Shown in pieces: positions 1 to 64,000 of a DNA stretch of 64,000 nt. How positions within the stretch are numbered: position 1 is the stretch's first letter; each line of letters opens with the position of its first letter. The position numbers and the translations under genes are program-made. The notes under the pieces were generated by a model. The model had not been told where the DNA came from, ran no database searches, and saw nothing but the letters and a program-made list of their open reading frames with translations. Origin of the DNA: Crossaster papposus (lineage: Eukaryota; Echinodermata; Asteroidea; Velatida; Solasteridae); NCBI GenBank assembly GCA_037893245.1, contig JBAIAA010000433.1, positions 1,178,001 through 1,242,000 on the forward strand, written 5' to 3'.

Positions 1-743
1 AGACCAATACCAGGGTCTATTTCGCATAGAGGCGGGGGGCTACATTGATACCTGGGCCCAGAGCTGGGCCACCAGTTTAGGGGTGGTTTGTGTGGAGGGG
101 AGTATAAAAAAAAAATCATTTGGTCAACCCACATAAATTTGAAAAGAAAATTGTTCTAGGAGTCTTAATCTTTGATTTCCAGTCAACAAATATGGCCACT
201 CTACTCATGAGCGTCACCAGGCGGCGCTCTTTCTTTCAATGTTTGTGTTGGTTACATTGAGCGCCGTATTTAGTGTAGTGGAACCTATATGAATCAAAGA
301 TGGCGGCGCACTAAACTCTAGCGCGCCATTTTACGCGCCATTTTAGAACAGCAAGTCCACCGCATTTATTTTTTTGAAATGGTTACTGTATTTTAGATAA
401 ATTTTCATTGTATTGAGTCCCCTTTTTCTCACCAAAGGCCCCAGTAAGTGCTATTAAAGGGTGCATGTGACTAAATCAGTGAAAATGACTGCGCGCGAGC
501 TCAATAATATTTTGTGATCCCTCCGGTAATTTTGAATAAGAGGTCCCTGGGGCCTATACATTGGACTGATTGTAGAAATAATTGTGGAAATCAAGAATTG
601 GTGACCCGTGGCTTCCAACTCGGGGGATTTCGTTCACAGAAAAGACCAATACCAGGGTCTATTTCGCATAGAGGCGGGGGGCTACATTGATACCTGGGCC
701 CAGAGCTGGGCCACCAGTTTAGGGGTGGTTTGTGTGGAGGGGA

Positions 744-751
744 GTATAAAA
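744..751 (+). promoter_or_regulatory. TATA-like word of a type A monomer (representative)
   Basis: GTATAAAA follows the G-rich GTGGAGGGGA and precedes an A-tract; type B monomers have GTATAACA instead. It resembles a core promoter TATA box but no transcript can be shown from sequence, and the A-tract alone could produce it. Confidence 0.25.
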
Positions 752-3039
752 AAAAAATCATTTGGTCAACCCACATAAATTTGAAAAGAAAATTGTTCTA
801 GGAGTCTTAATCTTTGATTTCCAGTCAACAAATATGGCCACTCTACTCATGAGCGTCACCAGGCGGCGCTCTTTCTTTCAATTTTTGTGTTAGTTACAAT
901 GAGCGCCGTATTTAGTGTAGTGGAATCTATATGAATCAAAGATGGCGGCGCACTAAACTGTAGCGCTCCATTTTACGCGCCATTTTAGAACAGCAAGTCC
1001 ACCGCATTTATTTTTTTGAAGTGGTTACTGTATTTTACGTAAATTTTCATTGTTTTGAGTCCCATTTTTCTCACCAAAGGCACCAGTAAGTGCTATTAAA
1101 GGGTGCATGTGACTAAATCAGTGAAAATGACTGCGCGCGAGCTCAATAATATTTTGTGATCCCTCCGGTAATTTTGAATTAGAGGTCCCTGGGGCCTATA
1201 CATTGGACTGATTGTAGAAATAATTGTGGAAATCAAGAATTGGTGACCCGTGGCTTCCAACTCGGGGGATTTCGTTCACAGAAAAGACCAATACCAGGGT
1301 CTATTTCGCATAGAGGCGGGGGGCTACATTGATACCTGGGCCCAGAGCTGGGCCACCAGTTTAGGGGTGGTTTGTGTGGAGGGGAGTATAAAAAAAATTC
1401 ATTTGGTCAACCCCCATAAATTTGAAAAGAAAATTGTACTAGGAGTCTTAATCTTTGATTTCCAGTCAAAAAAAATATGGCCACTCTACTCATGAGCGTC
1501 ACCAGGCGGCGCTCTTTCTTTCAATGTTTGTGTTGGTTACAATGAGCGCCGTATTTAGTGTAGTGGAACCTATATGAATCAAAGATGGCGGCGCACTAAA
1601 CTCTAGCACGCCATTTTACGCGCCATTTTAGAACAGCAAGTCCACCGCATTTATTTTTTTGAAGTGGTTACTGTATTTTAGATAAATTTTCATTGTATTG
1701 AGTCCCCTTTTTCTCACCAAAGGCCCCAGTAAGTGCTATTAAAGGGTGCATGTGACTAAATCAGTGAAAATGACTGCGCGCGAGCTCAATAATATTTTGT
1801 GATCCCTCCGGTAATTTTGAATCAGAGGTCCCTGGGGCCTATACATTGGACTGATTGTAGAAATAATTGTGGAAATCAAGAATTGGTGACCCGTGGCTTC
1901 CAACTCGGGGGATTTCGTTCACAGAAAAGACCAATACCAGGGTCTATTTCGCATAGAGGCGGGGGGCTACATTGATACCTGGGCCCAGAGCTGGGCCACC
2001 AGTTTAGGGGTGGTTTGTGTGGAGGGGAGTATAAAAAAAATTCATTTGGTCAACCCACATAAATTTGAAAAGAAAATTGTTCTAGGAGTCTTAATCTTTG
2101 ATTTCCAGTCAACAAATATGGCCACTCTACTCATGAGCGTCACCAGGCGGCGCTCTTTCTTTCAATTTTTGTGTTAGTTACAATGAGCGCCGTATTTAGT
2201 GTAGTGGAACCTATATGAATCAAAGATGGCGGCGCACTAAACTGTAGCGCTCCATTTTACGCGCCATTTTAGAACAGCAAGTCCACCGCATTAAATTTTT
2301 TGAAGTGGTTACTGTATTTTACGTAAATTTTCATTGTTTTGAGTCCCATTTTTCTCACCAAAGGCACCAGTAAGTGCTATTAAAGGGTGCATGTGACTAA
2401 ATCAGTGAAAATGACGGCGCGCGAGCTCAATAATATTTTGTGATCCCTCCGGTAATTTTGAATTAGAGGTCCCTGGGGCCTATACATTGGACTGATTGTA
2501 GAAATAATTGTGGAAATCAAGAATTGGTGACCCGTGGCTTCCAACTCGGGGGATTTCGTTCACAGAAAAGACCAATACCAGGGTCTATTTCGCATAGAGG
2601 CGGGGGGCTACATTGATACCTGGGCCCAGAGCTGGGCCACCAGTTTAGGGGTGGTTTGTGTGGAGGGGAGTATAACAAACAATTCATTTGGTCAACCCAC
2701 ATAAATTTGAAAAGAAAATTGTACTAGGAGTCTTAATCTTTGATTTCCAGTCAAAAAAAATATGGCCACTCTACTCATGAGCGTCACCAGGCGGCGCTCT
2801 TTCTTTCAATTTGTGTGTTGGTTACAATGAGCGCCGTATTTAGTGTAGTGGAACCTATATGAATCAAAGATGGCGGCGCACTAAACTGTAGCGCTCCATT
2901 TTACGCGCCATTTTAGAACAGCAAGTCCACCGCATTTAATTTTTTGAAGTGGTTACTGTATTTTAGGTAAATTTTCATTGTTTTGAGTCCCATTTTTCTC
3001 ACCAAAGCCACCAGTAAGTGCTATTAAAGGGTGCATGTG

Positions 3040-6000
3040 ACTAAATCAGTGAAAATGACTGCGCGCGAGCTCATTAATATTTTGTGATCCCTCCGGTAAT
3101 TTTGAATAAGAGGTCCCTGGGGCCTATACATTGGACTGATTGTAGAAATAATTGTGGAAATCAAGAATTGGTGACCCGTGGCTTCCAACTCGGGGGATTT
3201 CGTTCACAGAAAAGACCAATACCAGGGTCTATTTCGCATAGAGGCGGGGGGCTACATTGATACCTGGGCCCAAAGCTGGGCCACCAGTTTAGGGGTGGTT
3301 TGTGTGGAGGGGAGTATAAAAAAAAATTAATTTGGTCAACCCACATAAATTTGAAAAGAAAATTGTTCTAGGAGTCTTAATCTTTGATTTCCAGTCAACA
3401 AATATGGCCACTCTACTCATGAGCGTCACCAGGCGGCGCTCTTTCTTTCAATTTTTGTGTTAGTTACAATGAGCGCCGTATTTAGTGTAGTGGAACCTAT
3501 ATGAATCAAAGATGGCGGCGCACTAAACTGTAGCGCTCCATTTTACGCGCCATTTTAGAACAGCAAGTCCACCGCATTTAATTTTTTGAAGTGGTTACTG
3601 TATTTTACGTAAATTTTCATTGTTTTGAGTCCCCTTTTTCTCACCAAAGGCCCCAGTAAGTGCTATTAAAGGGTGCATGTGACTAAATCAGTGAAAATGA
3701 CTGCGCGCGAGCTCAATAATATTTTGTGATCCCTCCGGTAATTTTGAATAAGAGGTCCCTGGGGCCTATACATTGGACTGATTGTAGAAATAATTGTGGA
3801 AATCAAGAATTGGTGACCCGTGGCTTCCAACTCGGGGGATTTCGTTCACAGAAAAGACCAATACCAGGGTCTATTTCGCATAGAGGCGGGGGGCTACATT
3901 GATACCTGGGCCCAGAGCTGGGCCACCAGTTAAGGGGTGGTTTGTGTGGAGGGGAGTATACAAAAAAAATTCATTTGGTCAACCCACATAAATTTGAAAA
4001 GAAAATTGTTCTAGGAGTCTTAATCTTTGATTTCCAGTCAACAAATATGGCCACTCTACTCATGAGCGTCACCAGGCGGCGCTCTTTCTTTCAATTTTTG
4101 TGTTAGTTACAATGAGCGCCGTATTTAGTGTAGTGGAACCTATATGAATCAAAGATGGCGGCGCACTAAACTCTAGCGCGCCATTTTACGCGCCATTTTA
4201 GAACAGCAAGTCCACCGCATTTATTTTTTTGAAATGGTTACTGTATTTTAGATAAATTTTCATTGTATTGAGTCCCCTTTTTCTCACCAAAGGCCCCAGT
4301 AAGTGCTATTAAAGGGTGCATGTGACTAAATCAGTGAAAATGACTGCGCGCGAGCTCAATAATATTTTGTGATCCCTCCGGTAATTTTGAATAAGAGGTC
4401 CCTGGGGCCTATACATTGGACTGATTGTAGAAATAATTGTGGAAATCAAGAATTGGTGACCCGTGGCTTCCAACTCGGGGGATTTCGTTCACAGAAAAGA
4501 CCAATACCAGGGTCTATTTCGCATAGAGGCGGGGGGCTACATTGATACCTGGGCCCAGAGCTGGGCCACCAGTTTAGGGGTGGTTTGTGTGGAGGGGAGT
4601 ATAAAAAAAAAAAATTTGGTCAACCCACATAAATTTGAAAAGAAAATTGTTCTAGGAGTCTTAATCTTTGATTTCCAGTCAACAAATATGGCCACTCTAC
4701 TCATGAGCGTCACCAGGCGGCGCTCTTTCTTTCAATTTTGGTGTTAGTTACAATGAGCGCCGTATTTAGTGTAGTGGAACCTATATGAATCAAAGATGGC
4801 GGCGCACTAAACTGTAGCGCTCCATTTTACGCGCCATTTTAGAACAGCAAGTCCACCGCATTTATTTTTTTAAGTGGTTACTGTATTTTACGTAAATTTT
4901 CATTGTTTTGAGTCCCATTTTTCTCACCAAAGGCACCAGTAAGTGCTATTAAAGGGTGCTTGTGACTAAATCAGTGAAAATGACTGCGCGCGAGCTCAAT
5001 AATATTTTGTGATCCCTCCGGTAATTTTGAATTAGATGTCCCTGGGGCCTATACATTGGACTGATTGTAGAAATAATTGTGGAAATCAAGAATTGGTGAC
5101 CCGTGGCTTCCAACTCGGGGGATTTCGTTCACAGAAAAGACCAATACCAGGGTCTATTTCTCATAGAGGCGGGGGGCTACATTGATACCTGGGCCCAGAG
5201 CTGGGCCACCAGTTTAGGGGTGGTTTGTGTGGAGGGGAGTATAAAAAAAAATTAATTTGGTCAACCCACATAAATTTGAAAAGAAAATTGTTCTAGGAGT
5301 CTTAATCTTTGATTTCCAGTCAACAAATATGGCCACTCTACTCATGAGCGTCACCAGGCGGCGCTCTTTCTTTCAATTTTTGTGTTAGTTACAATGAGCG
5401 CCGTATTTAGTGTAGTGGAACCTATATGAATCAAAGATGGCGGCGCACTAAACTGTAGCGCTCCATTTTACGCGCCATTTTAGAACAGCAAGTCCACCGC
5501 ATTTAATTTTTTGAAGTGGTTACTGTATTTTACGTAAATTTTCATTGTTTTGAGTCCCCTTTTTCTCACCAAAGGCCCCAGTAAGTGCTATTAAAGGGTG
5601 CATGTGACTAAATCAGTGAAAATGACTGCGCGCGAGCTCAATAATATTTTGTGATCCCTCCGGTAATTTTGAATAAGAGGTCCCTGGGGCCTATACATTG
5701 GACTGATTGTAGAAATAATTGTGGAAATCAAGAATTGGTGACCCGTGGCTTCCAACTCGGGGGATTTCGTTCACAGAAAAGACCAATACCAGGGTCTATT
5801 TCGCATAGAGGCGGGGGGCTACATTGATACCTGGGCCCAGAGCTGGGCCACCAGTTTAGGGGTGGTTTGTGTGGAGGGGAGTATACAAAAAAATTCATTT
5901 GGTCAACCCACATAAATTTGAAAAGAAAATTGTTCTAGGAGTCTTAATCTTTGATTTCCAGTCAACAAATATGGCCACTCTACTCATGAGCGTCACCAGG

Positions 6001-6248
6001 CGGCGCTCTTTCTTTCAATTTTTGTGTTAGTTACAATGAGCGCCGTATTTAGTGTAGTGGAACCTATATGAATCAAAGATGGCGGCGCACTAAACTCTAG
6101 CGCGCCATTTTACGCGCCATTTTAGAACAGCAAGTCCACCGCATTTATTTTTTTGAAATGGTTACTGTATTTTAGATAAATTTTCATTGTATTGAGTCCC
6201 CTTTTTCTCACCAAAGGCCCCAGTAAGTGCTATTAAAGGGTGCATGTG
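3040..6248. repeat. Five-monomer higher-order repeat (3,209 bp), copy 1
   Basis: The variant order of five monomers (CTGT, CTCT, CTGT, CTGT, CTCT near 3528, 4171, 4810, 5452 and 6094) is repeated exactly 3,209 bp downstream. Private markers recur at this offset: GCTCATTAATATT at about 3070 and 6280, the long A-tract before TTTGGTC at about 4606 and 7815, and TTTCTCATAGAGG at about 5158 and 8367. An AAAGCTGGG change at 3271 is one of the few differences. Boundaries are estimated to within a few tens of bases from the markers. Confidence 0.85.
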
Positions 6249-9200
6249 ACTAAATCAGTGAAAATGACTGCGCGCGAGCTCATTAATATTTTGTGATCCC
6301 TCCGGTAATTTTGAATAAGAGGTCCCTGGGGCCTATACATTGGACTGATTGTAGAAATAATTGTGGAAATCAAGAATTGGTGACCCGTGGCTTCCAACTC
6401 GGGGGATTTCGTTCACAGAAAAGACCAATACCAGGGTCTATTTCGCATAGAGGCGGGGGGCTACATTGATACCTGGGCCCAGAGCTGGGCCACCAGTTTA
6501 GGGGTGGTTTGTGTGGAGGGGAGTATAAAAAAAAATTAATTTGGTCAACCCACATAAATTTGAAAAGAAAATTGTTCTAGGAGTCTTAATCTTTGATTTC
6601 CAGTCAACAAATATGGCCACTCTACTCATGAGCGTCACCAGGCGGCGCTCTTTCTTTCAATTTTTGTGTTAGTTACAATGAGCGCCGTATTTAGTGTAGT
6701 GGAACCTATATGAATCAAAGATGGCGGCGCACTAAACTGTAGCGCTCCATTTTACGCGCCATTTTAGAACAGCAAGTCCACCGCATTTAATTTTTTGAAG
6801 TGGTTACTGTATTTTACGTAAATTTTCATTGTTTTGAGTCCCCTTTTTCTCACCAAAGGCCCCAGTAAGTGCTATTAAAGGGTGCATGTGACTAAATCAG
6901 TGAAAATGACTGCGCGCGAGCTCAATAATATTTTGTGATCCCTCCGGTAATTTTGAATAAGAGGTCCCTGGGGCCTATACATTGGACTGATTGTAGAAAT
7001 AATTGTGGAAATCAAGAATTGGTGACCCGTGGCTTCCAACTCGGGGGATTTCGTTCACAGAAAAGACCAATACCAGGGTCTATTTCGCATAGAGGCGGGG
7101 GGCTACATTGATACCTGGGCCCAGAGCTGGGCCACCAGTTAAGGGGTGGTTTGTGTGGAGGGGAGTATACAAAAAAAATTCATTTGGTCAACCCACATAA
7201 ATTTGAAAAGAAAATTGTTCTAGGAGTCTTAATCTTTGATTTCCAGTCAACAAATATGGCCACTCTACTCATGAGCGTCACCAGGCGGCGCTCTTTCTTT
7301 CAATTTTTGTGTTAGTTACAATGAGCGCCGTATTTAGTGTAGTGGAACCTATATGAATCAAAGATGGCGGCGCACTAAACTCTAGCGCGCCATTTTACGC
7401 GCCATTTTAGAACAGCAAGTCCACCGCATTTATTTTTTTGAAATGGTTACTGTATTTTAGATAAATTTTCATTGTATTGAGTCCCCTTTTTCTCACCAAA
7501 GGCCCCAGTAAGTGCTATTAAAGGGTGCATGTGACTAAATCAGTGAAAATGACTGCGCGCGAGCTCAATAATATTTTGTGATCCCTCCGGTAATTTTGAA
7601 TAAGAGGTCCCTGGGGCCTATACATTGGACTGATTGTAGAAATAATTGTGGAAATCAAGAATTGGTGACCCGTGGCTTCCAACTCGGGGGATTTCGTTCA
7701 CAGAAAAGACCAATACCAGGGTCTATTTCGCATAGAGGCGGGGGGCTACATTGATACCTGGGCCCAGAGCTGGGCCACCAGTTTAGGGGTGGTTTGTGTG
7801 GAGGGGAGTATAAAAAAAAAAAATTTGGTCAACCCACATAAATTTGAAAAGAAAATTGTTCTAGGAGTCTTAATCTTTGATTTCCAGTCAACAAATATGG
7901 CCACTCTACTCATGAGCGTCACCAGGCGGCGCTCTTTCTTTCAATTTTGGTGTTAGTTACAATGAGCGCCGTATTTAGTGTAGTGGAACCTATATGAATC
8001 AAAGATGGCGGCGCACTAAACTGTAGCGCTCCATTTTACGCGCCATTTTAGAACAGCAAGTCCACCGCATTTATTTTTTTAAGTGGTTACTGTATTTTAC
8101 GTAAATTTTCATTGTTTTGAGTCCCATTTTTCTCACCAAAGGCACCAGTAAGTGCTATTAAAGGGTGCTTGTGACTAAATCAGTGAAAATGACTGCGCGC
8201 GAGCTCAATAATATTTTGTGATCCCTCCGGTAATTTTGAATTAGATGTCCCTGGGGCCTATACATTGGACTGATTGTAGAAATAATTGTGGAAATCAAGA
8301 ATTGGTGACCCGTGGCTTCCAACTCGGGGGATTTCGTTCACAGAAAAGACCAATACCAGGGTCTATTTCTCATAGAGGCGGGGGGCTACATTGATACCTG
8401 GGCCCAGAGCTGGGCCACCAGTTTAGGGGTGGTTTGTGTGGAGGGGAGTATAAAAAAAAATTAATTTGGTCAACCCACATAAATTTGAAAAGAAAATTGT
8501 TCTAGGAGTCTTAATCTTTGATTTCCAGTCAACAAATATGGCCACTCTACTCATGAGCGTCACCAGGCGGCGCTCTTTCTTTCAATTTTTGTGTTAGTTA
8601 CAATGAGCGCCGTATTTAGTGTAGTGGAACCTATATGAATCAAAGATGGCGGCGCACTAAACTGTAGCGCTCCATTTTACGCGCCATTTTAGAACAGCAA
8701 GTCCACCGCATTTAATTTTTTGAAGTGGTTACTGTATTTTACGTAAATTTTCATTGTTTTGAGTCCCCTTTTTCTCACCAAAGGCCCCAGTAAGTGCTAT
8801 TAAAGGGTGCATGTGACTAAATCAGTGAAAATGACTGCGCGCGAGCTCAATAATATTTTGTGATCCCTCCGGTAATTTTGAATAAGAGGTCCCTGGGGCC
8901 TATACATTGGACTGATTGTAGAAATAATTGTGGAAATCAAGAATTGGTGACCCGTGGCTTCCAACTCGGGGGATTTCGTTCACAGAAAAGACCAATACCA
9001 GGGTCTATTTCGCATAGAGGCGGGGGGCTACATTGATACCTGGGCCCAGAGCTGGGCCACCAGTTTAGGGGTGGTTTGTGTGGAGGGGAGTATACAAAAA
9101 AATTCATTTGGTCAACCCACATAAATTTGAAAAGAAAATTGTTCTAGGAGTCTTAATCTTTGATTTCCAGTCAACAAATATGGCCACTCTACTCATGAGC

Positions 9201-9457
9201 GTCACCAGGCGGCGCTCTTTCTTTCAATTTTTGTGTTAGTTACAATGAGCGCCGTATTTAGTGTAGTGGAACCTATATGAATCAAAGATGGCGGCGCACT
9301 AAACTCTAGCGCGCCATTTTACGCGCCATTTTAGAACAGCAAGTCCACCGCATTTATTTTTTTGAAATGGTTACTGTATTTTAGATAAATTTTCATTGTA
9401 TTGAGTCCCCTTTTTCTCACCAAAGGCCCCAGTAAGTGCTATTAAAGGGTGCATGTG
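6249..9457. repeat. Five-monomer higher-order repeat (3,209 bp), copy 2
   Basis: This is the near-identical second copy of the preceding unit, directly adjacent. The following monomer (9,458 on) has GCTCAATAATATT where copies 1 and 2 begin with GCTCATTAATATT, so a third in-register copy does not follow. Instead, the monomer at about 9,580-9,900 resembles the one at about 4,450-4,760 (same long A-tract and CAATTTTGGTG), which suggests a change of register at the next exchange point. Confidence 0.83.
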
Positions 9458-9919
9458 ACTAAATCAGTGAAAATGACTGCGCGCGAGCTCAATAATATTT
9501 TGTGATCCCTCCGGTAATTTTGAATAAGAGGTCCCTGGGGCCTATACATTGGACTGATTGTAGAAATAATTGTGGAAATCAAGAATTGGTGACCCGTGGC
9601 TTCCAACTCGGGGGATTTCGTTCACAGAAAAGACCAATACCAGGGTCTATTTCGCATAGAGGCGGGGGGCTACATTGATACCTGGGCCCAGAGCTGGGCC
9701 ACCAGTTTAGGGGTGGTTTGTGTGGAGGGGAGTATAAAAAAAAAAAAATTTGGTCAACCCACATAAATTTGAAAAGAAAATTGTTCTAGGAGTCTTAATC
9801 TTTGATTTCCAGTCAACAAATATGGCCACTTTACTCATGAGCGTCACCAGGCGGCGCTCTTTCTTTCAATTTTGGTGTTAGTTACAATGAGCGCCGTATT
9901 TAGTGTAGTGGAACCTATA

Positions 9920-10088
9920 TGAATCAAAGATGGCGGCGCACTAAACTGTAGCGCTCCATTTTACGCGCCATTTTAGAACAGCAAGTCCACCGCATTTAAT
10001 TTGTTGAAGTGGTTACTGTATTTTAGGTAAATTTTCATTGTTTTGAGTCCCATTTTTCTCACCAAAGGCCCCAGTAAGTGCTATTAAA
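9920..10088. repeat. Truncated 169 bp monomer, copy 1
   Basis: This fragment starts at the normal TGAATCAAAG and stops after GTGCTATTAAA, where an intact monomer would continue GGGTGCATGTG. The next monomer begins immediately with TGAATCAAAG. About 470 bp of the monomer is therefore missing. The same junction is seen at 17,596 and 20,610. Confidence 0.9.
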
Positions 10089-10717
10089 TGAATCAAAGAT
10101 GGCGGCGCACTAAACTATAGCGCGCCATTTTACGCGCCATTTTAGAACAGCAAGTCCACCGCATTTAATTTTTTGAAGTGGTTACTGTATTTTAGGTAAA
10201 TTTTCATTGTTTTGAGTCCCATTTTTGTCACCAAAGGCCCCAGTAAGTGCTATTAAAGGGTGCATGTGACTAAATCATTGAAAATGACTGCGCGCGAGCT
10301 CATTAATATTTTGTGATCCCTCCGGTAATTTTGAATAAGGGGTCCCTGGGGCCTATACATTGGACTGATTGTAGAAATGATTGTGGAAATCAAGAATTGG
10401 TGACCCGTGGCTTCCAACTCGGGGGATTTCGTTCACAGAAAAGACCAATACCAGGGTCTATTTCGCATAGAGGCGGGGGGCTACATTGATACCTGGGCCC
10501 AGAGCTGGGCCACCAGTTTAGGAGTGGTTTGTGTGGAGGGGAGTATAACAAAAATGTATTTGGTCAACCCCCATGAATTTAAAAAGGAAATTGTTCTAGG
10601 AGTCTTAATCTTTGATTTCCAGTCAAAAAAATATGGCCACTCCACTCATGAGCGTCACCAGGCGGCGCTCTTTCTTTTAATTTTTGTGTTGGTTACAATG
10701 AGCGCCGTATTTAGTGT

Positions 10718-10725
10718 AGTGGAAC
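10718..10725. repeat. 8-bp target site duplication of MITE copy 1 (left)
   Basis: AGTGGAAC lies immediately before the element and is repeated at 11,040-11,047 immediately after it. Uninterrupted monomers have a single AGTGGAAC followed by CTATATGAATC. The same duplication flanks all twelve MITE copies. An 8-bp duplication is typical of hAT and P superfamily transposition. Confidence 0.93.
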
Positions 10726-11039
10726 CACTGACCTCTACAACTGGACGGACCATTGTCCATATTCTGCTGTGCTAACACTTGAAGTCGGCGCGAACTGGAA
10801 GTGCAACATGGCGGACCCGAGACGTCACTGCTGTGAGCCAATGAAATGTCCAGGTGTGGAGGTCAGCGGATTTATTCTGTACATTTTGTATTTTTAAACA
10901 TTACGTAATACGTATCGTACCAACACCTGGACATTTCATTGGCTCACAGAGTCACGTCGTGGGTCCGCCATGTTGTACTTCTCCGCATGCCGACTTCAAA
11001 ATGAAACAATGATGATCTGTCCATGTATAGAGGTCAGTG
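10726..11039 (+). mobile_element. hAT-like foldback MITE, copy 1 (long, forward)
   Basis: This 314 bp element begins CACTGACCTCTACA and ends TATAGAGGTCAGTG. The left arm (with GCGCGAACTGG) pairs imperfectly with the right arm (with CGCATGCCGACTTC), so the whole element can fold on itself. The centre holds TTTTTAAACATTACGTAAT. There is no reading frame of note, so it is non-autonomous. The 8-bp duplication suggests hAT, although the CACTG end is not the most typical hAT start and a P-type origin is possible. It is almost identical to copy 3, which lies 1,920 bp further on. Confidence 0.9.
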
Positions 11040-11680
11040 AGTGGAACCTATATGAATCAAAGATGGCGGCGCACTAAACTGTAGCGCGCCATTTTACGCG
11101 CCATTTTAGAACATCAAGTCCACCGCATTTATTTGTTTGAAGTGGTTACTGTATTTTAGGTAAATTTTCATTGTTTTGAGTCCCATTTTTCTCACCAAAG
11201 GTCCCAGTAAGTGCTATTAAAGGGTGCATGTGACTAAATCTGTGAAAATGACTGCGCGCGAGCTCATTAATATTTTGTGATCCCTCCGGTAATTTTGAAT
11301 AAGAGGTCCCTGGGGCCTATACATTGGTCTGATTGTAGAAATAATATTGTGGAAATCAAGAATTGGTGACCCGTGGCTTCCAACTCGGGGGATTTCGTTC
11401 ACAGAAAAGACCAATACCAGGGTCTATTTCGCATAGAGGCGGGGGGCTACATTAATACCTGGGCCCAGAGCTGGGCCACCAGTTTAGGGGTGGTTTGTGT
11501 GGAGGGGAGTATAAACAAAAATTCTTTCGGTCAACCCCCATAAATTTGAAAAGAAAATTGTTCTAGGTGATTTCCAGTCAAAAAAATATGGCCACTCTAC
11601 TCATGAGCATCACCAGGCGGCGCTTTTTCTTTCAATTTTTGAATTGGTTACAATGAGCGCCGTATTTAGTGTAGTGGAAC

Positions 11681-11995
11681 CACTGACTTCTATACATGGA
11701 CAGATCATCATTGTTTCATTTTGAAGTCGGCATGCGGAGAAGTGCAACATGGCGGACCCACGACGTCACTCTGTGAGCCAATGAAATGTCCAGGTGTTGG
11801 TACGATACGTATTACGTAATGTTTATAAAATACAAAATGTACAGAGTAAATCCACTGACCTCTACACCTGGACATTTCATTGGCTCACAACAGTGACGTC
11901 TCGGCTCCGCCATGTTGCACTTCCAGTTCGCGCCGACTTCAAGTGTTAGCACAGCAGAATATGGACAATGATCCGTCTAGGTGTAGAGGTCAGTG
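11681..11995 (-). mobile_element. hAT-like foldback MITE, copy 2 (long, reverse)
   Basis: This 315 bp element sits at the same monomer base with the same AGTGGAAC duplication (11,673-11,680 and 11,996-12,003), but inverted relative to copies 1 and 3 on either side. It begins CACTGACTTCTATACATGG and ends GGTGTAGAGGTCAGTG. The host monomer belongs to the 12-bp-deletion subfamily. Confidence 0.9.
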
Positions 11996-12645
11996 AGTGG
12001 AACCTATATGAATCAAAGATGGCGGCGCACTAAACTCTAGCGCGCCATTTTACGCGCCATTTTAGAACAGCAAGTCCACCGCATTTATTTGTTTGAAGTG
12101 GTTACTGTATTTTAGATAAATTTTCATTGTATTGAGTCCCCTTTTTCTCACCAAAGGCCCCAGTAAGTGCTATTAAAGGGTGCATGTGACTAAATCAGTG
12201 AAAATGACTGCGCGCGAGCTCATTAATATTTTGTGATCCCTCCGGTAATTTTGAATAAGAGGTCCCTGGGGCCTATACATTGGACTGATTGTAGAAATAT
12301 TTGTGGAAATCAAGAATTGGTGACCCGTGGCTTCCAACTCGGGGGATTTCGTTCACAGAAAAGACCAATACCAGGGTCTATTTCGCATAGAGGCGGGGGG
12401 CTACATTGATACCTGGGCCCAGAGCTGGGCCACCAGTTTAGGGGTGGTTTGTGTGGAGGGGAGTATATCAAAAATGTATTTGGTCAACCCCCATGAATTT
12501 GAAAAGAAAATTGTTCTAGGAGTCTTAATCTTTGATTTCCAGTCAAAAAAATATGGCCACTCTACTCATGAGCGTCACCAGGCGGCGCTCTTTCTTTTAA
12601 TTTTTGTGTTGGTTACAATGAGCGCCGTATTTAGTGTAGTGGAAC

Positions 12646-12959
12646 CACTGACCTCTACACCTGGACGGACCATTGTCCATATTCTGCTGTGCTAACACTT
12701 GAAGTCGGCGCGAACTGGAAGTGCAACATGGCGGACCCGAGACGTCACTGCTGTGAGCCAATGAAATGTCCAGGTGTGGAGGTCAGCGGATTTATTCTGT
12801 ACATTTTGTATTTTTAAACATTACGTAATACGTATCGTACCAACACCTGGACATTTCATTGGCTCACAGAGTCACGTCGTGGGTCCGCCATGTTGTACTT
12901 CTCCGCATGCCGACTTCAAAATGAAACAATGATGATCTGTCCATGTATAGAGGTCAGTG
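12646..12959 (+). mobile_element. hAT-like foldback MITE, copy 3 (long, forward)
   Basis: This is a 314 bp element nearly identical to copy 1, including CATGTTGTACTTC in the right arm where most copies have TTGCAC. It was therefore copied with its flanks rather than inserted anew. The AGTGGAAC duplication is at 12,638-12,645 and 12,960-12,967; the flank after it has mutated to AGTGGAACTTATATG. Confidence 0.9.
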
Positions 12960-15900
12960 AGTGGAACTTATATGAATCAAAGATGGCGGCGCACTAAACT
13001 GTAGCGCGCCATTTTACGCGCCATTTTAGAACATCAAGTCCACCGCATTTATTTGTTTGAAGTGGTTACTGTATTTTAGGTAAATTTTCATTGTTTTGAG
13101 TCCCATTTTTCTCACCAAAGGTTCCAGTAAGTGCTATTAAAGGGTGCATGTGACTAAATCAGTGAAAATGACTGCGAGCGAGCTCATTAATATTTTGTGA
13201 TCCCTCCGGTAATTTTGAATAAGAGGTCCCTGGGGCCTATACATTGGACTGATTGTAGAAATAATATTGTGGAAATCAAGAATTGGTGACCCGTGGCTTC
13301 CAACTCGGGGGATTTCGTTCACAGAAAAGACCAATACCAGGGTCTATTTCGCATAGAGGCGGGGGGCTACATTAATACCTGGGCCCAGAGCTGGGCCAGC
13401 AGTTTAGGGGTGGTTTGTGTGGAGGGGAGTATAAACAAAAATTCTTTCGGTCAACCCCCATAAATTTGAAAAGAAAATTGTTCTAGGTGATTTCCAGTCA
13501 AAAAAATATGGCCACTCTACTCATGAGCGTCACCAGGCGGCGCTTTTTCTTTCAATTTTTGAATTGGTTACAATGAGCGCCGTACTTAGTGTAGTGGAAC
13601 CTATATGAATCAAAGATGGCGGCGCACTAAACTCTAGCGCGCCATTTTACGCGCCATTTTAGAACATCAAGTCCACCGCATTTATTTGTTTGAAGTGGTT
13701 ACTGTATTTTAGGTAAATTTTCATTGTTTTGAGTCCCATTTTTCTCACCAAAGGTCCCAGTAAGTGCTATTAAAGGGTGCATGTGACTAAATCAGTGAAA
13801 ATGACTGCGCGCGAGCTCATTACTATTTTGTGATCCCTCCGGTAATTTTGAATAAGAGGTCCCTGGGGCCTATACATTGGTCTGATTGTAGAAATAATAT
13901 TGTGGAAATCAAGAATTGGTGACCCGTGGCTTCCAACTCGGGGGATTTCGTTCACAGAAAAGACCAATACCAGGGTCTATTTCGCATAGAGGCGGGGGGC
14001 TACATTAATACCTGGGCCCAGAGCTGGGCCACCAGTTTAGGGGTGGTTTGTGTGGAGGGGAGTATAAACAAAAATTCTTTCGGTCAACCCCCATAAATTT
14101 GAAAAGAAAATTGTTCTAGGTGATTTCCAGTCAAAAAAATATGGCCACTCTACTCATGAGCGTCACCAGGCGGCGCTTTTTCTTTCAATTTTTGAATTGG
14201 TTACAATGAGCGCCGTATTTAGTGTAGTGGAACCTATATGAATCAAAGATGGCGGCGCACTAAACTCTAGCGCGCCATTTTACGCGCCATTTTAGAACAT
14301 CAAGCCCACCGCATTTATTTGTTTGAAGTGGTTACTGTATTTTAGGTAAATTTTCATTGTTTTGAGTCCCATTTTTCTCACCAAAGGTCCCAGTAAGTGC
14401 TATTAAAGGGTGCATGTGACTAAATCAGTGAAAATGACTGCGCGCGAGCTCATTAATATTTTGTGATCCCTCCGGTAATTTTGAATAAGAGGTCCCTGGG
14501 GCCTATACATTGGTCTGATTGTAGAAATAATATTGTGGAAATCAAGAATTGGTGACCCGTGGCTTCCAACTCGGGGGATTTCGTTCACAGAAAAGACCAA
14601 TACCAGGGTCTATTTCGCATAGAGGCGGGGGGCTACATTAATACCTGGGCCCAGAGCTGGGCCACCAGTTTAGGGGTGGTTTGTGTGGAGGGGAGTATAA
14701 ACAAAAATTCTTTCGGTCAACCCCCATAAATTTGAATAGAAAATTGTTCTAGGTGATTTCCAGTCAAAAAAATATGGCCACTCTACTCATGAGCGTCACC
14801 AGGCGGCGGTTTTTCTTTCAATTTTTGAATTGGTTACAATGAGCGCCGTATTTAGTGTAGTGGAACCTATATGAATCAAAGATGGCGGCGCACTAAACTC
14901 TAGCGCGCCATTTTACGCGCCATTTTAAAACAGCAAGTCCACCGCATTTATTTGTTTGAAGTGGTTACTGTATTTTAGATAAATTTTCATTGTATTGAGT
15001 CCCCTTTTTCTCACCAAAGGCCCCAGTGAGTGCTATTAAAGGGTGCATGTGACTAAATCAGTGAAAATGAATGCGCGCGAGCTCATTCATATTTTGTGAT
15101 CCCTCCGGTAATTTTGAATAAGAGGGGCCTATACATTGGACTGATTGTAGAAATAATTGTGGAAATCAAGAATTGGTGACCCGTGGCTTCCAACTCGGGG
15201 GATTTCGTTCACAGAAAAGACCAATACCAGGGTCTATTTCGCATAGAGGCGGGGGGCTACATTAATACCTGGGCCCAGAGCTGGGCCACCAGTTTAGGGG
15301 TGGTTTGTGTGGAGGGGAGTATAAACAAAAATTATTTCGGTCAACCCCCATAAATTTGAAAAGAAAATTGTTCTAGGTGATTTCCAGTCAAAAAAATATG
15401 GCCACTCTACTCATGAGCGTCACCAGGCGGCGCTTTTTCTTTCAATTTTTGAATTGGTTACAATGAGCGCCGTATTTAGTGTAGTGGAACCTATATGAAT
15501 CAAAGATGGCGGCGCACTAAACTCTAGCGCGCCATTTTACGCGCCATTTTAGAACATCAAGCCCACCGCATTTATTTGTTTGAAGTGGTTACTGTATTTT
15601 AGGTAAATTTTCATTGTTTTGAGTCCCATTTTTCTCACCAAAGGTCCCAGTAAGTGCTATTAAAGGGTGCATGTGACTAAATCAGTGAAAATGACTGCGC
15701 GCGAGCTCATTAATATTTTGTGATCCCTCCGGTAATTTTGAATAAGAGGTCCCTGGGGCCTATACATTGGTCTGATTGTAGAAATAATATTGTGGAAATC
15801 AAGAATTGGTGACCCGTGGCTTCCAACTTGGGGGATTTCGTTCACAGAAAAGACCAATACCAGGGTCTATTTTGCATAGAGGCGGGGGGCTACATTAATA

Positions 15901-17427
15901 CCTGGGCCCAGAGCTGGGCCACCAGTTTAGGGGTGGTTTGTGTGGAGGGGAGTATAACAAAAATGTATTTGGTCAACACCCATGAATTTGAAAAGAAAAT
16001 TGTTCTAGGAGTCTTAATCTTTGATTTCCAGTCAAAAAAATATGGCCACTCTACTCATGAGCGTCACCAGGCGGCGCTCTTTCTTTTAATTTTTGTGTTG
16101 GTTACAATGAGCGCCGTATTTAGTGTAGTGGAACCTATATGAATAAAAGATGGCGGCGCACTAAACTGTAGCGCGCCATTTTACGCGCCATTTTAGAACA
16201 GCAAGTCCACCGCATTTATTTGTTTGAAGTGGTTACTGTATTTTAGGTAAATTTTCATTGTTTTAAGTCCCATTTTTCTCACCAAAGGTCCCAGTAAGTG
16301 CTATTAAAGGGTGCATGTGACTAAATCAGTGAAAATGACTGCGCGTGAGCTCATTAATATTTTGTGATCCCTCCGGTAATTTTGAATAAGAGGTCCCTGG
16401 GGACTATACATTGGACTGATTGTAGAAATAATATTGTGGAAATCAAGAATTGGTGACCCGTGGCTTCCAACTCGGGGGATTTCGTTCACAGAAATGACCA
16501 ATACCAGGGTCTATTTCGCATAGAGGCGGGGGGCTACATTAATACCTGGGCCCAGAGCTGGGCCACCAGTTTAGGGGTGGTTTGTGTGGAGGGGAGTATA
16601 ACAAAAATGTATTTGGTCAACCCCCATAAATTTGAAAAGAAAATTGTTCTAGGAGTCTTAATCTTTGATTTCCAGTCAAAAAAATATGGCCACTCTACTC
16701 ATGAGCGTCACCAGGCGGCGCTCTTTCTTTAAATTTTTGTGTTGGTTACAATTAGCGCCGTATTTAGTGTAGTGGAACCTATATGAATCAAAGATGGCGG
16801 CGCACTAAACTGTAGCGCGCCATTTTACGCGCCATTTTAGAACATCAAGTCCACCGCATTTATTTGTTTGAAGTGGTTACTGTATTTTAGGTAAATTTTC
16901 ATTGTTTTGAGTCCCATTTTTCTCACCAAAGGTCCCAGTAAGTGCTATTAAAGGGTGCATGTGACTAAATCAGTGAAAATGACTGCGCGCGAGCTCATTA
17001 ATATTTTGTGATCCCTCCGGTAATTTTGAATAAGAGGTCCCTGGGGCCTATACATTGGACTGATTGTAGAAATAATATTGTGGAAATCAAGAATTGGTGA
17101 TCCGTGGCTTCCAACTCGGGGGATTTCGTTCACAGAAAAGACCAATACCAGGGTCTATTTCGCATAGAGGCGGGGGGCTACATTAATACCTGGGCCCAGA
17201 GCTGGGCCACCAGTTTAGGGGTGGTTTGTGTGGAGGGGAGTATAACAAACATGTATTTGGTCAACCCCCATAAATTTGAAAAGAAAATTGTTCTAGGAGT
17301 CTTAATCTTTGATTTCCAGTCAACAAAATATGGCCACTCTACTCATGAGCGTCACCAGGCGGCGCTCTTTCTTTAATTTTTTGTGTTGGTTACAATGAGC
17401 GCCGTATTTAGTGTAGTGGAACCTATA

Positions 17428-17596
17428 TGAATCAAAGATGGCGGCGCACTAAACTGTAGCGCGCCATTTTACGCGCCATTTTAAAACAGCAAGTCCACCG
17501 CATTTATTTGTTTGAAGTGGTTACTGTATTTTAGGTAAATTTTCATTGTTTTGAGTCCCATTTTTCTCACCAAAGGCCCCAGTAAGTGCTATTCAA
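17428..17596. repeat. Truncated 169 bp monomer, copy 2
   Basis: It has the same 5' start and the same 3' break point as 9,920-10,088 (GTGCTATTCAA joined directly to TGAATCAAAG). The following monomer carries GGCGGGGCACTAAAC and AAATTTGTATTG. Confidence 0.88.
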
Positions 17597-18233
17597 TGAA
17601 TCAAAGATGGCGGGGCACTAAACTGTAGCGCGCCATTTTACGCGCCATTTTAGAACAGCAAGTCCACCGCATTTAATTTTTTGAAGTGGTTACTGTATTT
17701 TAGGTAAATTTGTATTGTTTTGAGTCCCATTTTTCTCACCAAAGGCCCCAGTAAGTGCTATTAAAGGGTGCATGTGACTAAATCAGTGAAAATGACTGCG
17801 CGCGAGCTCATTAATATTTTGTGATCCCTCCGGTAATTTTGAATAAGATGTCCCTGGGGCCTATACATTGGACTGATTGTAGAAATAATTGTGGAAATCA
17901 AAAATTGGTGACCCGTGGCTTCCAACTCGGGGGATTTCGTTAACAGAAAAGACCAATACCAGGGTCTATTTCGCATAGAGGCGGGGGGCTACATTAATAC
18001 CTGGGCCCAGAGCTGCGCCACCAGTTTAGGGGTGGTTTGTGTGGAGGGGAGTATAACAAAAATGTATTTGGTCAACCCCCATAAATTTGAAAAGAATATT
18101 GTTCCAGGAGTCTTAATCTTTGATTTCCAGTCAAAAAAATATGGCCACTCTACTCATGAGCGTCACCAGGCGGCGCTCTTTCTTTTAATTTTTGTGTTGG
18201 TTACAATGAGCGCCGTATTTAGTGTAGTGGAAC

Positions 18234-18496
18234 CACTGACCTCTATACATGGACAGATCCTCCATTGTTTCATTTTGAAGTCGGCATGCAGAGAAGTGCA
18301 ACATGGCGTCACTGCTGTGAGCCAATGAAATGTCCAGGTGTAGAGTTCAGTTGGTTGGTAAATCCACTGACCTCTACAACTGGACATTTCATTGGCTCAC
18401 AGCAGTGACGCCATGTTGCACTTCCAGTTCGCGCCGACTTCAAGTGTTAGCACAGCAGAATATGGACAATGATCTGTCCAGGTGTTGAGGTCAGTG
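18234..18496 (-). mobile_element. hAT-like foldback MITE, copy 4 (short, reverse)
   Basis: This is a 263 bp member of the short class. The central AT-rich segment with ATTACGTAAT is replaced by TTGGTTGGTAAATC. It begins CACTGACCTCTATACATGG and ends GTGTTGAGGTCAGTG. AGTGGAAC flanks it at 18,226-18,233 and 18,497-18,504. In one arm ACATGGCG is joined directly to TCACTGCTG, so about 10 bp are missing compared with copy 9. Confidence 0.9.
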
Positions 18497-20441
18497 AGTG
18501 GAACCTATATGAATCAAAGATGGCGGCGCACTAAACTGTAGCGCGCCATTTTACGCGCCATTTTAGAACAGCAAGTCCACCGCATTTATTTGTTTGAAGT
18601 GGTTACTGTATTTTAGGTAAATTGTCATTATTTTGAGTCCCATTTTTCTCACCAAAGGTCCCAGTAAGTGCTATTAAAGGGTGCATGTGACTAAATGAGT
18701 GAAAATGACTGCGCGCGAGCTCATTAATATTTTGTGATCCCTCCGGTAATTTTGAATAAGAGGTCCCTGGGGCCTATACATTGGACTGATTGTAGAAATA
18801 ATATTGTGGAAATCAAGAATTGGTGACCTGTGGCTTCCAACTCGGGGGATTTCGTTAACAGAAAAGACCAATACCAGGGTCTATTTCGCATAGAGGCGGG
18901 GGGCTACATTAATACCTGGGCCCAGAGCTGGGCCACCAGTTTAGGGGTGGTTTGTGTGGAGGGGAGTATAACAAAAATGTATTTGGTCAACCCCCATAAA
19001 TTTGAAAAGAACATTGTTCTAGGAGTCTTAATCTTTGATTTCCAGTCAAACAAATATGGCCACTCTACTCATGAGCGTCACCAGGCGGCGCTCTTTCTTT
19101 AATTTTTTGTGTTGGTTACAATGAGCGCCGTATTTAGTGTAGTTGAACCTATATGAATCAAAGATGGCGGCGCACTAAACTGTAGCGCGCCATTTTACGC
19201 GCCATTTTAGAACAGCAAGTCCACCGCTTTTATTTCTTTGAAGTGGTTACTGTATTTTAGGTAAATTTTCATTGTTTTGAGTCCCATTTTTCTCACCAAA
19301 GGTCCCAGTAAGTGCTATTAAAGGGTGCATGTGACTAAATCAGTGAAAATGACTGCACGCGAGCTCATTAATATTTTGTGATCCCTCCGGTAATTTTGAA
19401 TAAGAGGTCCCTGGGGCCTATACTTTGGACTGATTGTAGAAATAATATTGTGGAAATCAAGAATTGGTGACCCGTGGCTTCCAAACCGGGGGATTTCGTT
19501 AACAGAAAAGACCAATACCAGGGTCTATTTCGCATAGAGGCGGGGGGCTACATTGATACCTGGGCCCAGAGCTGGGCCACCAGTTTAGGGGTGGTTTGTG
19601 TGGAGGGGAGTATAACAAATAATTCATTTGGTCAACCCCCATAAATTTGAAAAGAAAATGGTTCTAGGAGTCTTAATCATTGATTTCAAGTCAAAAAAAT
19701 ATGGCCACTCTACTTATGAGCGTCACCAGGCGGCGCTCTTTCTTTCAATTTTTGTGTTGGTTACAATGAGCGCCGTATTTAGTTTAGTGGAACCTATATG
19801 AATCAAAGATGGCGGCGCACTAAACTCTAGCGCGCCATTTTACGCGCCATTTTAGAACAGCAAGTCCACCGCATTAATTTTTTTGAAGTAGTTACTGTAT
19901 TTTAGGTAAATTTTCATTGTTTTGAGTCCCCTTTTTCTCACCAAAGGCCCCAGTAAGTGCTATTAAAGGGTGCATGTGACTAAATCAGTGAAAATGACTG
20001 CGCGCGAGCTCATTAATATTTTGTGATCCCTCCGGTAATTTTGAATAAGAGGTCCCTGGGGCCTATACATTGGACTGATTGTAGAAATAATTGTGGAAAT
20101 CAAGAATTGGTGACCCGTGGCTTCCAACTCGGGGGATTTCGTTCACAGAAAAGACCAATACCAGGGTCTATTTCGCATAGAGGAGGGGGGCTACATTGAT
20201 ACCTGGGCCCAGAGCTGGGCCACCAGTTTAGGGGTGGTTTGTGTGGAGGGGAGTATAACAAATAATTCATTTGGTCAACCCCCATAAATTTGAAAAGAAA
20301 ATTGTTCTAGGAGTCTTAATCTTTGATTTCCAGTCAAAAAAATATGGCCATTCTACTCATGAGCGTCACCAGGTGGCGCTCTTTCTTTCAATTTTTGTGT
20401 TGGTTACAATGAGCGCCGTATTTAGTTTATTGGAACCTATA

Positions 20442-20610
20442 TGAATCAAAGATGGCGGCGCACTAAACTGTAGCGCACAATTTTACGCGCCATTTTAGAA
20501 CAGCAAGTCCACCGCATTTAATTTGTTGAACTGGTTACTGTATTTTAGGTAAATTTTCATTGTTTTGAGTCCCATTTTTCTCACCGAAGGCCCCAGTAAG
20601 TGCTATTAAA
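20442..20610. repeat. Truncated 169 bp monomer, copy 3
   Basis: It has the same two break points as the other truncated monomers; here GTGCTATTAAA is joined to TAAATCAAAG, a G-to-A variant of the usual start. It carries GCGCACAATTTT and CTCACCGAAGG, so it is not a recent copy of the 17.4 kb fragment. Confidence 0.88.
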
Positions 20611-23600
20611 TAAATCAAAGATGGCGGCGCACTAAACTGTAGCGCGCCATTTTACGCGCCATTTTAGAACAGCAAGTCTACCGCATTTAATTTTTTGAAG
20701 TGGTTACTGTATTTTAGGTAAATTTGTATTGTTTTGAGTCCCATTTTTCTCACCAAAGGCCCCAGTAAGTGCTATTAAAGGGTGCATGTGACTAAATCAG
20801 TGAAAATGACTGCGCTCGAGCTCATTAATATTTTGTGATCCCTCCGGTAATTTTGAATAAGATGTCCCTGGGGCCTATACATTGGACTGATTGTAGAAAT
20901 AATTGTGGAAATCAAGAATTGGTGACCCGTGGCTTCCAACTCGGGGGATTTCGTTAACAGAAAAGACCAATACCAGGGTCTATTTCGCATAGAGGCGGGG
21001 GGCTACATTAATACCTGGGCCCAGAGCTGGGCCACCAGTTTAGGGGTGGTTTGTGTGGAGGGGAGTATAACAAAAATGTATTTGGTCAACCCCCATCAAT
21101 TGAAAAGAACATTGTTCTAGGAGTCCTAAATTTTGATTTCCAGTCAAAAAAATATGGCCACTCTACTCATGAGCGTCACCAGGCGGCGCTCTTTCTTTTA
21201 ATTTTTGTGTTGGTTACAATGATCGCCGTATTTAGTGTAGTGGAACCTATATGAATCAAAGATGGCGGCGCACTAAACTGTAGCGCGCCAATTTACGCGC
21301 CATTTTAGAACAGCAAGTCCACCGCATTTATTTGTTTGAAGTGGTTACTGTATTTTAGGTAAATTTTCATTGTTTTGAGTCCCATTTTTCTCACCAAAGG
21401 TCCCAGTAAGTGCTATTAAAGGGTGCATGTGACTAAATCAGTGAAAATGACTGCGCGCGAGCTCATTAATATTTTGTGATCCCTCCGGTAATTTTGAATA
21501 AGAGGTCCCTGGGGCCTATACATTGGACTGACTGTAGAAATAATTGTGGAAATCAAGAATTGGTGACCCGTGGCTTCCAACTCGGGGGATTTCGTTCACA
21601 GAAAAGACCAATACCAGGGTCTATTTCGCATAGAGGAGGGGGGCTACATTGATACCTGGGCCCAGAGCTGGGCCACCAGTTTAGGGGTGGTTTGTGTGGA
21701 GGGGAGTATAAAAAATAATTCATTTGGTCAACCCCCATAAATTTGAAAAGAAAATTGTTCTAGGAGTCTTAATCTTTGATTTCCAGTCAAAAAAATATGG
21801 CCACTCTAGTCATGAGCGTCACCAGGTGGCGCTCTTTCTTTCAATTTTTGTGTTGGTTACAATGAGCGCCGTATTTAGTTTAGTGGAACCTATATGAATC
21901 AAAGATGGCGGCGCACTAAACTGTAGCGCACAATTTTACGCGCCATTTTAGAACAGCAAGTCCACCGCATTTAATTTGTTGAAGTGGTTACTGTATTTTA
22001 GGTAAATTTTCATTGTTTTGAGTCCCATTTTTCTCACCGAAGGCCCCAGTAAGTGCTATTAAAGGGTGCATGTGACTAAATCAGTGAAAATGACTGCGCG
22101 CGAGCTCATTAATATTTTGTGATCCCTCCAGTAATTTTGAATAAGAGGTCCCTGGGGCCTATACATTGGACTGATTGTAGAAATAATATTGTGAAAATCA
22201 AGAATTGGTGACCCGTGGCTTCCAACTCGGGGGATTTCGTTAACAGAAAAGACCAATACCAGGGTCTATTTCGCATAGAGGCGGGGGGCTACATTAATAC
22301 CTGGGCCAAGAGCTGGTCCACCAGTTTAGGGGTGGTTTGTGTGGAGGGGAGTATAACAAAAATGTATTTGGTCAACCCCCATAAATTTGAAAAGAAAATT
22401 GTTCTAGGAGTCTTAATCTTTGATTTCCAGTCACAAAAATATGGCCACTCTACTCATGAGCGTCACCAGGCGGCGCTCTTTCTTTTAATTTTTGTGTTGG
22501 TTACAATGAGCGCCGTATTTAGTGTAGTGGAACCTATATGAATCAAAGATGGCGGCGCACTAAACTGTAGCGCGCCATTTTACGCGCAATTTTAGAACAG
22601 CAAGTCCACCGCATTTATTTGTTTGAAGTGGTTACTGTATTTTAGGTAAATTTTCATTGTTTTGAGTCCCATTTTTCTCACCAAAGGTCCCAGTAAGTGC
22701 TATTAAAGGGTGCATGTGACTAAATCAGTGAAAATGACTGCGCGCGAGCTCATTAATATTTTGTGATCCCTCCAGTAATTTTGAATAAGAGGTCCCTGGG
22801 GCCTATACATTGGACTGATTGTAGAAATAATATTGTGGAAATCAAGAATTGGTGACCCGTGGCTTCCAACTCGGGGGATTTCGTTCACAGAAAAGACCAA
22901 TACCAGTGTCTATTTCGCATAGAGGCGGGGGGCTACATTAATACCTGGGCCCAGAGCTGGGCCACCAGTTTAGGGGTGGTTTGTGTGGAGGGGAGTATAA
23001 CAAAAATGTATTTGGTCAACCCCCATAAATTTGAAAAGAACATTGTTCTAGGAGTCTTAATCTTTGATTTCCAGTCAAACAAATATGAATACTCTACTCA
23101 TGAGCGTCACTCTTTCTTTTAATTTTTGTGTTGGTTACAATGAGCGCCGTATTTAGTGTAGTGGAACCTATATGAATCAAAGATGGCGGCGCACTAAACT
23201 GTAGCGCGCCATTTTACGCGCCATTTTTGAACAGCAAGTCCACCGCATTTATTTGTTTGAAGTGGTTACTGTATTTTAGGTAAATTTTCATTATTTTGAG
23301 TCCCATTTTTCTCACCGAAGGCCCCAGTAAGTGCTATTAAAGGGTGCATGTGACTAAATCAGTGAAAATGACTGCGCGCGAGCTCATTAATATTTTGTGA
23401 TCCCTCCGGTAATTTTGAATAAGAGGTCTCTGGGGCCTATACATTGGACTTATTGTAGAAATAATATTGTGGAAATCAAGAATTGGTGACCCGTGGCTTC
23501 CAACTCGGGGGATTTCGTTAACAGAAAAGACCAATACCAGGGTCTATTTCGCATAGAGGCGGGGGGCTACATTAATACCTGGGCCCAGAGCTGGGCCACC

Positions 23601-24455
23601 AGTTTAGGGGTGGTTTGTGTGGAGGGGAGTATAACAAAAATGTATTTGGTCAACCCCCATAAATTTGAAAAGAAAATTGTTCTAGGAGTTTTAATCTTTG
23701 ATTTCCAGTCAAAAAAATATGGCCACTCTACTCATGAGCGTCACCAGGCGGCGCTCTTTCTTTTAATTTTTGTGTTGGTTACAATGAGCGCCGTATTTAG
23801 TGTAGTGGAACCTATATGAATCAAAGATGGCGGCGCACTAAACTGTAGCGCGCCATTTTACGCGCAATTTTAGAACAGCAAGTCCACCGCATTTATTTGT
23901 TTGAAGTGGTTACTGTATTTTAGGTAAATTTTCATTGTTTTGAGTCCCATTTTTCTCACCAAAGGTCCCAGTAAGTGCTATTAAAGGGTGCATGTGACTA
24001 AATCAGTGAAAATGACTGCGCGCGAGCTCATTAATATTTTGTGATCCCTCCAGTAATTTTGAATAAGAGGTCCCTGGGGCCTATACATTGGACTGATTGT
24101 AGAAATAATATTGTGGAAATCAAGAATTGGTGACCCGTGGCTTCCAACTCGGGGGATTTCGTTCACAGAAAAGACCAATACCAGAGTCTATTTCGCATAG
24201 AGGCGGGGGGCTACATTGATACCTGGGCCCAGAGCTGGGCCACCAGTTTAGGGGTGGTTTGTGTGGAGGGGAGTATAACAAAAATGTATTTGGTCAACCC
24301 CCATAAATTTGAAAAGAAAATTGTTCTAGGAGTCTTAATCTTTGATTTCCAGTCAAAAAAATATGGCCACTCTACTCATGAGCGTCACCAGGCGGCGCTC
24401 TTTCTTTTAATTGTTGTGTTGGTTACAATGAGCGCCGTATTTAGTGTAGTGGAAC

Positions 24456-24769
24456 CACTGACCTCTACACCTGGACGGACCATTGTCCATATTCTGCTGT
24501 GCTAACACTTGAAGTCGGCGCGAACTGGAAGTGCAACATGGCGGACCCGAGACGTCACTGCTGTGAGCCAATGAAATGTCCAGGTGTGGAGGTCAGCGGA
24601 TTTATTCTGTACATTTTGTATTTATAAACATTACGTAATACGTATCGTACCAACACCTGGACATTTCATTGCCTCACAGAGTCACGTCGTGTGTCCGCCA
24701 TGTTGCACTTCTCCGCATGCCGACTTCAAAATGAAACAATGATGATCTGTCCATGTATAGAGGTCAGTG
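24456..24769 (+). mobile_element. hAT-like foldback MITE, copy 5 (long, forward)
   Basis: This 314 bp element is flanked by AGTGGAAC at 24,448-24,455 and 24,770-24,777. Private changes TCATTGCCTCACAG and GTCGTGTGTCCG in the right arm are shared only with copy 6, consistent with both belonging to the large duplication. Confidence 0.91.
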
Positions 24770-26462
24770 AGTGGAACCTATATGAATCAAAGATGGCGGC
24801 GCACTAAACTGTAGCGCGCCATTTTACGCGCCATTTTTGAACAGCAAGTCCACCGCATTTATTTGTTTGAAGTGGTTACTGTATTTTAGGTAAATTTTCA
24901 TTATTTTGAGTCCCATTTTTCTCACCAAAGGTCCCAGTAAGTGCTATTAAAGGGTGCATGTGACTAAATCAGTGAAAATGACTGCGCGCGAGCTCATTAA
25001 TATTTTGTGATCCCTCCGGTAATTTTGAATAAGAGGTCCCTGGGGCCTATACATTGGACTGATTGTAGAAATAATTGTGGAAATCAAGAATTGGTGACCC
25101 GTGGCTTCCAACTCGGGGGATTTCGTTCACAGAAAAGACCAATACCAGGGTCTATTTCGCATAGAGGAGGGGGGCTACATTGATACCTGGGCCCAGAGCT
25201 GGGCCACCAGTTTAGGGGTGGTTTGTGTGGAGGGGAGTATAAAAAATAATTCATTTGGTCAACCCCCATAAATTTGAAAAGAAAATTGTTCTAGGAGTCT
25301 TAATCTTTGATTTCCAGTCAAAAAAATATGGCCACTCTACTCATGAGCGTCACCAGGTGGCGCTCTTTCTTTCAATTTTTGTGTTGGTTACAATGAGCGC
25401 CGTATTTAGTTTAGTGGAACCTATATGAATCAAAGATGGCGGCGCACTAAACTGTAGCGCACAATTTTACGCGCCATTTTAGAACAGCAAGTCCACCGCA
25501 TTTAATTTGTTGAAGTGGTTACTGTATTTTAGGTAAATTTTCATTGTTTTGAGTCCGATTTTTCTCACCGAAGGCCCCAGTAAGTGCTATTAAAGGGTGC
25601 ATGTGACTAAATCAGTGAAAATGACTGCGCACGAGCTCATTAATATTTTGTGATCCCTCCGGTAATTTTGAATAAGAGGTCTCTGGGGCCTATACATTGG
25701 ACTTATTGTAGAAATAATATTGTGGAAATCAAGAATTGGTGACCCGTGGCTTCCAACTCGGGGGATTTCGTTAACAGAAAAGACCAATACCATTTCGCAT
25801 AGAGGCGGGGGGCTACATTAATACCTGGGCCCAGAGCTGGGCCACCAGTTTAGGGGTGGTTTGTGTGGAGGGGAGTATAACAAAAATGTATTTGGTCAAC
25901 CCCCATAAATTTGAAAAGAAAATTGTTCTAGGAGTCTTAATCTTTGATTTCCAGTCAAAAAAATATGGCCACTCTACTCATGAGCGTCACCAGGCGGCGC
26001 TCTTTCTTTTAATTTTTGTGTTGGTTACAATGAGCGCCGTATTTAGTGTAGTGGAACCTATATGAATCAAAGATGGCTGCGCACTAAACTATAGCGCGCC
26101 ATTTTACGCGCCATTTTAGAACAGCAAGTCCACCGCATTTATTTGTTTGAAGTGGTTACTGTATTTTAGGTAAATTTTCATTGTTTTGAGTCCCATTTTT
26201 CTCACCAAAGGCACCAGTAAGTGCTATTAAAGGGTGCATGTGACTAAATCAGTGAAAATGACTGCGCGCGAGCTCATTAATATTTTGTGATCCCTCCGGT
26301 AATTTTGAATAAGAGGTCCCTGGGGCCTATACATTGGACTGATTGTAGAAATAATATTGTGGAAATCAAGAATTGGTGACCCGTGGCTTCCAACTCGGGG
26401 GATTTCGTTCACAGAAAAGACCAATACCAGCGTCTATTTCGCATAGAGGCGGGGGGCTACAT

Positions 26463-26464
26463 TA
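26463..26464. repeat. TA target duplication of the Tc1-like element (left)
   Basis: The monomer reads CTACATTA before the element and TAATACCTGGG after it (28,141 on). The undisturbed type B monomer reads CTACATTAATACC, so only TA is duplicated, the signature of Tc1/mariner insertion. Confidence 0.9.
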
Positions 26465-26496
26465 CAGTTTTTCTCAATCGCTTTAATGCACTTTCC
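26465..26496 (+). repeat. Left terminal inverted repeat of the Tc1-like element
   Basis: It starts CAGTTTTTCTCAATCGCTTT and continues with AATGCACTT. It pairs with 28,109-28,140 with four mismatches. CAGT is a common terminus among Tc1/mariner elements. Confidence 0.9.
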
Positions 26497-26911
26497 CAAA
26501 CTCTTACCTCATTTTTTTAACAGCGTCTCAAAACCCCGCATCATGAATGCAATTGGCCAATCCACTATTTCTATTTCCCATTGTGTGCACACAAAATGCA
26601 AAACTCTAAACGCACTTGCCATAGCACAGATGCAATTTTCATTCTATTTTGACATTCTAGGCAAAACAGGTTGTTTTCTTCTCAACTGACTGTGTACCTT
26701 TCCTATTCGAAATACCGCAGTTGTGCATTGGGTAAATCATTGCATGCAAAATACTACGTACAGTGAGCAGTGTGTTTGTACAAAAGATAACGCCAGCACG
26801 ATGGGAGTTACTGCTCTTCACTGGCACAATTGAATAGGCCTACTACCAGAGCATAATGCTGTCCATTCCATCATACAAGGTAGAGATGATGAATGTTTAG
26901 TACTCATAACG

Positions 26912-26919
26912 TATATAAG
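26912..26919 (+). promoter_or_regulatory. Candidate TATA box of the relic transposase
   Basis: TATATAAG lies 32 bp before the first ATG of the relic reading frame (26,951). The short distance would leave almost no 5' leader if start sites were at the usual +30, so transcription may instead begin at or near the ATG. This is inferred from position only. Confidence 0.45.
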
Positions 26920-27036
26920 GGTTCCACTGAGCGCAATAGTTCTACGTAAAATGGAGCGAGAGGCAGGTATCAACGAGCGTCGTGCAAGAGACGGTGTCCG
27001 TGTGCGTGGTAGTAGGGCAGGAGGAAGAGTGCACAG

Positions 27037-27131
27037 GGGACGGGGAGGCAGGGAAGGAGGCAGGGAAGGGGAGAGGGAAAGATGCAGGGGAAAAGGCAGG
27101 GGAAGAGGCAGGGGAAGAGGCAGGGGAAGGA
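27037..27131 (+). repeat. Purine-rich minisatellite encoding Gly-Arg repeats
   Basis: A G/A-rich strand with a 12 bp motif GGCAGGGGAAGA, best preserved at 27,092-27,131 with looser copies upstream. In the relic transposase frame it reads Gly-Arg-Gly-Arg. Frames on the opposite strand give low-complexity Pro/Leu/Ser proteins that are not credible genes. Confidence 0.85.
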
Positions 27132-27265
27132 ATATGAATGTTCCAAATGAGATACGAGCATGATCACCGACCCCAAAACCAATTATCTCTACTGGACGCC
27201 ATGAATGCTGGTTGTGGGGATATCTCACTCGAGGACTGCCAAGGTTGGATACGTCATGCCAGAAG

Positions 27266-27556
27266 GTTCATTGTATTTATTTCTTTAGTATTTGATGTGG
27301 GTAACAGGGGCGGATCCAGGAATTTCGGTTAGAGGGGGCGCCAAAAATTGTCAACATAATGTATTGGGAGAAGATATGGGAGCGCAGGAGGCGCGAAGTC
27401 CCAACGCCGAGATCTTCTCAATCTTCTCGAGATTTTTTTAGGGGGGGCGCGCGCCGGGTGCGCCCCCCCCCCCCTGGATCCGCGCATGGGTAATGTGTGT
27501 ACATGAGCATTACTTTATTGTTTAGCGCAATAACATTTTCATCTGTTGTCCCACAG
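27266..27556 (+). other. Candidate GT-AG intron in the relic transposase
   Basis: The frame HAR-R breaks at AGAAG|GTTCAT (27,265/27,266) and resumes at CCCACAG|GTTTTTCC (27,556/27,557). Joining them restores R-R-F-F-P-R-C-L in phase. The 291 bp interval begins GT, ends CAG and has a pyrimidine-rich lead-in (TTTTCATCTGTTGTCCC). About 184 bp of it is a later MITE insertion, leaving about 107 bp of original intron. Splicing is inferred from frame continuity only. Confidence 0.6.
27305..27488. mobile_element. GC-rich MITE (184 bp) inside the transposase intron
   Basis: It begins CAGGGGCGGATCCAGG and ends CCTGGATCCGCGCATG; the ends are inverted repeats matching at 14 of 16 positions. GGTAA is found on both sides (27,300-27,304 and 27,489-27,493), possibly with flanking similarity up to TGGGTAA if the right edge is set slightly further in. 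The interior holds GGGGGGGCGCGCGCC and a long C run. The CAGGG terminus fits hAT-like MITEs, but the duplication length is uncertain. It has no coding capacity. Confidence 0.75.
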
Positions 27557-27713
27557 GTTTTTCCCTCGGTGCCTTTAGAGGCAACACATCAGATGCGATG
27601 TGGATGAAGTGCTTTGGCCAAACAGGGAGGAGAGAATGGATGCCCAATGAGAGTCCTGTGGAGCTTGACTACATTTGTCAGCAATGGGGCGATTGTCCCA
27701 AAAACTATACATA

Positions 27714-27719
27714 AATAAA
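27714..27719 (+). terminator. Candidate poly(A) signal (AATAAA)
   Basis: AATAAA lies 64 bp after the relic transposase stop at 27,650, with further AATAAA-like words at about 27,730 and 27,772 in an A-rich tract. Position fits the 3' end of the transposase transcript. Confidence 0.45.
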
Positions 27720-28108
27720 GAAATAACAAATAAAACAACAATACTACATGTACATGTATTACACAATATGTAATAAACGTAATACATTCAAGATACACAC
27801 CATCACAAATGTGTCTTTTCTTATATAGTGTGTCCATTTGTTGTTTACATTATCAGCAACACTATCACTCTGTCCAGTTTTGATGCAACTACTTTGCCAT
27901 TTGGGTATCGGTGTTCATGCAGCAATCAGAAGGAGCTGTGCATTTGGTTACATTGATGTAGCAATCGACTGACTTAGTGTATTTTGACGCCTGTTGTTAG
28001 CATTTTGATTGTTTTATTTGCTTTTGCACGGGTGGTACAGTGTTGTGAGAAATGCTTTCAGTGTTTTGGGGATTGCATTTTGAGTTTTGAGAAAGAGGTT
28101 ACTGTCTC

Positions 28109-28140
28109 GGGAAGTGCATCAAAGCAACTGAGAAAAACTG
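28109..28140 (-). repeat. Right terminal inverted repeat of the Tc1-like element
   Basis: Read on the minus strand it starts CAGTTTTTCTCAGTTGCTTT then GATGCACTT, mirroring the left end. It is followed by TA (28,141-28,142) and resumed satellite. Confidence 0.9.
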
Positions 28141-28379
28141 TAATACCTGGGCCCAGAGCTGGGCCACCGGGGTGGTTTGTGTGGATGGGAGTATACACAA
28201 AATTTCATTTGGTCAACCCCCATAAATTTGAAAAGAAAATTGTTCTAGGAGTCTTAATCTTTGATTTCCAGTCAAAATAATATGGCCACTCTACTCAAGA
28301 GCGTCACCAGGCGGCGCTCTTTCTTTCAATTTTTGTGTTAGTTACAATGAGCGCCGTATTTAGTGTAGTGGAACCTATA
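28141..28379. repeat. Divergent half-monomer right of the Tc1-like element
   Basis: This stretch completes the monomer interrupted by the transposon but differs from its neighbours: GCCACCGGGGTGG lacks seven bases (AGTTTAG), GTGGATGGG replaces GTGGAGGGG, GTATACACAAAATTTC replaces GTATAACAAAAATG, and ACTCAAGAGCG replaces ACTCATGAGCG. It has no counterpart in the second large duplication copy. Confidence 0.85.
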
Positions 28380-31300
28380 TGAATCAAAGATGGCGGCGCA
28401 CTAAACTATAGCGCGCCATTTTACGCGCCATTTTAGAACAGCAAGTCCACCGCATTTATTTGTTTGAAGTGGTTACTGTATTTTAGGTAAATTTTCATTG
28501 TTTTGAGTCCCATTTTTCTCACCAAAGGCACCAGTAAGTGCTATTAAAGGGTGCATGTGACTAAATCAGTGAAAATGACTGCGCGCGAGCTCATTAATAT
28601 TTTGTGATCCCTCCGGTAATTTTGAATAAGAGGTCCCTGGGGCCTATACATTGGACTGATTGTAGAAATAATATTGTGGAAATCAAGAATTGGTGACCCG
28701 TGGCTTCCAACTCGGGGGATTTCGTTCACAGAAAAGACCAATACCAGCGTCTATTTCGCATAGAGGCGGGGGGCTACATTAATACCTGGGCCCAGAGCTG
28801 GGCCACCAGTTTAGGGGTGGTTTGTGTGGAGGGGAGTATAACAAAAATGTATTTGGTCAACCCCCATAAATTTGAAAAGAACATTGTTCTAGGAGTCTTA
28901 ATCTTTGATTTCCAGTCAACAAAATATGAATACTCTACTCATGAGCGTCACTCTTTCTTTTAATTTTTGTGTTGGTTACAATGAGCGCCGTATTTAGTGT
29001 AGTGGAACCTATATGAATCAAAGATGGCGGCGTACTAAATTGTAGCGCGCCATTTTACACGCCATTTTAGAACAGCAAGTCCACCGCATTTATTTCTTTG
29101 AAGTGGTTACTGTATTTTAGGTAAATTTTCATTGTTTTGAGTCCCATTTTTCTCACCAAAGGCCCCAGTAAGTGCTATTAAAGGGTGCATGTGACTAAAT
29201 CAGTGAAAATGACTGCGCGCGAGCTAATTAATATTTTGTGATCCCTCCGGTAATTTCGAATAAGAGGTCCCTGGGGCCTATACATTGGACTGATTGTAGA
29301 AATAATATTGTGGAAATCAAGAATTGGTGACCCGTGGCTTCCAACTCGGGGGATTTCGTTCACAGAAAAGACCAATACCAGGGTCTATTTCGCATAGAGG
29401 CGGGGGGCTACATTAATACCTGGGCCCAGAGCTGGGCCACCAGTTTAGGGGTGGTTTGTGTGGAGGGGAGTATAACAAAAATGTATTTGGTCAACCCTCA
29501 TAAATTTGAAAAGAAAATTGTTCTAGGAGTCTTAATCTTTGATTTCCAGTCAAAAAAATATGGCCACTCTACTCATGAGCGTCACCAGGCGGCGCTCTTT
29601 CTTTTAATTTTTGTGTTGGTTACAATGAGCGCCGTATTTAGTGTAGTGGAACCTACATGAATCAAAGATGGCGGCGCACTAAACTGTAGCGCGCCATTTT
29701 ACGCGCCATTTTAGAACAGCAAGTCCACCGCATTTATTAGTTTGAAGTGGTTACTGTATTTTAGGTAAATTTTCATTGTTTTGAGTCCCATTTTTCTCAC
29801 CAAAGGCCCCAGTAAGTGCTATTAAAGGGTGCATGTGACTAAATCAGTGAAAATGACTGCGCGCGAGCTCATTAATATTTTGTGATCCCTCCGGTAATTT
29901 TGAATAAGAGGTCCCTGGGGCCTATACATTGGACTGATTGTAGAAATAATATTGTGGAAATCAAGAATTGGTGATCCGTGGCTTCCAACTCGGGAGATTT
30001 CGTTCACAGAAAAGACCAATACCAGGGTCTATTTCGCATAGAGGCGGGGGGCTACATTAATACCTGGGCCCAGAGCTGGGCCACCAGTTTAGGGGTGGTT
30101 TGTGTGGAGGGGAGTATAACAAAAATGTATTTGGTCAACCCCAATAAATTTGAAAAGAACATTGTTCTAGGAGTCTTAATCTTTGATTTCCAGTCAAAAA
30201 AATATGGCCACTCTACTCATGAGCGTCACCAGGCGGCGCTCTTTCTTTAATTTTTTGTGTTGGTTACAATGAGCGCCGTATTTAGTGTAGTGGAACCTAT
30301 ATGAATCAAAGATGGCTGCGCACTAAACTATAGCGCGCCATTTTATGCGCCATTTTAGAACAGCAAGTCCACCGCATTTATTTGTTTGAAGTGGTTACTG
30401 TATTTTAGGTAAATTTTCATTGTTTTGAGTCCCATTTTTCTCACCAAAGGCACCAGTAAGTGCTATTAAAGGGTGCATGTGACTAAATCAGTGAAAATGA
30501 CTGCGCGCGAGCTCATTAATATTTTGTGATCCCTCCGGTAATTTTGAATAAGAGGTCCCTGGGGCCTATACATTGGACTGATTGTAGAAATAATATTGTG
30601 GAAATCAAAAATTGGTGACCCGTGGCTTCCAACTCGGGGGATTTCGTTCACAGAAAAGACCAATACCAGTGTCTATTTCGCATAGAGGCAGGGGGCTACA
30701 TTAATACCTGGGCCCAGAGCTGGGCCACCAGTTTAGGGGTGGTTTGTGTGGAGGGGAGTATAACAAAAATGTATTTGGTCAACCCCCATAAATTTGAAAA
30801 GAACATTGTTCTAGGAGTCTTAATCTTTGATTTCCAGTCAAAAAAATATGAATACTCTACTCATGAGCGTCACTCTTTCTTTTAATTTTTGTGTTGGTTA
30901 CAATGAGCGCCGTATTTAGTGTAGTGGAACCTATATGAATCAAAGATGGCGGCGTACTAAATTGTAGCGCGCCATTTTACCCGCCATTTTAGAACAGCAA
31001 GTCCACCGCATTTATTTCTTTGAAGTGGTTACTGTATTTTAGGTAAATTTTCATTGTTTTGAGTCCCATTTTTCTCACCAAAGGCCCCAGTAAGTGCTAT
31101 TAAAGGGTGCATGTGACTAAATCAGTGAAAATGACTGCGCGCGAGCTAATTAATATTTTGTGATCCCTCCGGTAATTTCGAATAAGAGGTCCCTGGGGCC
31201 TATACATTGGACTGATTGTAGAAATAATATTGTGGAAATCAAGAATTGGTGACCCGTGGCTTCCAACTCGGGGGATTTCGTTCACAGAAAAGACCAATAC

Positions 31301-34145
31301 CAGGGTCTATTTCGCATAGAGGCGGGGGGCTACATTAATACCTGGGCCCAGAGCTGGGCCACCAGTTTAGGGGTGGTTTGTGTGGAGGGGAGTATAACAA
31401 AAATGTATTTGGTCAACCCTCATAAATTTGAAAAGAAAATTGTTCTAGGAGTCTTAATCTTTGATTTCCAGTCAAAAAAATATGGCCACTCTACTCATGA
31501 GCGTCACCAGGCGGCGCTCTTTCTTTTAATTTTTGTGTTGGTTACAATGAGCGCCGTATTTAGTGTAGTGGAACCTATATGAATCAAAGATGGCGGCGCA
31601 CTAAACTGTAGCGCGCCATTTTACGCGCCATTTTAGAACAGCAAGTCCACCGCATTTATTAGTTTGAAGTGGTTACTGTATTTTAGGTAAATTTTCATTG
31701 TTTTGAGTCCCATTTTTCTCACCAAAGGCCCCAGTAAGTGCTATTAAAGGGTGCATGTGACTAAATCAGTGAAAATGACTGCGCGCGAGCTCATTAATAT
31801 TTTGTGATCCCTCCGGTAATTTTGAATAAGAGGTCCCTGGGGCCTATACATTGGACTGATTGTAGAAATAATATTGTGGAAATCAAGAATTGGTGATCCG
31901 TGGCTTCCAACTCGGGGGATTTCGTTCACAGAAAAGACCAATACCAGGGTCTATTTCGCACAGAGGCGGGGGGCTACATTAATACCTGGGCCCAGAGCTG
32001 GGCCACCAGTTGAGGGGTGGTTTGTGTGGAGGGGAGTATAACAAAAATGTATTTGGTCAACCCCCATAAATTTGAAAAGAAAATTGTTCTAGGAGTCTTA
32101 ATCTTTGATTTCCAGTCAAAAAAATATGGCCACTCTACTCATGAGCGTCACCAGGCGGCGCTCTTTCTTAAATTTTTTGTGTTGGTTCCAATGAGCGCCG
32201 TATTTAGTGTAGTAGAACCTATATGAATCAAAGACGGCGGCGCACTAAACTGTAGCGCGCCATTTTACGCGCCATTTTAGAACAGCAAGTCCACCGCATT
32301 TATTTGTTTGAAGTGGTTACTGTATTTTAGGTAAATTTTCATTGTTTTGAGTCCCATTTTTCTCACCAAAGGCACCAGTAAGTGCTATTAAAGGGTGCAT
32401 GTGACTAAATCAGTGAAAATGACTGCGCGCGAGCTCATTAATATTTTGTGATCCCTCCGGTAATTTTGAATAAGAGGTCCCTGGGGCCTATACATTGGAC
32501 TGATTGTAGAAATAATATTGTGGAAATCAAGAATTGGTGACCCGTGGCTTCCAACTCGGGGGATTTCGTTAACAGAAAAGACCAATACCAGGGTCTATTT
32601 CGCATAGAGGCGGGGGGCTACATTAATACCTGGGCCCAGAGCTGGGCCACCAGTTTAGGGGTGGTTTGTGTGGAGGGGAGTATAACAAAAATGTATTTGG
32701 TCAACCCCCATAAATTTGAAAAGAAAATTGTTCTAGGAGTCTTAATCTTTGATTTCCAGTCAAAAAAATATGAATACTCTACTCATGAGCGTCACTCTTT
32801 CTTTTAATTTTTGTGTTGGTTACAATGAGCGCCGTATTTAGTGTAGTGGAACCTATATGAATCAAAGATGGCGGCGCACTAAATTGTAGCGCGCCATTTT
32901 ACCCGCCATTTTAGAACAGCAAGTCCACCGCATTTATTTCTTTGAAGTGGTTACTGTATTTTAGGTAAATTTTCATTGTTTTGAGTCCCATTTTTCTCAC
33001 CAAAGGCCCCAGTAAGTGCTATTAAAGGGTGCATGTGACTAAATCAGTGAAAATGACTGCGCGCGAGCTAATTAATATTTTGTGATCCCTCCGGTAATTT
33101 TGAATAAGAGGTCCCTGGGGCCTATACATTGGACTGATTGTAGAAATAATATTGTGGAAATCAAGAATTGGTGACCCGTGGCTTCCAACTCGGGGGATTT
33201 CGTTCACAGAAAAGACCAATACCAGGGTCTATTTCGCATAGAGGCGGGGGGCTACATTAATACCTGGGCCCAGAGCTGGGCCACCAGTTTAGGGGTGGTT
33301 TGTGTGGAGGGGAGTATAACAAAAATGTATTTGGTCAACCCTCATAAATTTGAAAAGAAAATTGTTCTAGGAGTCTTAATCTTTGATTTCCAGTCAAAAA
33401 AATATGGCCACTCTACTCATGAGCGTCACCAGGCGGCGCTCTTTCTTTTAATTTTTGTGTTGGTTACAATGAGCGCCGTATTTAGTGTAGTGGAACCTAT
33501 ATGAATCAAAGATGGCGGCGCACTAAACTGTAGCGCGCCATTTTACGCGCCATTTTAGAACAGCAAGTCCACCGCATTTATTAGTTTGAAGTGGTTACTG
33601 TATTTTAGGTAAATTTTCATTGTTTTGAGTCCCATTTTTCTCACCAAAGGCCCCAGTAAGTGCTATTAAAGGGTGCATGTGACTAAATCAGTGAAAATGA
33701 CTGCGCGCGAGCTCATTAATATTTTGTGATCCCTCCGGTAATTTTGAATAAGAGGTCCCTGGGGCCTATACATTGGACTGATTGTAGAAATAATATTGTG
33801 GAAATCAAGAATTGGTGATCCGTGGCTTCCAACTCGGGGGATTTCGTTCACAGAAAAGACCAATACCAGGGTCTATTTCGCACAGAGGCGGGGGGCTACA
33901 TTAATACCTGGGCCCAGAGCTGGGCCACCAGTTGAGGGGTGGTTTGTGTGGAGGGGAGTATAACAAAAATGTATTTGGTCAACCCCCATAAATTTGAAAA
34001 GAAAATTGTTCTAGGAGTCTTAATCTTTGATTTCCAGTCAAAAAAATATGGCCACTCTACTCATGAGCGTCACCAGGCGGCGCTCTTTCTTAAATTTTTT
34101 GTGTTGGTTCCAATGAGCGCCGTATTTAGTGTAGTAGAACCTATA
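28380..34145. repeat. Three-monomer higher-order repeat (1,922 bp) x3, first set
   Basis: Units start at 28,380, 30,302 and 32,224. Each unit is one 634 bp monomer (TATGAATACTCTAC and a 10 bp loss at GCGTCACTCTTTC) plus two 644 bp monomers. Units 2 and 3 share further markers at 1,922 bp spacing, such as CGCACAGAGGCGG and CCAGTTGAGGGG (31,968 and 33,890). Unit 1 is the most different. Confidence 0.9.
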
Positions 34146-37100
34146 TGAATCAAAGACGGCGGCGCACTAAACTGTAGCGCGCCATTTTACGCGCCATTTT
34201 AGAACAGCAAGTCCACCGCATTTATTTGTTTGAAGTGGTTACTGTATTTTAGGTAAATTTTCATTGTTTTGAGTCCCATTTTTCTCACCAAAGGCACCAG
34301 TAAGTGCTATTAAAGGGTGCATGTGACTAAATCAGTGAAAATGACTGCGCGCGAGCTCATTAATATTTTGTGATCCCTCCGGTAATTTTGAATAAGAGGT
34401 CCCTGGGGCCTATACATTGGACTGATTGTAGAAATAATATTGTGGAAATCAAGAATTGGTGACCCGTGGCTTCCAACTCGGGGGATTTCGTTAACAGAAA
34501 AGACCAATACCAGGGTCTATTTCGCATAGAGGCGGGGGGCTACATTAATACCTGGGCCCAGAGCTGGGCCACCAGTTTAGGGGTGGTTTGTGTGGAGGGG
34601 AGTATAACAAAAATGTATTTGGTCAACCCCCATAAATTTGAAAAGAAAATTGTTCTAGGAGTCTTAATCTTTGATTTCCAGTCAAAAAAATATAGCCACT
34701 CTACTCATGAGCGTCACCAGGCGGCGCTCTTTCTTTTAATTTTTGTGTTGGTTACAATGAGCGCCGTATTTAGTGTAGTGGAACCTATATGAATCAAAGA
34801 TGGCGGCGCACTAAACTGTAGCGCGCCATTTTACGCGCCATTTTAGAACAGCAAGTCCACCGCATTTATTTCTTTGAAGTGGTTACTGTATTTTAGGTAA
34901 ATTTGTATTGTTTTGAGTCCCATTTTTCTCACCGAAGGCCCCAGTAAGTGCTATTAAAGGGTGCATGTGACTAAATCAGTGAAAATGACTGCGCGCGAGC
35001 TCATTAATATTTTGTGATCCCTCCAGTAATTTTGAATAAGAGGTCCCTGGGGCCTATACATTGGACTGATTGTAGAAATAATATTGTGAAAATCAAGAAT
35101 TGGTGACCCGTGGCTTCCAACTCGGGGGATTTCGTTAACAGAAAAGACCAATACCAGGGTCTATTTCGCATAGAGGCGGGGGGCTACATTAATACCTGGG
35201 CCAAGAGCTGGTCCACCAGTTTAGGGGTGGTTTGTGTGGAGGGGAGTATAACAAAAATGTATTTGGTCAACCCCCATAAATTTGAAAAGAAAATTGTTCT
35301 AGGAGTCTTAATCTTTGATTTCCAGTCACAAAAATATGGCCACTCTACTCATGAGCGTCACCAGGCGGCGCTCTTTCTTTTAATTTTTGTGTTGGTTACA
35401 ATGAGCGCCGTATTTAGTGTAGTGGAACCTATATGAATCAAAGATGGCGGCGCACTAAACTGTAGCGCGCCATTTTACGCGCAATTTTAGAACAGCAAGT
35501 CCACCGCATTTATTTGTTTGAAGTGGTTACTGTATTTTAGGTAAATTTTCATTGTTTTGAGTCCCATTTTTCTCACCAAAGGTCCCAGTAAGTGCTATTA
35601 AAGGGTGCATGTGACTAAATCAGTGAAAATGACTGCGCGCGAGCTCATTAATATTTTGTGATCCCTCCAGTAATTTTGAATAAGAGGTCCCTGGGGCCTA
35701 TACATTGGACTGATTGTAGAAATAATATTGTGGAAATCAAGAATTGGTGACCCGTGGCTTCCAACTCGGGGGATTTCGTTCACAGAAAAGACCAATACCA
35801 GTGTCTATTTCGCATAGAGGCGGGGGGCTACATTAATACCTGGGCCCAGAGCTGGGCCACCAGTTTAGGGGTGGTTTGTGTGGAGGGGAGTATAACAAAA
35901 ATGTATTTGGTCAACCCCCATAAATTTGAAAAGAACATTGTTCTAGGAGTCTTAATCTTTGATTTCCAGTCAAACAAATATGAATACTCTACTCATGAGC
36001 GTCACTCTTTCTTTTAATTTTTGTGTTGGTTACAATGAGCGCCGTATTTAGTGTAGTGGAACCTATATGAATCAAAGATGGCGGCGCACTAAACTGTAGC
36101 GCGCCATTTTACGCGCCATTTTTGAACAGCAAGTCCACCGCATTTATTTGTTTGAAGTGGTTACTGTATTTTAGGTAAATTTTCATTATTTTGAGTCCCA
36201 TTTTTCTCACCGAAGGCCCCAGTAAGTGCTATTAAAGGGTGCATGTGACTAAATCAGTGAAAATGACTGCGCGCGAGCTCATTAATATTTTGTGATCCCT
36301 CCGGTAATTTTGAATAAGAGGTCTCTGGGGCCTATACATTGGACTTATTGTAGAAATAATATTGTGGAAATCAAGAATTGGTGACCCGTGGCTTCCAACT
36401 CGGGGGATTTCGTTAACAGAAAAGACCAATACCAGGGTCTATTTCGCATAGAGGCGGGGGGCTACATTAATACCTGGGCCCAGAGCTGGGCCACCAGTTT
36501 AGGGGTGGTTTGTGTGGAGGGGAGTATAACAAAAATGTATTTGGTCAACCCCCATAAATTTGAAAAGAAAATTGTTCTAGGAGTTTTAATCTTTGATTTC
36601 CAGTCAAAAAAATATGGCCACTCTACTCATGAGCGTCACCAGGCGGCGCTCTTTCTTTTAATTTTTGTGTTGGTTACAATGAGCGCCGTATTTAGTGTAG
36701 TGGAACCTATATGAATCAAAGATGGCGGCGCACTAAACTGTAGCGCGCCATTTTACGCGCAATTTTAGAACAGCAAGTCCACCGCATTTATTTGTTTGAA
36801 GTGGTTACTGTATTTTAGGTAAATTTTCATTGTTTTGAGTCCCATTTTTCTCACCAAAGGTCCCAGTAAGTGCTATTAAAGGGTGCATGTGACTAAATCA
36901 GTGAAAATGACTGCGCGCGAGCTCATTAATATTTTGTGATCCCTCCAGTAATTTTGAATAAGAGGTCCCTGGGGCCTATACATTGGACTGATTGTAGAAA
37001 TAATATTGTGGAAATCAAGAATTGGTGACCCGTGGCTTCCAACTCGGGGGATTTCGTTCACAGAAAAGACCAATACCAGAGTCTATTTCGCATAGAGGCG

Positions 37101-37350
37101 GGGGGCTACATTGATACCTGGGCCCAGAGCTGGGCCACCAGTTTAGGGGTGGTTTGTGTGGAGGGGAGTATAACAAAAATGTATTTGGTCAACCCCCATA
37201 AATTTGAAAAGAAAATTGTTCTAGGAGTCTTAATCTTTGATTTCCAGTCAAAAAAATATGGCCACTCTACTCATGAGCGTCACCAGGCGGCGCTCTTTCT
37301 TTTAATTGTTGTGTTGGTTACAATGAGCGCCGTATTTAGTGTAGTGGAAC

Positions 37351-37664
37351 CACTGACCTCTACACCTGGACGGACCATTGTCCATATTCTGCTGTGCTAA
37401 CACTTGAAGTCGGCGCGAACTGGAAGTGCAACATGGCGGACCCGAGACGTCACTGCTGTGAGCCAATGAAATGTCCAGGTGTGGAGGTCAGCGGATTTAT
37501 TCTGTACATTTTGTATTTATAAACATTACGTAATACGTATCGTACCAACACCTGGACATTTCATTGCCTCACAGAGTCACGTCGTGTGTCCGCCATGTTG
37601 CACTTCTCCGCATGCCGACTTCAAAATGAAACAATGATGATCTGTCCATGTATAGAGGTCAGTG
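37351..37664 (+). mobile_element. hAT-like foldback MITE, copy 6 (long, forward)
   Basis: This is the counterpart of copy 5 in the second large duplication block, 12,895 bp away, with the same private right-arm changes. It is flanked by AGTGGAAC at 37,343-37,350 and 37,665-37,672. Confidence 0.91.
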
Positions 37665-38957
37665 AGTGGAACCTATATGAATCAAAGATGGCGGCGCACT
37701 AAACTGTAGCGCGCCATTTTACGCGCCATTTTTGAACAGCAAGTCCACCGCATTTATTTGTTTGAAGTGGTTACTGTATTTTAGGTAAATTTTCATTATT
37801 TTGAGTCCCATTTTTCTCACCAAAGGTCCCAGTAAGTGCTATTAAAGGGTGCATGTGACTAAATCAGTGAAAATGACTGCGCGCGAGCTCATTAATATTT
37901 TGTGATCCCTCCGGTAATTTTGAATAAGAGGTCCCTGGGGCCTATACATTGGACTGATTGTAGAAATAATTGTGGAAATCAAGAATTGGTGACCCGTGGC
38001 TTCCAACTCGGGGGATTTCGTTCACAGAAAAGACCAATACCAGGGTCTATTTCGCATAGAGGAGGGGGGCTACATTGATACCTGGGCCCAGAGCTGGGCC
38101 ACCAGTTTAGGGGTGGTTTGTGTGGAGGGGAGTATAAAAAATAATTCATTTGGTCAACCCCCATAAATTTGAAAAGAAAATTGTTCTAGGAGTCTTAATC
38201 TTTGATTTCCAGTCAAAAAAATATGGCCACTCTACTCATGAGCGTCACCAGGTGGCGCTCTTTCTTTCAATTTTTGTGTTGGTTACAATGAGCGCCGTAT
38301 TTAGTTTAGTGGAACCTATATGAATCAAAGATGGCGGCGCACTAAACTGTAGCGCACAATTTTACGCGCCATTTTAGAACAGCAAGTCCACCGCATTTAA
38401 TTTGTTGAAGTGGTTACTGTATTTTAGGTAAATTTTCATTGTTTTGAGTCCGATTTTTCTCACCGAAGGCCCCAGTAAGTGCTATTAAAGGGTGCATGTG
38501 ACTAAATCAGTGAAAATGACTGCGCACGAGCTCATTAATATTTTGTGATCCCTCCGGTAATTTTGAATAAGAGGTCTCTGGGGCCTATACATTGGACTTA
38601 TTGTAGAAATAATATTGTGGAAATCAAGAATTGGTGACCCGTGGCTTCCAACTCGGGGGATTTCGTTAACAGAAAAGACCAATACCATTTCGCATAGAGG
38701 CGGGGGGCTACATTAATACCTGGGCCCAGAGCTGGGCCACCAGTTTAGGGGTGGTTTGTGTGGAGGGGAGTATAACAAAAATGTATTTGGTCAACCCCCA
38801 TAAATTTGAAAAGAAAATTGTTCTAGGAGTCTTAATCTTTGATTTCCAGTCAAAAAAATATGGCCACTCTACTCATGAGCGTCACCAGGCGGCGCTCTTT
38901 CTTTTAATTTTTGTGTTGGTTACAATGAGCGCCGTATTTAGTGTAGTGGAACCTATA

Positions 38958-41900
38958 TGAATCAAAGATGGCTGCGCACTAAACTATAGCGCGCCATTTT
39001 ACGCGCCATTTTAGAACAGCAAGTCCACCGCATTTATTTGTTTGAAGTGGTTACTGTATTTTAGGTAAATTTTCATTGTTTTGAGTCCCATTTTTCTCAC
39101 CAAAGGCACCAGTAAGTGCTATTAAAGGGTGCATGTGACTAAATCAGTGAAAATGACTGCGCGCGAGCTCATTAATATTTTGTGATCCCTCCGGTAATTT
39201 TGAATAAGAGGTCCCTGGGGCCTATACATTGGACTGATTGTAGAAATAATATTGTGGAAATCAAGAATTGGTGACCCGTGGCTTCCAACTCGGGGGATTT
39301 CGTTCACAGAAAAGACCAATACCAGCGTCTATTTCGCATAGAGGCGGGGGGCTACATTAATACCTGGGCCCAGAGCTGGGCCACCAGTTTAGGGGTGGTT
39401 TGTGTGGAGGGGAGTATAACAAAAATGTATTTGGTCAACCCCCATAAATTTGAAAAGAACATTGTTCTAGGAGTCTTAATCTTTGATTTCCAGTCAACAA
39501 AATATGAATACTCTACTCATGAGCGTCACTCTTTCTTTTAATTTTTGTGTTGGTTACAATGAGCGCCGTATTTAGTGTAGTGGAACCTATATGAATCAAA
39601 GATGGCGGCGTACTAAATTGTAGCGCGCCATTTTACACGCCATTTTAGAACAGCAAGTCCACCGCATTTATTTCTTTGAAGTGGTTACTGTATTTTAGGT
39701 AAATTTTCATTGTTTTGAGTCCCATTTTTCTCACCAAAGGCCCCAGTAAGTGCTATTAAAGGGTGCATGTGACTAAATCAGTGAAAATGACTGCGCGCGA
39801 GCTAATTAATATTTTGTGATCCCTCCGGTAATTTCGAATAAGAGGTCCCTGGGGCCTATACATTGGACTGATTGTAGAAATAATATTGTGGAAATCAAGA
39901 ATTGGTGACCCGTGGCTTCCAACTCGGGGGATTTCGTTCACAGAAAAGACCAATACCAGGGTCTATTTCGCATAGAGGCGGGGGGCTACATTAATACCTG
40001 GGCCCAGAGCTGGGCCACCAGTTTAGGGGTGGTTTGTGTGGAGGGGAGTATAACAAAAATGTATTTGGTCAACCCTCATAAATTTGAAAAGAAAATTGTT
40101 CTAGGAGTCTTAATCTTTGATTTCCAGTCAAAAAAATATGGCCACTCTACTCATGAGCGTCACCAGGCGGCGCTCTTTCTTTTAATTTTTGTGTTGGTTA
40201 CAATGAGCGCCGTATTTAGTGTAGTGGAACCTACATGAATCAAAGATGGCGGCGCACTAAACTGTAGCGCGCCATTTTACGCGCCATTTTAGAACAGCAA
40301 GTCCACCGCATTTATTAGTTTGAAGTGGTTACTGTATTTTAGGTAAATTTTCATTGTTTTGAGTCCCATTTTTCTCACCAAAGGCCCCAGTAAGTGCTAT
40401 TAAAGGGTGCATGTGACTAAATCAGTGAAAATGACTGCGCGCGAGCTCATTAATATTTTGTGATCCCTCCGGTAATTTTGAATAAGAGGTCCCTGGGGCC
40501 TATACATTGGACTGATTGTAGAAATAATATTGTGGAAATCAAGAATTGGTGATCCGTGGCTTCCAACTCGGGAGATTTCGTTCACAGAAAAGACCAATAC
40601 CAGGGTCTATTTCGCATAGAGGCGGGGGGCTACATTAATACCTGGGCCCAGAGCTGGGCCACCAGTTTAGGGGTGGTTTGTGTGGAGGGGAGTATAACAA
40701 AAATGTATTTGGTCAACCCCAATAAATTTGAAAAGAACATTGTTCTAGGAGTCTTAATCTTTGATTTCCAGTCAAAAAAATATGGCCACTCTACTCATGA
40801 GCGTCACCAGGCGGCGCTCTTTCTTTAATTTTTTGTGTTGGTTACAATGAGCGCCGTATTTAGTGTAGTGGAACCTATATGAATCAAAGATGGCTGCGCA
40901 CTAAACTATAGCGCGCCATTTTATGCGCCATTTTAGAACAGCAAGTCCACCGCATTTATTTGTTTGAAGTGGTTACTGTATTTTAGGTAAATTTTCATTG
41001 TTTTGAGTCCCATTTTTCTCACCAAAGGCACCAGTAAGTGCTATTAAAGGGTGCATGTGACTAAATCAGTGAAAATGACTGCGCGCGAGCTCATTAATAT
41101 TTTGTGATCCCTCCGGTAATTTTGAATAAGAGGTCCCTGGGGCCTATACATTGGACTGATTGTAGAAATAATATTGTGGAAATCAAAAATTGGTGACCCG
41201 TGGCTTCCAACTCGGGGGATTTCGTTCACAGAAAAGACCAATACCAGTGTCTATTTCGCATAGAGGCAGGGGGCTACATTAATACCTGGGCCCAGAGCTG
41301 GGCCACCAGTTTAGGGGTGGTTTGTGTGGAGGGGAGTATAACAAAAATGTATTTGGTCAACCCCCATAAATTTGAAAAGAACATTGTTCTAGGAGTCTTA
41401 ATCTTTGATTTCCAGTCAAAAAAATATGAATACTCTACTCATGAGCGTCACTCTTTCTTTTAATTTTTGTGTTGGTTACAATGAGCGCCGTATTTAGTGT
41501 AGTGGAACCTATATGAATCAAAGATGGCGGCGTACTAAATTGTAGCGCGCCATTTTACCCGCCATTTTAGAACAGCAAGTCCACCGCATTTATTTCTTTG
41601 AAGTGGTTACTGTATTTTAGGTAAATTTTCATTGTTTTGAGTCCCATTTTTCTCACCAAAGGCCCCAGTAAGTGCTATTAAAGGGTGCATGTGACTAAAT
41701 CAGTGAAAATGACTGCGCGCGAGCTAATTAATATTTTGTGATCCCTCCGGTAATTTCGAATAAGAGGTCCCTGGGGCCTATACATTGGACTGATTGTAGA
41801 AATAATATTGTGGAAATCAAGAATTGGTGACCCGTGGCTTCCAACTCGGGGGATTTCGTTCACAGAAAAGACCAATACCAGGGTCTATTTCGCATAGAGG

Positions 41901-44723
41901 CGGGGGGCTACATTAATACCTGGGCCCAGAGCTGGGCCACCAGTTTAGGGGTGGTTTGTGTGGAGGGGAGTATAACAAAAATGTATTTGGTCAACCCTCA
42001 TAAATTTGAAAAGAAAATTGTTCTAGGAGTCTTAATCTTTGATTTCCAGTCAAAAAAATATGGCCACTCTACTCATGAGCGTCACCAGGCGGCGCTCTTT
42101 CTTTTAATTTTTGTGTTGGTTACAATGAGCGCCGTATTTAGTGTAGTGGAACCTATATGAATCAAAGATGGCGGCGCACTAAACTGTAGCGCGCCATTTT
42201 ACGCGCCATTTTAGAACAGCAAGTCCACCGCATTTATTAGTTTGAAGTGGTTACTGTATTTTAGGTAAATTTTCATTGTTTTGAGTCCCATTTTTCTCAC
42301 CAAAGGCCCCAGTAAGTGCTATTAAAGGGTGCATGTGACTAAATCAGTGAAAATGACTGCGCGCGAGCTCATTAATATTTTGTGATCCCTCCGGTAATTT
42401 TGAATAAGAGGTCCCTGGGGCCTATACATTGGACTGATTGTAGAAATAATATTGTGGAAATCAAGAATTGGTGATCCGTGGCTTCCAACTCGGGGGATTT
42501 CGTTCACAGAAAAGACCAATACCAGGGTCTATTTCGCACAGAGGCGGGGGGCTACATTAATACCTGGGCCCAGAGCTGGGCCACCAGTTGAGGGGTGGTT
42601 TGTGTGGAGGGGAGTATAACAAAAATGTATTTGGTCAACCCCCATAAATTTGAAAAGAAAATTGTTCTAGGAGTCTTAATCTTTGATTTCCAGTCAAAAA
42701 AATATGGCCACTCTACTCATGAGCGTCACCAGGCGGCGCTCTTTCTTAAATTTTTTGTGTTGGTTCCAATGAGCGCCGTATTTAGTGTAGTAGAACCTAT
42801 ATGAATCAAAGACGGCGGCGCACTAAACTGTAGCGCGCCATTTTACGCGCCATTTTAGAACAGCAAGTCCACCGCATTTATTTGTTTGAAGTGGTTACTG
42901 TATTTTAGGTAAATTTTCATTGTTTTGAGTCCCATTTTTCTCACCAAAGGCACCAGTAAGTGCTATTAAAGGGTGCATGTGACTAAATCAGTGAAAATGA
43001 CTGCGCGCGAGCTCATTAATATTTTGTGATCCCTCCGGTAATTTTGAATAAGAGGTCCCTGGGGCCTATACATTGGACTGATTGTAGAAATAATATTGTG
43101 GAAATCAAGAATTGGTGACCCGTGGCTTCCAACTCGGGGGATTTCGTTAACAGAAAAGACCAATACCAGGGTCTATTTCGCATAGAGGCGGGGGGCTACA
43201 TTAATACCTGGGCCCAGAGCTGGGCCACCAGTTTAGGGGTGGTTTGTGTGGAGGGGAGTATAACAAAAATGTATTTGGTCAACCCCCATAAATTTGAAAA
43301 GAAAATTGTTCTAGGAGTCTTAATCTTTGATTTCCAGTCAAAAAAATATGAATACTCTACTCATGAGCGTCACTCTTTCTTTTAATTTTTGTGTTGGTTA
43401 CAATGAGCGCCGTATTTAGTGTAGTGGAACCTATATGAATCAAAGATGGCGGCGCACTAAATTGTAGCGCGCCATTTTACCCGCCATTTTAGAACAGCAA
43501 GTCCACCGCATTTATTTCTTTGAAGTGGTTACTGTATTTTAGGTAAATTTTCATTGTTTTGAGTCCCATTTTTCTCACCAAAGGCCCCAGTAAGTGCTAT
43601 TAAAGGGTGCATGTGACTAAATCAGTGAAAATGACTGCGCGCGAGCTAATTAATATTTTGTGATCCCTCCGGTAATTTTGAATAAGAGGTCCCTGGGGCC
43701 TATACATTGGACTGATTGTAGAAATAATATTGTGGAAATCAAGAATTGGTGACCCGTGGCTTCCAACTCGGGGGATTTCGTTCACAGAAAAGACCAATAC
43801 CAGGGTCTATTTCGCATAGAGGCGGGGGGCTACATTAATACCTGGGCCCAGAGCTGGGCCACCAGTTTAGGGGTGGTTTGTGTGGAGGGGAGTATAACAA
43901 AAATGTATTTGGTCAACCCTCATAAATTTGAAAAGAAAATTGTTCTAGGAGTCTTAATCTTTGATTTCCAGTCAAAAAAATATGGCCACTCTACTCATGA
44001 GCGTCACCAGGCGGCGCTCTTTCTTTTAATTTTTGTGTTGGTTACAATGAGCGCCGTATTTAGTGTAGTGGAACCTATATGAATCAAAGATGGCGGCGCA
44101 CTAAACTGTAGCGCGCCATTTTACGCGCCATTTTAGAACAGCAAGTCCACCGCATTTATTAGTTTGAAGTGGTTACTGTATTTTAGGTAAATTTTCATTG
44201 TTTTGAGTCCCATTTTTCTCACCAAAGGCCCCAGTAAGTGCTATTAAAGGGTGCATGTGACTAAATCAGTGAAAATGACTGCGCGCGAGCTCATTAATAT
44301 TTTGTGATCCCTCCGGTAATTTTGAATAAGAGGTCCCTGGGGCCTATACATTGGACTGATTGTAGAAATAATATTGTGGAAATCAAGAATTGGTGATCCG
44401 TGGCTTCCAACTCGGGGGATTTCGTTCACAGAAAAGACCAATACCAGGGTCTATTTCGCACAGAGGCGGGGGGCTACATTAATACCTGGGCCCAGAGCTG
44501 GGCCACCAGTTGAGGGGTGGTTTGTGTGGAGGGGAGTATAACAAAAATGTATTTGGTCAACCCCCATAAATTTGAAAAGAAAATTGTTCTAGGAGTCTTA
44601 ATCTTTGATTTCCAGTCAAAAAAATATGGCCACTCTACTCATGAGCGTCACCAGGCGGCGCTCTTTCTTAAATTTTTTGTGTTGGTTCCAATGAGCGCCG
44701 TATTTAGTGTAGTAGAACCTATA
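38958..44723. repeat. Three-monomer higher-order repeat (1,922 bp) x3, second set
   Basis: Units start at 38,958, 40,880 and 42,802, exactly 10,578 bp after those of the first set, and share their unit-specific variants (for example CTCGGGAGATTTCG at about 40,567 and 29,989, in first units only). The trimers therefore arose before the large duplication. Confidence 0.9.
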
Positions 44724-47700
44724 TGAATCAAAGACGGCGGCGCACTAAACTGTAGCGCGCCATTTTACGCGCCATTTTAGAACAGCAAGTCCACCGCATT
44801 TATTTGTTTGAAGTGGTTACTGTATTTTAGGTAAATTTTCATTGTTTTGAGTCCCATTTTTCTCACCAAAGGCACCAGTAAGTGCTATTAAAGGGTGCAT
44901 GTGACTAAATCAGTGAAAATGACTGCGCGCGAGCTCATTAATATTTTGTGATCCCTCCGGTAATTTTGAATAAGAGGTCCCTGGGGCCTATACATTGGAC
45001 TGATTGTAGAAATAATATTGTGGAAATCAAGAATTGGTGACCCGTGGCTTCCAACTCGGGGGATTTCGTTAACAGAAAAGACCAATACCAGGGTCTATTT
45101 CGCATAGAGGCGGGGGGCTACATTAATACCTGGGCCCAGAGCTGGGCCACCAGTTTAGGGGTGGTTTGTGTGGAGGGGAGTATAACAAAAATGTATTTGG
45201 TCAACCCCCATAAATTTGAAAAGAAAATTGTTCTAGGAGTCTTAATCTTTGATTTCCAGTCAAAAAAATATAGCCACTCTACTCATGAGCGTCACCAGGC
45301 GGCGCTCTTTCTTTTAATTTTTGTGTTGGTTACAATGAGCGCCGTATTTAGTGTAGTGGAACCTATATGAATCAAAGATGGCGGCGCACTAAACTGTAGC
45401 GCGCCATTTTACGCGCCATTTTAGAACAGCAAGTCCACCGCATTTATTTCTTTGAAGTGGTTACTGTATTTTAGGTAAATTTGTATTGTTTTGAGTCCCA
45501 TTTTTCTCACCAAAGGCCCCAGTAAGTGCTATTAAAGGGTGCATGTGACTAAATCAGTGAAAATGACTGCGCGCGAGCTCATTAATATTTTGTGATCCCT
45601 CCGGTAATTTTGAATAAGAGGTCCCTGGGGCCTATACATTGGACTGATTGTAGAAATAATATTGTGGAAATCAAGAATTGGTGACCCGTGGCTTCCAACT
45701 CGGGGGATTTCGTTCACAGAAAAGACCAATACCAGGGTCTATTTCGCATAGAGGCGGGGGGGCTACATTAATACCTGGGCCCAGAGCTGGGCCACCAGTT
45801 TAGGGGTGGTTTATGTGGAGGGGAGTATAACAAAAATGTATTTGGTCAACCCCCATAAATTTGAAAAGAAAATTGTTCTAGGAGTCTTAATCTTTGATTT
45901 CCAGTCAAAAAAATATGGCCACTCTACTCATGAGCGTCACCAGGCGGCGCTCTTTCTTAAATTTTTTGTGTTGGTTCCAATGAGCGCCGTATTTAGTGTA
46001 GTAGAACCTATATGAATCAAAGACGGCGGTGCACTAAACTGTAGCGCGCCATTTTACGCGCCATTTTAGAACAGCAAGTCCACCGCATTTATTTGTTTGA
46101 AGTGGTTACTGTATTTTAGGTAAATTTTCATTGTTTTGAGTCCCATTTTTCTCACCAAAGGCACCAGTAAGTGCTATTAAAGGGTGCATGTGACTAAATC
46201 AGTGAAAATGACTGCGCGCGAGCTCATTAATATTTTGTGATCCCTCCGGTAATTTTGAATAAGAGGTCCCTGGGGCCTATACATTGGACTGATTGTAGAA
46301 ATAATATTGTGGAAATCAAGAATTGGTGACCCGTGGCTTCCAACTCGGGGGATTTCGTTAACAGAAAAGACCAATACCAGGGTCTATTTCGCATAGAGGC
46401 GGGGGGCTACATTAATACCTGGGCCCAGAGCTGGGCCACCAGTTTAGGGGTGGTTTGTGTGGAGGGGAGTATAACAAAAATGTATTTGGTCAACCCCCAT
46501 AAATTTGAAAAGAAAATTGTTCTAGGAGTCTTAATCTTTGATTTCCAGTCAAAAAAATATAGCCACTCTACTCATGAGCGTCACCAGGCGGCGCTCTTTC
46601 TTTTAATTTTTGTGTTGGTTACAATGAGCGCCGTATTTAGTGTAGTGGAACCTATATGAATCAAAGATGGCGGCGCACTAAACTGTAGCGCGCCATTTTA
46701 CGCGCCATTTTAGAACAGCAAGTCCACCGCATTTATTTCTTTGAAGTGGTTACTGTATTTTAGGTAAATTTGTATTGTTTTGAGTCCCATTTTTCTCACC
46801 AAAGGCCCCAGTAAGTGCTATTAAAGGGTGCATGTGACTAAATCAGTGAAAATGACTGCGCGCGAGCTCATTAATATTTTGTGATCCCTCCGGTAATTTT
46901 GAATAAGAGGTCCCTGGGGCCTATACATTGGACTGATTGTAGAAATAATATTGTGGAAATCAAGAATTGGTGACCCGTGGCTTCCAACTCGGGGGATTTC
47001 GTTCACAGAAAAGACCAATACCAGGGTCTATTTCGCATAGAGGCGGGGGGGCTACATTAATACCTGGGCCCAGAGCTGGGCCACCAGTTTAGGGGTGGTT
47101 TATGTGGAGGGGAGTATAACAAAAATGTATTTGGTCAACCCCCATAAATTTGAAAAGAAAATTGTTCTAGGAGTCTTAATCTTTGATTTCCAGTCAAAAA
47201 AATATGGCCACTCTACTCATGAGCGTCACCAGGCGGCGCTCTTTCTTAAATTTTTTGTGTTGGTTCCAATGAGCGCCGTATTTAGTGTAGTAGAACCTAT
47301 ATGAATCAAAGACGGCGGTGCACTAAACTGTAGCGCGCCATTTTACGCGCCATTTTAGAACAGCAAGTCCACCGCATTTATTTGTTTGAAGTGGTTACTG
47401 TATTTTAGGTAAATTTTCATTGTTTTGAGTCCCATTTTTCTCACCAAAGGCACCAGTAAGTGCTATTAAAGGGTGCATGTGACTAAATCAGTGAAAATGA
47501 CTGCGCGCGAGCTCATTAATATTTTGTGATCCCTCCGGTAATTTTGAATAAGAGGTCCCTGGGGCCTATACATTGGACTGATTGTAGAAATAATATTGTG
47601 GAAATCAAGAATTGGTGACCCGTGGCTTCCAACTCGGGGGATTTCGTTAACAGAAAAGACCAATACCAGGGTCTATTTCGCATAGAGGCGGGGGGCTACA

Positions 47701-48842
47701 TTAATACCTGGGCCCAGAGCTGGGCCACCAGTTTAGGGGTGGTTTGTGTGGAGGGGAGTATAACAAAAATGTATTTGGTCAACCCCCATAAATTTGAAAA
47801 GAAAATTGTTCTAGGAGTCTTAATCTTTGATTTCCAGTCAAAAAAATATAGCCACTCTACTCATGAGCGTCACCAGGCGGCGCTCTTTCTTTTAATTTTT
47901 GTGTTGGTTACAATGAGCGCCGTATTTAGTGTAGTGGAACCACTGACCTCTATACATGGACAGATCATCCATTGTTTCATTTTGAAGTCGGCATGCAGAG
48001 AAGTGCAACATGGCGTCACTGCTGTGAGCCAATGAAATGTCCAGGTATAGAGTTCAGTTGGTTGGTAAATCCACTGACCTCTACAACTGGACATGTCATT
48101 GGCTCACAGCTCACTTCCAGTTCGCGCCGACTTCAAGTGTTAGCACAGCAGAATATGGACAATGATCTGTCCAGGTGTTGAGGTCAGTGAGTGGAACCTA
48201 TATGAATCAAAGATGGCGGCGCACTAAACTGTAGCGCGCCATTTTACGCGCCATTTTAGAACAGCAAGTCCACCGCATTTATTTCTTTGAAGTGGTTACT
48301 GTATTTTAGGTAAATTTGTATTGTTTTGAGTCCCATTTTTCTCACCAAAGGCCCCAGTAAGTGCTATTAAAGGGTGCATGTGACTAAATCAGTGAAAATG
48401 ACTGCGCGCGAGCTCATTAATATTTTGTGATCCCTCCGGTAATTTTGAATAAGAGGTCCCTGGGGCCTATACATTGGACTGATTGTAGAAATAATATTGT
48501 GGAAATCAAGAATTGGTGACCCGTGGCTTCCAACTCGGGGGATTTCGTTCACAGAAAAGACCAATACCAGGGTCTATTTCGCATAGAGGCGGGGGGGCTA
48601 CATTAATACCTGGGCCCAGAGCTGGGCCACCAGTTTAGGGGTGGTTTATGTGGAGGGGAGTATAACAAAAATGTATTTGGTCAACCCCCATAAATTTGAA
48701 AAGAAAATTGTTCTAGGAGTCTTAATCTTTGATTTCCAGTCAAAAAAATATGGCCACTCTACTCATGAGCGTCACCAGGCGGCGCTCTTTCTTTTAATTT
48801 TTGTGTTGGTTACAATGAGCGCCGTATTTAGTGTAGTGGAAC
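44724..48842. repeat. Two-monomer higher-order repeat (1,289 bp), ~3 copies
   Basis: Units start at 44,724, 46,013 and 47,302. Shared markers include AATATAGCCACTC, TTCTTAAATTTTTTG with GGTTCCAATG, GTAGTAGAACC, AGACGGCGG and, in the later units, GGCGGGGGGGCTAC with GGTTTATGTGG. The third unit is interrupted by MITE copy 7 (249 bp plus 8 bp duplication) and its end is replaced by the monomer that carries MITE copy 8. Confidence 0.85.
47941..48189 (-). mobile_element. hAT-like foldback MITE, copy 7 (short, reverse)
   Basis: The 249 bp short-class element in the same orientation as copy 4, with a further loss in the right arm (GGCTCACAGCTCACTTCC, where copy 4 has CAGCAGTGACGCCATG between). AGTGGAAC flanks it at 47,933-47,940 and 48,190-48,197. 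Confidence 0.9.
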
Positions 48843-49156
48843 CACTGACCTCTACACCTGGACGGATCATTGTCCATATTCTGCTGTGCTAACACTTGAA
48901 GTCGGCGCGAACTGGAAGTGCAACATGGCGGACCCGAGACGTCACTGCTGTGAGCCAATGAAATGTCCAGGTGTAGAGGTCAGTGGATTTACTCTGTACA
49001 TTTTGTATTTATAAACATTACGTAATACGTATCGTACCAACACCTGGACATTTCATTGGCTCACAGAGTCACGTCGTGGGTCCGCCATGTTGCACTTCTC
49101 CGCATGCCGACTTCAAAATGAAACAATGATGATCTGTCCATGTATAGAGGTCAGTG
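48843..49156 (+). mobile_element. hAT-like foldback MITE, copy 8 (long, forward), reference
   Basis: This well-preserved 314 bp copy shows the architecture best. The terminal motif CACTGACCTCTACACCTGG at 48,843 recurs inverted at 48,965-48,985 (ending GGTCAGTG), as a partial motif CACCTGGACATTTC at 49,041, and at the right end (49,136-49,156). Each half can thus fold alone as well as with the other. Both arms carry ACATGGCGGAC and GCCAATGAAATG (or complements), and the centre has the palindrome ATTACGTAAT (49,017-49,026). AGTGGAAC flanks the element. Confidence 0.92.
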
Positions 49157-50451
49157 AGTGGAACCTATATGAATCAAAGATGGCGGCGCACTAAACTGTA
49201 GCGCGCCATTTTACGCGCCATTTTAGAACAGCAAGTCCACCGCATTTATTTCTTTGAAGTGGTTACTGTATTTAAGGTAAATTTTCATTGTTTTGAGTCC
49301 CATTTTTCTCACCAAAGGACCCAGTAAGTGCTATTAAAGGGTGCATGTGACTAAATCAGTGAAAATGACTGCGCGCGAGCTCATTAATATTTTGTGATCC
49401 CTCCGGTAATTTTGAATAAGAGGTCCCTGGGGCCTATACATTGGACTGATTGTAGAAATAATATTGTGGAAATCAAGAATTGGTGACCCGTGGCTTCCAA
49501 CTCGGGGGATTTCGTTCACAGACAAGACCAATACCAGGGTCTATTTCGCATAGAGGCGGGGGGCTACATTAATACCTGGGCCCAGAGCTGGGCCACCAGT
49601 TTAGGGGTGGTTTGTGTGGAGGGGAGTATAACAAAAATGTATTTGGTCAACCCCCATAAATTTGAAAAGAAAATTGTTCTAGGAGTCTTAATCTTTGATT
49701 TCCAGTCAAAAAATATGGCCACTCTACTCATGAGCGTCACCAGGCGGCGCTCTTTCTTTTAATTTTTGTGTTGGTTACAATGAGCGCCGTATTTAGTGTA
49801 GTGGAACCTATATGAATCAAAGATGGCGGCGCACTAAACTGTAGCGCGCCATTTTACGCGCCATTTTAGAACAGCAAGTCCACCGCATTTATTTGTTTGA
49901 AGTGGTTACTGTATTTTAGGTAAATTTTCATTGTTTTGAGTCCCATTTTTCTCACCAAAGGCCCCAGTAAGTGCTATTAAAGGGTGCATGTGACTAAATC
50001 AGTGAAAATGACTGCGCGTGAGCTCATTAATATTTTGTGATCCCTCCGGTAATTTTGAATAAGAGGTCCCTGGGGCCTATACATTGGACTGATTGTGGAA
50101 ATAATATTGTGGAAATCAAGAATTGGTGACCCGTGGCTTCCAACTCGGGGGATTTTGTTCACAGAAAAGACCAATACCAGGGTCTATTTCGCATAGAGGC
50201 GGGGGGCTACATTAATACCTGGGCCCAGAGCTGGGCCACCAGTTTAGGGGTGGTTTGTGTGGAGGGGAGTATAACAAAAATGTATTTGGTCAACCCCCAT
50301 AAATTTGAAAAGAAAATTGTTCTCGGAGTCTTAATCTTTGATTTCCAGTCAAAAAAATATGGCCACTCTACTCATGAGCGTCACCAGGCGGCGCTCTTTC
50401 TTTTAATTTTTGTGTTGGTTACAATGAGCGCCGTATTTAGTGTAGTGGAAC

Positions 50452-50724
50452 CACTGACCTCAACACCTGGACGGATCATTGTCCATATTCTGCTGTGCTA
50501 ACACTTGAAGTCGGCGCGAACTGGAAGTGCAACATGGCGTCACTGCTGTGAGCCAATGAAATGTCCAGTTGTAGAGGTCAGTGGATTTACCAACCAACTG
50601 AACTCTACACCTGGACATTTCATTGGCTCACAGAGTGACTTCGTGGGTCCGCCATGTTGCACTTCTCTGCATGCCGACTTCAAAATGAAACAATGGATGA
50701 TCTGTCCATGTATAGAGGTCAGTG
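50452..50724 (+). mobile_element. hAT-like foldback MITE, copy 9 (short, forward)
   Basis: This 273 bp short-class element is the inverted counterpart of copies 4 and 7, with centre GATTTACCAACCAACTG. It keeps the GGACCCACG segment missing from copy 4. AGTGGAAC flanks it at 50,444-50,451 and 50,725-50,732. Confidence 0.9.
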
Positions 50725-52020
50725 AGTGGAACCTATATGAATCAAAGATGGCGGCGCACTAAACTGTAGCGCGCCATTTTACGCGCCATTTTAGAACAGC
50801 AAGTCCACCGCATTCATTTCTTTGAAGTGGTTACTGTATTTTAGGTAAATTTTCATTGTTTTGAGTCCCATTTTTCTCACCAAAGGCCCCAGTAAGTGCT
50901 ATTAAAGGGTGCATGTGACTAAATCAGTGAAAATGACTGCGCGCGAGCTCATTAATTTGTTGTGATCCCTCCGGTAATTTTAAATAAGAGGTCCCTGGGG
51001 CCTATACATTGGACTGATTGTAGAAATAATATTGTGGAAATCAAGAATTGGTGACCCGTGGCTTCCAACTCGGGGGATTTCGTTCACAGAAAAGACCAAT
51101 ACCAGGGTCTATTTCGCATAGAGGCGGGGGGCTACATTAATACCTGGGCCCAGAGCTGGGCCACCAGTTTAGGGGTGGTTTGTGTGGAGGGGAGTATAAC
51201 AAAAATGTATTTGGTCAACCCCCATAAATTTGAAAAGAAAATTGTTCTAGGAGTCTTAATCTTTGATTTCCAGTCAAAAAAATATGGCCACTCTACTCAT
51301 GAGCGTCACCAGGCGGCGCTCTTTCTTTAATTTTTTGTGTTGGTTACAATGAGCGCCGTATTTAGTGTAGTGGAACCTATATGAATCAAAGATGGCGGCG
51401 CACTAAACTGTAGCGCGCCATTTTACGCGCCATTTTAGAACAGCAAGTCCACCGCATTTATTTCTTTGAAGTGGTTACTGTATTTTAGGTAAATTTGTAT
51501 TGTTTTGAGTCACATTTTTCTCACCAAAGGCCCCAGTAAGTGCTATTAAAGGGTGCATGTGACTAAATCAGTGAAAATGACTGCGCGCGAGCTCATTAAT
51601 ATTTTGTGATCCCTCCGGTAATTTTGAATAAGAGGTCCCTGGGGCCTATACATTGGACTGATTGTAGAAATAATATTGTGGAAATCAAGAATTGGTGACC
51701 CGTGGCTTCCAACTCGGGGGATTTCGTTCACAGAAAAGACCAATACCAGGGTCTATTTCGCATAGAGGCGGGGGGGCTACATTAATACCTGGGCCCAGAG
51801 CTGGGCCACCAGTTTAGGGGTGGTTTGTGTGGAGGGGAGTATAACAAAAATGTATTTGGTCAACCCCCATAAATTTGAAAAGAAAATTGTTCTAGGAGTC
51901 TTAATCTTTGATTTCCAGTCAAAAAAATATGGCCACTCTACTCATGAGCGTCACCAGGCGGCGCTCTTTCTTAAATTTTTGTGTTGGTTCCAATGAGCGC
52001 CGTATTTAGTGTAGTGGAAC

Positions 52021-52334
52021 CACTGACCTCTATACATGGACAGATCATCATTGTTTCATTTTGAAGTCGGCATGCGGAGAAGTGCAACATGGCGGACCCA
52101 CGACGTGACTCTGTCAGCCAATGAAATGTCCAGGTGTTGGTACGATACGTATTACGTAATGTTTATAAATACAAAATGTACAGAATAAATCCGCTGTCCT
52201 CCACACCTGGACATTTCATTGGCTCACAGCAGTGACGTCTCGGGTCCGCCATGTTGCACTTCCAGTTCGCGCCGACTTCAAGTGTTAGCACAGCAGAATA
52301 TGGACAATGGTCCGTCCAGGTGTAGAGGTCAGTG
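52021..52334 (-). mobile_element. hAT-like foldback MITE, copy 10 (long, reverse)
   Basis: A 314 bp reverse-oriented long copy, beginning CACTGACCTCTATACATGG. AGTGGAAC flanks it at 52,013-52,020 and 52,335-52,342. It is close to copy 11 except for changes such as CTGTCAGCC and CGCTGTCCTCC. Confidence 0.9.
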
Positions 52335-54274
52335 AGTGGAACCTATATGAATCAAAGATGGCGGCGCACTAAACTGTAGCGCGCCATTTTACGCGCCATT
52401 TTAGAACAGCAAGTCCACCGCATTTATTTCTTTGAAGTGGTTACTGTATTTTAGGTAAATTTGTATTGTTTTGAGTCCCATTTTTCTCACCAAAGGCCCC
52501 AGTAAGTGCTATTAAAGGGTGCATGTGACTAAATCAGTGAAAATGACTGCGCGCGAGCTCATTAATATTTTGTGATCCCTCCGGTAATTTTGAATAAGAG
52601 GTCCCTGGGGCCTATACATTGGACTGATTGTAGAAATAATATTGTGGAAATCAAGAATTGGTGACCCGTGGCTTCCAACTCGGGGGATTTCGTTCACAGA
52701 AAAGACCAATACCAGGGTCTATTTCGCATAGAGGCGGGGGGGCTACATTAATACCTGGGCCCAGAGCTGGGCCACCAGTTTAGGGGTGGTTTGTGTGGAG
52801 GGGAGTATAACAAAAATGTATTTGGTCAACCCCCATAAATTTGAAAAGAAAATTGTTCTAGGAGTCTTAATCTTTGATTTCCAGTCAAAAAAATATGGCC
52901 ACTCTACTCATGAGCGTCACCAGGCGGCACTCTTTCTTTAATTTTTTGTGTTGGTTACAATGAGCGCCGTATTTAGTGTAGTGGAACCTATATGAATCAA
53001 AGATGGCGGCGCACTAAACTGTAGCGCGCCATTTTACGCGCCATTTTAGAACAGCAAGTCCACCGCATTTATTTCTTTGAAGTGGTTACTGTATTTTAGG
53101 TAAATTTTCATTGTTTTGAGTCCCATTTTTCTCACCAAAGGCCCCAGTAAGTGCTATTAAAGGGTGCATGTGACTAAATCAGTGAAAATGACTGCGCGTG
53201 AGCTCATTAATATTTTGTGATCCCTCCGGTAATTTTGAATAAGAGGTCCCTGGGGCCTATACATTGGACTGATTGTAGAAATAATATTGTGGAAATCAAG
53301 AATTGGTGACCCGTGGCTTCCAACTCGGGGAATTTCGTTCACAGAAAAGACCAATACCAGGGTCTATTTCGCATAGAGGCGGGAGGCTACATTAATACCT
53401 GGGCCCAGAGCTGGGCCACCAGTTTAGGGGTGGTTTGTGTGGAGGGGAGTATAACAAAAATGTATTTGGTCAACCCCCATAAATTTGAAAAGAAAATTGT
53501 TCTAGGAGTCTTAATCTTTGATTTCCAGTCAAAAAAATATGGCCACTCTACTCATGAGCGTCACCAGGCGGCGCTCTTTCTTTAATTTTTTGTGTTGGTT
53601 ACAATGAGCGCCGTATTTAGTGTAGTGGAACCTATATGAATCAAAGATGGCGGCGCACTAAACTGTAGCGCGCCATTTTACGCGCCATTTTAGAACAGCA
53701 AGTCCACCGCATTTATTTCTTTGAAGTGGTTACTGTATTTTAGGTAAATTTTCATTGTTTTGAGTCCCATTTTTCTCACCAAAGGCCCCAGTAAGTGCTA
53801 TTAAAGGGTGCATGTGACTAAATCAGTGAAAATGACTGCGCGCGAGCTCATTAATATTTTGTGATCCCTCCGGTAATGTTGAATAAGAGGTCCCTGGGGC
53901 CTATACATTGGACTGATTGTAGAAATAATATTGTGGAAATCAAGAATTGGTGACCCGTGGCTTCCAACTCGGGGGATTTCGTTCACAGAAATGACCAATA
54001 CCAGGGTCTATTTCGCATAGAGGCGGGGGGCTACATTAATACCTGGGCCCAGAGCTGGGCCACCAGTTTAGGGGTGGTTTGTGTGGAGGGGAGTATAACA
54101 AAAATGTATTTGGTCAACCCCCATAAATTTGAAAAGAAAATTGTTCTAGGAGTCTTAATCTTTGATTTCCAGTCAAAAAAATATGGCCACTCTACTCATG
54201 AGCGTCACCAGGCGGCGCTCTTTCTTTAATTTGTGTGTTGGTTACAATGAGCGCCGTATTTAGTGTAGTGGAAC

Positions 54275-54588
54275 CACTGACCTCTATACATGGACAGATC
54301 ATCATTGTTTCATTTTGAAGTCGGCATGCGGAGAAGTGCAACATGGCGGACCCACGACGTGACTCTGTGAGCCAATGAAATGTCCAGGTGTTGGTACGAT
54401 ACGTATTACGTAATGTTTATAAATACAAAATGTACAGAATAAATCCGCTGACCTCCACACCTGGACATTTCATTGGCTCACAGCAGTGACGTCTCGGGTC
54501 CGCCATGTTGCACTTCCAGTTCGCGCCGACTTCAAGTGTTAGCACAGCAGAATATGGACAATGGTCCGTCCAGGTGTAGAGGTCAGTG
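54275..54588 (-). mobile_element. hAT-like foldback MITE, copy 11 (long, reverse)
   Basis: A 314 bp reverse-oriented long copy. AGTGGAAC flanks it at 54,267-54,274 and 54,589-54,596. The host monomer has CTTTAATTTGTGTG upstream, different from that of copy 10. Confidence 0.9.
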
Positions 54589-55884
54589 AGTGGAACCTAT
54601 ATGAATCAAAGATGGCGGCGCACTAAACTGTAGCGCGCCATTTTACGCGCCATTTTAGAACAGCAAGTCCACCGCATTTATTTCTTTGAAGTGGTTACTG
54701 TATTTTAGGTAAATTTTCATTGTTTTGAGTCCCATTTTTCTCACCAAAGGCCCCAGTAAGTGCTATTAAAGGGTGCATGTGACTAAATCAGTGAAAATGA
54801 CTGCGCGCGAGCTCATTAATATTTTGTGATCCCTCCGGTAATGTTGAATAAGAGGTCCCTGGGGCCTATACATTGGACTGATTGTAGAAATAATATTGTG
54901 GAAATCAAGAATTGGTGACCCGTGGCTTCCAACTCGGGGGATTTCGTTCACAGAAAAGACCAATACCAGGGTCTATTTCGCATAGAGGCGGGGGGCTACA
55001 TTAATACCTGGGCCCAGAGCTGGGCCACCAGTTTAGGGGTGGTTTGTGTGGAGGGGAGTATAACAAAAATGTATTTGGTCAACCCCCATAAATTTGAAAA
55101 GAAAATTGTTCTAGGAGTCTTAATCTTAGATTTCCAGTCAAAAAAATATGGCCACTCTACTCATGAGCGTCACCAGGCGGCGCTCTTTCTTTTAATTTGT
55201 GTGTTGGTTACAATGAGCGCCGTATTTAGTGTAGTAGAACCTATATGAATCAAAGATGGCGGCGCACTAAACTGTAGCGCGCCATTTTACGCGCCATTTT
55301 AGAACAGCAAGTCCACCGCATTTATTTCTTTGAAGTGGTTACTGTATTTTAGGTAAATTTTCATTGTTTTGAGTCCCATTTTTCTCACCAAAGGCCCCAG
55401 TAAGTGCTATTAAAGGGTGCATGTGACTAAATCAGTGAAAATGACTGCGCGCGAGCTCATTAATATTTTGTGATCCCTCCAGTAATTTTGAATAAGAGGT
55501 CCCTGGGGCCTATACATTGGACTGATTGTAGAAATAATATTGTGGAAATCAAGAATTGGTGACCCGTGGCTTCCAACTCGGGGGATTTCGTTCACAGAAA
55601 AGACCAATACCAGGGTCTATTTCGCATAGAGGCGGGGGGCTACATTAATACCTGGGCCCAGAGCTGGGCCACCAGTTTAGGGGTGATTTGTGTGGAGGGG
55701 AGTATAACAAAAATGTATTTGGTCAACCCCCATAAATTTGAAAAGAAAATTGTTCTAGGAGTCTTAATCTTTGATTTCCAGTCAAAAAAATATGGCCACT
55801 CTACTCATGAGCGTCACCAGGCGGCGCTCTTTCTTTAATTTGTTGTGTTGGTTCCAATGAGCGCCGTATTTAGTGTAGTGGAAC

Positions 55885-56198
55885 CACTGACCTCTACACC
55901 TGGACGGACCATTGTCCATATTCGGCTGTGCTAACACTTGAAGTCGGCGCGAACTGGAAGTGCAACATGGCGGACCCGAGACGTCACTGCTGTGAGCCAA
56001 TGAAATGTCCAGGTGTGGAGGACAGCGGATTTATTCTGTACATTTTGTATTTATAAACATTACGTAATACGTATCGTACCAACACCTGGACATTTCATTG
56101 GCTCACAGAGTCACGTCGTGGGTCCGCCATGTTGCACTTCTCCGCATGCCGACTTCAAAATGAAACAATGATGATCTGTCCATGTATAGAGGTCAGTG
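55885..56198 (+). mobile_element. hAT-like foldback MITE, copy 12 (long, forward)
   Basis: A 314 bp forward long copy with TTCGGCTGTGC where others have TTCTGCTGTGC. AGTGGAAC flanks it at 55,877-55,884 and 56,199-56,206. It is only 1.3 kb from the oppositely oriented copy 11. Confidence 0.9.
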
Positions 56199-56779
56199 AG
56201 TGGAACCTATATGAATCAAAGATGGCGGCGCACTAAACTGTAGCGCGCCATTTTACGCGCCATTTTAGAACAGCAAGTCCACCGCATTTATTTCTTTGAA
56301 GTGGTTACTGTATTTTAGGTAAATTTTCATTGTTTTGAGTCCCATTTTTCTCACCAAAGGCCCCAGTAAGTGCTATTAAAGGGTGCATGTGACTAAATCA
56401 GTGAAAATGACTGCGCGCGAGCTCATTAATATTTTGTGATCCCTCCGGTAATTTTGAATAAGAGGTCCCTGGGGCCTATACATTGGACTGATTGTAGAAA
56501 TAATATTGTGGAAATCAAGAATTGGTGACCCGTGGCTTCCAACTCGGGGGATTTCGTTCACAGAAAAGACCAATACCAGGGTCTATTTCGCATAGAGGCG
56601 GGGGGCTACATTAATACCTGGGCCCAGAGCTGGGCCACCAGTTTAGGGGTGGTTTGTGTGGAGGGGAGTATAACAAAAATGTATTTGGTCAACCCCCATA
56701 AATTTGAAAAGAAAATTGTTCTAGGAGTCTTAATCTTTGATTTCCAGTCAAAAAAATATGGCCACTCTACTCATGAGCG

Positions 56780-59700
56780 TCACCAGGCGGTGCTCTTTCT
56801 TTAATTTTTTGTGTTGGTTCCAATGAGCGCCGTATTTAGTGTAGTGGAACCTATATGAATCAAAGATGGCGGCGCACTAAACTGTAGCGCGCAATTTTAC
56901 GCGCCATTTTAGAACAGCAAGTCCACCGCATTTATTTGTTTGAAGTGGTTACTGTATTTTAGGTAAATTTTCATTGTTTTGAGTCCCATTTTTCTCACCA
57001 AAGGCCCCAGTAAGTGCTATTAAAGGGTGCATGTGACTAAATCAGTGAAAATGACTGCGCGCGAGCTCATTAATATTTTGTGATCCCTCCGGTAATTTTG
57101 AATAAGAGGTCCTTGGGGCCTATACATTGGACTGATTGTAGAAATAATATTGTGGAAATCAAGAATTGGTGACCCGTGGCTTCCAACTCGGGGGATTTCG
57201 TTCACAGAAAAGACCAATACCAGGGTCTATTTCGCATAGAGGCGGGGGGCTACATTAATACCTGGGCCCAGAGCTGGGCCACCAGTTTAGGGGTGGTTTG
57301 TGTGGAGGGGAGTATAACAAAAATGTATTTGGTCAACCCCCATAAATTTGAAAAGAAAATTGTTCTAGGAGTCTTAATCTTTGATTTCCAGTCAAAAAAA
57401 TATGGCCACTCTACTCATGAGCGTCACCAGGCGGCGCTCTTTCTTTTAATTTTTGTGTTGGTTGCAATGAGCGCCGTATTCAGTGTAGTGGAACCTATAT
57501 GAATCAAAGATGGCGGGGCACTAAACTGTAGCGCGCCATTTTACGCGCCATTTTAGAACAGCAAGTCCACCGCATTTATTTCTTTGAAGTGGTTACTGTA
57601 TTTTAGGTAAATTTTCATTGTTTTGAGTCCCATTTTTCTCACCAAAGGCCCCAGTAAGTGCTATTAAAGGGTGCATGTGACTAAATCAGTGAAAATGACT
57701 GCGCGCGAGCTCATTAATATTTTGTGATCCCTCCGGTAATGTTGAATAAGAGGTCCCTGGGGCCTATACATTGGACTGATTGTAGAAATAATATTGTGGA
57801 AATCAAGAATTGGTGACCCGTGGCTTCCAACTCGGGGGATTTCGTTCACAGAAAAGACCAATACCAGGGTCTATTTCGCATAGAGGCGGGGGGCTACATT
57901 AATACCTGGGCCCAGAGCTGGGCCACCAGTTTAGGGGTGGTTTGTATGGAGGGGAGTATAACAAAAATGTATTTGGTCAACCCCCATAAATTTGAAAAGA
58001 AAATTGTTCTAGGAGTCTTAATCTTTGATTTCCAGTCAAAAAAATATGGCCACTCTACTCATGAGCGTCACCAGGCGGCGCTCTTTCTTTTAATTTTTGT
58101 GTTGGTTGCAATGAGCGCCGTATTCAGTGTAGTGGAACCTATATGAATCAAAGATGGCGGCGCACTAAACTGTAGCGCGCCATTTTACGCGCCATTTTAG
58201 AACAGCAAGTCCACCGCATTTATTTCTTTGAAGTGGTTACTGTATTTTAGGTAAATTTTCATTGTTTTGAGTCCCATTTTTCTCACCAAAGGCCCCAGTA
58301 AGTGCTATTAAAGGGTGCATGTGACTAAATCAGTGAAAATGACTGCGCGCGAGCTCATTAATATTTTGTGATCCCTCCGGTAATTTTGAATAAGAGGTCC
58401 CTGGGGCCTATACATTGGACTGATTGTAGAAATAATATTGTGGAAATCAAGAATTGGTGACCCGTGGCTTCCAACTCGGGGGATTTCTTTCACAGAAAAG
58501 ACCAATACCAGGGTCTATTTCGCATAGAGGCGGGGGGCTACATTAATACCTGGGCCCAGAGCTGGGCCACCAGTTTAGGGGTGGTTTGTGTGGAGGGGAG
58601 TATAACAAAAATGTATTTGGTCAACCCCCATAAATTTGAAAAGAAAATTGTTCTAGGAGTCTTAATCTTTGATTTCCAGTCAAAAAAATATGGCCACTCT
58701 ACTCATGAGCGTCACCAGGCGGCGCTCTTTCTTTAATTTTTTGTGTTGGTTCCAATGAGCGCCGTATTTAGTGTAGTGGAACCTATATGAATCAAAGATG
58801 GCGGCGCACTAAACTGTAGCGCGCCATTTTACGCGCCATTTTAGAACAGCAAGTCCACCGCATTTATTTCTTTGAAGTGGTTACTGTATTTTAGGTAAAT
58901 TTTCATTGTTTTGAGTCCCATTTTTCTCACCAAAGGCCCCAGTAAGTGCTATTAAAGGGTGCATGTGACTAAATCAGTGAAAATGACTGCGCGTGAGCTC
59001 ATTAATATTTTGTGATCCCTCCGGTAATTTTGAATAAGAGGTCCCTGGGGCCTATACATTGGACTGATTGTAGAAATAATATTGTGGAAATCAAGAATTG
59101 GTGACCCGTGGCTTCCAACTCGGGGAATTTCGTTCACAGAAAAGACCAATACCAGGGTCTATTTCGCATAGAGGCGGGGGGCTACATTAATACCTGGGCC
59201 CAGAGCTGGGCCACCAGTTTAGGGGTGGTTTGTGTGGAGGGGAGTATAACAAAAATGTATTTGGTCAACCCCCATAAATTTGAAAAGAAAATTGTTCTAG
59301 GAGTCTTAATCTTTGATTTCCAGTCAAAAAAATATGGCCACTCTACTCATGAGCGTCACCAGGCGGTGCTCTTTCTTTAATGTTTTGTGTTGGTTCCAAT
59401 GAGCGCCGTATTTAGTGTAGTGGAACCTATATGAATCAAAGATGGCGGCGCACTAAACTGTAGCGCGCAATTTTACGCGCCATTTTAGAACAGCAAGTCC
59501 ACCGCATTTATTTGTTTGAAGTGGTTACTGTATTTTAGGTAAATTTTCATTGTTTTGAGTCCCATTTTTCTCACCAAAGGCCCCAGTAAGTGCTATTAAA
59601 GGGTGCATGTGACTAAATCAGTGAAAATGACTGCGCGCGAGCTCATTAATATTTTGTGATCCCTCCGGTAATTTTGAATAAGAGGTCCTTGGGGCCTATA

Positions 59701-60540
59701 CATTGGACTGATTGTAGAAATAATATTGTGGAAATCAAGAATTGGTGACCCGTGGCTTCCAACTCGGGGGATTTCGTTCACAGAAAAGACCAATACCAGG
59801 GTCTATTTCGCATAGAGGCGGGGGGCTACATTAATACCTGGGCCCAGAGCTGGGCCACCAGTTTAGGGGTGGTTTGTGTGGAGGGGAGTATAACAAAAAT
59901 GTATTTGGTCAACCCCTATAAATTTGAAAAGAAAATTGTTCTAGGAGTCTTAATCTTTGATTTCCAGTCAAAAAAATATGGCCACTCTACTCATGAGCGT
60001 CACCAGGCGGCGCTCTTTCTTTTAATTTTTGTGTTGGTTACAATGAGCGCCGTATTTAGTGTAGTGGAACCTATATGAATCAAAGATGGCGGCGCACTAA
60101 ACTGTAGCGCGCCATTTTACGCGCCATTTTAGAACAGCAAGTCCACCGCATTTATTTCTTTGAAGTGGTTACTGTATTTTAGGTAAATTTTCATTGTTTT
60201 GAGTCCCATTTTTCTCACCAAAGGCCCCAGTAAGTGCTATTAAAGGGTGCATGTGACTAAATCAGTGAAAATGACTGCGCGCGAGCTCATTAATATTTTG
60301 TGATCCCTCCGGTAATGTTGAATAAGAGGTCCCTGGGGCCTATACATTGGACTGATTGTAGAAATAATATTGTGGAAATCAAGAATTGGTGACCCGTGGC
60401 TTCCAACTCGGGGGATTTCGTTCACAGAAAAGACCAATACCAGGGTCTATTTCGCATAGAGGCGGGGGGCTACATTAATACCTGGGCCCAGAGCTGGGCC
60501 ACCAGTTTAGGGGTGGTTTGTATGAAGGGGAGTATAACAA
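56780..60540. repeat. Four-monomer echo at 2,576 bp offset
   Basis: A run of private variants repeats at exactly 2,576 bp: GGCGGTGCTC (56,788 and 59,364), GCGCGCAATTTT (56,887 and 59,463), GGTCCTTGGGG (57,109 and 59,685), GTAATGTTG (57,735 and 60,311) and GTTTGTATG (57,939 and 60,515). Markers outside this run match less well, so the clear pairing covers about 56,780-57,960 with 59,356-60,540. Confidence 0.75.
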
Positions 60541-63301
60541 AAATGTATTTGGTCAACCCCCATAAATTTGAAAAGAAAATTGTTCTAGGAGTCTTAATCT
60601 TTGATTTCCAGTCAAAAAAATATGGCCACTCTACTCATGAGCGTCACCAGGCGGCGCTCTTTCTTTAATTTTTTGTGTTGGTTCCAATGAGCGCCGTATT
60701 TAGTGTAGTGGAACCTATATGAATCAAAGATGGCGGCGCACTAAACTGTAGCGCGCCATTTTACGCGCCATTTTAGAACAGCAAGTCCACCGCATTTATT
60801 TCTTTGAAGTGGTTACTGTATTTTAGGTAAATTTTCATTGTTTTGAGTCCCATTTTTCTCACCAAAGGCCCCAGTAAGTGCTATTAAAGGGTGCATGTGA
60901 CTAAATCAGTGAAAATGACTGCGCGTGAGCTCATTAATATTTTGTGATCCCTCCGGTAATTTTGAATAAGAGGTCCCTGGGGCCTATACATTGGACTGAT
61001 TGTAGAAATAATATTGTGGAAATCAAGAATTGGTGACCCGTGGCTTCCAACTCGGGGGATTTCGTTCACAGAAAAGACCAATACCAGGGTCTATTTCGCA
61101 TAGAGGCGGGGGGCTACATTAATACCTGGGCCCAGAGCTGGGCCACCAGTTTAGGGGTGGTTTGTGTGGAGGGGAGTATAACAAAAATGTATTTGGTCAA
61201 CCCCCATAAATTTGAAAAGAAAATTGTTCTAGGAGTCTTAATCTTTGATTTCCAGTCAAAAAAATATGGCCACTCTACTCATGAGCGTCACCAGGCGGCG
61301 CTCTTTCTTTTAATTTTTGTGTTGGTTCCAATGAGCGCCGTATTTAGTGTAGTGGAACCTATATGAATCAAAGATGGCGGCGCACTAAACTGTAGCGCGC
61401 CATTTTACGCGCCATTTTAGAACAGCAAGTCCACCGCATTTATTTCTTTGAAGTGGTTACTGTATTTTAGGTAAATTTTCATTGTTTTGAGTCCCATTTT
61501 TCTCACCAAAGGCCCCAGTAAGTGCTATTAAAGGGTGCATGTGACTAAATCAGTGAAAATGACTGCGCGTGAGCTCATTAATATTTTGTGATCCCTCCGG
61601 TAATTTTGAATAAGAGGTCCCTGGGGCCTATACATTGGACTGATTGTAGAAATAATATTGTGGAAATCAAGAATTGGTGACCCGTGGCTTCCAACTCGGG
61701 GGATTTCGTTCACAGAAAAGACCAATACCAGGGTCTATTTCGCATAGAGGCGGGGGGCTACATTAATACCTGGGCCCAGAGCTGGGCCACCAGTTTAGGG
61801 GTGGTTTGTGTGGAGGGGAGTATAACAAAAATGTATTTGGTCAACCCCCATAAATTTGAAAAGAAAATTGTTCTAGGAGTCTTAATCTTTGATTTCCAGT
61901 CAAAAAAATATGGCCACTCTACTCATGAGCGTCACCAGGCGGCGCTCTTTCTTTAATTTTTTGTGTTGGTTCCAATGAGCGCCGTATTTAGTGTAGTGGA
62001 ACCTATATGAATCAAAGATGGCGGCGCACTAAACTGTAGCGCGCCATTTTACGCGCCATTTTAGAACAGCAAGTCCACCGCATTTATTTCTTTGAAGTGG
62101 TTACTGTATTTTAGGTAAATTTTCATTGTTTTGAGTCCCATTTTTCTCACCAAAGGCCCCAGTAAGTGCTATTAAAGGGTGCATGTGACTAAATCAGTGA
62201 AAATGACTGCGCGCGAGCTCATTAATATTTTGTGATCCCTCCGGTAATGTTGAATAAGAGGTCCCTGGGGCCTATACATTGGACTGATTGTAGAAATAAT
62301 ATTGTGGAAATCAAGAATTGGTGACCCGTGGCTTCCAACTCGGGGGATTTCGTTCACAGAAAAGACCAATACCAGGGTCTATTTCGCATAGAGGCGGGGG
62401 GCTACATTAATACCTGGGCCCAGAGCTGGGCCACCAGTTTAGGGGTGGTTTGTGTGGAGGGGAGTATAACAAAAATGTATTTGGTCAACCCCCATAAATT
62501 TGAAAATAAAATTGTTCTAGGAGTCTTAATCTTTGATTTCCAGTCAAAAAAATATGGCCACTCTACTCATGAGCGTCACCAGGCGGCGCTCTTTCTTTAA
62601 TTTTTTGTGTTGGTTCCATTGAGCGCCGTATTTAGTGTAGTGGAACCTATATGAATCAAAGATGGCGGCGCACTAAACTGTAGCGCGCCATTTTACGCGC
62701 CATTTTAGAACAGCAAGTCCACCGCATTTATTTCTTTGAAGTGGTTACTGTATTTTAGGTAAATTTTCATTGTTTTGAGTCCCATTTTTCTCACCAAAGG
62801 CCCCAGTAAGTGCTATTAAAGGGTGCATGTGACTAAATCAGTGAAAATGACTGCGCGTGAGCTCATTAATATTTTGTGATCCCTCCGGTAATTTTGAATA
62901 AGAGGTCCCTGGGGCCTATACATTGGACTGATTGTAGAAATAATATTGTGGAAATCAAGAATTGGTGACCCGTGGCTTCCAACTCGGGGGATTTCGTTCA
63001 CAGAAAAGACCAATACCAGGGTCTATTTCGCATAGAGGCGGGGGGCTACATTAATACCTGGGCCCAGAGCTGGGCCACCAGTTTAGGGGTGGTTTGTGTG
63101 GAGGGGAGTATAACAAAAATGTATTTGGTCAACCCCCATAAATTTGCAAAGAAAATTGTTCTAGGAGTCTTAATCTTTGATTTCCAGTCAAAAAAATATG
63201 GCCACTCTACTCATGAGCGTCACCAGGCGGTGCTCTTTCTTTAATGTTTTGTGTTGGTTCCAATGAGCGCCGTATTTAGTGTAGTGGAACCTATATGAAT
63301 C

Positions 63302-63350
63302 AAAGATGGCGGCGCACTAAACTGTAGCGCGCCATTTTACGCGCCATTTT
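63302..63350 (+). promoter_or_regulatory. Representative YY1-like motif cluster of the monomer
   Basis: AAAGATGGCGGC at 63,302-63,313 contains the animal YY1/Pho-type site (AAGATGGCGGC) exactly. CGCCATTTT follows twice, ending at 63,338 and 63,350, giving two further CCATTTT cores in the opposite sense within 50 bp. The cluster is present in nearly every monomer, so the window holds on the order of 90 clusters. Binding is inferred from the motif only. Confidence 0.45.
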
Positions 63351-64000
63351 AGAACAGCAAGTCCACCGCATTTATTTCTTTGAAGTGGTTACTGTATTTT
63401 AGGTAAATTTTCATTGTTTTGAGTCCCATTTTTCTCACCAAAGGCCCCAGTAAGTGCTATTAAAGGGTGCATGTGACTAAATCAGTGAAAATGACTGCGC
63501 GCGAGCTCATTAATATTTTGTGATCCCTCCGGTAATTTTGAATAAGAGGTCCCTGGGGCCTATACATTGGACTGATTGTAGAAATAATATTGTGGAAATC
63601 AAGAATTGGTGACCCGTGGCTTCCAACTCGGGGGATTTCGTTCACAGAAAAGACCAATACCAGGGTCTATTTCGCATAGAGGCGGGGGGCTACATTAATA
63701 CCTGGGCCCAGAGCTGGGCCACCAGTTTAGGGGTGGTTTGTGTGGAGGGGAGTATAACAAAAATGTATTTGGTCAACCCCCATAAATTTGAAAAGAAAAT
63801 TGTTCTAGGAGTCTTAATCTTTGATTTCCAGTCAAAAAAATATGGCCACTTTACTCATGAGCGTCACCAGGCGGCGCTCTTTCTTTAATTTTTTGTGTTG
63901 GTTACAATGAGCGCCGTATTTAGTGTAGTGGAACCTATATGAATCAAAGATGGCGGCGCACTAAACTGTAGCGCGCCATTTTACGCGCCATTTTAGAACA

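Follow-up and report, generated by a model that had tools for sequence, protein, structure and literature searches.

Probable recurrent insertion of a foldback MITE, in both orientations, at a single base of a satellite repeat in Crossaster papposus

Results

The window, by which we mean the whole 64,000-bp stretch that was analysed (C433:1178001-1242000, contig JBAIAA010000433.1), holds an array of a satellite with a monomer of ~644 bp. When up to four substitutions are allowed, the motif at the left of the target site occurs 91 times in the window, and 12 of these sites are occupied by a miniature element (MITE). The other 79 are empty, and every one of them is exactly a single 8-bp site without a footprint. 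The 12 MITEs, seven forward and five reverse, are all placed at one identical satellite base, with identical target site duplications (TSDs), AGTGGAAC, on either side (Table 1). The first-pass annotation had listed these 12 copies with their starts, orientations, TSDs and common base, and all of this was confirmed; it had also pointed to the fixed site in both orientations as a puzzle, and the puzzle is real. What it had missed is that the MITE occurs in two forms, one long of 314-315 bp (n=9) and one short of 249-273 bp (n=3), which are 17-30 substitutions and 3-5 indels apart. Each form is present in both orientations at the satellite base, the short copies at 18234 and 47941 being reverse and the one at 50452 forward. 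The long copy at 11681 is a variant that is common to several other satellite copies, and the reverse copy at 52021 and the forward copy at 55885 have one variant in common that is absent from the other aligned long copies. The monomers flanking the copies at 24456 and 37351, which are 12,895 bp apart, show 0 differences, and from this it follows that a segment of the array was duplicated together with its insertion.

Table 1. MITE copies, target site and satellite features in the window
Feature	Position	Strand	Remark
MITE, long form, 314 bp; TSD AGTGGAAC at 10718-10725 and 11040-11047	10726..11039	+	
MITE, long form, 315 bp; TSD AGTGGAAC on both sides	11681..11995	-	
MITE, long form, 314 bp	12646..12959	+	1 substitution compared to the 10726 copy
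MITE, short form, 263 bp	18234..18496	-	
MITE, long form, 314 bp	24456..24769	+	same insertion as 37351
MITE, long form, 314 bp	37351..37664	+	duplicate of 24456, with its monomers
MITE, short form, 249 bp	47941..48189	-	
MITE, long form, 314 bp	48843..49156	+	4 differences from the consensus
MITE, short form, 273 bp	50452..50724	+	
MITE, long form, 314 bp	52021..52334	-	
MITE, long form, 314 bp	54275..54588	-	0 differences from dispersed copies
MITE, long form, 314 bp	55885..56198	+	
Empty target site, example, AGTGGAAC	58131..58138	.	1 of 79 empty sites
Reference empty satellite monomer, 644 bp, phased to end at the target site	58139..58782	+	representative
TE-like unit in the monomer, GGGTGCATGTGACTAAAT ... 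ATTTAGTGTAGTGGAACC	58313..58783	+	boundary by eye

Most of the monomer is made up of a unit that resembles a transposable element (TE). By eye, monomer positions 175-644, followed by one or two C, could also be observed standing alone on other contigs, where the unit ends in imperfect terminal repeats (GGGTGCATGTGACTAAAT / ATTTAGTGTAGTGGAACC). On contigs C35 and C817 this host unit is flanked by CTAT on both sides. Going by its sequence, the satellite appears to consist of a transposon-like unit amplified in tandem, with a spacer of ~174 bp. The target base of the MITE falls within the right terminal repeat of the host unit, and the same base is occupied in lone or truncated host units on contigs C35, C193, C722 and C817 (within +-1.5 kb). 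These are probably extra events, since the insertion there interrupts the terminal repeat of the unit itself. On C193 (locus L064) the lone host unit and its MITE are, by eye, flanked by inverted copies of one sequence. The first ~170 bp of the monomer are tandemly duplicated at three places in the window (9919-10257, 17427-17762 and 20444-20779), and locus L070 has three tandem copies of them (1903-2416), as if the spacer between the host units was able to expand alone, by local duplications of ~170 bp. One monomer is interrupted by unrelated sequence, from some point after 26058 to ~28140 (26500-28400 was read), and measures 2317 bp from site to site as compared to the usual ~644; inside the interrupting sequence there is a purine-rich repeat of 12/24 bp, at 27037-27129.

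With a length of 249-315 bp in the window, inverted termini, an 8-bp TSD and many dispersed copies, the element is a MITE, and at ~314 bp there is no room in it for a transposase. Its terminal inverted repeat (TIR) is CACTGACCTC, and for matching an autonomous partner it is CACTGACCTCTA. As single-stranded DNA the element is a strong foldback, with a fold of -94.8 kcal/mol as compared to a mean of -38.05 for shuffled sequences (z -15.76). The first-pass annotation had placed the first orientation-diagnostic bases about 13 bp inside the terminus; in a long copy the outer 12 bases of the two arms are identical, in a short copy the outer 10. On C669 (locus L065, 1004-1570) a satellite MITE carries a nested insert of ~250 bp with inverted-repeat ends, GGGCCCAATTTCTTGGCTC. 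The TIRs of hAT elements start like CAGNG; CACTGACCTC agrees with this at A2 and G5 and disagrees at position 3. The dispersed sites show a hAT-like tendency to nTnnnnAn in the 8-bp TSD, with T at position 2 in 39 of 74 strands (37 sites symmetrised) and, by symmetry, A at position 7 likewise, and they also show the P-like palindrome GT....AC. In the search for an autonomous partner, at least 110 matches to the hAT dimerisation domain PF05699 were obtained (150 of 204 candidates scored), none of which could be linked to the TIR of the MITE. Of 12 papers in the open-access literature that contain one of the terminal strings of the MITE, the 10 listed appear from their titles to be unrelated.

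A MITE copy from the window was used as the query for a search of the 1.02-Gb assembly. The best 40 of 1300 candidates were scored, and of these 2 lie in the window and 38 elsewhere. All 38 were retrieved, 21 with long flanks and 17 with short flanks, and TSDs matching at 7-8 of 8 bases were found in 36 of them (20/21 and 16/17), nearly all of different sequence. Among the 21 copies with long flanks there was no monomer match of more than 100 bases at E 1e-10; for the 17 with short flanks, membership of the satellite was judged from the insertion sites. To judge from these sequences, the MITE family is one that moves generally through the genome. Being the best-scored 40, the sample is close to the consensus; a single dispersed short copy was available in addition to it. 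Two of the dispersed copies, on different contigs (C185:2781927, L025, and C162:72538, L090), have an identical target context of 40 bp; this could be due to duplication, or the two may lie in another repeat that also has a fixed site.

Further satellite copies were collected with junction queries, i.e. satellite plus element end, for which 40 of 710 forward and 40 of 403 reverse candidates were scored and the best 30 loci per orientation retained. One locus (L088 on C64), at first taken as dispersed under a strict pattern, was later counted as satellite. Together with the window, the junction loci give 61 distinct element stretches on 15 contigs, and 61/61 are at the site: 31 are forward, 29 reverse, and the one with the nested insert was left unscored. 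Both orientations are present on 4 of the contigs. Since these loci were picked by their junction, and equally per orientation, they show recurrence and not fidelity or exclusivity, and the 31:29 split, as a product of this sampling, is uninformative. The sample that was unselected by junction is the window, with 12/12 copies at the site and seven against five in orientation.

To compare flanks with elements we used 60 copies, the C669 copy with the nested insert being excluded, and kept 1710 of the 1770 pairs, namely those with at least 350 aligned flank columns. In 22 pairs the flanks showed no more than 3 differences over ~450 bases; 19 of these pairs agree in orientation and 3 are opposite. 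The 19 form nine duplicate groups, and their elements are identical in all cases. The 3 opposite pairs are effectively one comparison, in which a reverse short copy, present three times, is set against a single forward long copy from which it is 26 substitutions apart. Up to 10 flank differences, none of the opposite-orientation pairs among the 1710 compared had an identical element. Opposite pairs with 4 to 10 differences number 47. In 15 of these both copies have the same form, the closest being 1-2 substitutions apart and 0 identical. Same-orientation pairs in this range have identical elements in 0/41 cases as well, which means that flipping is put to a sharp test only by the class with at most 3 differences. 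Where the elements of an opposite pair are identical, there are at least 17 flank differences. On contig C79, two same-orientation pairs differ at 3 positions on 600-bp flanks and yet hold different forms, so that separate insertions are needed.

Flanking monomers in the window were scored in 22 cases; 10 of them had as nearest neighbour a monomer whose two sites are both empty, and 4 had their exact duplicate. The nearest forward and reverse left monomers, at 48843 and 52021, have 5 differences, and their elements are 6 substitutions apart. Between the reverse copy at 52021 and the forward copy at 55885, with their common variant, there are 6 flank differences; going by the sequences, a flip or a local hop may have taken place there. 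Two further sets of forward and reverse copies have rare variants in common. Dispersed long copies at distance 0 exist both for the forward copy at C433:1143453 and for the reverse copy at C433:1232275 (54275 in the window), and a dispersed short copy at distance 0 exists for the forward short copy at C433:935924.

On one flank tree, the alignment of which takes in truncated host copies, orientation required 13 parsimony changes, as compared to a mean of 20.2 and a minimum of 12 when shuffled. Orientation is thus somewhat clustered on the flank tree, as duplication predicts, and it is far from two events. The satellite insertions form 43 clusters by exact sequence and indels, 32 within 1 substitution and 19 within 3. 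The minimum is four events at one base, since there are two forms in two orientations and both forms are also dispersed. Some of the same-orientation copies may owe their spread to gene conversion between monomers, by which site and orientation are kept.

A model of the target was trained on dispersed insertions, 37 sites of which 36 are distinct, including that of one short copy. The second copy on C231 and locus L098 on C64, both without a good TSD, were left out. Where two 40-mer sites were identical, only one of them entered the orientation-fitted models and the symmetrised models of three widths. From dispersed insertions alone, the motif is a weak palindrome, GnGTnnnnACnC, with G at -2, G-T at TSD positions 1-2, A-C at 7-8 and C at +9. 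The satellite base ranked 3, 2 and 1 of 644 in the symmetrised models, 1st-4th of 644 over model widths of 12 to 32 bases, and 2, 1, 1, 1 and 1 of 1288 in the orientation-fitted models of five widths; a model of the 8-bp TSD only placed it outside the first five. In 60 control models fitted to random sites, with 4 starts per model as compared to 60 for the real ones, the best rank was 18 and the median 274.5 of 644, and among 1000 column-permuted motifs a rank of 2 or better was reached in 0.1% and of 4 or better in 0.3%.

The share of insertions predicted at the satellite base is 18% at the best width and 13% and 5% at two others, with a bootstrap range of 5-37%. A rival position, at ~330 of the monomer, scores similar or higher and is used by 0 of the window copies. 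The chance of four hits at the satellite base would be ~0.001 at a share of 18% and 0.02 at 37%. As the full cause the local motif is insufficient, 5-37% being predicted and 12/12 seen, and this low share suggests a further determinant in the array. A palindromic target is blind to orientation, and both orientations are therefore to be expected. Two other causes were considered and rejected. A hairpin at the target site does not seem to be the lure, since the single strand of the empty site has a z of -1.36 and 21/200 shuffles were equal or better. Nor did a general preference for TE ends appear; by eye only, the site at L003 resembles such an end and the other inspected sites were unremarkable.

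Discussion

The copies are most probably the result of recurrent insertion of the MITE at one satellite base, combined with duplication within the array. The sharp test of flipping involves few opposite pairs, and we hold this explanation with slightly lower confidence for that. As a part of it, the element would be a non-autonomous foldback MITE with an 8-bp TSD, moved by hAT- or P-like cut-and-paste. An abundant tandem repeat would have received it in several separate insertions at an identical base, guided by a palindromic target preference that is near the top of the 644 positions here and that leaves orientation free. Amplification of the array has duplicated some of the same-orientation copies. 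Many near-identical targets, together with a further determinant, may turn this mild preference into a near-exclusive one. Independent insertion with high target fidelity had been one of the alternatives in the first-pass annotation, and it is supported by the two forms in two orientations and by the dispersed relatives at distance 0.

It is also conceivable that the element inverts in place, by recombination between its arms or by processing of a hairpin or cruciform, and that one insertion in this way gives both orientations. The strong foldback (-94.8 kcal/mol), the 10-12 identical outer bases and the variant common to forward 55885 and reverse 52021 speak for such a flip, but none of the 22 closest pairs (3 flank differences or fewer) holds the same element inverted, the two forms in both orientations require at least two insertions regardless, and for one long copy in each orientation there are dispersed copies at distance 0. 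Close opposite pairs are few; still, with no near-identical flanks around the same element inverted, the earlier suggestion that the element flips in place was not upheld, and we regard it as quite improbable. Unlikely, too, is a history with one old insertion per orientation, which unequal exchange and gene conversion then multiplied along with its monomer. Such copying does take place, as is seen in the nine duplicate groups with 0-3 flank differences and identical elements (24456/37351 and the triplets on C433, C248, C553 and C817, for instance), and orientation is clustered beyond the shuffles (13 changes against a mean of 20.2, minimum 12). Against this history stand the presence of two forms per orientation, the dispersed copies that match satellite copies at distance 0, and the same 13 orientation changes, counted on one tree that includes truncated host copies. 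A derivation from two old insertions in two monomer lineages, which the annotation had also considered, does not fit the two forms per orientation and the 13 changes either.

A transposase dedicated to the satellite or the host unit, with strict site specificity, would put 12/12 window copies on one base and would also use the same base in the lone or truncated units on C35, C193, C722 and C817 (+-1.5 kb). Yet 38 of the best 40 scored matches, out of 1300 candidates, are non-window copies elsewhere, and 36/38 have good and diverse TSDs, which makes a dedicated transposase barely credible. With the family at dozens of other sites, between different 8-bp duplications, the satellite-specific transposase that had been proposed is contradicted for the family as a whole. 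Copies at other sites with unrelated TSDs, the observation named beforehand as speaking against it, were indeed found; the lack of any satellite preference named along with them was not, and a preference for the satellite base remains.

For recurrent insertion, the further determinant would most likely be nucleosomes phased on the satellite that expose the base, or a feature of the terminal repeat of the host unit. Phased nucleosomes are our first choice, and the natural hot spot of the Mboumar transposon, which was unseen on naked DNA in the passages available from that study, points likewise (PMC2581405). It is possible, and we propose it tentatively, that a mildly selective DNA transposon acts as a site-specific one in the satellite because something about the array beyond the local motif leaves one base accessible in each 644-bp repeat; this could be phased chromatin, a protein bound there or the ends of the host unit. 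If this is true, the satellite would provide a cut-and-paste element with a landing pad that replenishes itself. Copies at a fixed site of a satellite can pass for one amplified insertion, and it is orientation, subfamily and flanks jointly that tell repeated insertion from amplification here. The array may also serve as a natural assay, with many near-identical targets, for the contributions of local motif and of chromatin or array context to transposon targeting.

In the open-access literature searched there is one close precedent, the Mboumar mariner element in the satellite IRE-130 of Messor bouvieri. In the relevant passages of that study, five copies are found at one TA of the MITE-like IRE-130; in vitro, 3/53 insertions fell in the unit, 1 of them at the favoured TA, and the authors suspected a hot spot and turned to chromosome organisation (PMC2581405). 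The likeness is that transposon copies sit at one point of a TE-like satellite unit. Mboumar is a mariner with a TA target and four TAs in the unit, whereas here there is an 8-bp TSD, two forms and both orientations, and the same passages leave inheritance and repeated insertion unseparated, in contrast to the test of flank versus element made here (PMC2581405). Palindromic target motifs are described in Drosophila for hobo (GTNCGNAC) and the P element (GTCCGGAC), in the part of that work drawn on (PMC3276498). The MITE resembles both in its 8-bp TSD and in a palindromic GT....AC motif that reaches past the TSD, but its motif is weak, with G at -2 and C at +9 (PMC3276498). Galileo, a foldback-like element of the P superfamily, also has long inverted arms and a palindromic target motif; it is a Drosophila element with mostly 7-bp TSDs (GTATTAC), not the 8 bp of the MITE, and a satellite hot spot goes unmentioned in the passages drawn on (PMC4168063). 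Tandem arrays that are built from or carried by a mobile element are likewise described, in the excerpts at hand, for Tetris (PMC4079207) and for the HINE arrays of oysters (PMC7492417). There the TE supplies the satellite, whereas here a second, unrelated MITE strikes the single base of a monomer that is itself TE-like.
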